Below, in pieces: positions 1 through 64,000 of a DNA stretch of 64,000 bases; the first letter of the stretch is position 1, and each line of letters begins with the position of its first letter. The position numbers and the translations under genes are program-made. The stretch comes from Cephalotus follicularis. Taxonomy: Eukaryota; Streptophyta; Magnoliopsida; Oxalidales; Cephalotaceae. Location: positions 62,001 to 126,000 of the forward strand of contig BDDD01001969.1 in NCBI GenBank assembly GCA_001972305.1, in the 5' to 3' direction. Under the pieces are notes generated by a model. It was not told where the DNA came from, searched no databases, and saw nothing but the letters and a program-made list of their open reading frames with translations.

Positions 1-1131
1 TATATAATCATACTCCAAAAAGTGCTATAAATTTAAAACTTTAAACCAAAGTCATATAAGCGGAAGAATCATTATATAACATCAGCGGAATAATCAAATC
101 AAACAAAAACTAACTCTTAAAATCTCCCGAAATTTCGGCATGAAGTATTCATTTATAGGACTAAACCCCCTGTAAAGGAAAACTCAATTTATATCTCAAC
201 ACTCCCGAAGGAGGAATCAGCAGTTTATGTATATATACGGGCTCAGCCCTCAGCAACCACACTCTTGAAGGAGGAAACAACAGTTTATCACAATAGGGGG
301 TCCTGTCTATATCTTTTACATTAACACCCATATAATAAGCACTGCCACATGTCGGCAGGTCGATAGCTGAATAAACATAACTATAACATCTTTATATTTG
401 TCTCAAATACATAGGGTTCCTTTTCACAATCCTTATACATAACAAGCCTTATATCTCAAAACATTTTAATCATAAACATGAGGCCCCTTTTGTACAACTC
501 TTATATGCAACCCCTATAAGCAAATCCAGATACAAGCAACTCCATATACAATTGGCTAACAAAAGCTGTTATAGAAAACCTGCCATTCTCAGCTTACCTC
601 GTTGCAATCCATCACCTGTGCCTGGGCCTGACCCATTCCGCACACAGGGGAAATGGGTCAGCGACATAATGTCGTGTAGGTATACCATGCTATGCATGCA
701 ACATTATAATAGTAATATGCGTGTAACAATATATCAATGTATTTCATGTAGTGCATCAGCATAATGGTGATATGCGTGGAGCAATATAAAGATATTTCAT
801 GCATGCCACAGGGTAGTAAAGTGCTATGCATGCATCCAGTGTAATCATAAGTCATGTGGTAAACAATATATATATGTGTATCAATATGCCAGGTGATATC
901 ATGTGTGTAAATGGCAATCATGGACAACTTCAATATACCAGCCATCCCTAAGCGGGGTAAATTTAGGTAGTCCTAATAACATCAAAGGCCATAGGCCTGC
1001 AGACAATCCATATCAATCATAGGAACAATCAGTCCATAGGATCCATCCCACCCTCGACGCAATTTTGGTGTCGTGGAGGTGTAAGGAATGAGATAACACT
1101 GACCACGTCGTTTATTTCTTGATTTGTAGGG

Positions 1132-1350
1132 GTCCACCAATGTGTGGGGTCCGCGCAACGTATATGGGTCCACCAATGTGTGGGGTCCGCGCAATGTATA
1201 TGGGTCCACCCATGTGTAGGGTCCGCGCAATGTATATGGGTCCACCCAATGAGTGGGGTCCGCGCAATATATATGGGTCCACCCAATGTGTGGGGTCCGC
1301 ATAATATATATTGGTCCACCCAATGTGTAGGGGCCACTGAATGTATATGG
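1132..1350. repeat. 36-37-bp minisatellite, six copies
   Basis: Six head-to-tail units begin with GTCCACC, contain GTGTGGGGTCCGCGCAA and end with GTATATGG. The matching block in the other LTR of the same element (8337-8519) has five units, so copy number changed after insertion or was mixed during replication. Confidence 0.9.
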
Positions 1351-2013
1351 TCTATCGTTCCCGACATTCACGACGGAAATGAATGTCAGGAATGGGTTAT
1401 CTCGTTAGTCTCATACAATACAATCAATAATCCATCCCGTAGTTGTGACCCAAAATCATGTATGCTTTAAAATGATAGGAACCATTTTGTAAAGGATCTC
1501 ATAGGATCCACATCCGTCGAATCATGTCATATCATTTCTGTAATCATGAGTCATTTTGTTTCATATTCAATGGCCATTTTCATTTCCAAAATCCATTTTG
1601 TAATCAATTTTCATATATCATTTGGTTGGTCCCTATCGAAGTTATAATGAATGGAAAGGGAGTCCAAATGGGAGTATCCGCGCCCAGATGTCCTAATGGA
1701 AGCACCTAACCATTCTAAAATCCATAAAACAATGGAGATGAAGTCCAAATAAGATATCTGCGTCTCGATATCCCAATGGAACTATCCTGACCATTTTGAA
1801 AACCATTTAGAAACCATTTGCGTAAAACTCTTTTATTGAGTACTTTCCTTAAAACTTCACTTTGAACATCGATTTAGAAATCAAATATGATACAGAAGGA
1901 TTTCCATAGGTTACAAAGCCTTGGGGAGGCTTTCTCTAGAATTTGGTTAAAGATACAACCATTTTGGATGGAAAACCATGTAAAACAGTGTGTTTGGGCA
2001 AAATAGGGCACTA

Positions 2014-2222
2014 AGCGTCGATGCTTAGCCCCGGGCGTCAACAGTTTTAAAAAACACAAGTATAAAGAGTCAACGGTTTGTTCTAAAGCATAAGGCGTCG
2101 ACTGTTTGGTTTAACTCATAAAAGCGTCGACTATAAGTTTAACACATAAAAGCGTCGACTGTAAGTTTAACACATAAAAGCGTCGACAGGTTTAGTTTTG
2201 AAAGCATAAAGCGTCGACGGTT
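2014..2222. repeat. GTCGAC-motif array in LTR A (left copy)
   Basis: The GTC of successive GCGTCGAC or GCGTCAAC motifs lies at about 2017, 2037, 2069, 2097, 2126, 2154, 2182 and 2214. The first step is 20 bp. The later steps are mostly 28 bp, with two of 32. The 28-bp unit reads GCGTCGACTGTAAGTTTAAC followed by ACATAAAA. The right LTR has one unit fewer. Confidence 0.88.
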
Positions 2223-2747
2223 TTGATAGAAAATGCAGTTTGTGAAAGAGTTCGTAAACTATGTCCGAAACAGTTCAAAACCTTTTAAGATTCATCCCAT
2301 AGCCCGTGAATTAAGAGAAGGCAAGAACTCATCTCCTCTTAATTCAACGTCGAACCCTTATATCATATGCCATATGCAGTATACATATCCATCCGTATGC
2401 TCCTATATATATATATATATACAATCATGCATCCATACAAATACAATTCGTACACATCAATCCATATAATTATTTAGAATGCATGAATGTAAAGCAAGCA
2501 ATAGTATAACCTACCTCGTAGCAACTGACCTCGTAAAGCTCAGAAATCCTCTATCCTTGATCGTCTCGTTTATCCTTGATCGTTTCCTTTATCTTGCATG
2601 CACAACACATTTCCGTTACACTCTATGCACGAAAACCAAGAACAGCCGCTATCGGAGCTTCGGCCAGTTTCCAACCAACTCATTTAGCTCTAGCGAAACC
2701 CAAAAACAGGTTCCACATTGGACGATATGTTCAAAACCATCGGAGGC

Positions 2748-3110
2748 TCACCGTGACTCGTCGTGAAATGCGCTATCACGGCCGGCAGTGAGTCAACTCG
2801 CCGATCAACCACAACTTCGGTCACCACATAAAATCGCCACACAATCATGAATTCTATGCGTCACTGCCAGAGACTCGCTGTGACTCACCGTGAAACGCGC
2901 TGTCATGGTCGGCCAGTGAGTTCTACTCACTGAGTTGACTCGGTGGCCAACCACAACTCCAATCAACACTCCAAAACGCCATAACCGACCTTAAAATGCT
3001 TCAACCAGTCCATTGGTATTCGTAAATCGCCATGACTCAGTGCAAAATGCTGTGTCACAGGCGACAGCGAGATGGACTCGCCGTGTTGACTCAGTGACTA
3101 TAATCCGTCC
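2748..3110. repeat. Imperfect tandem repeats, about 120-155 bp, three copies
   Basis: Three diverged units start near 2748, 2870 and 3025. Each carries a GTGACTC / GTGAAACGCGCTGTCA segment and a later CAGTGAGT / GTTGACTCGGTG segment. The same block recurs in the right LTR near 9890-10250. Its function is unknown. It lies upstream of the pyrimidine-rich end of the LTR. Confidence 0.6.
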
Positions 3111-3760
3111 GATTTAGGCCGAAACACACCACAACGACCACCAAAAGGGGAAGAGCTGGTCTTCTAGACAAAGACCGGCCCTTTACCCGCGACGAAATCG
3201 GCGACTGGTGGCGTTGACAGTGACGGTGAAACGTCAGGGGAGAAGAGAGAAGAAGGAAAATAGAAGAGGAAAGGGGTTACCGTGGGTCGCAGCATGCTTC
3301 CGGCCGTCGAGCTTCGCCCGACACCATTTCTTCTCTGGCGCCATCTCTCTCCTGTTCTCTCCTGATGTCTCTCTCCCGTTGTCTCACTCTCTCCCACAAT
3401 CTCGTCTGTCATTCTTTCTAACACACGGGTGCCTTATGCGCACGTGTGTCTCTTTTTCTTTCTTTTAAATTTTGCTTCCCTTCTTGGTATTTACTGGCCA
3501 AAATGCTAAGGCTTGGGTCCCGTTTAATCCGCAAACGGCAATATTAATTATCCGAACGGGTACCAAAATAATCGCAATAAAAATGCGAACATAGGGCCTT
3601 ATTGTCGCGCATTAAAAATGGGCTTTATTAGGCATTTTGGGCCTTATGATTTGCAGCTCCAATACACGATGCTTTTTATTAATTCCGGCTCCATCGGCTC
3701 AATACGGCCATACACTGTGCCAATATTAAAATAATCGTTTATAAAATTTAGGGCGTTACA

Positions 3761-3775
3761 TCCTCCCCTCCTTAG
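3761..3775 (-). promoter_or_regulatory. Polypurine tract of element A
   Basis: On the minus strand AAGGAGGGGAGGA abuts the TGTAACGCC start of the 3' LTR. This is the standard plus-strand DNA priming site of gypsy elements. Just upstream is the inverted repeat AAATCTCGGGACGAGATTT, of the same kind as the TTTCGAGGACGAAA repeat in the Tekay-like elements of this window. Confidence 0.9.
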
Positions 3776-4087
3776 AAAAATCTCGTCCCGAGATTTCCTA
3801 GGTTAAAACTTGAGAGGGTAGAATGTCTTCGTTTCTCTCTCGCGTCTCATGCAACTTTCTCAAGCTCATAGCATTATCATCACACTTCACCCATGAAACG
3901 TCCTCATCCTTTAACCATTTGGTCCATGACCGTATAACTCGTTTCATCATCCTTAGGCGTCCATATCATTCGAAAATAATCTCTGAACATATATTTATGT
4001 ACATATATATGAGTTCTCCTCAACTCGTATCCGTCCTTAGCCCTAACGGCTCAAATGGTAGCACGTGAGAAGGATCTGGATAATACA

Positions 4088-6515
4088 TTATGAGTATTGA
4101 GGTATGAACACCTTATGGAATACATGATCTTCCCGTGTGAGTTCTGCTAACGGCAGAAGTCCATTCCAACCGTTATCTCTATCCAACACGCTTCTGTGAT
4201 GCCACTCTGATCCAGGCATATACTCTACCATACATGGTAGGTTCCAATCCCGTAAGGGTGAGTGGTAAGGTAAGTCTATGGGCAACTGCACCTACTCTCT
4301 CTTCATGTCATTCCACCAAATTGAATTACAGATCTCAATACATCTTGCTAATCGCCGGATGTACTGAGAAACTGGAGCGATAGGCTTATGACCATAGCTC
4401 ACCCTTCAACCATTTATTGTAAAGGATACAAATTCTGCATTGGGATCTTATCAACTCATCACCACGAATCGAGAATTCGGGTTTGAATTCATCTTGATCA
4501 TGTAATGCAGCCTTAAGCAATTCATCATCCATCCCTTGAGCCTCTCAATTCTATCCATCATCCACGGTCGTGCTTGTACTTGGGAGACTGCCAAGCAAGC
4601 TAATCAGCGACCTAAGGCATCTGCAAGCATATTAGCATCGCCTGGTTGACATTGGATCTCACAGATGTAACCATTGAGCAGCTTCATCCACCTTCTTTGT
4701 TTCATATTTAGATCCTTCTAAGAGAAAGGATGTTCAGACCCTTGTGATCTATGAAAACCTCTAACTTTGTGCCGTATAGACAGGGTCTACATTGGCGTAG
4801 CGCATGGCTAACACGGAAAATTCTAGGTCATGAGTAGAGTAACTTACTCCCGAGGCTCCAACTTTCCTGAAGACATAGGGGCTCATTCCCCAAACAATCT
4901 CAAAATATAATTCACACCGTTCCCTGAGGCATCACTATATACCACGAAACCATCATTGCTCTCAGGTAAAACCATGATCGGCGCAGATATCAGACGATGT
5001 TTTAACTCCTGGAAGCTCCCTTTACCACTATCATCTTTTACATCCCGTCTTTCTGCATCAATCGGGTCAAAGGTGTGGTAGCAGCGATAGTAACCCGCTA
5101 AGCCTAAGAAACCACGGATTATTGTCACGTTTATCAGCCATTCCCAATCCTTCACTGCTTCTACACTTGTTAGGTCCACAGACGAACTAGCACTGTGGTC
5201 AACGTGAACAAGGAAGCTACCTCCAATAATAAAAACTCCATACTTGCTGAATTGGCATACCACTGGCGATCTCGCAAGACCTGCAGTGTTTAGTACAACC
5301 ACTTCCCATGGCATTCCGCAAGCTTGGAATGCACTAACACATCATCGAAGGAGACTACAATGATATGGTCAAGATATGGATTACACACCCCTTCCATAAA
5401 GTTTGTGAATGTAGTAAGGAATTGATCATCCCCTTTAACGACACTACGATCCACCCACAAGGTCCATATCGTGACTTGGAGATTGTCGATGATAACACAC
5501 ATTCAAATGGATCCATCTTTGCAATCACTTTCTAACTCATCCATCGGCAACACTAGGAGGTTTTCCGTCATATAGGGTCGACTATCTTTATAGCGCACGA
5601 CTCACACACTCCTTCAGGATGAATAGATTCTCCCATTGGGGTGTTAACTTACATAACATTCCATAAGGGTTCTAGTTTCACATTAGCATGACATATGAGT
5701 CACAAGGCAATACATGAACTGAGCGAATCCGGGTCCATAGCCGTATCTTTGCCATGCCATAACCATATACCATAAACTATACAATATACGTCCTATAGTC
5801 AGGGCTCGTCGACCCTTCCTCTCGGTGCCACACAAATCTACCATGGTCATCTCAGTCGGTGACCTGTTCGCTTCACATGTCATGGCCCTCACTGTCACAC
5901 CATTGGTATATCTCATGGGGTTTCAGACCGGTTGCCTTTTCGAAGTCGGCCTCCCTAGCAAGTCTAGACTACTTGGCAGCCTCAGAAACGGCCTACTAGG
6001 TAGCCTTAGGTGCTAGCCTGACTAGGGAATCCTTTAAGGATAGAACCCAAGCAAAACCAGATACTTCATATGAAACAGGACATTTGGGTGTCAACACCAT
6101 CCTCTAGGCGTCGACTTCATCACTGTAGGCGTCAACTTGTAACACTGGTTAATGCACAGAAACGCGAAAGAATGGTCATCGCGTCAACTACTCACCTCTA
6201 GGGTGTCAACTCTTCATCATAAGTGTCGACACTATGAACCAATGCGTCAACGTGTTGATCGACAGAGGGGTTGACAAACAAAGGAGAATTCCAGCCAAAC
6301 CCCTAGAAACAATCAATCAGATACTATGAACCCTTATTTAGAGGTAAGGATGTTAACTCACCTTGAACCATGTCCAGGTATTCACAAACAACCAGAACAT
6401 CCTCAAACCTCGGTACCGGTCTCCTGTTCACATATGCCAGATATCCACTGTAACCTTGTCCCATAAGTCTATCAGTATGAACGGCTGATATCATCTGAAC
6501 TAGCTGATGATCCAA
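4088..6515 (-). pseudogene. Decayed pol region of element A (RT, RNase H, integrase tail)
   Basis: Minus-strand translations show gypsy pol pieces in the expected order. Near 6324-6515 is the segment leading into reverse transcriptase (DVLVVCEY...LTSLPLNK). Near 5290-5502 is an RT core with VVSFDDVLVHSK, corresponding to the usual F/YxDD motif. Near 4883-5314 come FLGLAGYYR and the RNase H-like YSDASGNGV. Near 4088-4291 is a chromodomain-like tail (WNGLPL...REDHVF). The normal product would be the polyprotein that copies and integrates the element. This copy is fragmented with many breaks and cannot act by itself. No clear gag is seen between 6516 and the primer site. Family assignment rests on these motifs and the LTR structure. 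Confidence 0.75.
6085..6260. repeat. GTCGAC/GTCAAC motif array inside the body of element A
   Basis: The GTC of GCGTCAAC, GCGTCGAC or GTGTCAAC motifs lies at about 6090, 6110, 6131, 6183, 6205, 6225 and 6246. The steps are 20, 21, 52, 22, 20 and 21 bp. Unlike the other arrays in this window, this one is not in an LTR but between the decayed pol and the 5' LTR. Confidence 0.8.
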
Positions 6516-6689
6516 AGTCGCAATAAACTGAAATTGAGACTATCTTGATATATTGAAGGTTACGACCTCCCCGTAACCATTCACATGGGTACAATGTGCT
6601 GCTAACCATTCCATCCGATATCCATAGGAGGGTTAACTAAACACACACACTGTCTTCCAACTATACCATCACAATCCGGACCATTACGA

Positions 6690-6835
6690 TCATAACGATA
6701 CGATCCGCAAACATATCATATCCATATCCATACCTTATCCCTTAACCATAACCGCACGATCCCTAGCCGTACGATTCATGGCTGTACGATCCACAACCGT
6801 ACGATCCATAACTGTATAACCAGCCCATACCATAA
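6690..6835. repeat. Short CGTACGATCC-type tandem repeat
   Basis: About seven imperfect units of roughly 15 bp resemble CCGTACGATCCATAA, often separated by CATA-rich text. The block lies in the body of element A near its 5' LTR, where gag would be expected, but no gag homology can be read here. Confidence 0.6.
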
Positions 6836-7113
6836 AACTGTGAGACTAGGTCAAATTGTATGTCCTCGGTAATTCCCGACCGTGGGACTAGTCTAAATGT
6901 GGTATGGTAGTTCCTTTGCTTTTCTGTTCCATATCTACTTGTTTGAGAGACAAATATTCAGCTATCGACTTCTTATACTCATACTTCCATGAAACTCCAT
7001 GTAACACTTATCATTCCGCTATTCCAAGTAACTCCAATTAGCACTTTATTGCCAGCAATAATTCTCAATTCCCATAGCCAAGGACCCTATCCTGGCGTAT
7101 CCAGCATAGGACC

Positions 7114-7126
7114 GGCTCTGATACCA
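7114..7126 (-). promoter_or_regulatory. Primer binding site of element A (initiator Met tRNA type)
   Basis: The plus-strand text GGCTCTGATACCA is the complement of TGGTATCAGAGCC, the usual plant gypsy site pairing with the 3' end of initiator tRNA-Met. It lies three bases from the LTR edge at 7130, which fixes the minus-strand orientation. Confidence 0.92.
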
Positions 7127-8336
7127 AGCTGTCGCTCCCCGAACCGCGAGAGTAAACCACCACGATCCGACGCGTGATATTCATTCTCTTCAGTCATTCA
7201 ATCATATATAATCATACTCCAAAAAGTGCTATAAATTTAAAACTTTAAACCAAAGTCATATAAGCGGAAGAATCATTATATAACATCAGCGGAATAATCA
7301 AATCAAACAAAAACTAACTCTTAAAATCTCCCGAAATTTCGGCATGAAGTATTCGTTTATAGGACTAAACCCCCTGTAAAGGAAAACTCAATTTATATCT
7401 CAACACTCCCAAAGGAGGAATCAGTAGTTTATGTATATATACGGGCTTAGCCCTCAGAAACCACACTCCCGAAGGAGGAAACAACAGTTTATCACAATAA
7501 GGGGTCCTGTCTATATCGTTTACATCAACATCCATATCATAAGCACTGCCACATGTCGGCAGGTTGATAGCTGAATAAAACATAACTATAACATCTTTAT
7601 ATTTGTCTCAAATACATAGGGTTCCTTTTCACAGTCCTTATACATAACAAGCCTTATATCTCAAAACATTTTAATCATAAACATGAGGCCCCTTTTATAC
7701 AACTATTATATGCAACCCCTATAAGCAAATCCAAATACAAGCAACTCCATATACAATTGGCTAACAAAAGTTGTTATAGAAAACCTGTCATTGTCAGCTT
7801 ACCTCGTTGCAATCCATCACCTGTGCCTGGGCCTGACCCATTCCACACACAGGGGGAATGGGTCAGCGACATAATGTCGTGTAGGTATACCAAGCTATGC
7901 ATGCAACAGTATAATAGTAATATGCATGTAACAATATATCAATGTATTTCATGCAGTGCATCAGCATAATGGTGATATGCGTGGAACAGTATAAAGATAT
8001 GTCATGCATGCCACAGGGTAGTAAAGTGCTATGCATGTATCCAATGTAATCATAAGTCATGTGGTAAACAAAATATATATGTGTATCAATATGCCAGGTG
8101 ATATCATGTGTGTAAATGGCAATCGTGGACAGCTTCAATATACCAGCCGTCCCTAAGCGGGGTATATTTAGCTATTACGAATCACATCAAAGGCCATAGG
8201 CCTGCAGACAATCCATATCAACCATAAGGACAATCAGTCCATAGGGTCCATCCCACCCTCGACGCACTTTTGGTGTCGTGGAGGTGTGAGGAATGAGATA
8301 ACACTGACCACGTCATTTATTTCTTGATTTGTAGGG

Positions 8337-8519
8337 GTCCACCCATGTGTGGGGTCTGAGCAACATATATGGGTCCACCCAATGTGTAGGGTCCGCACAA
8401 TGTATATGGGACCACCCATGTGTGGGGTCCGTTCAATGTATATGGGTCCACCCAATATGTGGGGTCCGCGCAATGTATATGGGTCCACCCAATGTGTGGG
8501 GGCCAAGCAATGTATATGG
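8337..8519. repeat. 36-37-bp minisatellite, five copies
   Basis: Counterpart of the six-unit block at 1132-1350 in the sister LTR. Units begin GTCCACCC and end GTATATGG. Confidence 0.9.
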
Positions 8520-9182
8520 TCTATCGTTCCTGACATTCACGACGGAAATGAATGTCAGGAACGGGTTATCTCGTTAGTCTCATACAATACAATCAATAAT
8601 CCATCCCGTAGTTGTGACCCAAAATCATGTATGCTTTAAAATGATAGGAACCATTTTGTAAAGGATCTCATAGGATCCACATCCGTCAAATCATGTCATG
8701 TCATTTCTATAATCATGAGTCATTTTGTTTCATATTCAATGGCCATTTTCGTTTCCAAAATCCATTTTGTAATCAATTTTTATATATCATTTGGTTGGTC
8801 CCTATCAAAGTTATAATGAATGGAAAGGGAGTCCAAATGGGAGTATCTGCGCCTAGATGTCCCAATGGAAGCACCTGACCATTCTAAAATCCATAAAATA
8901 ATGGCGAGAAAGACCAAATAAGATATCTGCGTCTCGATATCCCAATGGAACTATCCTGACCATTTTGAAAACCATTTAGAAACCATTTACGTAAAACTCT
9001 TTTATTGAGTACTTTCCTTAAAACTTCACTTTGAACATCGATTTAGAAATCAAATATGATACAGAAGAATTTACATAGGTTACAAAGCCTTAGGGAGGCT
9101 TTCTCTGGAATTCGGTTGAAGATACAACCATTTTGGATGGAAAACCATGTAAAACAGTGTGTTTGGGCAGAATAGGGCACTA

Positions 9183-9362
9183 AGCGTCGATGCTTAACCC
9201 CGGGCGTCAACAGTTTTAAAAAACACAAGTATAAAGAGTCAACGGTTTGTTTTAAAGCATAAGGCGTCGACTGTAAGTTTAACATATAAAAGCGTCGACT
9301 GTAAGTTTAACACATAAAAGCGTCGACAGGTTTAGTTTTGAAAGCATAAAGCGTCGACGGTT
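9183..9362. repeat. GTCGAC-motif array in LTR A (right copy)
   Basis: Same motif series as 2014-2222 with one 28-bp unit fewer. The flanking LTR text aligns on both sides, so the difference is a clean unit gain or loss. Confidence 0.87.
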
Positions 9363-10908
9363 TTGATAGAAAATGCAGTTTCTGAAAGAGTTCGTAAATC
9401 ATTGGAACTATGTCCAAAACTATTCAAAACTTTTAAGATTCATCCCATAGCCCGTGAATTAAGAGATGGCAAGAACTCATCTCCTCTTAATTCAACGTCG
9501 AACCCTTATATCATATGCCATATGCAGTATACATATCCATTCGTATGCAAGTATATATATATATATATACAATCATGCATCCATACAAATACAATTTGTA
9601 CACATCAATCCATATAATTATTTAGAATGCATGAATGTAATGCAAGCAATAGTATAACCTACCTCGTAGCAACTGACCTCGTAAAGCTCGGAAATCCTCT
9701 ATCCTTGATCGTCTCGTTTATCCTTGATCGTTTCCTTTATCCTGCATGCACAACACATTTCCGTTACACTCTATGCACGAAAACCAAGAACAGCCGCTAT
9801 CGGAGCTTCTGCCAGTTTCCGGCCAACTCATTTAGCTCTGGCAAAACCCAAAAACAGGTTCCACATTGGACGATATGTTTAAAACCATTGGAGGCTCACC
9901 GTGACTCACCGTGAAACGCACTGTCATGACCGGCAGTGAGTCAACTCGCTGGTTAACCACAGCTTCGGTCTCCACCCAAAATCGCCACACAATCATCAAT
10001 TCTACGCATCACTGCCAGAGACTCACCATGACTCACCGTGAAAGGCGCTGTCACAGCCGGCCAGTGAGTTCAACTCACTGAGTTGACTCAGTGGCCAACC
10101 ACAACTCCGGTCAACACTCAAAAAAGCCATAACCGACCTTAAAATGCTTCAACCAGTCCATTGGTAGCCGTAACTCGCCGTGACTCGGTGCCAAACGCCA
10201 TGTCACAGGCGACAGCGAGATGGACTCACCATGTTGACTCAGTGACTATAATCCGGCCGATTCCGGCCGAAACACACCACAACGACCACCAAAAGGGGAA
10301 GAGCTGGTCTTCTAGACAAAGACCGGCCCTTTACCCGTGACGGAATCGGCGGCTGGTGGCGTTGACAGTGAGGGTAAAACATCGCGGGAGAAGAGAGAAG
10401 AAGGAAAAGAGAAGAGGAAAGGGGTTACCGTGGGTCACATCGAGCTTCTAGCTGTCGAGCTTCGCCCGACGCCATTTCTTCTCCGGTGCCATCTCTCTCC
10501 CGTTCTCTACCGATGTCTCTCTCCCGCTGTCTCACTCTCTCCCACTCTCCCGTCTGTCATTCTTTTTAACACACGGGTGCCTTATGCGCCCGTTTGTCTC
10601 TTTTTCTTTCTTTTAAATTTTGCTTCCCTTCTTGGTATTTACTGGCCAAAATACTAAGGCCTGAGTCCTGTTTAATCCGCAAACGGCAATATTAATTATC
10701 CGAACGGGTACCAAAATAATTGCAATAAAAATGCGAACATAGGGCCTTATTGTCGCGCATTAAAAATGGGCTTTATTAGTCATTTTGAGCCTTATGATTT
10801 GTGGCTCCAATACGCAATGCTTTTTATTAATTCGGGTTCCATCGGCTCAATACGGCCATACACTGTGCCAATATTAAAATAATCATTTATAAAATTTCAG
10901 GCGTTACA

Positions 10909-11111
10909 CAAGGCGTCGACACTTTGCCTACGTGTCAAAGCGTCGATGCTAAAACAATGGCGTCGACGCTTTTGATGCCTTAGAAAGTAAAAAGAAAGAA
11001 AAGAAAATAAATTAATAACAATTCAAACGGTCCGAACAAGATAGCATATATCAGAAGACATAAACACATCATATAACAATAAACACGTAGGCATAGAAAT
11101 GGGGTATTATA
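10909..11111 (-). repeat. LTR B: end of another minus-strand LTR, host of element A
   Basis: A 203-bp stretch ends GGGGTATTATA, a likely mutated form of the GGGGTATTACA end of plant gypsy LTRs, exactly where the reading of fragment C stops. It carries GTCGAC-type motifs at 10911-10975 and an A-rich tract near 10985-11010. The rest of this LTR should lie left of element A, outside the window. Family unknown. Confidence 0.6.
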
Positions 11112-11870
11112 GTAACCTTGTTGAGCTACCTGTAATCGATACACATCATTAAAGATCCATCATTAATCTTGACAAATAGCACTGGTTCTCCCATTGGTGA
11201 CACACTCGGTCTGATGAAACCTCTGTCAAGAAGGTCCTATAACTGTATTTTTAGCTCATTCAGTTCTATCAGTGCCATGCGGTATGTTGCTGTGGAAACT
11301 GGAGTTGTCACTGGTAGAAGGTTAGTAACAAACTTCGTCACCCGGTTAGGTGGTAAGGATGTTAAGTCCTGAGGAAAAGCATCTCCAAATTCACACACCA
11401 CTAGAATATCCTCCGAACTCGGTTGCCATCTTTTGGTATCAATAACATATACCATGTATCCCTAAAAACCCTGTCTCAGTAATCTATCTGCATGAAGTGC
11501 TATAATAATTGTGTAGCATATGGCTCCAAGGTCCCAACAAACTTAAAAGGTCACTGACCAGGCACACAAAAGGTCACCACCTTCATGTAACAATCGACCT
11601 AAGCATAGAATGCAGATAGCTAATCAATCCCAATAATCACATCAATGTCCTGTATGGGGAGAACAATAAGGTCAACTCACAAGTGACGACCATCAATCTC
11701 CAATAAATAGTCTCTACACACTCGATCGATGGTCGCTGACTCACCAAGATGTGTACTAACCTCCACGAGGCAAGGTAAACAATCATGTCTCAAACCCAAA
11801 CTATGGAAAATGTGCGATGCAATGTATGAATGGGATGAGTGCGGATCTATAAGAACCCATGCTGAAAGCT
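11112..11870 (-). pseudogene. Protease and N-terminal RT remnant of element C
   Basis: The protease part shows the aspartic-protease context VLID followed by SHSYIA, where the family normally has D-S/T-G. The RT part shows the palm entry text (LLPVTTPVS...YRMALIELNELK, then a GEPVLFVK-like stretch and CIDYR). These are the normal order and spacing for a gypsy polyprotein in which the protease cuts Gag-Pol and RT copies the RNA. The remnant stops at LTR B, is degraded, and has no RNase H or integrase in the window. Confidence 0.7.
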
Positions 11871-12049
11871 AAAAAACTCAGAGAATACCTCAAATCACAG
11901 AGTTTGACCCAGCTACAACACCTGAATCCATGAAAAAAACTCTGTCCTGAACGATCGGGGTAGAACCTGCTACCTGCTTCACCTTAGAATGAAAAGTCCC
12001 AAGGGAAGCTGATGGTGTACTGTCATACTGCCCTTGATATGTCGGCCCC

Positions 12050-13223
12050 TCTAGTGCCTAAGGCTATGAAGTCTGCACTGATCTCCTACGACAGGTACCA
12101 TGTTGACAGTCTTTGGTGAAATGATCATTGGCTCTGCAAGCCATGCAAATACCCAAGAACCATCGAAAATTATCTGAGCAAGGTTGGACTTGTTACAATG
12201 CATGCAAAGAGTATGGGAACCATGGCTACCAGCATTGGAGAATTTGGAAGGATTACTCTGACTATGTCCTCAAGACTTGTTACTCTGACGGGAACTCAGT
12301 GACTAACCTCTCCTCCTTGATAACCGACACCGATTCCCACCATTAGAAGGACTTCCACTCTGTGAACCATGAGACCAACTGCTATCAGTCTTCTGCAACT
12401 TGCCACTATCGCTACTACTACCACCACCCTGACAAGAAAGAGGTGCTAGATGGGTGTTAGCTCTGTTTCTCATCTGTCTGGCCTCCTCGGCAATATTCTC
12501 AAGCTGCTTAACTCGAGTAGCAATCTCAGTAATAGAAGTCAAGTGCATAGTAGTCAACCATCTCCTCAGATCAATCCATAATCCACGTAGAAACTTCTTC
12601 ACCCTCCATTCTTGTTCTTCCACCATATATGGAGTAGAATAGGATAGCTGTATAAATCTGGACTCATACTCAGTAACTGATATGGTCCCCTATGCCAATT
12701 TATCAAACTCAATCCCCCTCTTGTCTTTCTCATCCTGTGTGAAGTATCAAGCATTAAACTCAGCCAAAAATGCAGTCCAAGAACGAGCTACACCATTCCT
12801 AGTCCAATCAGCATCAATGCCCACCAATGTTCAGCTTCACCCTGCAGCATATATACAACCAAGACCAGCTTTTAGTCGTCATCACGTTCCAGGACTTGAA
12901 AGATCTTATCTAGATAGAGAAGCCAAGACTCTATCGTCGAAGGATCTGGAAGTCCTAAGAAGGCTGGTGGTTGCGACTTCAGAAACAAATTTTAAGGACT
13001 GCCTCTCCATGGTCTACGCTCTACTCTATGAGCTTTACGTCCCATCAGGTTTCTCATCTATGCCATTGTAGTGCACACTTGCCTCTATACTTCAGGGTCA
13101 GCTCCTTGAGGTGGAGCATTAGGGTCATACTCTAGAAAAGCATTCTCATGAACAGACTCATCTTTAACAGTAGGAGCTGGAGTATTTCATCTGCCTCTAT
13201 GGCCACGTATTCCTCTGCCATCC
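12050..13223 (-). pseudogene. Gag remnant of element C
   Basis: The minus-strand reading starts MDGRGIRGHRGR and continues through capsid-like text with EWRVKKFLRGL and IATRVKQLENIAEEAR, typical of plant Ty3/gypsy Gag. It ends in a CCHC zinc knuckle near 12095-12150. Gag forms the intracellular particle that packages the element RNA. The coding text is degraded and not usable as one frame. Confidence 0.68.
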
Positions 13224-13340
13224 ATTATCCACCTTATTAAGGATAAAGTTAAGATTCATAGTGGGAACATTGATTGTAATTATCACCATAATTTAATACT
13301 TAACCTAGCAGGCTGACAATTCTCTCTGATACCTAATCTG

Positions 13341-13488
13341 ATGTCCAGTGCCCGGAAGGCCAGACGCCTCACGTGTAGTGATACATAGTTAAATACAGTA
13401 GTCAGGCCTAGGTACTGTTGACACAGAGATTCGTCAATAATGAATTTGTAAAACCCATCCCTGATGATGAACTCTTGGTTGGTCTTCT
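13341..13488. other. Unassigned junction between elements C and D
   Basis: About 150 bp with no coding signal and no clear LTR edge. It probably holds the decayed 5' end of fragment C or its flank. Confidence 0.4.
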
Positions 13489-14209
13489 ATGGTAGAAAGA
13501 AGCTTGAAATCAAAGAGAAATGGTCAAAATGTAGCGCCGGAGTGGTCTCCAGGACTACCCTCCGACGATCAAGTTAGTGATGGTCATTTTGTAAGTGTTT
13601 CAAGGTGTCGATCGACTAGTTTTTACTCTATCCGAGTTTTTTTTACAGTGGGTGTCGGAATGATTTTAGTGAGATATAGAGAGAGATTGTCTAACCTCTT
13701 TTAATGCGGTGGAGCCATATTTGTGGGAGGAGTTGTGGCACCCTGATGACATCTATGCCCTCTATAGCTAAGCTCTGGCAGGGGACATTTCAGTAACTTC
13801 CTTGCATTAAATGCCATCCATCCTTAGGCAATGTTGAGGGATTTCGAAGAGGGTTAGTCCTATCTCAGTCATCATTTAAGAGCTATCATATCTAATAATG
13901 GGAGTGGTTAAGCGGCTTACAGAACAAGTCTCCCATATCAAAGGAAGCGGGTGGATTATCCAACTCAAGATCCTTTCCAGGAAGGGTAGGACCTCGTCTC
14001 GACAAGGGAAAATCCTTGGACAAATTTGATGACAGTGAGGTCCACTAGATCACCCTCAACAAGTCCCCCACTTCCTAAGTTCAATGTTTTTCCTTGAAGT
14101 AGCTTAGGTCGTAATTTGGTCTACCACTATTTGTAGATCATTTTTGGGCCAGGACTGAGGTGATTATTTTGGATAGAATATGTCGGGTGGTTTTGAAGTC
14201 GATTTTGGT

Positions 14210-15215
14210 CTCGAGGTCGACTTGAATACCAAGAGAACTCGGCAACTATGCTCGACGCCGAGCTAGGGTGACTATCTTGATCTGCCGAGGTGCATCATGT
14301 TGCTTGAGGAGCTCGGCAACCATGCGTATACCGAGTTCGGGGTGACTTTCTTGGTTGGCCGAGGTGCACAACATCATCAAAAGTACTCAGCACCTAGTCA
14401 TTTTTTTACCAAATTGAGAGGAACATCTTAGATGCCGAGGTGCGCCATGCTATCAAGAGTACTCGGCACCAATTTGCTTAGATCTAGTTGAGAGGAGCAT
14501 ATTCGAAGCCAAGGTACGTCATGCTAGCAAGAGTATTCGGCACCAAGTTTATTAGACCGAGTTGAGAGGACCATCTTGGAAGCTGAGGTATGCCATGCTA
14601 GCAAGAGTACTCGACACCAAGTTGCTTAGACCGAGTTGAGAGGGCCATCTCAAAAGTCGAGGTGTGCCATACTAGCAAATGTACTCGGTAAGGGACCATG
14701 TGAAATATGGTCGTCCTTTGAGTTTTGTGGTGCTGAGGTCACCGTACTAGCCAGGGAACTCAACAAGAGACCTTGTGAAATGTGATCATCCTCCGAGTTT
14801 TACGGCACTGAGGTGCGCCATACTAGCCATTTAACTCGGAAATGGACCATGTGAAATGTGGTCGTGGTATGAGTTTTGTGGCGTTGAGGTGTGTCATACT
14901 AGCCAATGAACTTGATAAGGGACCATGTGAAATGTGGTCGTCCTCTGAGTTTTGTGGCACTGAGGCGTGCCATACTAGCAGATGAACTCGACAAGGGACC
15001 ATGTTAAATGTGGTCATCCTCCTTGTTTTGTGACGCCTAGGTATGCCATATTATCCATTGAGCTTAGCAATGGACCATGTGAAATGTGGTCATCCTCTGA
15101 GTTTTTTGGCGCCGAGGTGTGCTATACTAGCTAGTGAACTTGGCAAGGGACCATGTGAAATGTAGTCGTCCTCCGAGTTTTGTGGCACTGAGGTGTGTCA
15201 CGCTAGTCAGCAAGA
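14210..15215. repeat. 75-bp tandem array, about 13-14 units
   Basis: Units recur every 74-77 bp, marked by GAGGTGCGCCATGCTAGCAA-like text, with starts near 14210, 14285, 14359, 14435, 14510, 14584, 14658, 14732, 14808, 14884, 14960, 15035, 15111 and 15187. Two subfamilies can be seen. The left units carry GAGTTGAGAGGACCATCTTG. The right units carry GACCATGTGAAATGTGGTCG and CCTCCGAGTTTTGTGG. Each unit also contains ACTCGG and CCGAG, an inverted pair. It lies in the leader or LTR of element D. Confidence 0.88.
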
Positions 15216-15687
15216 ATGTTCTCCCATCTTCTGGTATCTTCCATCCTTATCCGTTTGGAGGGATTTTGGGGTTGTGAGAAATTTTGTTTTCACGTCTGAC
15301 GAGGCATTTTTTTGGGTTTTTCGAGGCTTGAGCAAGGCCTTTAGAAGCCCTCCCTTGAATTCTCCATTTCCCCTTCTCATTTTTCACTTTCTCAACTCTC
15401 TTAAGCCTTGAGAGTTCTCCACTTCTCTCTCTAGAATCAGGTTTTTTGCATTTGTTCTTAAATCCTTCAAATTGTTCTTGAGCTTTCCTTCTAAAAAGTT
15501 TTGCATCCCACCATTCAACGCCTGAATTACTTGTTTGTGTTTGATATTCCTTTCTCTCTTTTCTTCCCTTATTCTTTTTCTTCTGGTAAGTCATATCTTC
15601 TAGTCCCGAGTCTTCAGATAAATCCTTGGACGTCCCAATTTGGGCTAGAAGAGACAAATACATTCGCTTCTCAGATTCATCCGAGGG

Positions 15688-15995
15688 TTGGAGTGCAGTA
15701 GGGTCAGGTCTTGTCAGGGTTCCACTCCTCGAGATCAGGTCGCAACTTCCTCGACTCCTTTGACGTTGGATCTAGCAGCTACTACTTCTACTCAGCCAAT
15801 ACTTCCTCATGAAGAATATATCAAACATTTGAAAGGTGCCAAGGTCGAAGATCAAGGATACGATATGTCGGCGGAGGAGCAGTACGTCTGAGATATCATT
15901 TCCAAGACCAAGCTAGAAGAGCCGGTTACCTTTCAATCGGATGAATGCATTCCAGACTCTATCTAGCTATTTCATCCTCCAAGAAACCACAGGTC
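15688..15995 (+). pseudogene. N-terminal part of the element D Gag-like gene
   Basis: An open stretch starts near 15688 and reads MECSRVRSCQGSTPRDQ, then a Thr/Ser-rich region and an acidic segment (EEYIKHLKGAKVEDQGYDM). It leads towards a PPRNH-like text that stops where the copia LTR begins at 15996. Such Ser/Thr-rich, acidic N-termini precede the PF04195-like domain in related plant elements. The assignment is inferred from position and from the domain found at 40200-40560 on the far side of the insertion. It is a broken fossil gene. Confidence 0.5.
15991..15995. repeat. Target-site duplication of the copia element, left copy (AGGTC)
   Basis: AGGTC directly precedes the LTR start TGTTGGGGAC. 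AGGTT follows the far LTR at 40161-40165, one mismatch in five. Confidence 0.8.
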
Positions 15996-18529
15996 TGTTG
16001 GGGACGGCTTGAAAGCGGAAGGAAAAACAACCAATTCAAAATTTAGGGTTTAGGGCCGATTAATATTGAATATCATCCAATTGATTAATCCCCAAGCAAT
16101 GGGATACCCTAACCAAAGTCCAAATTGTCCCAATAAATGTCCAAGGAACCCTAATACACATTAAATCAAACCAAAAACCAAAACCTAGCATGGGGGATGA
16201 TCGGGTTCACCATAGGGTTGCCATAAACCCCAACAATGGGCACTGAAAAAATGGCTCACAAGGACAACACACATACCCTAACCATAAAGCCCAAGAAACC
16301 CAAACCATAGCTTCCCTAACCTTAAGGGTAGCTAGGTTCCCACAGAAGAGATAGGGGGTTTCGGCTAGGGTTCACCAACCCTAGCTACGACTCGCTGCCA
16401 GGAAGCACAAGAACAAGAAGAGATGAGATGATTACCAAAGAGTGATGGCTCCTTCCTTCAAGTGTAGCTCCCTCTTCTCTTTAATCCCAAGAACACCAAG
16501 GATCTCCAAGCTCCTCCTTAAACCATGGATAAGGAAGATGAAATGTTTGAGGCCATGTGTTTAACCTATGCTAAGTCACTCGAGGCTGAGATAAGATGCA
16601 GTGTACAAGTTATCTCCACATATAATGAGCTTTGAGGGGTGAAAGGATGGTTGAAAATGGTGTTTCTTCCAAACCAGGCGAAATGGCGTCGACGCCTAGC
16701 GTAAGACGAGACGTAATGAAGAGAAAGATCACTGGCCAGTAAGAGAGGGAGAGTTTCTGTGGGACAAAGTGTGAAGTGTGTTATGAAAGCCAAGACCTCT
16801 TGTCATTTAGACATTAAACAATACATTCTTTAATTGCTTTTTGTCCTTTTGTATTTAATGCTCAAGTACAACTCTCTAGCTTCTTGAACACTCCTCTCCT
16901 TTCCCACCAACTTCTCTTAAGTTGACTAGTACCAAGTGTCTGCCCAGTGTGGCGTCAACGCCATGTGTCTCTTCTTATCAAGGCGTCAACGCCAATGATA
17001 AGATGAAATAGGCTAACTCATCCCATCAAGATGTCAACGCATGCACACCATGGAGTTAACGTCTAAGTCATTGGTTTACATAGCGTCAACGCATGCTCTT
17101 CATGGCGTTAACATTTAAGTCACTGGTTTACATAGCGTCAATGCATGCTCCTCATGGCATTAACACCTAGAGACTCAACTAGACATGGCATCAACACATG
17201 CTCTTCATGGCGTCGAAGCCCAAGACATAGGACGAGACAATCTCTTCTATTTTCAAAACCCTTCGTATGGAATATTTCATCGTGGCTTTACATGGACCCA
17301 TATCCAGCAAATGAAATACTCGCCAGCAAAGTAACATCTCCTTGATGTTATCCTTACACTAAATGACATGTGTCCATAACACGTGTCAACTTGTTCAAAG
17401 CCAGGCAGGACCCGAAAGCTTGTCGATCTACAGCATGATGATAAATTCCCATAACATCTCGATTTTTGGTACGACTATTCTAACAGTCACCGACTATTAA
17501 AATAGCCCCTATGTGAGCACTAGTCACCCCCCGGATCCGTGTATTACCACGTATATTTATCATAGTATGAATAGGCAGTGCTATACTCAGTCATCGGCAT
17601 ATGTGTCATGTTTCCCTCGTTTTACTTGGCTCTGATCGCAGCCTAGCTTTTGGATGAATGTCACCCCTAGATATTCTGCGATAACTATAAATCTATGAAT
17701 GTACTGAGACTATCAGCAGACTTCCCATGGAAACCTCTCGTTCCCAGTCTACCTATGCCTGATCAGGACTTTTAAGTCTACAACGCACATAGATAAATAG
17801 AGACGGTCACCCTTAGCTTGGGTGTGACGATCCCCTATTGCGCACTAGCTCATACATCGTAATGCAGCTCCCACAAGGCCCAAAGACAACCCTTTTGCCA
17901 GCACGTGGCTAGTGCTGGTGAAGGTGAAAATCAAAGGCAAGCAGTTACTACATAATGCATGCCAGCCGCTCAGGTCAAAGGAGACAACACATGCTAAAGA
18001 CCTACTAGTCACCATAGACTATACACTTCCGAGACCATAGGAATCCTATTGACATTGGGTATTGACTATACAAATAGGTTTCCTATTTGTGGGTCAGTTC
18101 AGTGTCATGCTCTCTTGCATACACCCCACATTAGCTTTAGGGATCCACCTAAATGGAAATGAGATAACCATCCTCCACTGCTAACCCGAGAGCAATCGTA
18201 AAGTGACAAGTCTTCGCGGTTCAACAATGGTCCATGGAAAGTGAACCTATGAGTTGGAACATTTTGTCACAGGGAGTAAGGATCTCATTCTCATAGCTTC
18301 CCTAGCACGAGCTCCAACACTTTGGTGTGACATGGTGCTATATGACATACAGTTAATTATAAATAATTATTCGATTCCTTTTGGTTGGTTTGGATGAGCC
18401 ATACAGCCTTGCCAATATAATAAATATGCACACAAAACATGAATTGAATTCAGAATTGTATAAATCAAGAGTGTATATATGCAAACAATGAGCCATATCA
18501 TGGCATCCATGGACACCCCAAACCTAACA
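15996..18529 (-). repeat. Copia 3' LTR (2534 bp)
   Basis: Runs TGTTGGGGAC...AACCTAACA and pairs with 37627-40160 over its full length. It contains a GTCGAC-type array at 16950-17220 in which most motifs now read GTCAAC or GTTAAC. No genes. The short telomere-like TTTAGGGTTTAGGG near 16043 is shared by both LTRs and is part of the element. Confidence 0.95.
16950..17220. repeat. GTCGAC-type array in the copia LTR (left copy)
   Basis: GCGTCAAC/GCGTTAAC motifs have their GTY core at about 16954, 16985, 17033, 17054, 17085, 17107, 17137, 17159, 17190 and 17212. The last seven steps alternate between 21-22 and 30-31 bp, which makes a 52-53-bp higher-order unit such as TAGCGTCAACGCATGCTC plus CATGGCGTTAAC. 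Its counterpart in the other LTR lies at about 38583-38850. Confidence 0.85.
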
Positions 18530-18548
18530 ATCTCCCACTTGTCCCTAT
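18530..18548 (-). promoter_or_regulatory. Copia polypurine tract
   Basis: The minus-strand text GACAAGTGGGAGAT abuts the LTR start TGTTAGG. This is the usual copia plus-strand priming signature. Confidence 0.92.
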
Positions 18549-18659
18549 AGCCACGAAGACCTATAGCCTAAGCCCGTGGCACTTCTATGTCTCTCTAGAA
18601 CAGTGCTGCTCAAGGCCTTGGTCAGTGGGTCTGCTAAATTTGCCTCTGTGGTAACTCTC

Positions 18660-19530
18660 TCAAGGGTAATGTCTCATCTGTCAATGATCTCTATAATCAG
18701 GTGATAGCGTCGCTGTATATGCTTGGAGAGATGATCAAACAACGGTTCTTTGGCTTGTGAAACAGCCCCATTGTAGTCACAGTAGACCACAACTGGACGT
18801 GCAATGGTTGGAACCACATCAAGTTCACCAATGAACTTTCGCATCCAAACAACTTCCTCGGTGGCATCAGAGGCTGCAACATATTTCACTTTCGTTGTGG
18901 AGTCAGCAGTAGTTTCTTGCTTCAAACTCATACAGCTCACAGCACCTCCGTTCAGGATGAAAAGATATCATGATACAAACTTGTGATCATCCAGATCACT
19001 ATTGAAACCAGAGTCTGTATAGCCCTTTAATCTCAACTCACTATCTCCTCCATAGACCAAGAGGTATCCTTAGTCATTCTCAGGTATTTAAGAACCCCCT
19101 TGACTGCTTCTCAGTGTTTTTCACCGGGATCAGACTGAAATCGAGTAGCCATACCCAAGGCATAGGCAACATCAGGCCTAGTACATAGCATGGCGTACAC
19201 GATGGAGCCAAAAGCCGAAGCATACGGTTGCCTTCTCATGCGAGCCCTATCCTTATTTGTCTGTGGATACATCCTCTTGGAGAGGTGAATTCCCTGGATA
19301 ATCGGTAGAAGGACATTCTTGGAATTCTCAAGGCCATACCAATTCAGCACCTTACTGATGTACTGACTTTGGGAGAGTCCCAGCAACCTATTAGATCTGT
19401 CTCTATAGATCTTTATACCCAATATATAGGAAGCCTCTCCCAAATCCTTCATGGAGAAGTTCTTGGTTAACCATACTTTAACGGACTGCAACATACGCAC
19501 ATCATTCCCTATTATTAGTATGTCATCCAC
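18660..19530 (-). pseudogene. Copia RNase H and C-terminal RT part
   Basis: On the minus strand the RT palm motif YVDDILIIGN lies near 19545-19515, followed by LTKNFSMKDLGEASYILGI and the thumb text (YASAFGSIVYAMLCTRPDVAYALG). RNase H-like text then reads KVKYVAASDATEEVVWMRKF and CDYNGAVSQAKEPLFDHLSK, and the segment ends towards REIIDR-type text. These are diagnostic for Ty1/copia. The remaining RT lies beyond the Tekay-like insertion, from 28273 rightward. Normal role: copying the element RNA and removing it from the hybrid. Fossil, broken. Confidence 0.88.
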
Positions 19531-19535
19531 GTATA
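19531..19535. repeat. Target-site duplication of the first Tekay-like element, left copy (GTATA)
   Basis: GTATA precedes TGTCGCACCCC at 19536 and recurs at 28268-28272 after TGTTACA. Perfect 5-bp match. Confidence 0.92.
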
Positions 19536-20023
19536 TGTCGCACCCCATTCCCATTAACGACATAAAAGTCATGGCAATCAACATAAATCCAACTTATACA
19601 AAAATACGATAAATTTAAAACTTTGATTCCAATAACATCTTGCGGAAGCATTTAATAATAAGCTGAATAAGTAAATCGAACCATGCGTCCCATACCACAT
19701 TATTCCAACATTTAATATTATGAAGCCATTGTCAACTGCCCTCAAACGGAGCGTGATAAAAGTCGATCAACATCATTAATACAGTAATTCAAAATAAAAC
19801 ATGTCTCAAAACATCGTTTAACATTTATTCAAGTAAATAAAACTCCGTCTCCCCTCTGATTCGGCCTCGCACGGTCGAAATCCATATCACTGTATCAATC
19901 TGAAATAGTAGGGGGTTAGCCTTTGTCCTCACTCGACTAAATTATAAGTGTAATTTAGGGTCAATGATAATGAATGTCATGAAATGAATGCATTCATGAT
20001 GCGATATGTAATATATCATAATA

Positions 20024-20026
<3 letters not shown>

Positions 20027-20086
<60 letters not shown>
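20027..20086. repeat. (AC)n microsatellite followed by (AT)n
   Basis: About 24 AC repeats then a short AT run, inside the 3' LTR of the Tekay-like element. Confidence 0.97.
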
Positions 20087-20712
20087 GCCAATGGGTGCAA
20101 CCATGCCAAGTGGCTACAACCACCAAATCATCAATCATGTCTCAAAGGACAAATCAAATCAAATCGAATCGGTATGAAGAGCGCCACCATCTCTTGGCCC
20201 CGACGTCGTACTCTTACTCTGGACCTCGACTCCAAGCAAGGCAATAAATCAAACTCATGATGCTTGCACTCCATGTTCAGCAATCATGGTAACCCGTATT
20301 ACTTGAACTCCGTGTTTAGTAACATTGTATTTGGGCGTCCCTAGCCATCTCCTGGCCCCTAGGGAACATCCCGCCACCAGCCATCTGCGACACTCCGTCA
20401 CCCCAGCCAGTACGGCATCAATCACAATCAATAAATCAATTCGAATCTAATCGCTTCCAAGTAATTTATAAAATACTAGAAATAATTCATTTATTTTAAA
20501 ATGTATTGCATCTTTGAAACCATGTTCAATCCGTCAAAAACATACATTTATAAAAATATACATTTTCGTATCAAATAATGATTTGTATAAAATCATGTAC
20601 ATGTTTCTAAAATGAATAAAACACTTTAGAATAATTCATATTCCAATCAACAGTTCAATTCATATCAAAATGCAATGCAAACATACGTTCAAAATGCAGG
20701 TCAGTCCCGAAC

Positions 20713-20827
20713 CAGTCGGCTGTCTCCCCTTGACAGTCGGCTGTTTGCTTTCAACAGTCAGCTGTCTCCTCTTGACAGTCGGCTGTTTGCTTTCAACAGT
20801 CAGTTGTCTCCTCTTGACAGTCGGCTG
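20713..20827. repeat. CAGTCGGCTG array with exact 21-bp period
   Basis: Motif starts at 20713, 20734, 20755, 20776, 20797 and 20818: five consecutive steps of exactly 21 bp. Motifs alternate between CAGTCGGCTG and CAGTCAGCTG/CAGTTG forms, with spacers TCTCCTCTTGA and TTTGCTTTCAA, so the true repeat is a 42-bp dimer. Confidence 0.95.
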
Positions 20828-20910
20828 CTTCGTAAACAGTACGCGTCTTCTACATCACTACTCACCCCAGCTTCGCCACCTCAGCGAATCCGGGTAAAGC
20901 GACACGTGGA

Positions 20911-21134
20911 CAGTCGACTGTCATCCCAAACAGTCGGCTATGCCATCTATAGTTGGCTGCCCTCACTCGGCAGTCGACTACACGACGAGCAAGAGGTGAC
21001 CTCCATTAAAATGCATGAACAGTGGACTGGCTCCTTAGAACAGTCGGCTGTTTCCCTCGAGTAGTTGACCGTTTTCACTGAACAGTCGGTTGGTACCCTC
21101 GAACAGTTGGCTGTCCTCCTGGGATAGTTGGCTG
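20911..21134. repeat. CAGTCGACTG/CAGTCGGCTG array, second and third clusters
   Basis: Motifs at 20911, 20931, 20950 and 20971, then at 21020, 21041, 21062, 21083, 21104 and 21125. The second run again has five steps of exactly 21 bp, although its spacers are unrelated in sequence. Variants such as TAGTTGACCG and CAGTTGGCTG fit C-to-T and G-to-A decay of CAGTCGACTG. Confidence 0.93.
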
Positions 21135-21472
21135 CTCCTATGAGCTGTGCACAAAAATAACAGAAAGTACATGCAATTCTCATCCCAATCCATTCAAAAT
21201 AGAGCATTCATGAACAACAACACAAATTCATGCTCATATCTCAGTCTATTGCATGCATTTCTTCTATGAACATCCATTATAATTGAACTTAAACCATAAT
21301 TATAAAATCCCCTACCTTTGAATTCCAAGTTAGGAATTGCAATCCGCCTCTTTAAGTCTTGGATCTGAGGCATTCAAAGCTCCCTGGTCCGTGTAACAAC
21401 TCCACCAAGCTCGATTCTTCCACTGGTTCGAGCCTCCAAGCCCCCGGTTCAAGTATGGAGCATTTGGGGTTC

Positions 21473-21473
<1 letters not shown>

Positions 21474-21506
<33 letters not shown>
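21474..21506. repeat. (TC)n tract
   Basis: About 16 TC repeats in the LTR. The sister LTR has a shorter tract at the same place. Confidence 0.95.
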
Positions 21507-21509
<3 letters not shown>

Positions 21510-21982
21510 CTCTCCTTTTTCCTTCACAAACTCTCTATCTCTTTTCTCTCTTTGAAATGCTGATGGGAAGAGGAGGAGAATGTGTGTTTTTATGGAAAAA
21601 ATGGATCTCCCTTCCTCTCTCCTCGCCTACCCACATATCATCTCAATCACGTCTCTCTCCGCAGTGGCAGGCCTGGCAGGCACGTTATGTTGTCTGGCCC
21701 ATGGCAGTCGACTGTCTTCCTTGGTAGTCGGCTGTCCCTGCCGATAGTTCCAGCCGACTGTTTCTCCCAGTAGTCGGCTGGTTCCACTTAAGGGGGTCCA
21801 GTCGACTGTCTCTCTCTGACAGTCGGTTGCCAGCCCTGTTTCCACACTTCCCACAATTTCTTTATCTTTTCATGCAAGCTTTAACATCACAAAGTGGGAG
21901 AAGCCATGATTCTCATTAATTCAAAGCATAGATTACATCAGGAAATACAATATTACATTCGATGAAAATCCCGGGCATTACA

Positions 21983-22020
21983 TCCACCCCTTCTTCGAGG
22001 AATTTCGTCCTCGAAATTAA
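21983..22020 (-). promoter_or_regulatory. Polypurine tract and upstream inverted repeat, first Tekay-like element
   Basis: The minus-strand text GAAGAAGGGGTGGA abuts the LTR. Immediately upstream is AATTTCGAGGACGAAATT, a near-perfect inverted repeat able to form a hairpin. The same arrangement is seen at 59352-59387 and, in another version, at element A. Confidence 0.9.
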
Positions 22021-22029
22021 ACAGTACTA

Positions 22030-25000
22030 AAACAAATGAGGGTAACACTCTCTAATGTCGTCCTCGCATTCCCATGTCGCCTCATCGGGTTGATGGAACT
22101 GCCATTGAACCTTCACCATAGGAATGGTTCGGTTCCTCAATACCTAAGTCTTCCAATCCAAAATCTGTACCGGTAACTCCTTGCAAGAAAGGTCATCTCG
22201 CACAGGAACTGAATAAAAATCCAAGACATGTGACGGGTCCCGGATATATCTCCTCAACATAGACACATGGAAGACATCGTGCACATTTGACAGTGCAGGA
22301 GGTAAAGAAAGCTGATAAGCCACCTCCCCAACTCTCTCTAAGATCTCGAAAGGACCAATGTAGAGCGGGGCTAGCTTGCCCTTCTTCCCAAATCTTTGCA
22401 TACCCTTCCATGGTGAAACCTTCAGAAACACATGATCACCAATGTCGAAGGTCAGAGTCCTCCTCTTGACGCTGTCCACATAGCTCTTCTGCCGGCTCTG
22501 AGCTGCAAGCAGTTTCTCCCTGATAAACTCGACTTTCTCAGAAGTCTCCTCCACCAGATCCAACCCAAGCAATGGTCGTTCACCAACCTCATCCCAACAA
22601 ATGGGTGATCTACACTTTCTTCCATACAGAGCCTCGTATGGTTCCATACCAATACTGGAATGATAGTTGTTATTATAAGAAAACTCTATCAGAGGAATGT
22701 GGTCCTCCCAAGTACCAAAAAATTCGATAATACAAGCTCAAAGCATATCCTCCAAGGTCTGGATGGTACGCTCTGACTAGCCATCCGTCTGTGGGTGAAA
22801 GGCAGTGCTAAGGTTCAGTTTTGCCCCAAAAGCTGTCTGAAACCTCTTCCAAAAGTTGGAAGTAAAGATCGAATCTCTGTCACCAACTATACTCACGGGA
22901 ACACCGTGCAACCTCAAGATCTCCTTCAAATACAAACGAGCCAACTTGCTTGCCGAATCCGTGACACGCGTGGGCAAAAAGTGAGCCGATTTGGTAAGCC
23001 GATCCACAATGACCTACACCGTATTGTGACGGTTTCGAGTCAGAGGAAAACCCGAAACAAAATCCATCGTCACATGCTCGCATTTCCACTTTGGAATCGG
23101 TAAAGGATGTAACAAACCCGCTGGCCTCTGGTGCTCGGCCTTACCTGTCTGACAAGTATAACACTTCGCAAAAAGTCAGCAATCTTCCTCTTCATGCCAG
23201 ACCACCAGTAATTCTGCTTCATATATTGATAAATCTTGGTGCTACCAGGATGTATGCTATATCGAAATTTGTGGGCCTCATAAAGCAACTCACTCTTCAA
23301 CTCGTCATCATCGGGGAGACACACCCGTCCCTGAAACCTCAAAATACCTTCAGAATGTATTTGGAAATCTAACTCCGGCTCCAGATTCTCGTGAATCTTC
23401 AGTAATTCAGGATCATGCAACTGTGCATCCTTTATATGATCGAGTAGTGCTAGCTATGCTCGCATGCTAGCCACAAAAACCCCCGGTGACTGATTAAATG
23501 GAGACCACCTTTGGAAGTCCTCTAACATTTTCCACTGAGATATCATCGTGTTAGCAATCATAGCCTTACGGCTTAAGGCATCTGCGACCACATTCGCTTT
23601 CCTAGGATGGTACTGAATATTGCAATCATAGTCATTAAAGAATTCAACCCATCTCCGTTGCCTCATGTTCAGTGTATCTTGACAGAAAAGATACCTCAAA
23701 CTCCCGTGGTCAGTGAAAATCTCAAACCGTGCCGCATATAAATAATGTCTCCATTTCTGAAGGGCAAAAATAATCGCGGCCAATTCAAGATCATGCGTCA
23801 GGTAGTTCTCCTCATATGGCTTTAGCTTCCACGAAGCATAAGCAATCACTCTGCCTCGTTGCATCAACACGCAACCCAATCCCTTACCCGAAGCATCACT
23901 ATAAACTGAAAAGCCCTCATTACCCTTAGGTAATGACAAAATAGGAGTGGAAACCAACGGATCCTTAAGATCACAAAAACTGGCCTCACAGTCATCATCC
24001 CAGATAAACAAGGTCTTCTACTGAGTAAGCTTCGTCAACGGTGTAGCTATCCTTGAAAATTTCTGAAAGAACCTCCGATAATAACCTGCCAAACCAAGAA
24101 AACTGCGCACCTCAGTCACATTCCTTGGTTACGGCCAATCTCGCACCACCTCAGTCTTCGACGGGTCCACCGCCAAACCCTCTCCAGATACAATGTGACC
24201 AAGAAAAATCACATGATCAAGCCAGAACTCACACTTGCAAAACTTGACATACAATTGATGCTCTCTGAGAATCTGCAAAACTACTCTCAGATGATATACG
24301 TGTTCCTCCCCACTCTTGAGTACACCAGTATGTCATCGATGAATACTACCACAAACTGATCCAGGCAGGGCTGGAACACATCATTCATCAGCGACATAAA
24401 TGCTGTCGGTGTGTTGGTGGCACCAAACGGCATTACCAAGAACTCATAGTGACCATACCTTGTTCGGAAGGCAGTCTTCTCTACATCTCCTTCCTTCACT
24501 CTCAGCTGGTGATAACCCGACTTCAGATCGAGTTTGTAAAACACCCTTGATCCCTGTAACTTGTCAAACAAATCCTCAATGTGTGTAAGAGGCTACTTGT
24601 TTTTAATGGTGGCCTTATTCAACATCCTGTAGTCGATACAAAGCCTCATCGACCCATCCTTCTTTTTCACAAATAAAATAGGCGCGCCCTACGAAGAAAC
24701 ACTGGGCCGAACAAAACCCTTATCAATTAGGTCTTCCAACTGTAACTTCAATTCTCATAACTCCGCAAGAGCCATTCGGTAGGGCACCTTGGAGATAGGA
24801 GCTGTACCGGGTGCCAAGTCAATCACAAACTCCATGCTCCTCTTAGGTGGTAAAGACACCAAATCTGCATGGAATACATTTGGAAATTCATTCATAATAG
24901 GAACCGCCTCCAGACTCTTTCCTTTCTCCTCCCTTCTGTCAACCACATGCGCCAGAAACCCTTCACATCCTTTCTCCAGATATCTCGATGCACGAATAAA

Positions 25001-25660
25001 TGATATAATCGGTGTCGAGAATCCCTTGTCTCCCCTGAACTGGAATGTAGTCCCATCAGGTAGGCAAAAGTCCACAGTCTTGTTGTAACAATCCATGCGT
25101 GTACGGTAGGCTGACAACCAGTCCATACCCAAGATGATGTCGAAATCATGAATGGGCAATACGATCAAATTTGCATACACTGGAACACCTGCCATAGAAA
25201 TCTCGCAACCCCTATACACTGAATCTGTACACATGGAACCTCCAGTATGTGTACTCACATCGAGAACATATGGCATGCAATCAGAAGGCACATTTAAACA
25301 TGATGCAAATCGGGAAGCAATAAAAGAATGCGATGCTCCTGAATCCATCAACACTCTAGCAGAAAAACCATAAACATATATAGTACCTTCCACAACAGAA
25401 GTAGACTCCGGAACCTCTGTCTGGATGAGAATGAAAACTCTACCTTTCATGATACCCTTGCCGGTATCTCTCCGCTATGACGGTCTAGCTGCAGAACAAC
25501 TACCACTCACTGGCCCTGTAGGTGCTGTCATCTGGCCCCTCGGGAAATCCCTCGCCATGTGGCTAGCTTCCCCACATCTCATGCACGCCCCTTTCTTTAA
25601 CCAACAAAATCTCTGAATGTGACCCATATGGCCGCAGGCAGAACAAGCTCCAGGCCTCAT
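22030..25660 (-). pseudogene. Pol region of the first Tekay-like element (zinc knuckle to chromodomain-like tail)
   Basis: Domains in minus-strand order: zinc knuckles (CSACGHMGHIQRFC and CMRCGEASHMARDF) at 25475-25660; aspartic protease (VLMDSGASHSFIA) within 24755-25450; RT with [12 protein letters not shown] and [11 protein letters not shown] at 24287-24571; RNase H ([29 protein letters not shown]) at 23454-24011; integrase zinc-binding region at 23070-23420; integrase core (VDRLTKSAHFLP, DRDSIFTSNFWK, AFHPQTDG) at 22777-23007; integrase C-terminal region (ALYGRKCRSPICWDE, IGPFEILERVGEVAYQL) and chromodomain-like end near 22030-22647. Chromodomain-like tails are known in this clade to steer integration to heterochromatin. 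Fossil with several breaks. Confidence 0.93.
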
Positions 25661-25786
25661 ACTACTCCCCTGACTGGCAGACTGGTTGGATCTATTCTTT
25701 GGTGACTTTGATGGAGAACCGCTGCCCTGCCATTTTAATGATGTCGGCCTAGACTGAGTAGAGGTCTGTTTACTCTGCTGTACTCA

Positions 25787-26620
25787 GGCCCTTTTGTCCC
25801 GATCTTTACTCGATATACTCTCCAGTAGCCTCGCCTTTTGGGCGACCTCCATAAAAGTACCCAACTCCATAGCTCTAATCCGAGATCGAACATCCGGTCG
25901 TAAACCCCTCAAGAACCTCTGGATCTTCTTTTCCTCATCTGCCACCAGATAGGCTGAATGCTTGGCAAGCTCCACAAATCTGGCCTGATACTCGGCCACA
26001 ATCATGTCACCCAAACGCAACTCCAAGAGTTCCGCCTCTCTCCTTTCCCACTCTATCTGGGGTACATAAGTCATCAGGAACTCCTCCTGAAACCCCTCCC
26101 AAGTATTAGCAACTCCGGTGGCCTCCCATTTAGCTTTCACCATCTCCCACCAGTGAGTGGCCTCTCCCCATAATCGGTACACCGCAAATCTTAGTTTCTG
26201 CCTGATGGTGCATTCCATCACCTCAAAGATCTTCTCTAGATCCTGTAACCACCTCTCAGTAATAGTGGCATCAAGCTCCCCTTTGAAACTGGGAGGATTC
26301 TGTCTCATGAACCTTTCAAGGTTCCTTCCCAACTGATTACCGGCATCATGTATGCCATAAGCAGGAGCCATATACTGAGGCTGAGCTTGAGCATACAATC
26401 TCCTCATCTCCTCCATGTTCGCTGCATTGGCAGCCATCTGCTGCTGGAAGTAGTCAGCGATGTGGTCCATCAGATCTCTCACATTAGGTGCCGCCTCTGG
26501 AACATTCATGTTGGTAGGCTCTTGAGGAACATTATTCATTGGATCTCCCCCAAGATTTACCTCCTCGGGAACTTCCTCGTCAACAATTCTACGCCTTTCA
26601 TGTCTTCTCCGACCATCCAT
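25787..26620 (-). pseudogene. Gag of the first Tekay-like element
   Basis: The most likely start is MDGRRRHERRR at 26620, because the homologous leader ends just before it. The reading has a charged N-terminus, a central capsid region with WLQDLEKIFEVMECT, WWEMVKAKWEATG, FLMTYVPQIEWERREAEL and YLVADEEKKIQRFLRGLR (retrotransposon Gag family), and a Lys/Arg-rich end leading to the zinc knuckles. It stays open over nearly 280 residues, the best-preserved part of this element. Gag would form the particle that packages the RNA. Its element is otherwise broken. Confidence 0.9.
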
Positions 26621-26716
26621 TTGGTTCCTATAAAGAAAGATGCCATTAGTCATCTTGAGGAAACAATTGTTAATTGCCAAGGAAACTATCCTATCTAAGC
26701 ATATAAATGGATATAT

Positions 26717-26728
26717 GCTCTGATACCA
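26717..26728 (-). promoter_or_regulatory. Primer binding site (initiator Met tRNA type), first Tekay-like element
   Basis: GCTCTGATACCA is the complement of TGGTATCAGAGC and lies four bases from the LTR at 26733. Confidence 0.93.
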
Positions 26729-26732
26729 CTGT

Positions 26733-28267
26733 TGTCACACCCCGTACCCATTAATGACATAAAAGTCATGGCAATCAACATAAATCCAGCTTATACAAAA
26801 ATACGATAAATTTAAAACTTTGATTCCAATAACATCTTGCGGAAGCATTTAACCATTTATTTTAAAATGTATTGCATCTTTGAAACCATGTTCAATCCGT
26901 CAAAAACATACATTTATAAAAATATACATTTTCGTATCAAATAATGATTTGTATAAAATCTTGTACACGTTTCTAAAATGAATAAAAAACTTTAGAATAA
27001 TTCATATTCCAATTAGCAGTTCATTTTCATATCAAAATGCAATGCAAACATATGTTCAAAGTGCATGTCAGTCCCCAACCAGTCGGCTGTCTCCCCTTGA
27101 TAGTCGGCTGTTTGCTTTCAACAGTCGGATGTCTCCTCTTGATAATCGGCTGTCTCCTCATGACAGTCGACTGCTTCGTAAACAGTACGTGTCTTCTACA
27201 TCGCTATTCATCCCAACTTCGCCACCTTAGTGAATCTGGGTAAAGCGACACGTGGACAGTTGACTGTCATCCCAAACATTTGGTTGTGCCATCTATAGTC
27301 GCCTGCCCTCACTCGGCAGTCGACTACACAACAAGCAGGAGGTGACCTCCATTAAAACGCATGAACAGTCGACTAGCTCCTTAGCACAGTCGGCTGTTTC
27401 CCTCGAGTAGTCGGCTGTTTGCACTGAACAGTCGGCTGTCCTCCTGGGACAGTCGGCTGCTCCTACGAGCTATGCACAAAAACATCAGAAAACACATGCA
27501 ATTCTCATCACAATCCATTAAAAACAGAGCATTCATCAACAGCAACACAAATTCATGCTCATATCTTAGTCTATTGCATGAATTTCTTCTACGAACATCC
27601 ATTATAACTAAACTCAAACCACAATTATAAAATCCCCTACCTTTGAATTCCAATTTAGGAATTGCAATCCACCTCTTTAAGTCCCGGATCCGAGGCGTTC
27701 AAAGCTCCCAGGTCCGTGTAACAACTCCACCAAGCTCGATTCTTGCACTGGTTCGAGTCTCCAATCCCCCGATTCAAGTATGGAGCATTTGGGGTTCACT
27801 TCTCTCTCTCTTTTCTCTCCTTTCTCCATCACAAACTCTCTATCTCTTTTCTCTCTTTGAAATGCTGATGGGAAGAGGAGGAGAATGTGTGTTTTTATGG
27901 GAAAAATGCATGTCCCTTCCTCTCTCCTCACCTGCCCACATATCATCTCAACCACTTCTCTATCTGCAGTGGCAGGCCTGGCAGGCACGTTATGCTGTCT
28001 GGCCCATGGCAGTCGGCTGTCCCTGCCAACAGTTTCAGTCGGTTGTTTCTCCCAGCAGTCAGCTGGTTCCACTTAAAGGGGTTCAGTCGACTGTCTCTCT
28101 CTGACAGTCGGCTACCTGCCCTGTTTCCACACTTCCCACAATTTCTTTATCTTTTCAGGCAAGCTTTAACATCACAAAGTGGGAGAAGCCATGATTCTCA
28201 TTAATTCAAAGCATAGATTACATCGGGAAACACAATATTACATTCGATGAAAATCCTGGGTGTTACA
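26733..28267 (-). repeat. 5' LTR of the first Tekay-like element (1535 bp)
   Basis: Begins TGTCACACCCCG, ends GGGTGTTACA. It carries the same CAGTCGGCTG clusters as its sister LTR at about 27080-27180, 27255-27330, 27366-27460 and 28008-28115. It is shorter than its partner. Confidence 0.95.
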
Positions 28268-28272
28268 GTATA
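28268..28272. repeat. Target-site duplication, right copy (GTATA)
   Basis: Matches 19531-19535 exactly. Confidence 0.92.
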
Positions 28273-30723
28273 GTACCAAGAAAGTGATGTTTGGGCCATC
28301 CTATTTTCGGTAGACACAAGCCTCATCCACGTGTTTTATGAAACCGAAAGTCTTAACGGTCTCATCAAAATGGATGTTCCAGCTATGGGATGCTTGCTTA
28401 AGGTCGTAGATAGACTTTTGGAGCTTACAGACTCTCTGTGGATGCTCCTCGGATGTAAACCCCTCTTGTTAGGACATATAAATTTCCTCTTCAAGAAAAC
28501 CATTCAAGAAGGCTGTCTTGACATCTGTTTGCCATATCCCATAATCGTAATGAACGACAATAGCAAGCAATATCCCGATGGACTTAAGCATAGGACTGGT
28601 GAGAGAGTTTCGGTAAAGTCGACTGTGTGTCTCTACCTATACCCTTTCGCAACAAATCTCGCTTTGTAAGTCTCTATCTTACCATCAACGCCAATCTTCC
28701 TCTTGAAGATCCATTTGCAACCAATAGGGTTAATACCCTCTGATGCATCGACCAAGTTCCATACTTGGTTGGTGTCCATGGAGTCCATCTCAGATTTCAT
28801 GGCCTCTAGCCATGCCCCGGATTCAGTGCTCTTCACTGCTTCCTCGTAGCTAACAGGCTCTTCATCATCGATGTCGTTGAGTTCGTTGGTGCCCTCAATG
28901 AGAAAGCCATATCTTATGAGGGCTATCAGAACTCTGCCTGATCTCTTCTCCTAAGGAGCGCCTAACTAAGATCCATTCTCAGGTTGGTATCCCTCCCCAA
29001 CTGTGTCTGTAGAGGGTTCCACCATTAATTCCTCCTCATCTTGTGGGCTTTCACCAAGTGATAACTCTCTCAGTTCCACCTTGCTCCCACTGCTCCCTGC
29101 AAGCAGGTATTCTTTCTCTAGGAATTTAGCAGTTTGAGAAACAAAAGTCTTTCATTCGCTGGGATGGGAAAAGTAGTATCCTTTTGTTTCCTTAGGATAC
29201 CCCATGAATCAGGAACGATCCGCTTGCACCTCCAGCTTGGAAGGCTCCTACCTCTTTACATAAGCTGGACAACCCCAAACCCTCAATGGTTTAGGCTGGG
29301 TTTCCTCCCAATATAAACCTCGTAAGGACTGGATGAGACAGATGTCGAAGGAATCTTCTTTGGGATGTACACCACGGCATGCAGTGCATAACCCCAGAAT
29401 GATATAGAAAGATCCGCGAAAGACATCATGGACCGGACCATATTCATTAATGTCCAATTCCTCCGTTCAGACACACCATTATGTTGTGGTGTTCCGGGAG
29501 GTATCCATGAAGAAAGAATTCTGTTATCCCTAAGATAACCCTTGAATTCAAAAAATAGGTATTCACCACCTTGATCCGACCGAAGGATCTTAATGGGTTC
29601 AGCCATTTGCTTTTCTACTTCTAGTCTGAATTCCTTGAACCTCTAAAAGGCTTCAGACTTGTGTTTCACCAAAAACACATACCCATATTGTGACAAGTCA
29701 TCGGTGAAGATAATGAAGTAGGGAAAACCTCCAATAGCATTGATCGACATAGGTCTACAGGCGTCGATGTGGACAAGTCCCAGTATGTCCACTACCCTTT
29801 CTCCTACCCCAGAGAAGGGAGATTTGGTCATCTTACCAATTAAACATGGCTCACACGTAGGAAAGGACTCCACATCTTGGATGTCCAAAAGACCATCCTT
29901 AACCATACGTGTTAGTCTAGCCTCGCTAGGATGACCTAATCTACAATGCCATATGTATGAAGGGTTTACATCACATATCTCTCTTGGCTTTCAGTGCTAG
30001 TTCCAGTTTGAATTGTAAAAGCCATTTGTTCATTTGTATTTAAAACATAGATCCCATTATCAACGTGTCCCTCACATACAAGAAAATTGTTATGTGTAAG
30101 CCTACAGCCATTGGCAGAAAAACCGAGCTCCATGCCCATGTTATACAAATAGGAAACATAAATAATGTTTCTTATAAGGTTCTTGATTAAATAGCAAGGA
30201 TCAAGTTCAAGTACATGTCCATTACACAAAAACAATTCATAAACACCTATTGTCGTGGTGTGAATCCGCGATCCATCACCTAAGCGCAAGTCCAAAGCTT
30301 CAGCCTCTCTTAGTTGTCTAGCGCCTCTTATCCCCTGTAAAGAGTTACAAATATTAATTCCATACCTGAATCCAAAACCCAAGTTGAACTAACATTAGTA
30401 GCTAGAAAAAGATCAATCATAAAAATACCTGACCCTGGGGCACCTCTAGATTTGGACTTTTGGAATTCACTGCACTGTGATATCCAATGTCCGTGCTTTC
30501 CACAATAAAAGAAATAGTCATCATCCTGAAGGTGTAGGATCATATCTAGGATGGATCCCCCAGCAACTGGCCCTGCCGACATAACTGCTTTTCTCCCTTT
30601 CTTCTTCTTCCCTTTAGGTTTCATGGGCACCTTGCCCTTGGACGTGGATCCTCTTGATCCACCCCTACTAGGAGTTGTCCAGGAAGATGTAGAAGGGAGA
30701 AGCATCACATTTGACTTGGACCT
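28273..30723 (-). pseudogene. Copia pol: RT N-terminus, integrase, protease, zinc knuckle
   Basis: From right to left on the minus strand: a CCHC zinc knuckle (YCGKHGHWISQC) near 30470-30520; protease region with the WVLDSG context near 30340-30380; the GAG-pre-integrase segment with GLLDIQDVESFPTCEPCLIG and the integrase core start (VHIDACRPMS, YFIIFTDDLSQYGYVFLVKH) at 29643-29906; the DDE middle part (KILRSDQGGEYLF, SWIPPGTPQHNGVSERRN) at 29283-29606; RT entry (WLEAMKSEMDSMDTNQVWNL, GCKWIFKRK, YKARFVAKGY) at 28633-28836. This is copia order, with integrase before RT. The Tekay-like element interrupts its left side and the Athila-like element its right side. Fossil with several breaks. Confidence 0.9.
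30719..30723. repeat. Target-site duplication of the first Athila-like element, left copy (GACCT)
   Basis: GACCT precedes TGTTCACG at 30724 and recurs at 35636-35640 after the far LTR end TAAACA. Confidence 0.9.
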
Positions 30724-31365
30724 TGTTCACGTATTTAGAATGTTTTAAAATTTAAAGCCGCAAGTGCACGGATCATGCAGTAACGGGTCAAACGCAGGGA
30801 AACGTTAAACTAGTTATAATCTATTCAACTTAGGCGAAGTATACCAAATTTGAAATAAACTATCAAAAACTACTCCTAATTATGCCAAATAAAATAAATA
30901 ATCAAAACAGGAAATTAAGAGTTCGATAATTAAAAACACTGAATTCGAAATATCAAGAAATAAAGCATGCAATTTTAAAACTAATCAAAACAACTAATAA
31001 AAGTTAAGAAAATATATAATCAAGAAAGGGTTTTAGGGTATAGAAACTCACCATATATTGTATTGAACAATTCCATTTAATTGAACGATCATACCTTGAT
31101 AAACAACGACAGCTAGGTCGATACGGAGTGCGGTGGTGATGACAAGACGTATGAGTAGACATGATAGGTCTATACGAAGTACGGCAATGGCGGCAAGACG
31201 TATGAGTAGACATGCTAGGTCTATACGAAGTGTGTTCGTTACGACAAATCGTATGAGTAGACTCCGTTGATTGAATTAAGCACCATTTATTCACCAACTT
31301 TCAGCTTCACCGACAATATGTTTGTGGATTTTAATCAGACAGACAAAGTGTGTGTGAAGGCAGAA
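30724..31365 (-). repeat. 3' LTR of the first Athila-like element
   Basis: Begins TGTTCACGTATTTAG and matches 34695 onward. Its inner end is near 31365. It holds about three tandem units of roughly 51 bp (31110-31265) with CGTATGAGTAGACATGCTAG and GTCTATACGAAGT, also found in the plus-strand Athila-like LTR at 42347-42505. Confidence 0.88.
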
Positions 31366-31378
31366 ACCATCAAGAGAA

Positions 31379-32989
31379 TCACAAAAATCGTGGCCAACCA
31401 ACCATTGACCATCTGAAAAAAAAATCGATGATCATATCGTCCAACCAACTAAATATCTCCTTTTGCATAACCTCCAATTCCTCAAATTCTTGAAAACATT
31501 CCATGAAGTTGTTATCAAAATCTTTGTTAAAGTACGTTTGGTCAGGCGTGGCAATTTTGTGAGTGTAATGGGATAGATGATCCCATTCACTATTCGAATT
31601 TGGCTCATTGAGCTTATTTTCCAACCACATTAACGCTTCCTCATTTTCTAGCCACGTTAATCTATCCTTTTGGTTAGCTTCCTCTGCCTCTAATTCTCTC
31701 CTGAAATTGCGATCAAAGTCGATATTAAAATATGAATCAATGGTATCAGGAATTGAGCGAATCACGTAGACATCATCAAAGTCAGATTGATGCTTTCCCA
31801 ATTGGAAAATGTTAAAGTCCATTGACGACTTTCCAAAACTCAACTTCATGAGACCATTTCGACAATTGATCAATGCATTACTTGTGGCCAAGAATGGTCT
31901 ACCAAGGATAACTGGGATTTGGTCTTTTATATTCACAACAGGCTGGGTATCTAATACGACAAAATCGACAGGAAAGAAAAACTCACCAACCTTTATCAAA
32001 ACATCCTCAATTTTCCCTCTTGGTACTTTTACCGACCTATCAGCTAATTGCAAAGTCGAGGTGGTCGGGAGCAACTCTCCTAAACCTAGTTGCTCAAAAA
32101 CTGACGAAGGCAACAAATTCACACTTGCAACTAAATCGAGCAAGGCATGATCGATTTTGGTGTTACCAATTACATAAGAGATTGTCGGGCAGCCAGGATC
32201 TTTGTATTTTGGAATCTTTGGTTGCGAAATGATCGCAGTGATGTTGGCTGCCAAGAAAGCCTTTTTTAGAGTTTGAAGGGTCCTTTTTTTCTTGCATAAG
32301 TCTTTTAGGACTTTTGCATAAGAGGGCACCTGCTCAATGGCTTCAAGCAATGGGATATTGATTTGGACTTGCTTAAATGTTTCGATGATCTTCTCCATTG
32401 CTAGGGCTTTCTTGCTTTGCAATCTTTTTGGAAAGGGAGCTGGTGGGTGAAATGAACGCTTTGGTGCCTCGACCGGTTGTTTCTTCTTTTCATCCTCTTT
32501 CTCCTTCCTCAATTCATCGTGCGCATTTAATTGTATTGATTGCTCCGATGGGTCAATCAATAAATCTTGCAAATTTTCTTGCGCCAAGGATTCCTCCATT
32601 TGCTCACTCACATTTTCCGTTTGATCCGCTGGATGGTATTCATTTCCACTCCTTAGAGCAAAAACTTGTTTTGATGGACCAGAGGAGGAAACTGAATTTT
32701 GCGGATTTAAAGGTTGGTGGATTTGAGCGGAATGGTTTAAGGCAGTCCTAGGATTCGGGTCAGGTTGTGATGGCATTTTTCCTTTTTCCCTTTCGTGCAA
32801 AGCGGATGCTAGTTGTGAAACTTGTTTTTCCATGTTATGCTGACTAGTCATCATGGTGCTCATTAGAAGTTCTATGCTCTTTTCTAACGACGAAATCCTA
32901 GATGTATCATCCTTTTGGTTTGGCAAACTTGTTGTCTGTTGACTTGAGAATTGATTTTGTGGTGGGAAGGATGGTCGAATAGTGTTCAA
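31379..32989 (-). pseudogene. Athila-like Gag C-terminal and protease region
   Basis: A long minus-strand frame of 536 codons. The N-terminal third is Gln/Ser/Pro-rich with a coiled-coil-like stretch (ISSLEKSIELLMSTMMTSQH). The middle is charged (KEKEDEKKKQPVEAPKRS), followed by FKQVQINIPLLEAIEQVPSY and LKDLCKKKR. The protease region has TISYVIGNTKIDHALLDLVAS and LPSSVFEQLGLGEL, in which Athila proteins usually show a DLGAS active site, then GRPFLATSNALI. It would cut Gag-Pol during particle maturation. The frame is long, but the element is broken and lacks pol. Confidence 0.87.
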
Positions 32990-33109
32990 ATTTTGGGAGA
33001 ACCTTGGAAATGTCTGCTGTGGTACAGACTGGCTAGGGAAGCTCGAAGGTTGTCCCGAAAAGTGTGAGGATGGGGCACCAACGCTAGAAGGCTGCCCCGA
33101 AAAGCTGGA

Positions 33110-34153
33110 TTATCCTCGCATGTTTTGTCCTTGACTCCATGAGAAGTTTGGATGATTTCGCCAACCCGGATTGTAAGTGTTACTAAACGGGTTGTATTGG
33201 TTCATAGCAGACACATTCTCAGGAGCATATTGGTTGTCAATATAGATTTGGCATTCTTCAAAAACATGGTTTGGGGACTGGCACCAAGAACACATAGGGG
33301 TGCTTTGATCGATTTGATTTACTTGTGTGGAACCCCTAATAAGTGATTCTAGTCTAGTCACGAGACTGTCTAGCTGTGCCTCTTTAGCAACTGCTCCTTC
33401 TACAAAATACCCTTTATTTGGCAATGCTCTCTCGGAGACTTGAGCTGACTCCCACTCTCTAGTTCCCTCACCTAAATCTAAAAGGAAATTCCATGCATTG
33501 TTTTCATCAGTGTACGAGGTGAACCCATCAGGACACATAGATTCAACCAATTGCTTGGTTTGGTAGTCGATCCGTTCGTAGATGATTTGGCATAAATGCC
33601 ACGTGTTCAAACCATGATGAGGACACTCTAAGAGAATATCCTTAAAACGTTCCATACACCTAGAAAATGATTCATTTGGTTTTTGATGAAACTGGGGAAT
33701 GTCGTTCCTAAGTTTATTGGTTTTATGAAGAGGATAGAATTTCTTAAGGAACGAGACAGTGAACTGATCCCAAGTGGTGATTGAATTAGTTGGGAGACTA
33801 TAGAGCCACTTCTTAGCTTCATCTTTAAGAGCAAAATTGATGAATCGCAACTTGATATCATCGTCAGATAGTTGTTGAAGTTTCATGAGGGCACATACCT
33901 CCTCGAACTCTCGAAGGAAGAGATATGCATCCTCGTTGGGTAATCCATGAAAGTGCGGGAGAATGCTAATGAACTGTGATTTTAATTCAAAATTGTTCCC
34001 GTTAGGTACAGGCAACAGGATACTGGATGGTTGCGTTGTCCTAGCGGGGTAGAATCTATCGCGAAGAGTTTGAATTGGGCGTGCGTCTGCCATTGGTCTT
34101 GGTTGATTAATTCTTTCTAAGCGATGTTTTGAAGCACGTACCCAATCGGTCAT
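33110..34153 (-). pseudogene. Athila-like Gag, N-terminal and capsid region
   Basis: A frame of 347 codons starting MTDWVRASKHRLERINQPRP. The capsid region shows LPHFHGLPNEDAYLFLREFE, LRFINFALKDEAKKWLYSLP, ITTWDQFTVSFLKKFYPL, FSRCMERFKDILLECPHHGL and TWHLCQIIYERIDYQTKQLV, then CSWCQSPNHVFEEC, a zinc-knuckle-like cluster. This is a typical Athila Gag. Its paralogue in the plus-strand Athila-like element is at 46031-47152. Gag assembles the particle. Its stretch reads open, but the element is not whole. Confidence 0.9.
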
Positions 34154-34670
34154 GAACTAGAGACTAACGCAGGACCTAAACTAAAGCAACAAACACAAGG
34201 TTAATGCAGAGAACCTAATTTATCTAAGTTTGAAATTTGTTAAAGTTTATGCAAATGAAGTTAAAAGTTATGCTGAACCTAATTATCTAAGTTAGAATTT
34301 GTTAAAGATTATGCAATGATGTTAGAGATTGTTAAAGGTTATGATGATTCCTATTTAAACTAAGTTAGAATTGTTAGAATAACACAAAAATAGAAAAATA
34401 AAAATAAAATAGTTATACATTAACGTAGAAACGGAAAAAAAAATATAAAATATAAAATAAAACACAAACGGAACACACACGGGGAATTAATAACTAACGT
34501 AGAGCACACACTAAAGCGGAAATAAACTAATTATATTAACTAACACAAATTAAAGCAGAAAACACAACGTAAAACAAACCAGTTTTTTTTTTGTTTTTTT
34601 GTTTCTTTAAATTAAATCTAAACTAAATACTACTTATCAGTTAAATAAATTTAAACTAATTTAAAACGTT

Positions 34671-34688
34671 TCCCCGGCAATGGCGCCA
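34671..34688 (-). promoter_or_regulatory. Primer binding site of the first Athila-like element (tRNA-Asp type)
   Basis: TCCCCGGCAATGGCGCCA is the complement of TGGCGCCATTGCCGGGGA, close to the tRNA-Asp 3' end used by Athila-like elements. It lies six bases from the LTR. Confidence 0.88.
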
Positions 34689-34694
34689 AAAACT

Positions 34695-35635
34695 TGTTCA
34701 CGTATTTAGAATGTTTTAAAATTTATAGCCGCAAGTGCACGGATCATGCAGTAACGGGTCGAACGCAGGGAAATGTTAAACTAGTTATAATCTATTCAAC
34801 CTAGGCGAAGTATACCAAATTTGAAATAAACTATCAAAAACTACTCCTAATTATGCCAAATAAAATAAATAATCAAAACAGGAAATTAAGAGTTCAATAA
34901 TTAAAAACACTGAATTCGAAATATCAAGAAATAAAGCATGCAATTTTAAAACTATTCAAAACAACTAATAAAAGTGAAGAAAATATATAATCAAGAAACG
35001 GTTTTAGGGTATAGAAACTCACCGTAGATTGTATTGAACAATTCCATTTAATTGAACGATCATACCTTGATAAACAACGACAACTAGGTCGATACGGAGT
35101 GCGGCGGTGATGACAAGACGTATGAGTAGACATGCTAGGTCTATACGAAGTACGGCAACGGCTTTTGCTAAAAATTACGTTTTGCTGAGATGCGCGTGAA
35201 AGACATCGATCCCTATGATGAAAGGCGTCGATGCGTTTTGGTCCAAAAGTTACAGGTCAATTTCGTACAAAGACGTCGATCCCTTTGATGAAAGACGTCG
35301 ATCCCTTTCTCATAGCTCTTGAAGGTAAGTTGCAATTCCCAGAAAAGACGTCGATCCTTAGCCAAATACGTCGACGCGTTTATTGTAAACCCAGAAAAAT
35401 ATGTCGATCCCTATCAATGACATCGACGCTTTTTACTCTGTTTCTGCCGAATTTGTCAATTCTTCAATCTTTACACTTTGAAGCTCTAATTGGCACAACT
35501 TTGGGTAGTATTCTTGCACTTTGGTCCTTTTGCTCTTATATCTGAAAATCAACATAACACAACCAAAGTAGTCTATTCCAAACATCAAAATATCACAAAT
35601 AAATCATTAAAAAAAGCACATTTTTATGCTAAACA
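34695..35635 (-). repeat. 5' LTR of the first Athila-like element (941 bp)
   Basis: Begins TGTTCACG and ends TAAACA at 35635. It carries a GTCGAC-type array at 35201-35430 in which many motifs read GACGTCGATCCC or GACATCGAT. Confidence 0.92.
35201..35430. repeat. GACGTCGATCCC-type array
   Basis: Cores at about 35205, 35227, 35256, 35275, 35297, 35350, 35370, 35403 and 35422. Most steps are 19-22 bp, with longer steps of 29, 33 and 53. Most motifs carry the outer arm CCC or TTTG rather than a full palindrome. Confidence 0.82.
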
Positions 35636-35640
35636 GACCT
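35636..35640. repeat. Target-site duplication, right copy (GACCT)
   Basis: Matches 30719-30723 exactly. Confidence 0.9.
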
Positions 35641-36238
35641 CCCATGGTCCATGTCGGCTTTGGCCGTACAAAGAATTTCCATAAGTTCAGGTAGATTAGT
35701 ATCCACCTTGTTCATGTGGAAATTAGTGATGAACTGGGAGAATGATCAAGGAAGAGATGAAAGCACCAGGTCAATGTAGAAATCATTATCCATGGTAAGA
35801 TCTAGTTGAGCTAGTTGCTCAATAAGTTCAATCATCTTCAATCCACGAGAATGGACTGAAGTACCCTCGGTCATCTTCGTACAAAAGAGCTGACGGGACA
35901 AGTTAAACCTCTTGATCCTCGACCGGGATCCATACAACTCGTGAAGATAGAGAAGTATGTCTCCTAGGGTATCAAGCATCTCGTGCTGTCTTTGCAATTC
36001 CGGGAGCATACCCGAAATCGCTGGGCAACGAGCTTGCTCATCCTCATCTAACCATTTGTCCCTCTTGGCCTTTTGCTCTTCTGTCGGGTTGGCTCCCAGT
36101 TTAGGGGGGCTCTCAGTCATGACATGAGCAAGCTTCATGCCCATGAGTGCTAAGCACAAGTTGCGCTGCCATCCAAGAAGTTAGGACCGTAAGCTTATTC
36201 GTTTGAAAAACTCGTGATAGTGTTGTGCCAACTGACAT
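35641..36238 (-). pseudogene. Copia Gag
   Basis: Starts MSVGTTLSRVFQTNKLTVLT at 36238 on the minus strand. It continues with KWLDEDEQARCPAISGMLPE, LGDILLYLHELYG, FNLSRQLFCTKMTEGTSVHS and LKMIELIEQLAQLDLTMD, the pattern of UBN2-type copia Gag proteins. It ends at the Athila-like insertion. The zinc knuckle lies on the other side near 30500. Gag forms the particle. Fossil. Confidence 0.85.
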
Positions 36239-37612
36239 TTTGCAGAATATGGGTGATATAGCAACCTATAAAAGAGGAAACAAAAGAGAGTCTAATTAGC
36301 AAATTATTCCATTTATATTATTACCATAATACTTGGTATTTTGTAATTATGGCTCCTCCCACTATTATAATCGTATCCGACACCCCCATGTGGAATTCTG
36401 GAAGCCTCTCGCTTCCTAGTGGGGATCATAATCTATCCAGCATACTATACATCGACTTTGGTTGTGCAAACCATAATACCTGAATAGGTAGGTATGAATA
36501 CCAATTTACATTGGAACCTCTCGCCCCAGATGTAAGATCCGATACAATATTCGGCCTCCCGACCCTTATGGTCTCTGCTTTTGCATGATGGTAACCATAA
36601 GATCCCTGTATAAGTCAAACCCATAATCCTTAAAGAAATGTATATGTTTTGATACCCACACACTTTGGCCTATCAGAGTATCAAAACATGGTCAATTCCT
36701 TCCAGTGTACCTCACACTGAAATTGAATAGAAATGGTTATACGGGGGACCTCAACTTTGGCTGGTGCCATCCCCAATATATCCACACCATTCAACGATGA
36801 TTGTGGAAGGACAACGATAGGGCAACCATGTGGCCCACTGCTTATGGACTTATTACTGCAAGTTGGAGGGATTTGGTCTCATCAATTTTATCAAAATTAC
36901 CATAGCTGTTTTAGATTAATTTTAATCTTCCAATCCATTTGGACGGCTTAGCATGCTTTGACGTGTTTGGATTGTTTGTAAAAACAAAAACATCCATCAC
37001 ATGCATCCTAAAAGAGGCATGACTTGGGACATAAGCTATAAATAATCATGCAAGCCAACGTGATTACTTGTCCTCCTATTGTACTAATTTAATTTAACTC
37101 TATTACAATCGCTACCATGCATACATGGCCGTCAACTGGTCTTGTAATCTTCTTGATCTCCTCTTCAATCTCCATTGATCTCCTTTCTTCAACTTACAAC
37201 CATATGTACACAATTAAAGGAAAAAAAATACAATTGAGGGAGAAGAGAATTCTACTCTAAGAAAAAAAAAAGGAACAAGAATATTTATATGGCGCGCGCA
37301 GGCAGACTTATTATAGACCGATTGAATTCCATAAATGTAATAAAGCAATTAAATCATCCACACAAAGAAAACACAAAGCTAGGTCTAGTCCCAAGCCTAC
37401 CAGTATGCATAAGAAATTCCAAAATTTAACCAATATATAATTGAATTAACACGTAACAATTTGGCGTTTAATGGTTCGTCGATTTCATTAGTGTGACCAA
37501 CAAAGATACAGCTCCCACTGAAAGTAAGGATACAAAAAATTCGGTCTAGACACATATCCAATCTCCAATCCACTAAATATCAAATTGAGGTCTGATTATG
37601 GTCAATTAGGTC
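36239..37612. other. Copia 5' leader, no gene seen
   Basis: About 1.4 kb between primer site and Gag start. It is AT-rich with purine runs (37210-37280) and has no coding signal that I trust. Long leaders are common in TAR/Angela-like copia elements. Confidence 0.6.
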
Positions 37613-37624
37613 GCTCTGATACCA
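37613..37624 (-). promoter_or_regulatory. Copia primer binding site (initiator Met tRNA type)
   Basis: GCTCTGATACCA is the complement of TGGTATCAGAGC, two bases from the LTR at 37627. Confidence 0.93.
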
Positions 37625-37626
37625 CT

Positions 37627-40160
37627 TGATGGGGACAGTTCGAACGCAGTAGAAGGAAAAACAAATAATTCAAACTTTAGGGTTTAGGGTCGATTAATAT
37701 TAAACATCATCCAATCGATTAATCCCCAAGCAATGGGATGCCCTAAATAAAGTCCAAATTGTCTCAATAAATGCCCAAGGAACCCTAATCAACATTAAAT
37801 CAAACCAAAAACCAAAACCAAGCATGGGGGACGATCGGGTTCAACATCAGGTTGCCATAAACCCCAACAATGGGCACTAAAAAAATGGCTCACAAGGATA
37901 ACACACAAACCCTAACCATAAAGCCCAAGAAACTCGAACCATAGCTTCCCTAACCCTAAGGGTAGCTAGGTTCCCACCAAAGAGACATGGGGTTTTGGCT
38001 AGGGTTCCCCAACCCTAGCTATGACCTGTTGCCAAGAAGCACAAGAACAAGAAGAGAAGAGATGATTACCAAAGAGTGATGGCTCCTTCCTTCAAGTCTA
38101 GCTCCCTCTTCTCTTTAATCTCAAGAACACCAAGGATCTCCAAGCTCCTCCTTAAACCACGGATAAGGAAGCTAAAATGTTGGAGGCCAAGTGTTTAACC
38201 TATGCTAAGTCACTCTAGGTTGAGATAAGATGCAGTGAACAAGTTATCTCCACCTATAATGACCTTTGAGGGGTAAAAGGATGGTTGAAAATGGCGTTTC
38301 TTCCAAACCAGGCGAAATGGCATCAATGCCTAGCGTAACACAACATGCAATGAAGAGAAAGAACACCGGCCAAGAAGAGAAAGTGAGAGAGAGGGACAGA
38401 GTGTGAAGTGTGTTGTGAAAGCCAAGACCTCTTGTCCTTTTGACATTAAAGAAAACTTTCTTTAATTGCTTTTTGTCCTCTTGTATTTAATGCTCAAGTG
38501 CAACTCTCTAGTTTCTTGAACACTGATCTCCTTCCCCACCAACTTCTCTTAAGTTGACTAGTACCGACTGTCAGCACAGCATGGCGTTAACGCCATGTGT
38601 CTCTTCTTATCAAGGCGTCGACACCAACGATAAGATGAAACAGGCTAACTCGTCCCGTTAAGACGTCAACGCATGCACACCATGGCGTTAATGTCTAAGT
38701 CACTGGTTTACATAGTGTCAAAGCATGCTCTTCATGGCGTTAACGTTTAAGTCACTGGTTTACATAGCATCAACGCATGTTCCTCGTGGTGTTAAAGCCC
38801 AGCGACTCAACCAGACATGGAGTCAATGCATGCTCTTCATGGCATCGACGCCCAAGACATAGGATGCGACCATCTCTTCTATTTTTAAAACCCCTCACAT
38901 GGAATATTTCATCGTGGCATTGCATAGACCCATATCCCACAAATTAAATACTCACTACCAAAGTAACATATCCCTAATGTTATCCTTTCACTAAATGACA
39001 TGTGTTCATAACACATGTCAACCTATTCAAAGCGAGGCAGGACCCAAAAGCCTGTCGATCTCCGGCATGATGATAAATTCCCAGAACATCCCGATTTCTG
39101 GTGCGACTATTCTAATAGTCAACGACTATTAAAACAGCCCCATTGTGAGTGCCAATCACCCCTCATATCCGTGTATTAGTAGGTATATCTATCATAGTCC
39201 GAATAGCCAGTACTCTACTCAGTCATCGGCATATGTGTCATGTTTCCCTCGTCATACTTGGCTCCTATCGCAGCCTAGGGTTTGGATGAATGTCACCCCT
39301 AGATATTCTGCGATAACTATAAATCTATGAATGTACTAAGGCTATCGGCAAACTTCCCATGGAAACCTCTCATTCCCAGTCTACCTATGCTTGATCAGGA
39401 CTTTTTAGTCTACAATGTACATAGATAAATAGAACCGGTCACCCTCAGTCTGGGTGTGACGATCCCCTATTGCGCACTCGCTCATACATCTCAATGCAGC
39501 TCCCACAAGACCAAAAGAAAACCCTTTTATCAGCAAGTGGCTAGTGCTGGGGAAGGCAGAAATCAAAGTCAAGCAGTTACTACACAATGCATGCCAGTCG
39601 CTCATGTCAAAGGAGACAACGTAGGCTATAGACCTACTAGTCACCATAGACTATACACTACCGAGACCATAGGAATCCTATTGACATTGGGTATTGACTA
39701 TCCAAATAGGTTTCCTATTGGTGGGTCAGTTCAATGTCATGCTTTCTAGCATACACCTCACATTAGCTTTAGGGATCCACCCAAATGGAAATTAGATAAG
39801 CATCCTCCACTGGTAATCCAGGAGCAAGCGTAATGTGACAAGTCTTCGCGGTTCAACAATGGCCCAAGGAAAGTGAACCTATGACTTGGAACATTTTGTC
39901 ATAGGGAGTAAGGATCTCATTCTCATAGCCTCCCTAGCACGAGATCCAACCCTTTGGTATGGCAGGGCGCTATATGACATACAGTTAATTATAAATAATT
40001 ATTATGTTCCTTTTGGTTGGTTGGGATGAGCCATACAATCTTGCCAATATAATAAATATTCACACAAAAATTGAATGAAATTCAGAATTGTATAAATCAA
40101 GAGTTTATATATACAAACAACGAGCCATATCGTGGCATACAAGGACACCCAAACCTAACA
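37627..40160 (-). repeat. Copia 5' LTR (2534 bp)
   Basis: Same length as the left LTR and colinear with it. Runs TGATGGGGAC...AACCTAACA. The GTCGAC-type array lies at about 38583-38850. Confidence 0.95.
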
Positions 40161-41490
40161 AGGTTGACCAAGTAGGCTAAGGATATCTTTTTGTGTTATA
40201 CGGATGCCCTTAAGTTAGGCCTCCAATTTCCCTTCCATCCATTTGTCTTCGAGGTGCTCGACTTCTATAAGGTTCACCATGGTCAACTCATCCCCTACTC
40301 TTGAATGATAGTGACAGGGTTTCTCTACATTTGAAATATGGTAAGACTCGGGCCTAAGATTCCGGTGTTCAGGTATTTCTTCCATTTGGTGAAACATCCA
40401 AACAAAGCAGGCGAATGGTATTACCTCAAGAAGAGACATAAGGTGGATCCGCTTTTTGATAAGCTCCTGGATTCCATCAAGAAATGGAAGTACTACTATT
40501 TCTACACCAGGAATGGTCCTGGATGGATGCGACCAGCCATGTGGAAGTAGTTCCAAGCATCCAAAGATGGTGACCTACCTTTGCTATTTGAGGACCATAA
40601 GAGGCAAAACGATTTACTCGTGTACCTTGCCAAGCTTCTTGTGGAGATATTGATCCTGCTCAAAGAACCCTACCTTTCTCTTCTTGGACTGAGTCTAGCT
40701 CCGGTTCTTGAGGTCTACAACGATAATTATCTTTCCTTTGTACTTTCTCTGTACATAGATATTTGATATTCATCGCTTCTCTTTTCTTGCAGCTGTGATA
40801 ATGTTCAATGCCCACAAGTTGCTCGCTCTGGGGGACAAGAGTGATATGCCCCCTCCTCCTTGTCCCTTTTCGAAAAGGTTAAGGAAGAAAAAGGCTTCCA
40901 AGCCTGCTGAGGAAGGAGAGAACTCTTCGGTTGTCCCAACTGCTCTTGCCTCAAGAGTTAGTTCTCCTTTAGTCCTGAGTGTTGTGGGAGCGAATAAGGC
41001 AAGCCGAGGGATCCAAGGCGGCTGCATCCGAGGGTTCAAGGCGCAAGAAGAGGGGTCGGGTTCCTCCCTCAGATTTTGGCATTGGGGTGGAACTTTTTGA
41101 AGATAGTTCCCCCTTTGTGTTGGATAAGGAGGTGATACTTGGGTCGACTTCTTGGGTTCCCTATACTGGGGTCGTGGCCCACGATTTAACTCTTTCCAAG
41201 GCATCAAATTCCATCAACTTTGCCAAGGGACTCCTCCTTCCCAAGGAGAACAGAGTCTACAAGGAGCGAACTTTCTCACAACTCTGGGCCGGCCTCGTCT
41301 AGCACAACGTTGTGGTTAGACTTGTATTCTAACTTCTGTTATTCTTGTCGGGGGCATCACCCTTTCTAACTTATCTCATCTTCTTAGGCTGCTCAGCATG
41401 CAGTGGTTCTCCAAAATGAATTCAAGATCTTGGGATACCAGAGCCGGGATGTAGTGAAGGTGAAGGTCGACGCTGAGACCAAAAAGACCA
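40161..41490 (+). mobile_element. Element D, right part: PF04195-like Gag region
   Basis: Continuation of element D after the copia insertion. It starts with the target duplication AGGTT (40161-40165) and ends near 41490, where Athila-like LTR text begins. It encodes a gypsy-type plant transposon domain and a Pro/Lys-rich linker. No pol is seen before the next insertion. Broken. Confidence 0.65.
40165..41480 (+). pseudogene. PF04195-like 'putative gypsy-type transposon' Gag domain
   Basis: Plus-strand text includes the recognisable segments FHPFVFEVLDFYKVHHGQL (about 40220-40290), IPVFRYFFHLVKHPNKAGEW and YYLKKRHKVDPLFDKLLDSI (40338-40550). Further on is a basic, Pro-rich linker (PPPPCPFSKRLRKKKASKP) near 40850-40910. 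This pattern fits the plant family known as 'putative gypsy type transposon', the Gag-like protein of Tat-related elements. Its exact role is not established. The coding text is spread over more than one frame and is a fossil. Near 41390-41480 is a coiled, charged stretch before the Athila-like LTR. Confidence 0.75.
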
Positions 41491-41539
41491 AAGTTCTTGA
41501 AGAATGAGCTAAATTGGCAAAAATCTGTAGAAAACAGAG

Positions 41540-41960
41540 TTAAGCGTCGACGCCTAGACTTAAAGTGTCGACGCCTAACCCTTAAGCGCTGACAGATTCG
41601 AACAAAGCGTCGACACTTTGCACTTGGATGAACAATTCTGCAGATTTTATGATTTTTGTCAACGCCAATCACTTTGGTGTCAACGTGCTAGGAATTCAAC
41701 ATTAAGACTTCAATGCCATCAGTTAGACATCAACGCCAAAAGTGCACAATTCAGATAGTAGCTTTACACGTTAATGCCCAAAGAGGAAGATGTCAACACA
41801 ACATAAGCGTCAACGCCTTACTTAAGTGTTGACGATTAACACTCATTTATTCCCCATTATGCAAGAATAACGTCGACGATTAGTGCCTTCATCATACCAA
41901 AGCGTCAATGCAAAACACCAAAGCGTTGACGCCCAAGACTTAAGCGTCGACGCTTATGAC
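41540..41960. repeat. GCGTCGACGC array in the Athila-like LTR
   Basis: At least a dozen motifs. The first four cores (GTC, or CTG in the third) are at 41546, 41567, 41588 and 41609, exact 21-bp steps. Later cores at 41658 and 41679 are again 21 apart, followed by more degenerate copies to about 41955. Perfect palindromes such as AGCGTCGACGCT occur with decayed forms GTCAACGC and GTTGACG. Confidence 0.9.
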
Positions 41961-42805
41961 AGCAGCAGAATTGGAAAGTTTGGATTTTTCTGTTTTTGAA
42001 TTTAGGGTTGCTTTATTTTATGTTTTAATCAGTTTTGCTTGTATAAAAACACTACAAGGCCGACCATAATAGTCTGTAGCTGGTAGTAGCCACCCTTTTT
42101 AGTTTTTCTTTCTTCATCAATTTTAGTTTTTTATTACAATGTTTAGTAGCTAAACTCTTTAAGGTTTTTAAGGAAGAAAAAGCCTAGATTGTTATTGTTT
42201 CAACTCTATGAATAAAATCCTTGAAGTTTTGATTTGTTCTTCAATTTCTACCTTCACACACACGTTGTCTGTCTGATTAAAATCCACAAACATCTTGTTG
42301 GTGAATACGAACATTGGTGAATGAATGGTTCTTAATGCGATCAATGGAGTCTACTCATATGGTTTGTCACAATGAACACACTCCATATAGACCTAGCATG
42401 TCTACTCATACGATTTTCCGCTGATGTCATACTCGGTATAGACCTAGCATGACTACTCATACGATTTGTCATCAAAGTCGCACCCCGTATCGTCCTAGCT
42501 GCCATTGGTTATCAAGGTTTGATCAATCAAGTAAATGACTTGTTCAATACAATCTATGGTGAGTCTCTATACCCTAAAACCGCTTTTCACTTATATATTT
42601 TCTTCAGTTTTACATATTGCTTTGATTGGTTTTAAGTTGCATGTTTCTTTTTAGTTAACTTTCAATTCCAGAGCCATAATCATCGACGCCTTGTGAAAGT
42701 GCGTCGACGCTTTACTTGTTTGCTTCGAGTTTTTGTCGACGCCTTTAGTCGACGCTTTTCTGCTTTAGATATATTAATGTCAACGCTTAGTGACAAGTCA
42801 TCGGT

Positions 42806-42810
42806 GCTTT
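42806..42810. repeat. Target-site duplication of the solo LTR, left copy (GCTTT)
   Basis: GCTTT precedes TGTCACACCCC and recurs at 45537-45541. Confidence 0.92.
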
Positions 42811-44117
42811 TGTCACACCCCGCGTTTCAATTCCATTATAGACAAGCATATATGGTGATATCAGAAATAAATATAATCCAGTATTCTCATTCATCAAGTC
42901 AACAATTCAAGTATATAAGCGGAATCATTCATATCTGGATTATAAATCAAAGTCATCCGGACGTAGCCCATTCTACATGCGTATACAATCCATCAGAAAT
43001 TATCCTTATACATAAGGAAAGTACAACAACAATAACGGAGTGCGAACCGTTCAATACAAATACAGTACATCATAAAATAACAACCTTAAGCAGAGAAGAG
43101 GCTCTCCAAGCTTCAGCAGCACTCTTCGAACGCCCTTGCTTAATCTGAAATTGTAGGGGTTAGCCGTTGTCCTCACTTGGCTAAGCAAGAAGATAATGCA
43201 TGATAAGGAATATATAAATGCAACATGTATGACATTTTATATTGAAAAGAACATAATTAAGTATTCTAATATATAAGCAACCATGCCAAGTGGCCATAAA
43301 AAATATAATGCAAGAATACCGCACAAGGGTACAATCAATCAGTACAGTGGTTTGGGTGTCACATGTCGCTAACTCCTAGCACCAACTGTGCACCACCTAT
43401 CTATCACCCTTCACTCCGAAGATGATAGATCAGGTCAGTTACTACCGGCATTAGCAGGCAGTTTAACAATCAAGATCTGCATTGCAGACAGTTTGGGTGG
43501 GTACTCTAGCCAACTCCTGGCACATAGGACCACCTCTGTAGCCAGTGATGTCTCCTATCACTCGACTAACGGCAATAGCATAGATAATCAATTCAATCAA
43601 TCCAGTAATATTACATAAGTTTTTAAAAAGTAAAATAAGGTTGTTTTCTTTTGAAACATTTAACAATTCAGAAATCGTACATCTCCTAGGAGGGAAACGA
43701 TATTCAGTACAGTAACAGTACCTCACGTTGGAGGAAAAACAGTAATCATTTGACAATATACATTTCCATTTTGAAAACCGTAAGGAACTCATATTTGTGC
43801 TTAAAGCACTAGTTGGTTCAATCATTTGAAAATAAGGGTAGTGGTGTTAATGAACACCCAAAACAGTATATACTAATTATAACAGTAGCATATTTAGCAA
43901 AACAGTAAGCACCGTAGCAATCCAAAGATTCAATAAGGTCATTAGTATACCATAGTCGTTCATGCGCAACTTCCACAAGGAGTGCATACATTGTTTAATT
44001 TCTGAAATGTAATTATATAAGTCAAGGATTGACTGTTCTAATCATCCATATGGAGGCCAAGTTAATTACATTCAATTTGAGGCCTAAATAGGACCTATAT
44101 CAGAAATTATCCCAGGA

Positions 44118-44231
44118 CAGTCGACTGCTCTCAAGAACAGTCGGATGTCTTGATTGAGTAGTCGACTGTTTGTTCTTAACAGTCGACTGGTTCATTTGAG
44201 TAGTCCACTATCATGAAGAACAGTCGACTGC
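44118..44231. repeat. CAGTCGACTG array, six motifs
   Basis: Starts at 44118, 44138, 44159, 44180, 44201 and 44221: steps 20, 21, 21, 21, 20. Spacers differ in sequence, so the regular step is not explained by simple unit duplication. Confidence 0.92.
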
Positions 44232-45259
44232 CTTGCCCAGAAATTGGCAGGCAGTAACAGGGTATACATTGTAATGTTCAAATACAAATTCAATCAATGC
44301 ATGCAATCAAATAGAAAATAACCATACATGATATGCATAATATATCTTCCAAAAATATGTCATTACCCCTACCTTAAACGCTATCCCGAAATCAATTTGG
44401 ATTGATTTCTCTCTTTAAGTCCAAAGCTCTTTCACCAATCTTAACCTTCCAATCCCAGCAGAATTGATCTATACAATGCATGCTCGAAGGTTCAGTCATT
44501 AAATCAGTAAGTTCAACTAATTATCCAGTCACAATTACTACTCCAACAGTAGCTCATCAATAGTTCATTAAGCCTCCATTTTTACATTAACAATATCTCT
44601 CCACTAATCAACTCCAATTTCAGCAAATACTAAGTTTGCATGTTACAGAGGGTATGTATAGAGGTGATTAGAATACATATACTTATTGACAACCATAACA
44701 GCAACTATAATTCAATTTAGAGGCTTATAATCTCAACTCTTCTTGAACCATTTACCAATTCTATTTCAATTCCAGAAATTGCTAACCTTAATCATGTTAA
44801 CAGAGCACATTCTAACATTCTCCTAATTACATTATCAACAAACCTCAACATCAGTAGTGAGCTCGGATTGGGGACTTACCAGGAAAATCAAGCTTCACTC
44901 CCTTTGAACTCCAACTTTCAACATGCAAACTCCAAAAATTCTCCAGCAAGCTCTCCTCTATCCTCAGTGTCTTCTAACACTAACATTCTATCCTAACAGA
45001 TGATATAAAGGCTTAGGAGCCTTAGAACTCGCCAGATTCTCTTAACTCAGCCATTTCTTTTCTCTCTCACACATGTTCATTACTCTCTCACTCTTTTCTT
45101 TTCCCAATTTCTGTTTTGCAGGTTGCAGGTCTGTAGACTACATGCAAGGCACTCCTTTTGCATGTTATGGCAGCTGGTGACTTCGCCTAACACCTGTCCA
45201 TCATGCAATGCCACAGCTCTGTCTCTCATGCATGCACAGACACATGTTCTGTGCCGTTC

Positions 45260-45390
45260 TAGTCGACTGTATTCACTTGACAGTCGACTGTACGCTCCAC
45301 ACATCAAACAGTCGACTGTTCCCCTGTGACAGTCGGTTGTTTCCCCCATGAACTAGGCAGTCGACTGTTACCCTGTAACAGTCGGCTGTT
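45260..45390. repeat. CAGTCGACTG array, paired motifs
   Basis: Starts at 45260, 45281, 45309, 45330, 45358 and 45379: steps alternate 21, 28, 21, 28, 21. Within each pair the second motif tends to be CAGTCGGYTG. Confidence 0.9.
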
Positions 45391-45536
45391 TTGCCTGAAT
45401 TTGGTTGCTCAAGTTTATTTCCTCAATTGAATTCACAACCACAATTCATATAACAATTAGACATTAAATTTCAAGTAAGTGCATATTTTATTCATCAAGA
45501 GTACAATGTACACGGATTGAAATTGCGGTTATTACA

Positions 45537-45541
45537 GCTTT
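45537..45541. repeat. Target-site duplication of the solo LTR, right copy (GCTTT)
   Basis: Matches 42806-42810 exactly. Confidence 0.92.
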
Positions 45542-45734
45542 CTTGCCTGCTTTCAATTGTTTTGTTATTTTTGCATAACTAGGAGTAGTTTTTGATAGTT
45601 GACCTCAAATTTTACATACTTCACCTAGGTTGGATAGATTATAACTAGTTTAACTTGTTTCGTAGCGTTCAACCCATTACTGCACAACCGTGCATTTGTG
45701 GTTTAAATTTTAAAACAGTCTAAACACGTGAACA
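45542..45734 (+). repeat. 5' LTR of the second Athila-like element, right portion
   Basis: Continues the Athila-like LTR after the solo LTR and ends CACGTGAACA just before the primer site. It matches the complement of the minus-strand LTR start at 30724 and 34695. Confidence 0.88.
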
Positions 45735-45740
45735 AGTTTT

Positions 45741-45758
45741 TGGAGCCGTTGTTGGGGA
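45741..45758 (+). promoter_or_regulatory. Primer binding site of the second Athila-like element (tRNA-Asp type)
   Basis: TGGAGCCGTTGTTGGGGA, a slightly changed form of TGGCGCCGTTGCCGGGGA, six bases after the LTR end. Confidence 0.85.
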
Positions 45759-46030
45759 AACAAGTTTTAAATTAGTTTTAATTTATTTAACTAATTCGTA
45801 GTATTTAGTTTAGATTTAATTCAAAAAAAAAAATTCTGGTTTGCTTTAATTTGTGTATTTTTTTTAATTTTTATATTTGTTTTGTTTTCTTTGATTTAAT
45901 TTAGTGTTTTTCCTATTTTAGTGTGTTTTGTATTAGTTAGTAATTTCCTGTTAGTACATCTCGTTAGTTTATGACTGTGTGGGTACGTGGCATAAATAAT
46001 CGTCTTTAGCGAACTAATCAGCAAGCACCA

Positions 46031-47785
46031 ATGGAGAACGAGCGACCAATCCAAACTCTGCGCGATAGATTCTATCCTGCGAGGACGGCACAACCATCCT
46101 GTATTCTGTTGCCTGCCCCTCAAGGGAACAATTTTGAGTTGAAATCTCAATTTATTAGCATGCTTCCGCACTTTGATGGACTACCTAATGAGGATGCATA
46201 TCTCTTCCTTCGCGAGTTCGAGGAGGTGTGTGCCCTCATGAAACTTCAGCAACTCTCAGAAGATACGATCAAATTGCGTTTTATACATTTTTCTTTGAAG
46301 GATGGAGCTAAGAAGCGGCTCTACAGTCTCCCAAATGGTTCCATCTCTACATGGGACAATTTTACTATCTCCTTCCTAAAGAAGTTTTTTCCGCTTCAAA
46401 AAACCAATAAACTTAGGAACGACATTCTCCAGTTTCGCCAGCGACCTAATGAATCATTTTCCCGCTGTATGGAACATTTCAAAGATCTTCTTTTAGAGTT
46501 TCCTCATCACGGTTTGAATACGTGGCATTTATGCCAAATCATTTATGAAGGTATCGATTACTATACCAAGAAATTGGTCAAGTCGATGTGTCTTGATGGG
46601 TTCACCTCGTACACGGATGAAAACGAGGCTTGGAATTTCCTTCTAGATTTTGGTGAGTGAACTAGGGAGTGGGAGTCCACTCAAGTTTCAGAGAGAGCTT
46701 TGCCGAATAAAGGGTATGTTGTCGAGGGAGCGGTTTCCTTAGAGGCACAATTAGATAGTCATTTCAAGAGATTAGAGTCGTTAATTAAGGGTTCCGTGCA
46801 AGTAAATCACATCGACCAAAGCGCCCCTATGTGTTCGTGGTGTCAGTCCCTGAATCATGTCGTTGAAGAATGCCAACAATTCATTGAAAATCAATACTCT
46901 CCTGAGAATGTATCCAAAATGAATCAATACAACCCATATAGTAACACTTACAATCCGGGTTGGGACAATCATCCAAACCTCTCATGGAGTCAAGTGCAAA
47001 ACACGAGAGGACCCGTGAACTTTTTGGGTCAAAATTCCAATTCTTCTGGGCAGCCTTCAAGCTTCGCTACCCAACCTTCACACTTTTCGGGGCAATCTTC
47101 GAGCTTTTCTAGTCAGTCTGCTCCAAAGCAGACCTATCAAAGTTTCCCTTAAAATTCAAGTAATGGCCGACCATCCTTCCCACCACAAAGTCAGTTTCAA
47201 AATCAACAATCACCTGGACTATTGAACCAAAGGGAAGAAATGACTAGGATGTCATCGTTAGAAAAGAGCATGGAGCTTCTCATGAGCACTGTGATGACTA
47301 GTCAGCATAACATGGAGAAGAAAATTTCACAGATAGCATCTGCTCCACATGAAAGAGAGAAAGGAAAAATGCCCTCCCAACCTAACCCGAATCCAAGGAC
47401 GACCATGAATTATCTAGCTCCAACCCAACATAAATCTAATCCGCAAATCTCTTCCTCCTCCTCAGGTCTATCAAAACAAGTTTTTGCCCTAAGGAGTGAA
47501 AATGAGTACCAACTAATGGATAAAACTGAAGAAGTGAGAGAGCAATTGGATGAGTCTTTACCGCGTAATGAAATAAAAGAACCGTTGGTTGACTCCTTTG
47601 TGCAACCAAAGACTTCGATGGAGCAAGATGAATCGAGGAAGGAGCAAGAGAACAAGGAAAAGGAACAAAAAGCAGTGGTACCCGAGCGTTCATGTGATCC
47701 ACCACTTCCTTTTCCAAAGAGATTAGAGAAACATAAGAAAGCCCCAGAAATGGAAAAGATCATTGAAACCTTTAAGCAAGTCTGA
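46031..47785 (+). pseudogene. Athila-like Gag
   Basis: Starts MENERPIQTLRDRFYPARTA. The capsid region carries LPHFDGLPNEDAYLFLREFE, SISTWDNFTISFLKKFFPLQ, FSRCMEHFKDLLLEFPHHGL and TWHLCQIIYEGIDYYTKKLV. A zinc-knuckle-like CSWCQSLNHVVEEC is near 46830-46870. Next come Ser/Gln/Phe-rich text (about 47020-47150) and a coiled-coil-like MSSLEKSMELLMSTVMTSQH (47250), followed by a charged segment. It parallels the minus-strand copy at 31379-34153 segment by segment. Fossil with a few breaks. Confidence 0.9.
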
Positions 47786-47818
47786 ATCAATATTCCATTA
47801 CTAGAAGCCATCAAGCAG

Positions 47819-48908
47819 GTGCCCTCTTACACAAAAGTCCTAAAAGACTTATGCACAAAAAAGAGAATCCTTCATACTCCCAAAAAGGCTTTCTTGACAG
47901 CCAACATTAGTGCGATGTTTTTGCAACCCACGGTGCAAAAGTATAAAGACCCTGGCTGCCCAACAATCTCTTGTGTCATCGGCAACACTAGAATTGAACA
48001 TGCCTTGCTTGATTTAGGAGCAAGTATGAATCTGTTTCCATCATCGGTTTATGAGAAGCTTGGACTAGGAGAGCTACGACCGACCATGATGGCGTTGAAA
48101 TTAGCGGATAGGTCTGTGAAGGTGCCACGAGAAAAATTGAGGATTTGTTAATAAAGGTTGGTGAGTTTTTCTTTCCCGTCGACTTCGTCATCTTAGACAC
48201 CCAGCTTGTTACAAACCTAAACGATCAAATTACAGTTATCCTCGATAGACCATTCTTGGAGACTAGTAATGCTTTGATCAATTATCGTAATGGCCTGATT
48301 AAGCTAAGTTTTGGAAACACGTCAGTGGATTTTCATGTCTTTCCCTTGGGTAAGCATTCCGCTGATTTTGAGGAAATGAGCGCTATACACTCAATTCCTG
48401 ACAACATTGAGACACAGTTTGACAACTTCAATGAGTGTATGCAAGAATTAAAGGATATTGATGGAGGGGATTTCTTTGATGTGTTTAGCATGCAGCCATT
48501 AGAGCCAGTTGGACCCTTGTCCATATCTCAACCTAAACCATCAATAGAAGAGCCTCCAAAACTTGACCTAAAAGAATTGACCTCTACATTGAAATATTCA
48601 TTTCTAGGTGAAAACAAAACTCTTCCTATTATTTTTTCATCCGATCTTACTCAAAGTCAGGAAGAGGAGGTTATTCACTTACTTGAAGAAAATAAAGAGG
48701 CAATTGGTTGGACAATGGCTGACATAAAAGGAATTAGCCCTTTGATTTGTGAGCATCATATAAATCTCATAGAGGGATCCAAACCCTCTAGAGAACCTCA
48801 AAGAAGGACGAATCCTGTGATAAAGGAAGCCATACAAAAAGAAATCTTGAAGTGGCCAGAAATTGGGATCATTTATCCCATTTCAGATAGTCAATGGGTA
48901 AGTTCAGT
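47819..48908 (+). pseudogene. Athila-like protease and RT entry, cut by the second Tekay-like element
   Basis: The protease region reads ISCVIGNTRIEHALLDLGAS and MNLFPSSVYEKLGLGELRPT with the expected D-x-G-x-S site (DLGAS), then a long linker with VDFVILDTQL and DRPFLETSNALI. The pol entry shows LPIIFSSDLTQSQEEEVIHL, KEAIGWTMADIKGISPLICE and PSREPQRRTNPVIKEAIQKE, ending in IIYPISDSQWVSSV, where the Tekay-like LTR starts at 48909. The text is typical Athila. It would mature the particle and begin copying RNA, but it is interrupted and broken. Confidence 0.9.
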
Positions 48909-49080
48909 TGTAATGCCCGGGATTTTCGTTATTGTAATATTTCGTTTTAAGATGTAATCTTATGTTGAATTAATGAAAATAGTGGAGATTTCCACCTCAA
49001 TGATGTTTTCCAAACTCTAAATATTGTTTTGGGGAAAGGAATGTGTATGTTAAATCAAAACGGTGCAGTTTTGGGATAAA

Positions 49081-49235
49081 CGAGTCGATGTCTTTGGAAA
49101 GACGTCGACGCCTATGGGAACAAGGGCGAACGTGAATGCATGTACATGCACTTCAATGTAGACAAAGACATCGACACTCTCATATGAAAGGGGAAAAGAC
49201 ATCGACGTCTAAGGAAGACGTCGACGTCTTAGAAA
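49081..49235. repeat. GACGTCGACGTC-type array, first cluster
   Basis: Cores at about 49084, 49104, 49170, 49201 and 49220: steps 20, 66, 31 and 19. Includes the perfect palindrome AAGACGTCGACGTCTT. The sister LTR array is at about 59565-59715. Confidence 0.85.
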
Positions 49236-49997
49236 AGAACATCAGTCACGTTATACATTGACAGAATAACATGCAAATGGACAACTTTTGAGGCATCTTG
49301 ACATGCACAAAGCGACGTGTAGATCATGCTAGTGTGTTGCCAGGCATGCTCCAAAACGTGCCCTTGACATGGTGCATGCAAACGGATATGCCATCTTCAT
49401 CTGCAACCTGCAGAAAGAGAAGGGAAAAGAGCCAAAAACAGGAAGGAGAGAGGAGAGCACGGGTGTGTGTGTATGCATGTGAACCAAGAGAGAAGGAAAG
49501 GATTCCTACAAGTATAAAACACCTCTCCCTTCCCCTCCTTCTCAGCTAAACACTGTGAGAAATAAAAGGAAAGATACCTGAGAGTTGAAAGGAAAAACAG
49601 AGGGAGAAAAAAAGAGGAGTACCACCATTGTTGAGCACTTGGAGCTTGGAACTTGGAGGTCCTGGGATTACAACTTGGGACGAATTTTGGAGCTACTGTG
49701 AGCAATCCTTGGAACACAAAGAGGTGGACTTACAAGGTTTCTAACTTGAAACCAGAGGTAGGGGAAAGTGATGATCTTATACATGCATTTTGAATTTTAA
49801 GATAATGAAATGCCATTGACGAATTGCATGTTAATGGATGAATTGAAATCTCTGGATTTGTTGTGATGACTGTTGTGATGTACGGAGTAACCATGCATGT
49901 GTAATTTACATGAATATTCGAACTGGTTTGTGTGAAGTATGCATTGGTAATGGCATGGTGTGTTAAAACAATGGAAATGACGATCTGGGTTAAATAG

Positions 49998-50080
49998 ACG
50001 TCGACGCTTACATAAAGACATCGATGCCTTCGTGTGTGAATGCAAAAGACATCGATGTTTGAGTAAAAACATCGACGCCT
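49998..50080. repeat. GACGTCGACGC / GACATCGATG array, second cluster
   Basis: Cores at 50000, 50020, 50051 and 50071: steps 20, 31, 20. The counterpart in the sister LTR is at about 60478-60560. Confidence 0.85.
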
Positions 50081-50291
50081 TTTCTGGGTAATTCTAGAAC
50101 AATAGTGTCCACTGTGGGTGATGAAATACCCACTTGTGGTTGCATGTTTTATTCATGAATTGATGTTCTGGTTACATATTCTGATAACCAGTAGCATGCC
50201 TTATACTGTGAGAGAATGAGATTGTTGTTAAGGGTCAGATTCTCCCCCTTAGAATCAAGATTCGTGAACTGATACCTCCCGGTATAATAAA

Positions 50292-50415
50292 GACATCGAC
50301 GTCTTTAAAAAAGCATCGATGTCTTTGGTCCTAAAACGCCTGGGAATAACAGCACAAAATGTTGGAGCCTTAGGGTAAAGACGTCGACGCCCAGGGGATA
50401 AACGTCGACGCTTAT
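50292..50415. repeat. GTCGAC-type array, third cluster
   Basis: Two pairs: cores at 50295 and 50315, and at 50383 and 50404. Pair spacing is 20 and 21 bp. Confidence 0.82.
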
Positions 50416-50630
50416 CTCCCTGTTTGAAAAAGTTTTACTCGGATGGGACCCGTTAGACCCGAAACGACTCTAGAAACGATCCTAGATGCATTATGAGCAT
50501 ATGTTTGCATCATTACTAAACTATGAATTGAATTGTGGTTGATTGCTAACTAGTGTTAACCATTTTGAAAAGCTTGCATGCTTATTATAATCATTAATTG
50601 TACGAAAATGTATATTTGCCAAATATATAT

Positions 50631-50852
50631 TGTCACACCCCGTTTCCATAGGACAACATATAAAGTGGTACGACAATCATCATATAAATCCGGCTTATGC
50701 AATTTACCATAAATTTAAAACTTTTCATATCCATGAACAACTTGCGGAAGCATCAAATATAAGCCGAACACATCACGTATCCCATACTACGTGATGTTTA
50801 TAAATATCCCAAACATGACTGTTGATCGCCCGAAACGGAGCGTGAAATAAAA
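50631..50852 (-). repeat. LTR end fragment, minus strand (222 bp)
   Basis: TGTCACACCCCGTTTCCATA... matches 52472 onward until GTGAAATAAAA, then gives way to copia text. It is the terminal part of a Tekay-like LTR in opposite orientation to its host. Confidence 0.82.
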
Positions 50853-50943
50853 GACAACTTAGCGTACCCTCCACCGGTGGGTAAGATTTGATGAACAATG
50901 AGATGGTGGAGAAGTCTATGATCTACGGACAAACGATTTGTGG

Positions 50944-51505
50944 TCAGTGCCATATTTGGATGTACATTTGGATCGTTAGGGTACAAAATCGACAAGATTT
51001 GGTTAGGGTGAAAACCCTCAACCTCCGGCCACTTCTTGTGTCAAAGACATAGAGACCGGTGTGTGGAATATGTAAAATGGAAGCTAGAATCCTAGCAGTT
51101 AGATAGATCCTTTCTCCTTTAACAGAAGACGTGAGGGCAAATTCCTCATTTTGGTTGGAAGCCATCCTAAGGTTAGAATAGAATTCTTTGACCAATTTGA
51201 TATAGAATGGGTCAGAAATTTGAACTAGAGGAATGAGATTGAGGTCCTCTAACCAAGACACGAAAGAGAATTCAGAAGAGCAGAAGTTTAAATCTATGTT
51301 TCTTCCTCCCATAACCCGTTTGTCAACAAAAGCTACCTTCTCAAAGGAATGGGGGCTTGCTCTTCGGATTCGGAATCCAATTGGAGAGCAGGGTCGGGAG
51401 ATGGTTCTCTAATCTCAAGCCTCTGCTTTTTAGCAGATTTCGGAGGCTGAGATGAAGAAGCACCCTTCTTTTTGCCAACACGTTTTGATCAGACCATTTT
51501 ATCGA
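50944..51505 (-). pseudogene. Extra ORF: 'putative plant transposon protein' (PF20167-like) remnant
   Basis: Near 51505-51400 the minus strand has a basic, Ser-rich N-terminus (KRVGKKKGASSSQPPKSAKK). It is followed at 51312-50944 by DLNFCSSEFSFVSWLEDLNL, IPLVQISDPFYIKLVKEFYS, SVKGERIYLTARILASILHI and PHTGLYVFDT. This layout fits the plant-specific transposon-associated domain that reads 'L...F...FY.NL...V.G..I.....I...L.IP..G'. Function unknown. It lies downstream of copia RNase H. The frame is broken. An alternative is a Gag-like gene of a separate element captured beside the copia text. Confidence 0.6.
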
Positions 51506-51704
51506 ACAGGTGGTGTGCACAAGAGAAATACACAGAGAATGATAAAAATGGATGATGTGGACGACACGAAAACAATTTTTGATGATGTAGAAGTAGTCAG
51601 GGAGTGATTTACGACCTAATAGAGTGAGTTTTGAAGAAAAACGAAGAGAGAAGAAATTTTTTGAAAAATCAGAAATGGAGGTAAAGTGAGGAAATGAACA
51701 TGAG

Positions 51705-51975
51705 GTCGACTTTTTATGAAGAAGTCGATTTTTGAGAAAAAGACGTCGACGTGATTTGAAAAAGAAGTCGACGCGTTCTTTAAAATATAGCTGCAAAAAC
51801 GGTGCATTTTTAAAAGTATCGACGCGATTTAAAAATAGTCGACGTGTTTCAGTGAAATACAAAGGGATCGACGTTTTTCATAAAGGATTGACGTGATTTT
51901 CATAAGCAGAATTTTTCCAGAAAAGGAGTCGACGCGTTTTAGTAAGGCATAAAATTTCCAGAAAAGAAGTCGACT
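51705..51975. repeat. GTCGACGCG-type array between copia RNase H and the extra ORF
   Basis: Cores at 51705, 51724, 51745 and 51768, then 51818 and 51838, then 51867 and 51887, with further copies near 51929 and 51971. Most steps are 19-23 bp, with larger ones of 29, 42 and 50. Outer arms resemble GTCGACGCG and GTCGATTTTT. Confidence 0.82.
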
Positions 51976-52084
51976 CTTTTGTAAAACAGAACAGAAAAAT
52001 CAACAAAAAACAGAACAATAACCAATGAAAATCATCACATCAATTATGCATTCAATCTAACATATCATTCAGACATCATAAACA

Positions 52085-52468
52085 TCATTCAATCTCACAC
52101 AAACCTAATTCTCCTCTAAACTTAGAAAAAGTGTTATCATCTAAGGGTTTTGTGAAAATGTCCGCGACTTGTTCTTCGGTCGGGACGAAAACTAATTCTA
52201 TATCTCCTTTTTCAATATGGTCTTTAATGAAGTGGTATCTAATGTCTATGTGCTTGGTTCTAGAGTGATGAACGAGATTTTTCCCTAAGCAAATAGCACT
52301 AGTGTTATCACACCTAATTGGTACTTTTTCAAAAGTAAACCCATAATCAAGAAGTTGTTGCTTCATCCACATTACTTGTGTGCAACAACTACCTGCGGTA
52401 ATGTATTCAGCTTCAGTAGTTGAAAGAGCTACTGAATTTTGTTTCTTGCTAAACCAAGAAATGAACAT
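52085..52468 (-). pseudogene. SIRE-like copia RNase H
   Basis: Minus-strand text reads ISWFSKKQNSVALSTTEAEY, MKQQLLDYGFTFEKVPIRCD, NTSAICLGKNLVHHSRTKHI, DIRYHFIKDHIEKGDIELVF and EEQVADIFTKPLD, the classic copia RNase H C-terminus ending LGLCEIE. It is cut at its upstream side by the LTR at 52472. RNase H would remove element RNA from the DNA hybrid. Fossil. Confidence 0.92.
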
Positions 52469-52471
52469 ATT

Positions 52472-54340
52472 TGTCACACCCCGTTTCCATAGGACATAGA
52501 CAACATATAAAGTGGTACGGCAATCAACATATAAATCCGGCTTATGCAATCTACCATAAATTTAAAACTTTTCATATCCATTAACATCTCGCGGAAGCAT
52601 CAAATATAAGCCGAACACATCACGCATCCCATACTACGTGATGTTTATAAATATCCCAAACATGAATATTGATCGCCCGAAACGGAGCGTGAAATAAAAC
52701 AATACATCAGTACGAGATAATAATGTAAATCACGTTACAAAATAATCCCCAATACATATTATGATAAATGTTCAAAACTCAATATAAAAAGAGAATATCC
52801 AAGCTTTCTCTTTAAGTCTCCGTGCATTATTCCGTCCACAAGTTGTAATAAGTTACAAAACTTAAAACAATACATTTCTCTGTCTTTGGAAATACTTCCC
52901 CAATCATTTCGAAAATATATACATTCGTAAATTATACATTTTCGCAAATTACATTTGGTCTCATAATCAAACCTTAAAAATAGTTCTCTGTCATTGGAAA
53001 TTCTTCCCCAAACATTTTGAAAATATATAAATTCATACGTTGACAAATATACATTTTCGTACCCAAATGATCATAATAACCATGCAAGCTTTTCAAATGG
53101 TTTAACACTTTTAGGAAAGCAACCATAATGCAAATCACAGTAACAATGCAAACATATGCTCAGAATGCATCTAGGATCGTTCCTAAAGTCGTTTCGGGTC
53201 TAACGGTCCTTATTCAAGCAAATTCCTACTGTCCAGGAGGAAAGACGTCGATGTCATTCCATAAGGCGTCGATGTCTTTTAGCCTAAAGCGTAAATCCTG
53301 TATACAATTATTTCCAGGCGTACTCGACCCAAAGACGTCGATGTCTTTTACAAAGACGTCGATGTCTTTTACAAAGACGTCGATGTCTTTTTCATACCAG
53401 AAAACATCAGTTGCGAGCCTTGATTCAAGAAGCTAAAACTCAACCTTTTAATCCTTTACATAAACGGATCCCACTATATAAATGTGAAACACATGCTACT
53501 GGTTAATAGTAACACAACCATAACATCAATCCGAAACCAAACAGGTGATTCCAAGTGGCTAAAATGGCCATCAAACGAACATCATAGTTCTATAGTTTCC
53601 CAGAAATGGAGTCGATGTCTTTATAAAAGACGTCGATGTCTTTTCATCACAGAACGTGTTTTCCACGGTTTTAACACGCCAGGCAAATATCAAACCCATT
53701 CCCACACACAAATTCATGTAATCCTACATGCAAGATCAATTTGGTGTATCACAGTGACACTACAACAAGTCCAGAATCTCAATCCAATCATTAACATGCA
53801 ATCCACCATGCTATACATTAACATAGAACTTAAAATGCACATATAAATCCATCACTTTCCCCTACCTTGTTGTTCCAAGTTAGGAACTGGAAAGTCCACC
53901 TCTTTTAGTATCCAAACAGGTCACAGTAGCCTCTCTAGGTCCGTCCCGAAGCTACACCAGTGATTCCAAGGTCCAAGCTCCAAGGTCCAAGCTCCAAGCT
54001 CCAATGGCACACACACACTCACTGGTTTTTCCTTTTCTCTTTCTTCTGATGTTATAAAACAAGAGAGAGAGGTGGAGAGGGTCGTTCTTAAGTAGATGAC
54101 TCTCACCTAACACCCTTCTTTTGTCATTTAACCACCACACCCGAGATCTCTCCCATTTTCTCTCTTTCTGCATATTCCTTTCATATTCTAATCTTTCTTT
54201 GCAGATTGCATGCTAGGATGGCATGATTCCTTGCATGTTCCATGTGAGGGTAGGTTTTAGTGCTCCTGGTCAGTACACAGACATGCTCAACACGTCGAAT
54301 CGCACTTGAAAAGGCATTAGGTAAAGCCTTAAACAATTCT
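52472..54340 (-). repeat. Tekay-like LTR, minus strand, partial (about 1.87 kb)
   Basis: Starts TGTCACACCCCG. Its reverse complement follows the plus-strand host LTR through several landmarks (53100-53210 matches 50440-50580, 53860-53900 matches 49720-49760), so it is the same broad family in opposite orientation. The far end near 54340 shows no TTACA edge, so the piece is incomplete and the junction with the host LTR end is estimated. GACGTCGATGTC arrays lie at 53244-53395 and 53610-53645. Confidence 0.75.
53244..53395. repeat. AAAGACGTCGATGTCTTT array
   Basis: Motifs start at 53244 and 53265, then at 53334, 53355 and 53376, all with 21-bp steps inside each run. The last three units are almost identical (21-bp repeat ACAAAGACGTCGATGTCTTT plus one base). 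Confidence 0.92.
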
Positions 54341-54672
54341 CCCCACATGTATTTCTGCCGACAATTGGATTATTGTAACGTGGTTTTTATATCTGTCATG
54401 TATTGATGGATACCGTGGTTTATTTCATTTCGTATTGTATTATCACGCTCCGTTTATTGGCGATCGACAATGATGTTGGATTTTTATATAAACATTGTGG
54501 GTATCACGTAGTATGGGATGCGTGATACATATTTAAATTCAGCTTATTTCATGTTATTGCTTCCGTTATTGAAAGTTTTTGATTATACGTAAAATCGCAT
54601 AAGCTGAATTATGTTGTGTTGATTGCCTTACCGCCTTAATGTTGTCTTCTTGGAAAACGGGGTGTGACAGCA

Positions 54673-54684
54673 TGGTATCAGAGC
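54673..54684 (+). promoter_or_regulatory. Primer binding site (initiator Met tRNA type), second Tekay-like element
   Basis: TGGTATCAGAGC, three bases after the LTR end at 54669. Confidence 0.95.
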
Positions 54685-54776
54685 ATATTCCATATATGTT
54701 TAGCTAGGATACTTTCCTTGGCAATCAATAAATTGTTTTCCTAAAGTCGTGACTAACCGTCATCCTTCTTATAGGA

Positions 54777-55740
54777 ACAAATAGACCGAAGGAGAACACG
54801 TGCTAGGGCTAGTGCTGTTGGAGCCAATGCCCCTAAGGAAGCGAATATTCCGCAAGGAATGAATGTCCCCCAAGATGACAGAGATCCGATGGTCCGAATT
54901 ACGGATTATTTTCAGCAACAGATGGCCTTTAATATGGCTAATGCGGAGGAGATGCGCCAGTACTACGCGCAAGCTTGGCCGCAACATAGAGCTCCCGATC
55001 ACGGCTCGGGAGAGGATAGTAACCAATTTGGGAGGGACATTGAAAGGTTTATGAGGCAGAATCCACCCAGTTTTCAGGGAGAACTTGATGCTACTGTGGC
55101 TGAGAAATGGCTGCAAGACTTTGAGAAAATCTTTGAAGTAATGGACTGTACTGACACTCAAAAACTGAAGTTTGCTGTATACCATCTATAGGGTGAGGCC
55201 ACTCATTGGTGGGAGATGGTCAAGGAGAAATGGGAATATCAGAGGCTTGACAGTACTCGGGGAAGATTCCAGGCAGAATTCTTGGAGACATATGTTCCAC
55301 GGATTGAACAAGAGCACCGGGAGACGGAGCTCTTGGAGCAGCGACAAGGGGAAATGATGGTGACCGAGTATCAAGCAAGGTTCATGGAGCTAGCCAGACA
55401 TTCACCTTATCTTGTAGCTGATGAAGTGAAGAAGATACGGAGATTTCTGAGAGGTCTGTGACCGAATCTTCAGTCAAGGATTAGAGCTATGAAGTTGGGA
55501 ACTTTTGTGGAGGTTGTTCAAAAAGCGAGATTGCTGGAGAGCATATCCAGTGAGGACCGAGCAGAGAGGGCCCGAGCACAACAAAATAAACAGAGCCCGA
55601 CGAGACCAGCTTCTTCGAAATGGCAAGGCAGCGGTTCTCCGACGAAATCATCAAAGAACAGATCTGGGCAGACTGCCACACAGGGTACTCCTAGTCAGGG
55701 GAGTAATGCGGGAACTAGAGCTTTTTATCACTGTGGTCGT
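54777..55740 (+). pseudogene. Gag of the second Tekay-like element
   Basis: The charged N-terminus (RRRTRARASAVGANAPKEAN) and MNVPQDDRDPM are followed by the capsid region (RFMRQNPPSFQGELDATVAE, KWLQDFEKIFEVMDCTDTQK, YVPRIEQEHRETELLEQRQG, YLVADEVKKIRRFLRGL, FVEVVQKARLLESISSEDRA). A Ser/Gln-rich basic tail leads to the zinc knuckles. It is clearly related to the Gag at 25787-26620, with shared sub-phrases such as RFMRQNPPSF and WLQDxEKIFEVM. It would package the RNA. Fossil with a few breaks. Confidence 0.9.
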
Positions 55741-58700
55741 AAAGGCCTCTTACAGAAATATTGCTGGAGGATGAATGGACTGTGTTTGAGGTGTGGGGCC
55801 TCTGGCCATTCTGTGAGAGATTGCCCGAAGAGTCAGGCTACAACACCTACTGGACCAGCGAGTAGCAGCGGTACCGCAGCGGGGCCTTCACAAAGAAGGG
55901 ACACCGGCAAGGGCATTGCAAAAGGTAGAGTTTTTACCCTTTCACAGACAGAGGTTCCAGAGTCTACCTCGGTCGTTGGAGGTACACTGTATATTTATGG
56001 TTTTTCCGCTAGAGTGTTGATGGACTCTGGAGCATCACATTGTTTTATTTCATCACAATTTGCATCATGTTTAGATGTAACACCAGACTGTATGCCATAT
56101 ACCTTGGATGTGAGCACACCTGCTGGAGTTTCCATGTATACAGATACCGTATATAGAAGTTGTGAGATGTCCATGGCAGGCATTTCCCTGTATGCAGATT
56201 TGATAGTATTGCCTATCCGCGACTTCGATGTTATTTTGGGGATGTATTGGCTGTCAGCAAATCATGCTTACATGGACTGCTACAGCAAGACTGTTGATTT
56301 TCGTCTGCCCGATGGTACTGTTTTCCAGTTTAAGGGAGACAAGGGGTTTTCTACACCGATTATATCCTTCATCCGTGCATCAAGGTATCTCGAGAAAGGA
56401 TGCGAATGATATCTTGCTTATGTAATTGACCGGAGGAAAGAGAAGGGTTTGAGCCTGGAGGAGATTCCAGTGGTGTGTGAATTTCCAGATGTATTTCCTG
56501 ATTACTTGGGATCTTTGCCACCGAAGAGGAATATGGAGCTTGTTATCGATCTTGTACCAGGTACAACTCCTATTTCTAAAGCACCATATAGAATGGCTCT
56601 TGCAGAATTGAGGGAACTGAAATTGCAGTTACAAGATCTGATCGATAAGGGTTTTATTTGACCTAGTGTTTCCCCATGGGGTGCACCTGTACTGTTTGTG
56701 AAAAAGAAGGATGGATCAATGAGACTTTGTATCGATTACCGAATGTTGAACAAGGCAACGATTAAGAACAAGTATCCTCTACCACACATTGAGGAGTTGT
56801 TTGACCAGTTGTAAGGAACGAGGGTATTCTCGAAGCTAGATTTGATGTCGGGTTATCACCAGTTGAGGGTAAGGGAAGGAGATATTGAGAAGACTGCCTT
56901 CCGGACAAGGTATGGTCACTACGAATTCCTCGTGATGCCTTTTGGTGTTACCAATGCACCGGCTGCGTTCATGTCACTAATGAACGATGTGTTTCGATCG
57001 TACCTGGACCAGTTTATCGTTGTGTTTATTGATGACGTACTAGTATACTCAAGGAGTAAGGGGGAGCATGCTTGCCATCTGAGGTTGGTTTTGCAGATTC
57101 TCTGAGAACAGCAGCTGTATGTCAAATTCAGTAAGTGTGAATTTTGGCTTGACCGTGTGATCTTTCTTGGTCACATTTTATCTGGAGAGGGCTTGGCGGT
57201 GGATCCGTCAAAGACTGAAGTAGTACGAGATTGGCCATAACCAAAGAAGGTGACGGAGGTACGAAGTTTCCTTGGATTGGCGGGGTATTACAGGAGGTTT
57301 ATCCAGAACTTTTCAAGGATAGCCGAGCCCCTGACTAGACTAACCCAGAAGAAGACCTTGTTTGTCTGGGACGAAGATTGTGAAGCTAGTTTCCGTGAAC
57401 TGAAGGATCGGTTAGTTTCCGCTCTGATCTTGGCATTACCTGAGGGTAATGAGGGCTTTTCAGTCTATAGTGATGCATCGGGTAAGGGCTTGGGCTGCGT
57501 GCTGATGCAGCGAGGAAGAGTGATCGCTTATGCTTCCAGGAAGCTAAAGCCATATGAAGAAAACTACCCGACACACGACCTTGAAATCACAGCTATTATC
57601 TTCGCCCTTCAGAAGTGGAGGCACTATCTTTATGGGGCGCAGTTTGAGATCTTTACAGATCATAAAAGTTTGAGGTACCTGTTCTGCCAAGATGCACTGA
57701 ATATGAGGCAGCGAAGGTGGGTAGAGTTCTTTAATGACTATGACTGCAGTATCCAGTATCATCCGGGAAAGGCGAATGTGGTTGTGGATGCCTTAAGTCG
57801 CAAGGCCATGATTTCCAGTACGATGGTGTCGCAATGGAAAATGTTGGAAGATCTCCAAGAGTGGTTTCCGTCTACTCAGTCACCGGGGATCTTTGTGGCC
57901 GACATGTGGGTATGGCCTGTGTTACTCGACCACATAAGGGATGCACAACCACAACATCCTGAATTGCAGTGGATTCGAGAGAATCTGGATTCGGAGTCCG
58001 ATTTTGGAGTACACGCCGAAGGTATTCTGAGATTTCGGGGACGGGTGTGTCTTCTGAATGACAGCGAGCTAAAGAGTGAGTTACTTTACGGGGCTCATAA
58101 GTCCCGGTACAGTATCCATCCTGGTAGCACCAAAATGTACCAAGATATGAAGAAGACTTACTGGTGGCCCGGCATGAAGTGCGAAATTGCCGAATACGTC
58201 GCGAAGTGTTTGACTTACCAGAGGGTCAAGGCCGAACACCAGAAACCGGCAAGATTGTTGCAATCATTACCAGTGGCAGAGTGGAAATGGGAACACATCA
58301 CGATGGACTTTGTTTCTGGATTTCCACTGACTAGACACTGTCATAATGCCATGTGGGTTATTGTTGATAGACTCACCAAAGCAGCACACTTTTTGCCTAC
58401 ACACGTCACTGAATCCGCGAGCAAGTTGGCTCGATTATATGTGAAAAAGATTGTGAGACTGCACGGTGTTCCGGTGAGCATCGTTTGCGATAGGGATTCA
58501 ATCTTCACTTCCAACTTCTGGAAGAGATTCCAGACAGCCTTCGGAACGAGATTGAATCTCAGTACTGCTTTTCACCCTCAAACCGATGGACAGATAGAGC
58601 GTACCATCCAAACCTTGGAGGATATTCTTCGGGCTTGTGTGATCGATTTTGCTGGGACCTGGGAAGACCATATCCCTCTGATATAGTTTCTTATAATAAT

Positions 58701-59342
58701 AGCTATCACGCGAGTATTGGTAGGGCTCCATACGAGGCACTGTATGGGAGGAAGTGTAGGTCACCCATCTGTTGGGATGAGGTTGGTGAATGACCATTGC
58801 TTGGGTCAGATATGGTGGAGGAGACTTCGGAGAAAGTCAAGTTCATCAAAGAGAAGTTGCTAGCAGCATAGAGTCGGTAGAAGAGCTACGTCGACAGTGT
58901 GAAGAGAAGGCCTTTGACTTTCAATGTTGGAGATTACGTGATTTTGAAGGTATCTCCGTGGAAAGGGGTGCAAAGATTTAGGAAGTAGGGCACGTTAGCG
59001 CCACGCTATATTGGTCCTTTTGAGATTCTGGAAAGGGTTGGGGAGGTAGCTTATCAGCTAGCCTTGCTTCCTACTTTGTCGGGCATACATGACGTCTTCC
59101 ATGTATCGATGCTACGAGGTTATATCCGAGATCCATCACATGTCCTGGATTGTGACTCGGTTACGGTGAGGGATGATCTTTCCTGCGAGGAGTCACTCGT
59201 GAGAATCTTGGATTGGAAGACACAAGTATTGAGGAACCGGACCATTCCGATGGTAAAGGTTCAGTGGCAATTTCATCGACCGGATGAAGCGACTTGGGAA
59301 CATGAGGATGATATCCGAGAATGTTACCCGCATTTGTTTTAG
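55741..59342 (+). pseudogene. Pol of the second Tekay-like element (zinc knuckle to chromodomain-like tail)
   Basis: Domains in order: zinc knuckle CLRCGASGHSVRDC (55780-55830); aspartic protease VLMDSGASHCFIS (about 56015-56060); RT entry IPVVCEFPDVFPDYLGSLPP (56450-56520) and palm [12 protein letters not shown] (57020-57060); RNase [18 protein letters not shown] and IFTDHKSLRYLF (57460-57690); integrase zinc region HKSRYSIHPGSTKMYQDMKK; integrase core MDFVSGFP, VDRLTKAAHFLP, CDRDSIFTSNFWKRF, AFHPQTDGQIERTIQTLEDI (58300-58625); C-terminal tail GIHDVFHVSMLRGYIRDPSH and a chromodomain-like WQFHRPDEATWEHEDDI (59064-59342). RNase H to integrase core reads open for more than 470 codons. Fossil with several breaks elsewhere. 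Confidence 0.93.
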
Positions 59343-59351
59343 TATTGTGTT

Positions 59352-59387
59352 AATTTCGAGGATGAAATTTCTTGAAGGAGGGGTGGA
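59352..59387 (+). promoter_or_regulatory. Polypurine tract and upstream inverted repeat, second Tekay-like element
   Basis: TTGAAGGAGGGGTGGA abuts the 3' LTR (TGTAACGCC). Just upstream is AATTTCGAGGATGAAATT, an inverted repeat also found at 21990-22020. Confidence 0.92.
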
Positions 59388-60718
59388 TGTAACGCCTGGG
59401 ATTTTCGTTATTGTAATATTTCATTTTAAGATGTAATCTTACGTTGAATTAATGAAAATAGTGGAGATTTTGACCTCAATGATGTTTTCAAAACCCTAAA
59501 TATTGTTTTGGGGAAAGGAATGTGTATGTTAAACCAAAACGGTGCAATTTTGGGATAAACGCGTCGATATCTTTGGAAAGACGTCGACACGCCTATGGGA
59601 ACAAGGGCGCACGTGAATGCATGTACATGCACGTCGATGTACACGAAGACATCGACACCCTCGTATGAAAGGGGAAAAGACATCGATGTCTAAGGAAGAC
59701 GTCGACGTCTTTGAAAAGAACATCAGTCACGTTATACACTGACAGAATAACATGCAAATGGACAACTTTTGAGGCATCTTGACATGCACAAAGAGACGTG
59801 TTGATCATGCTAGTGTGTTTCCAGGCATGCTCCAAAACGTGTCCTTGACATGGTGCATGCAAAAGGATATGCCATCTTCATCTGCAACTTGCAGAAAGAG
59901 AAGGGAAAAGAGCCAAAAACTGGAAGGAGAAAGGAGAGCACGGGTGTGTGTGGATTCTTGTGAACCAAGAGAGAAGGAAAGGATTCCTGCTAGCATAAAA
60001 CACCTCTCCCTTCCCCTCCTTCTCAGCTCAACACTGTGAGAAAGAAAAGGAAAGAGACCTGAGAGTTGAAAGGAAAAATAGAGGTAGAAAGAAAGAGGAG
60101 TACCACCATTGTTGAGCACTTGGAGCTTGGAACTTGGAGCTCCTGGGATTACAACTTGGGACGAACTTTTGAGCTACTGTGAGCAATCCTTGGAACACAA
60201 AGAGGTGGACTTACAAGGTTTCTAACTTGAAACCATAGGTAGGGGAAAGTGATGATCTTATACATGCATTTTGGGTTTTAAGATAATGAAATGCCATTGA
60301 TGAATTGCATGTTAATGGATGAATTGAAATCTCTGGATTTGTTGTGATGACTGTTGTGATGTACGGAGTAACCATGCATGCGTAATTTACATGAATATTC
60401 GAACTGGTTTGTGTGAAGGATGCATTGGTAATGGCCTGGTGTGTTAAAACAATGGAAATGACGTTCTGGGTTAAATAGACGTCGACGCCTACATAAAGAC
60501 GTCGATGCCTTCGTGTGTGAATGCGAAAGACATCGATGTTTGAGTAAAAATATTGACGCCTTTTCTGGGTAATTCTAGAACAATGGTGTCCACTCTGGGT
60601 GGTGAAATACCCACTTGTGGTTTCATGTTTTATTCACGAATTGATGTTCTTGTTACATATTCTGATAACCAGTAGCATGCCTTATACTGTGAGAGAATGA
60701 GATTGTTGTTAAGGGTCG

Positions 60719-60723
60719 GATTC
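60719..60723. repeat. Target-site duplication, left copy (GATTC)
   Basis: Precedes TGTCATACCCC and recurs at 63872-63876. The uninterrupted 5' LTR of the same element has a single copy at this place (AGATTCTCCCCC), which confirms the insertion. Confidence 0.95.
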
Positions 60724-62058
60724 TGTCATACCCCGTATTTCCATTCACGTATAATGGACAAGCATATGCGGTGATATCAGAAATAAGCATAAATAATATT
60801 CCAGCATTTCAATTAACAATTCATAATTAAATTTGCGAAAGCATTCGATAAGCCAGAATATATTACAAGCCGTCCGCACGCATCCCATACTACGTGCGGG
60901 TAAAACCAACGATTATCCTTACACAAAAGGAAAATACACACAACACGGGATGTGATCCGTTCGATACAATACAATACATCATAAAGGATTAATAACCTTA
61001 AATCGAAAATAAGAAGCTCTCCAAGCTTCAGCAGCAGTCTCCAAATGTCCTTGTTTAATCTGAAATTGTAGGGGTTAGCCGTTGTCCTCACTTGGCTAAG
61101 TAGGAAGATAATGCATGATAAGGAATATATGAATGCAACAGGTGTGACAGTTTATATCAAAATAACATTTAAATGCGCCAATATATGAGCAATCATTCCA
61201 AGTGGCCATAGACAATCCATATGCAAGAATACCGCACAAGGGTACAATCAATTCATCCCTCACTTGGGTGTCACATGTCGTTAACTCCTAGCACCAACTG
61301 TGCACCACCTATCTATCACCCTACGCTCCGAGGATGATAGATAAGGTAACACTTATTACCGGCGTTGGCGGGTAGTTTAACAATCAATCTCTGCATTGCA
61401 GAACACTTGGGTGATACTCTGGCCAACTCCTGGCACCCAGAATCACATTCCGTAGTCAGTGACATCCTCCGTCACTCAACCACGGCAATCATAGACAAAC
61501 AATACAAGCAATTCAATAATATTACATATATCAACAATATGCAATAGAAAAGTAGTTTTCTTTAGAACCTATGACAAGTCACTTATCGTACATCTCTTCG
61601 GAGGAAAACGATATCAATTCAATAATGGTTTCCAGTTTGGGAAACAAAACAGTAGGTACCTCTCATATAGGAGGAAAATCAGTAGTTCATTGGCAATAAT
61701 TTTTCACTTGAAAACGATAGTTAATATCATGATTTGGGTACATAGCCCATAATTGGTTCCAATCCTTGAATACAAGTGGTAGTGGTGTTAATAGCACCAA
61801 AAATAGTATATACTAACAAGACAGTAGTATATTCAGTAACAATATCACAATTCAATAGCAATGCAAGGTTTCACAATAATGGCACTTTATGGTCAATTCA
61901 TATGCAACTCTCACAAGGAGTGCGTACATTGTTAAATTTTGGAATGTAATTATTTATGAGGCCAGGATTAACTGTTCTAGTCATCCATATGGAGGCCAAG
62001 TTCATTACATTCAAAATTGAGGCCTTAATAGGACATATACCAGAAAATTTACCCAGAA

Positions 62059-62175
62059 CAGTCGGCTGCCATCAAGATTAGCCGACTGCCTTGGTTGTGT
62101 AGTCGACTGCTTTGCCTTGGCAGTCGACTGGATAGGTTGAGTAGTGGACTGCCAAGGGTGGCAGTCGACTGCCTC
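62059..62175. repeat. CAGTCGACTG array, six motifs
   Basis: Starts at 62059, 62079, 62100, 62121, 62142 and 62162: steps 20, 21, 21, 21, 20. This is the same step pattern as the homologous array at 44118-44231 although motif and spacer letters have changed. Confidence 0.92.
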
Positions 62176-63195
62176 TGGCCAGAAAATGCAGGCAGTAGCA
62201 AGTCATGCACTTCCAATTCAATTTCCAATCAATTTTAACACATGTAAACATGCAGAAAATAGACATACACAATATGCATACTATATCTTCCATAACATAT
62301 AATTACCCCTACCTCAAATCGCTATCCCAAGATCAATTGAGTTTGATCTTTCTCTTTAAGTTTCAAGCCTTCTTTCACCAACAATCTTTCAATCCAGCAA
62401 GTTCAATCTATGTATGCATGCTTATGAACACATGAATTAGTACCAGTAGGTTTCAGTAGTTACTTATAACAATTACAATTCCAACAATAGCTTAATCATC
62501 AAGTTCTCTAAGTTTTAACTTCCATTTAACAATTTCCTTTGAACTCTATGTCAACTTTTATCCAATCTCGGATTCATTGGTCTTAACTTGTTTTGACAGA
62601 AGATGTATAAATACTTAAGAAACTAGTAAGCATATATCCTAACATTAACAACAACTATAATCCATTCTAGAGCTTATAGTCACCAATTCCACTTGAACCA
62701 TTTACCATCTTCTATTCCAATTCTAAGAGTTGTTGATTCTAATCCATTAACAAGAGATATTAACATTCTCCTAGCTATTTTATCATCATAACCACAGAGA
62801 ATTCGGATTGAGAACTTACCAAGAGACCAAAGCTTCCAAATCCTCCTTTGAGCTCTCTAAATCATCCAATGCAAGCTCCAATAATCCCTCTCTTCACTCA
62901 GTGTTTTCTAACACTCATATCACAATTCAATAGCTGATATAATGTCAAAATCCTTTTGAATTCGTCAGATTCCTTCTCCAAGTCACATGCACTCACTTTT
63001 CTCTCTTTTCTTTCCATCACATGCATCCCTCTCTTCACTTTTCTCTCATTAATTATCAATTTGTAGGTTGTAGGTCTGCAGAGAACATGCAAGCATTCCC
63101 TTTTGCATGTTCTGGCAGGTGGTGAAACGCATGTGCCTCCTACCCACCTGTCATTCTTGTCCCTGCACATGCCAGGAATCTGTCCTGGGCAATTC

Positions 63196-63280
63196 CAGTC
63201 GACTGGCTATAGTGGGCAGTCGACTGCCTTCATCACGTAGCAAACAGTCGACTGTTGCCCTGTGACAGTCGGCTGTTTGG
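63196..63280. repeat. CAGTCGACTG array, paired motifs
   Basis: Starts at 63196, 63217, 63245 and 63266: steps 21, 28, 21, as at 45260-45390. Repeated again at about 63619-63700 in the duplicated LTR end. Confidence 0.92.
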
Positions 63281-63871
63281 GCTAGTTTAGGGCTTCTTAA
63301 CTTTGATACTTCACCAAATGTGCATCCATTCATCCCAAGCATTTACCAATCATAGAAATCAATATAATTGGACAAATAACTCAAATAAAATGTATATTTT
63401 ATTTCAAAATTGGATCAATTTACATTAATTGAAGTTGCGGTTATTACAGTACCATAGGCATGTCGTAGGCCTGGCACGGGGATATGACATTGTAGGTCTG
63501 CAGAGAACATGCAAGCATTCCCTTTTGCATGTTCTGGCAGGTGGTGAAACGCATGTGCCTCCTACCCACCTGTCATTCTTGTCCCTGCACATGCCAGGAA
63601 TCTGTCCTGGGCAATTCCAGTCGACTGGCTATAGTGGGCAGTCGACTGCCTTCATCACGTAGCAAACAGTCGACTGTTGCCCTGTGACAGTCGGCTGTTT
63701 GGGCTAGTTTAGGGATTCTTAACTTTGATACTTCACCAAATGTGCATCCATTCATCCCAAGCATTTACCAATCATAGAAATCAATATAATTGGACAAATA
63801 ACTCAAATAAAATGTATATTTTATTTCAAAATTGGATCAATATACATTAATTTGAATTTGCAGTTATTACA

Positions 63872-63876
63872 GATTC
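63872..63876. repeat. Target-site duplication, right copy (GATTC)
   Basis: Matches 60719-60723 exactly. Confidence 0.95.
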
Positions 63877-64000
63877 TCCCCCTTAGAATCAAGATTCGCG
63901 AACTAATACCTCCTGGTATCATAAAGACATTGATGCCTTTGGAAAAGCATCGATGTCTTTGGTCCTAAAATGCCTGGGAATAACTGCACGAAATGTTGGC

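Follow-up and report, generated by a model that had tools for sequence, protein, structure and literature searches.

GTCGAC-centred palindrome arrays in Ty3/gypsy-type, Athila-like and copia LTRs of a Cephalotus follicularis contig as a candidate regulatory module

Arrays of a short palindrome with the core GTCGAC recur in the LTRs of Ty3/gypsy-type, Athila-like and Ty1/copia retrotransposons within the window analysed here, a stretch of 64,000 nucleotides of Cephalotus follicularis DNA. On balance, we regard these arrays as probable clusters of binding sites for one or a few related sequence-specific DNA-binding proteins, which would give the LTRs enhancer or promoter modules resembling the repeated motifs (RMs) of Sireviruses. 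The module in Ty3/gypsy LTRs and a single core across superfamilies are new here.

The core is far too frequent to reflect base composition. GTCGAC occurs 71 times in the window against 6.6 expected from dinucleotides, and no other among the 64 palindromic hexamers is as frequent; under a maximal-order model, into which the 5-mers are already built, 51.9 would be expected. The five highest z-scores among 2080 hexamers belong to CGTCGA, GTCGAC, CGACGC, CAGTCG and AGTCGA, all words of the motif, and the only core neighbours that stand out are RYCGAC-type and CpG-decay forms (GCCGAC 3.7-fold, ATCGAC 2.9-fold and GTCAAC 1.8-fold, followed by CTCGAC at 1.6-fold). Searching with a palindromic 10-mer returned 37 exact and 66 one-mismatch sites, compared with 0 and 3.5 in 20 Markov sequences, and 97 two-mismatch sites compared with 50.9, so that about half of the latter are noise; as the 10-mer consensus was derived from the same window, its p-values are descriptive. 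The earlier note was therefore right in reporting GTCGAC-centred arrays, whose density exceeds composition.

The LTRs, which make up 30.0 of the 64 kb, hold 53 of the 71 cores and 92 of the 103 good 10-mer sites (at most one mismatch), and none of the 103 falls into the 15.0 kb of coding body. Observed and expected GTCGAC counts in LTRs are 9 and 0.79 for element A, 8 and 0.29 for C, 17 and 0.28 for E, 8 and 0.41 for F, and 8 and 0.19 for G; the SIRE-like copia fragment S has 6 against 0.23 and the body of A 4 against 0.47. The exact core is weak in the LTRs of B (2 against 0.37) and D (1 against 0.26) and missing from the F' LTR (0 against 0.24), the arrays of these three being formed by variant sites (8, 3 and 6 10-mers with at most one mismatch against 0.30, 0.11 and 0.06). 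In the 13.2 kb outside assigned elements, 6 cores stand against 1.2 expected. Counted with up to two mismatches to the 10-mer, the LTRs or fragments carry 17 sites in C, 15 in G, 14 in E2, 13 in F, 11 in E1, 8 in S and 6 each in A, D and B.

Among the elements with Ty3/gypsy-type LTR ends, A forms an LTR pair whose 5' LTR (7130..10908, minus strand; ends TGTAACGCC...GGGGAGCGACA, PBS at 7116) contains an array at 9186-9358 (minus; 6 sites with up to two mismatches). Further arrays of A lie in the 3' LTR (2017..2218, minus; steps 20, 60, 29, 28, 28 and 31 bp, partly a 28-bp tandem repeat) and in the internal region (6110..6251, minus; steps 21, 52, 42 and 21 bp), and three sites (10915..10967, strand unassigned; steps 27 and 20 bp) are located in the flank just outside the insertion. 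Element C, chromovirus-like and with RVP_2 and a Ty3-type gag or SH3 domain in Pfam, has two arrays per LTR, all on the minus strand. In the 5' LTR (26733-28267; TSD GTATA) these are found at 28012..28112, 157-253 bp from the LTR start, and at 27082..27457; in the 3' LTR at 21707..21827, 157-273 bp from the start, and at 20715..21111 (CAGYCGACTG type). Chromovirus-like F (RVP_2 with Ty3-type RNase H and integrase) lies on the plus strand, its 5' LTR bearing one array upstream of the TATA box at 49084..49225 (GACRTCGACGTC type; TATAAAAC at LTR position 605) and others downstream at 50000..50409 (50000-50076 and 50295-50409), and its 3' LTR an upstream array at 59563..59706 with further sites at 60481-60537 and 63949. 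The reversed LTR F' (about 52472-54376, minus) carries arrays at 53247..53637 (53247-53384 and 53611-53637). Both solo LTRs of family E are on the minus strand: E1 (42811-45536; TSD GCTTT; sense strand judged from the LTR ends) has its first array at 45262..45386, with steps of 21, 28, 21, 28 and 21 bp at 152-272 bp from the presumed LTR start, and its second at 44120..44228, while E2 (60724-63871; TSD GATTC), inside the F 3' LTR, has a second array at 62061..62169 and a first array present in two copies at 63198..63695 (63198-63273 and 63620-63695) through a 422-bp tandem duplication. As to a possible insertion of elements into arrays, a site lies 7 bp from the right end of A and another about 27 bp from the left end of E1, which makes two cases.

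The Athila-like elements D and G both carry a PF03732 gag (at 33110-34153 in D). The 5' LTR of D has an array of ACATCGACGT / GCGTCGACGC type at 35227..35427 (minus), and that of G has arrays upstream (41546..41951, plus; TATAAAAA at about LTR position 538, the LTR start being estimated) and downstream (42682..42784, plus) of its TATA box. Copia is represented by B and the SIRE-like fragment only. The arrays of B, at 38586..38849 (minus) in the 5' LTR, with the PBS at 37614, and at 16954..17217 (minus) in the 3' LTR, belong to an element with Pfam matches to gag PF14223 (35746-36177) and RVT_2 (19111-19590); those in the 3' LTR are mostly CpG-decayed sites (GTTGAC/GTTAAC in sense) within a 52-bp tandem repeat. 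In S, the array (51705..51974, minus) is placed between the RNase H end (52085-52558, minus) and an accessory ORF (50944-51405, minus), whose weak match, below the cut-off, is to PF20167 and not to an envelope. The window also contains an Rfam match to a plant snoRNA.

Between neighbouring sites, 81 steps fall into the range of 15-75 bp; 37 of them measure 19-22 bp, and a second class of 28-32 bp is present as well, as the earlier note had described. Among the 14 commonest palindromes, repeated pairing at 19-22 bp is seen only for GTCGAC (8 pairs) and GACGTC (5), and the GACGTC pairs belong to the same sites in F. Divided by lineage, in a slightly different set of 76 steps, the 19-22 bp class accounts for 28/48 steps in Ty3/gypsy-type LTRs, 6/16 in Athila-like LTRs (p 4e-4) and 2/12 in copia (p 0.18). 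Helical phasing outside this class is weak (p about 1e-3, with the phase off by 1.8 bp), and steps of 28-29 bp are out of helical phase. In viral contigs, paired motifs were found in 0, 91 and 0 stretches, the 91 being a GC-rich form. Site and array lists were hand-picked for the analyses of site variants, lineage spacing and masking, folding and flank covariation.

Between diverged family members the sites are 88-92 % identical and the in-array spacers 58-70 %. For E1 and E2, identity is 84/95 in sites, 81/140 in in-array spacers (p 2e-7) and 1861/2347 outside arrays (sites against rest p 0.016; shift control 2.6 %); for F and F' it is 58/63, 73/104 and 550/727, respectively (p 5e-4 against spacers and 1e-3 against outside; 0/1008 shifts). 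The mutable central CpG follows the same trend, being kept between family members in 9/9 GTCGAC and 7/7 RYCGRY sites compared with 23/62 other CpGs (p 4e-4). Judged from these alignments, the array sites look to be under selection. Within single insertions, sites are no better kept than the remaining LTR in the LTR pairs of A (50/50 in sites against 3290/3486 in the rest), B (49/60 against 1996/2219), C (116/128 against 826/882) and F (64/70 against 980/1028), which is expected if selection preceded insertion, and motif CpGs have no clear advantage there (9/13 against 146/307 others, p 0.11). Substitutions are unevenly distributed within the site: among 106 sites in sense orientation, 55 fall into the left and 16 into the right half, an excess seen in 8/11 groups but reversed in G, with 3 substitutions on the left and 6 on the right, and in S, with 0 and 2, and tied in E2. 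Strand-biased hypermutation was rejected as a source of the variants, as among core variants with a single substitution sense G-to-A changes (ATCGAC 17, GTCAAC 4) are similar to C-to-T changes (GTCGAT 6, GTTGAC 10).

The LTR ends of A, C, E and F/F' are of one kind, the bodies of C and F are 75 % identical, and the sites of the first array lie 157, 178, 206, 226, 252 and 272 bp from the LTR start in C and 152, 173, 201, 222, 250 and 271 bp in E. These families thus seem to form a single Ty3/gypsy group, and part of the sharing is descent. The array-bearing families named in the earlier note do carry arrays, and both superfamilies are involved, but fewer of these families are independent than it had listed. 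A conceivable but less likely alternative has no repeated gain at all: one old array would have been inherited among Ty3/gypsy LTRs, and template switching would have carried it over to the Athila-like and copia ones. The near-identical geometry of C and E and the homology among C, F and F' LTRs that persists after motif masking lend weight to it. Once the sites are masked, however, no similarity is detectable among the three LTR types of the window (Ty3/gypsy-type, Athila-like and copia), nor between E and C, and flanks and spacing are family-specific. The Athila-like and copia arrays may thus have arisen independently or by exchange.

A functionless origin through tandem duplication and mutation bias in LTRs appears very improbable to us. 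Some arrays are indeed plain tandem repeats (28 bp in A, 52 bp in B, 42 bp in C and 21 bp in F'), and spacers are somewhat more alike within an array than between arrays (0.47 against 0.34); yet between family members these spacers decay faster than the sites, the central CpG is retained and the identical core recurs in unrelated LTRs. We also consider a structural role unlikely, in which neighbouring palindromes pair and the resulting hairpins, in transcripts or in single-stranded cDNA, serve packaging, dimerisation or the production of siRNAs. All 8 folded arrays are stabler than their dinucleotide shuffles (z -2.2 to -8.5), and with sites fixed and spacers shuffled 7/19 remain unusually stable in sense, which binding sites alone would not lead one to expect; the E2 fold keeps 15/17 spacer pairs in E1, 3 of them with changes on both sides, and Bousios et al. 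in 2016 reportedly linked Sirevirus LTR palindromes to siRNA hot spots. Against this, 12/19 arrays have no folding effect beyond the sites themselves, the array of A does not fold beyond its sites, the effect stems from a longer palindrome in F/F' and from the tandem repeat in B, the minimum-energy folds of E1 and E2 differ, and the commonest C variant (sense GCCGAC) breaks pairs instead of forming G-U. Within families, covariation between the two flanks was absent at all 9 offsets examined in 106 sites, and a hairpin or cruciform of the single site was rejected on the same ground.

Similarly low is the probability we assign to the arrays being anti-silencing targets, bound by an element-encoded VANC-like protein that removes methylation and is shared or parasitised by several families. 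Non-coding motif clusters with family-specific flavours resemble VANC21 targets (PMC5735166), motif CpGs are better preserved between family members, and the array of the SIRE-like fragment directly precedes its accessory ORF with the weak PF20167 match. The VANC21 motif YAGTATTAY is nevertheless a different word, and no VANC-like domain, neither DUF1985 nor DUF287, was reported among the chosen ORFs scanned with Pfam (20 to 30 of the 84 stop-to-stop ORFs that reach 100 aa, many elements in the window being partial). We also know of no VANC factor common to several superfamilies, which speaks against such sharing. Host activation is at least as likely as VANC-type anti-silencing. As for the binding array for a host or element factor proposed in the earlier note, its non-compositional nature and the retention of sites and spacing while spacers diverge hold up, whereas no VANC-like gene was found among the ORFs scanned.

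Returning to binding sites for a DNA-binding protein as the preferred reading, the predicted protein would bind the arrays, probably at pairs of sites separated by two helical turns, its binding would raise LTR transcription, and families bearing arrays would consequently spread better. A clear TATAAAA box was found in the F and G LTRs and in none of the other LTRs of the window, and both have one array upstream and another downstream of it. Sites outside LTRs, in the A body and in non-assigned sequence, speak against this reading, as do the weak helical phasing, the groups without the left-half excess and the lack of a clear CpG advantage within single insertions. The shared core on the sense strand is mostly RYCGAC, with GTCGAC as its most frequent form, and is flanked differently by family (CA..TG, GC..GC or AC..GT), suggesting that the specificity, or the factor, has drifted. 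Most sites of C, E and B have complementary flanks at offsets 1-2, those of D and F' at offsets 4-6, while the flanks of A and S are largely asymmetric. It is conceivable, if somewhat doubtful, that a single trans-acting factor, encoded by the host or by an element, is common to the chromovirus-like and Athila-like Ty3/gypsy and the Ty1/copia LTRs here, with a palindromic operator, a 21-bp step and sites on both promoter sides, the flanks recording repeated escape or tuning. If so, the Sirevirus RMs would exemplify a plant LTR operator of general occurrence that spans superfamilies.

The nearest known specificity is that of DREB/CBF-like AP2 factors, which we name as a candidate binder only, and a rather improbable one. 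RYCGAC is present on at least one strand in 101/133 array sites. Strict CCGAC on either strand is confined to a minority of 27/133, and F contains GACATCGATGTC-type sites without RYCGAC, both of which speak against an ordinary DREB; nor are a palindrome and a 21-bp step, to our knowledge, features of DREB sites. A W-box reading was rejected, the TTGAC within GTTGAC/GTCAAC, found in a minority of 14/133 sites, being taken as CpG decay of GTCGAC. The fit of the 101 sites is to the barley HvCBF1 site (G/a)(C/t)CGAC, as cited in PMC3602543.

The arrays have precedents, contrary to the earlier note, which knew of no described LTR module of such kind; a direct search of the open-licence literature found no paper on GTCGAC palindromes in LTR retrotransposons, but Sirevirus LTRs have palindromic repeated motifs, one of which, in Vitis, has a GTCGAC core (PMC2829016). 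As far as that source describes them, these RMs are palindromic, CpG-rich boxes of element-specific sequence with diverged flanks. An element has 8 or more of them, which lie in the upper LTR half ahead of the TATA box, with additional ones between pol and the ENV gene; examples are CGGTCGACCG in Vitis and ACAATCGATTGT in Tnd-1, and the CGG-CCG signature occurs in 12/13 of the Ty1/copia Sireviruses surveyed, Tnd-1 being without it (PMC2829016). The arrays here share the dyad-symmetric box, now with a GTCGAC core. Their counts per LTR or fragment range from 17 in C to 8 in S, with 6 in A, D and B. In both F and G the first array lies upstream of TATA and others downstream, and array CpG observed/expected exceeds the rest in 9/9 comparisons (only 1.74 against 1.55 in D; GC 0.35-0.55), to which the sites themselves contribute. 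The 8 sites of S may be a counterpart of the RM copies between pol and ENV, the weak match of the adjoining ORF being to PF20167 and not to an envelope. Unlike the RMs, which according to their authors are missing from the classic Ty1/copia elements used for comparison (PMC2829016), the arrays occur mostly in Ty3/gypsy LTRs, with B and S as the only copia hosts, have CCG on either strand only in minority variants instead of the CGG-CCG signature, share one core among several families of one genome, and add second arrays downstream of TATA and a 19-22 bp step.

Transcription-factor site clusters gained repeatedly by several families are also known from the heat-response elements (HREs) of ONSEN and other heat-responsive COPIA families and from alfalfa MCIRE (PMC5059998). 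The HREs are nGAAn repeats bound by HSFA2 in Ty1/copia families, with few sites per LTR and a measured stress response; the CCGAC (CRT/DRE) core of MCIRE overlaps our RYCGAC variants without being the prevailing form. VANDAL VANC motifs resemble the arrays in being short, clustered in non-coding regions, spread by tandem repeats and different between related TEs, but belong to DNA transposons that encode their binder (PMC5735166). Known plant Ty3/gypsy repeat arrays adjoin accessory ORFs, as here, but lie between pol and LTR and are family-specific, with no shared LTR palindrome. LTR control regions diverge so fast that common regulation of different families easily escapes notice; a core kept across superfamilies amid saturated spacers would help to find the factor that drives or de-silences much of the LTR content of a large plant genome, and would make the Sirevirus RM, otherwise a trait peculiar to a single copia group, an instance of a general module.

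The GTCGAC core occurs 71 times in the window against 6.6 expected, and palindromic 10-mers around it with at most one mismatch 103 times against 3.5; the five most over-represented of 2080 hexamers are all words of this motif. LTRs (30.0 kb) hold 92 of the 103 10-mers and 53 of the 71 cores, while the coding body (15.0 kb) holds none and two, respectively, which bears out the proposal of the earlier note that GTCGAC-centred clusters run across LTR families. Unassigned sequence contains six cores against 1.2 expected, and part of it is perhaps unrecognised LTR. The RY-like word CATGCA/TGCATG ranks sixth among the over-represented hexamers (109 vs 41), with 92 of its 109 copies falling in the 47% of the window that is LTR.

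This stretch of plant DNA is densely filled with nested LTR elements, annotated by self-comparison, Pfam scans of selected ORFs, and PBS and LTR ends. On the minus strand lie A, which is of Ty3/gypsy type, has ~3.8-kb LTRs and yields just a weak RNase H match that stays under the cut-off; B, a copia element whose 2.5-kb LTRs are 89% alike and which has other elements nested inside; and C, complete and chromovirus-like (TSD GTATA). The chromovirus-like F (plus strand) carries the solo LTR E2 (TSD GATTC) within its 3' LTR, and the reversed LTR pieces F' are related to it. The solo LTR E1 (TSD GCTTT) is a diverged member of the E2 family, whose orientation and group we infer from LTR ends matching those of C and F. 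D (minus strand) and G (plus strand, LTR start estimated) encode a PF03732 gag and a protease, and we take both to be Athila-like. In D (30722-35468) the scanned ORFs gave no RT match and the LTR copies differ in make-up; this element could be non-autonomous and gag-only. A snoR71 match (Rfam; 33609-33715, plus strand; 53.9 bits, cut-off 40) runs antisense within an Athila-like gag ORF (33110-34156); no such match is seen in the related gag at 46010, and the family assignment may be a false one within a TE. The SIRE-like copia fragment spans about 50856-52471, and its accessory ORF (50944-51405, minus strand), directly downstream of a motif array, weakly matches PF20167 (Transposase_32; E 2.4e-8, below the curated cut-off). 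A 37-bp tandem repeat, GGGTCCACCCAATGTGTGGGGTCC..., lies in each A LTR (1130-1350 and 8335-8519; 6.1 and 5.1 copies), and a minisatellite of 74-76 bp units with a 228-bp higher-order period at 14358-15210. The right end of A (10908/10915) and the left end of E1 (42779/42811) fall 7 bp and about 27 bp, respectively, from motif sites that belong to other elements; according to a published survey, LTR elements weakly prefer palindromes (PMC6911290).

Core flanks differ by family, with CA..TG in C and E, GC..GC in B and G, and AC..GT in F and F', and the arrays of B, D and F' rest on variant rather than exact sites. Read in sense, the cores of 106 sites carry 55 substitutions in the left half and 16 in the right, an excess found in eight of 11 groups (reversed in G and the SIRE-like fragment, tied in E2). 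Because of this bias, and because GCCGAC, ATCGAC and the CpG-decay form GTCAAC are at least 1.7-fold over-represented, the sense-strand word is best given as RYCGAC, most commonly GTCGAC. Barley HvCBF1 is cited as having this same specificity, (G/a)(C/t)CGAC (PMC3602543), but strict CCGAC accounts for only a minority of sites (27/133).

Neighbouring sites are 19-22 bp apart in 37 of 81 steps. The 19-22 bp spacing put forward earlier shows up in Ty3/gypsy-type (28/48) and Athila-like LTRs (6/16, p 4e-4); in copia LTRs (2/12) it falls short of significance. Outside this class the steps show weak helical phasing, and those of 28-29 bp are out of phase. First arrays in the C, E and F LTRs begin 150-180 bp past the LTR start. 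In C and E their internal distances are near-identical, although the spacers cannot be aligned once sites are masked. Arrays lie both upstream and downstream of the TATA box in F (TATAAAAC, LTR position 605) and G (TATAAAAA, about position 538). At one end of E2 (63068-63872), a 422-bp tandem duplication with copies 98-99% alike has doubled the first array.

Between family members, sites outlast spacers with distances kept, as identity in E1 vs E2 reaches 84/95 in sites, 81/140 in in-array spacers and 1861/2347 outside arrays, and in F vs F' 58/63, 73/104 and 550/727. In a methylated genome the central CpG of the motif is prone to mutation; between family members it is kept in 9/9 GTCGAC and 7/7 RYCGRY sites, against 23/62 other CpGs. 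The two LTRs of single insertions show no consistent advantage for sites, as expected if selection works on active elements and ends after insertion; motif CpGs are kept there in 9/13 cases vs 146/307 others, a difference that is not significant. Once the sites are masked, Ty3/gypsy-type, Athila-like and copia LTRs no longer resemble one another in sequence. The array was probably inherited within the Ty3/gypsy-type group; across the three groups it would have been gained repeatedly or exchanged, and one window fits both alike.

The best-supported reading is that the arrays are cis-regulatory and putatively bound by a DNA-binding protein. A real rival is that they act as folds of the transcript: they fold strongly, spacers raise sense-strand stability in seven of 19 arrays, including the same array of E1 and E2, and 15 of 17 spacer pairs from the E2 fold can form in E1. 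The E1 and E2 folds are nevertheless unlike each other, flanks do not covary, and 12 of the 19 arrays show no effect beyond the sites themselves. Anti-silencing of the kind exerted by the VANC proteins of VANDAL DNA transposons fits the anatomy, but Pfam scans of selected ORFs of the window found no VANC-type gene.

The earlier note knew of no described LTR module of this kind; Sirevirus LTRs, however, carry at least eight palindromic repeated motifs per element, situated upstream of TATA and of ENV and forming CpG islands, with CGGTCGACCG as the Vitis version (PMC2829016). That study found no common binder and terms the motif Sirevirus-specific within Ty1/copia, and in searches of open-licence literature we found no paper on palindromic motif arrays in Ty3/gypsy LTRs. 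Like the Sirevirus motifs (PMC2829016), the arrays described here are palindromic and clustered, exceed the rest in CpG content in 9/9 comparisons (D hardly), and in the SIRE-like fragment lie between pol and the accessory ORF. Since they share palindromy, clustering and CpG content with these motifs while differing in core and host element, the arrays are a variant of the Sirevirus-type module, carried into Ty3/gypsy LTRs.
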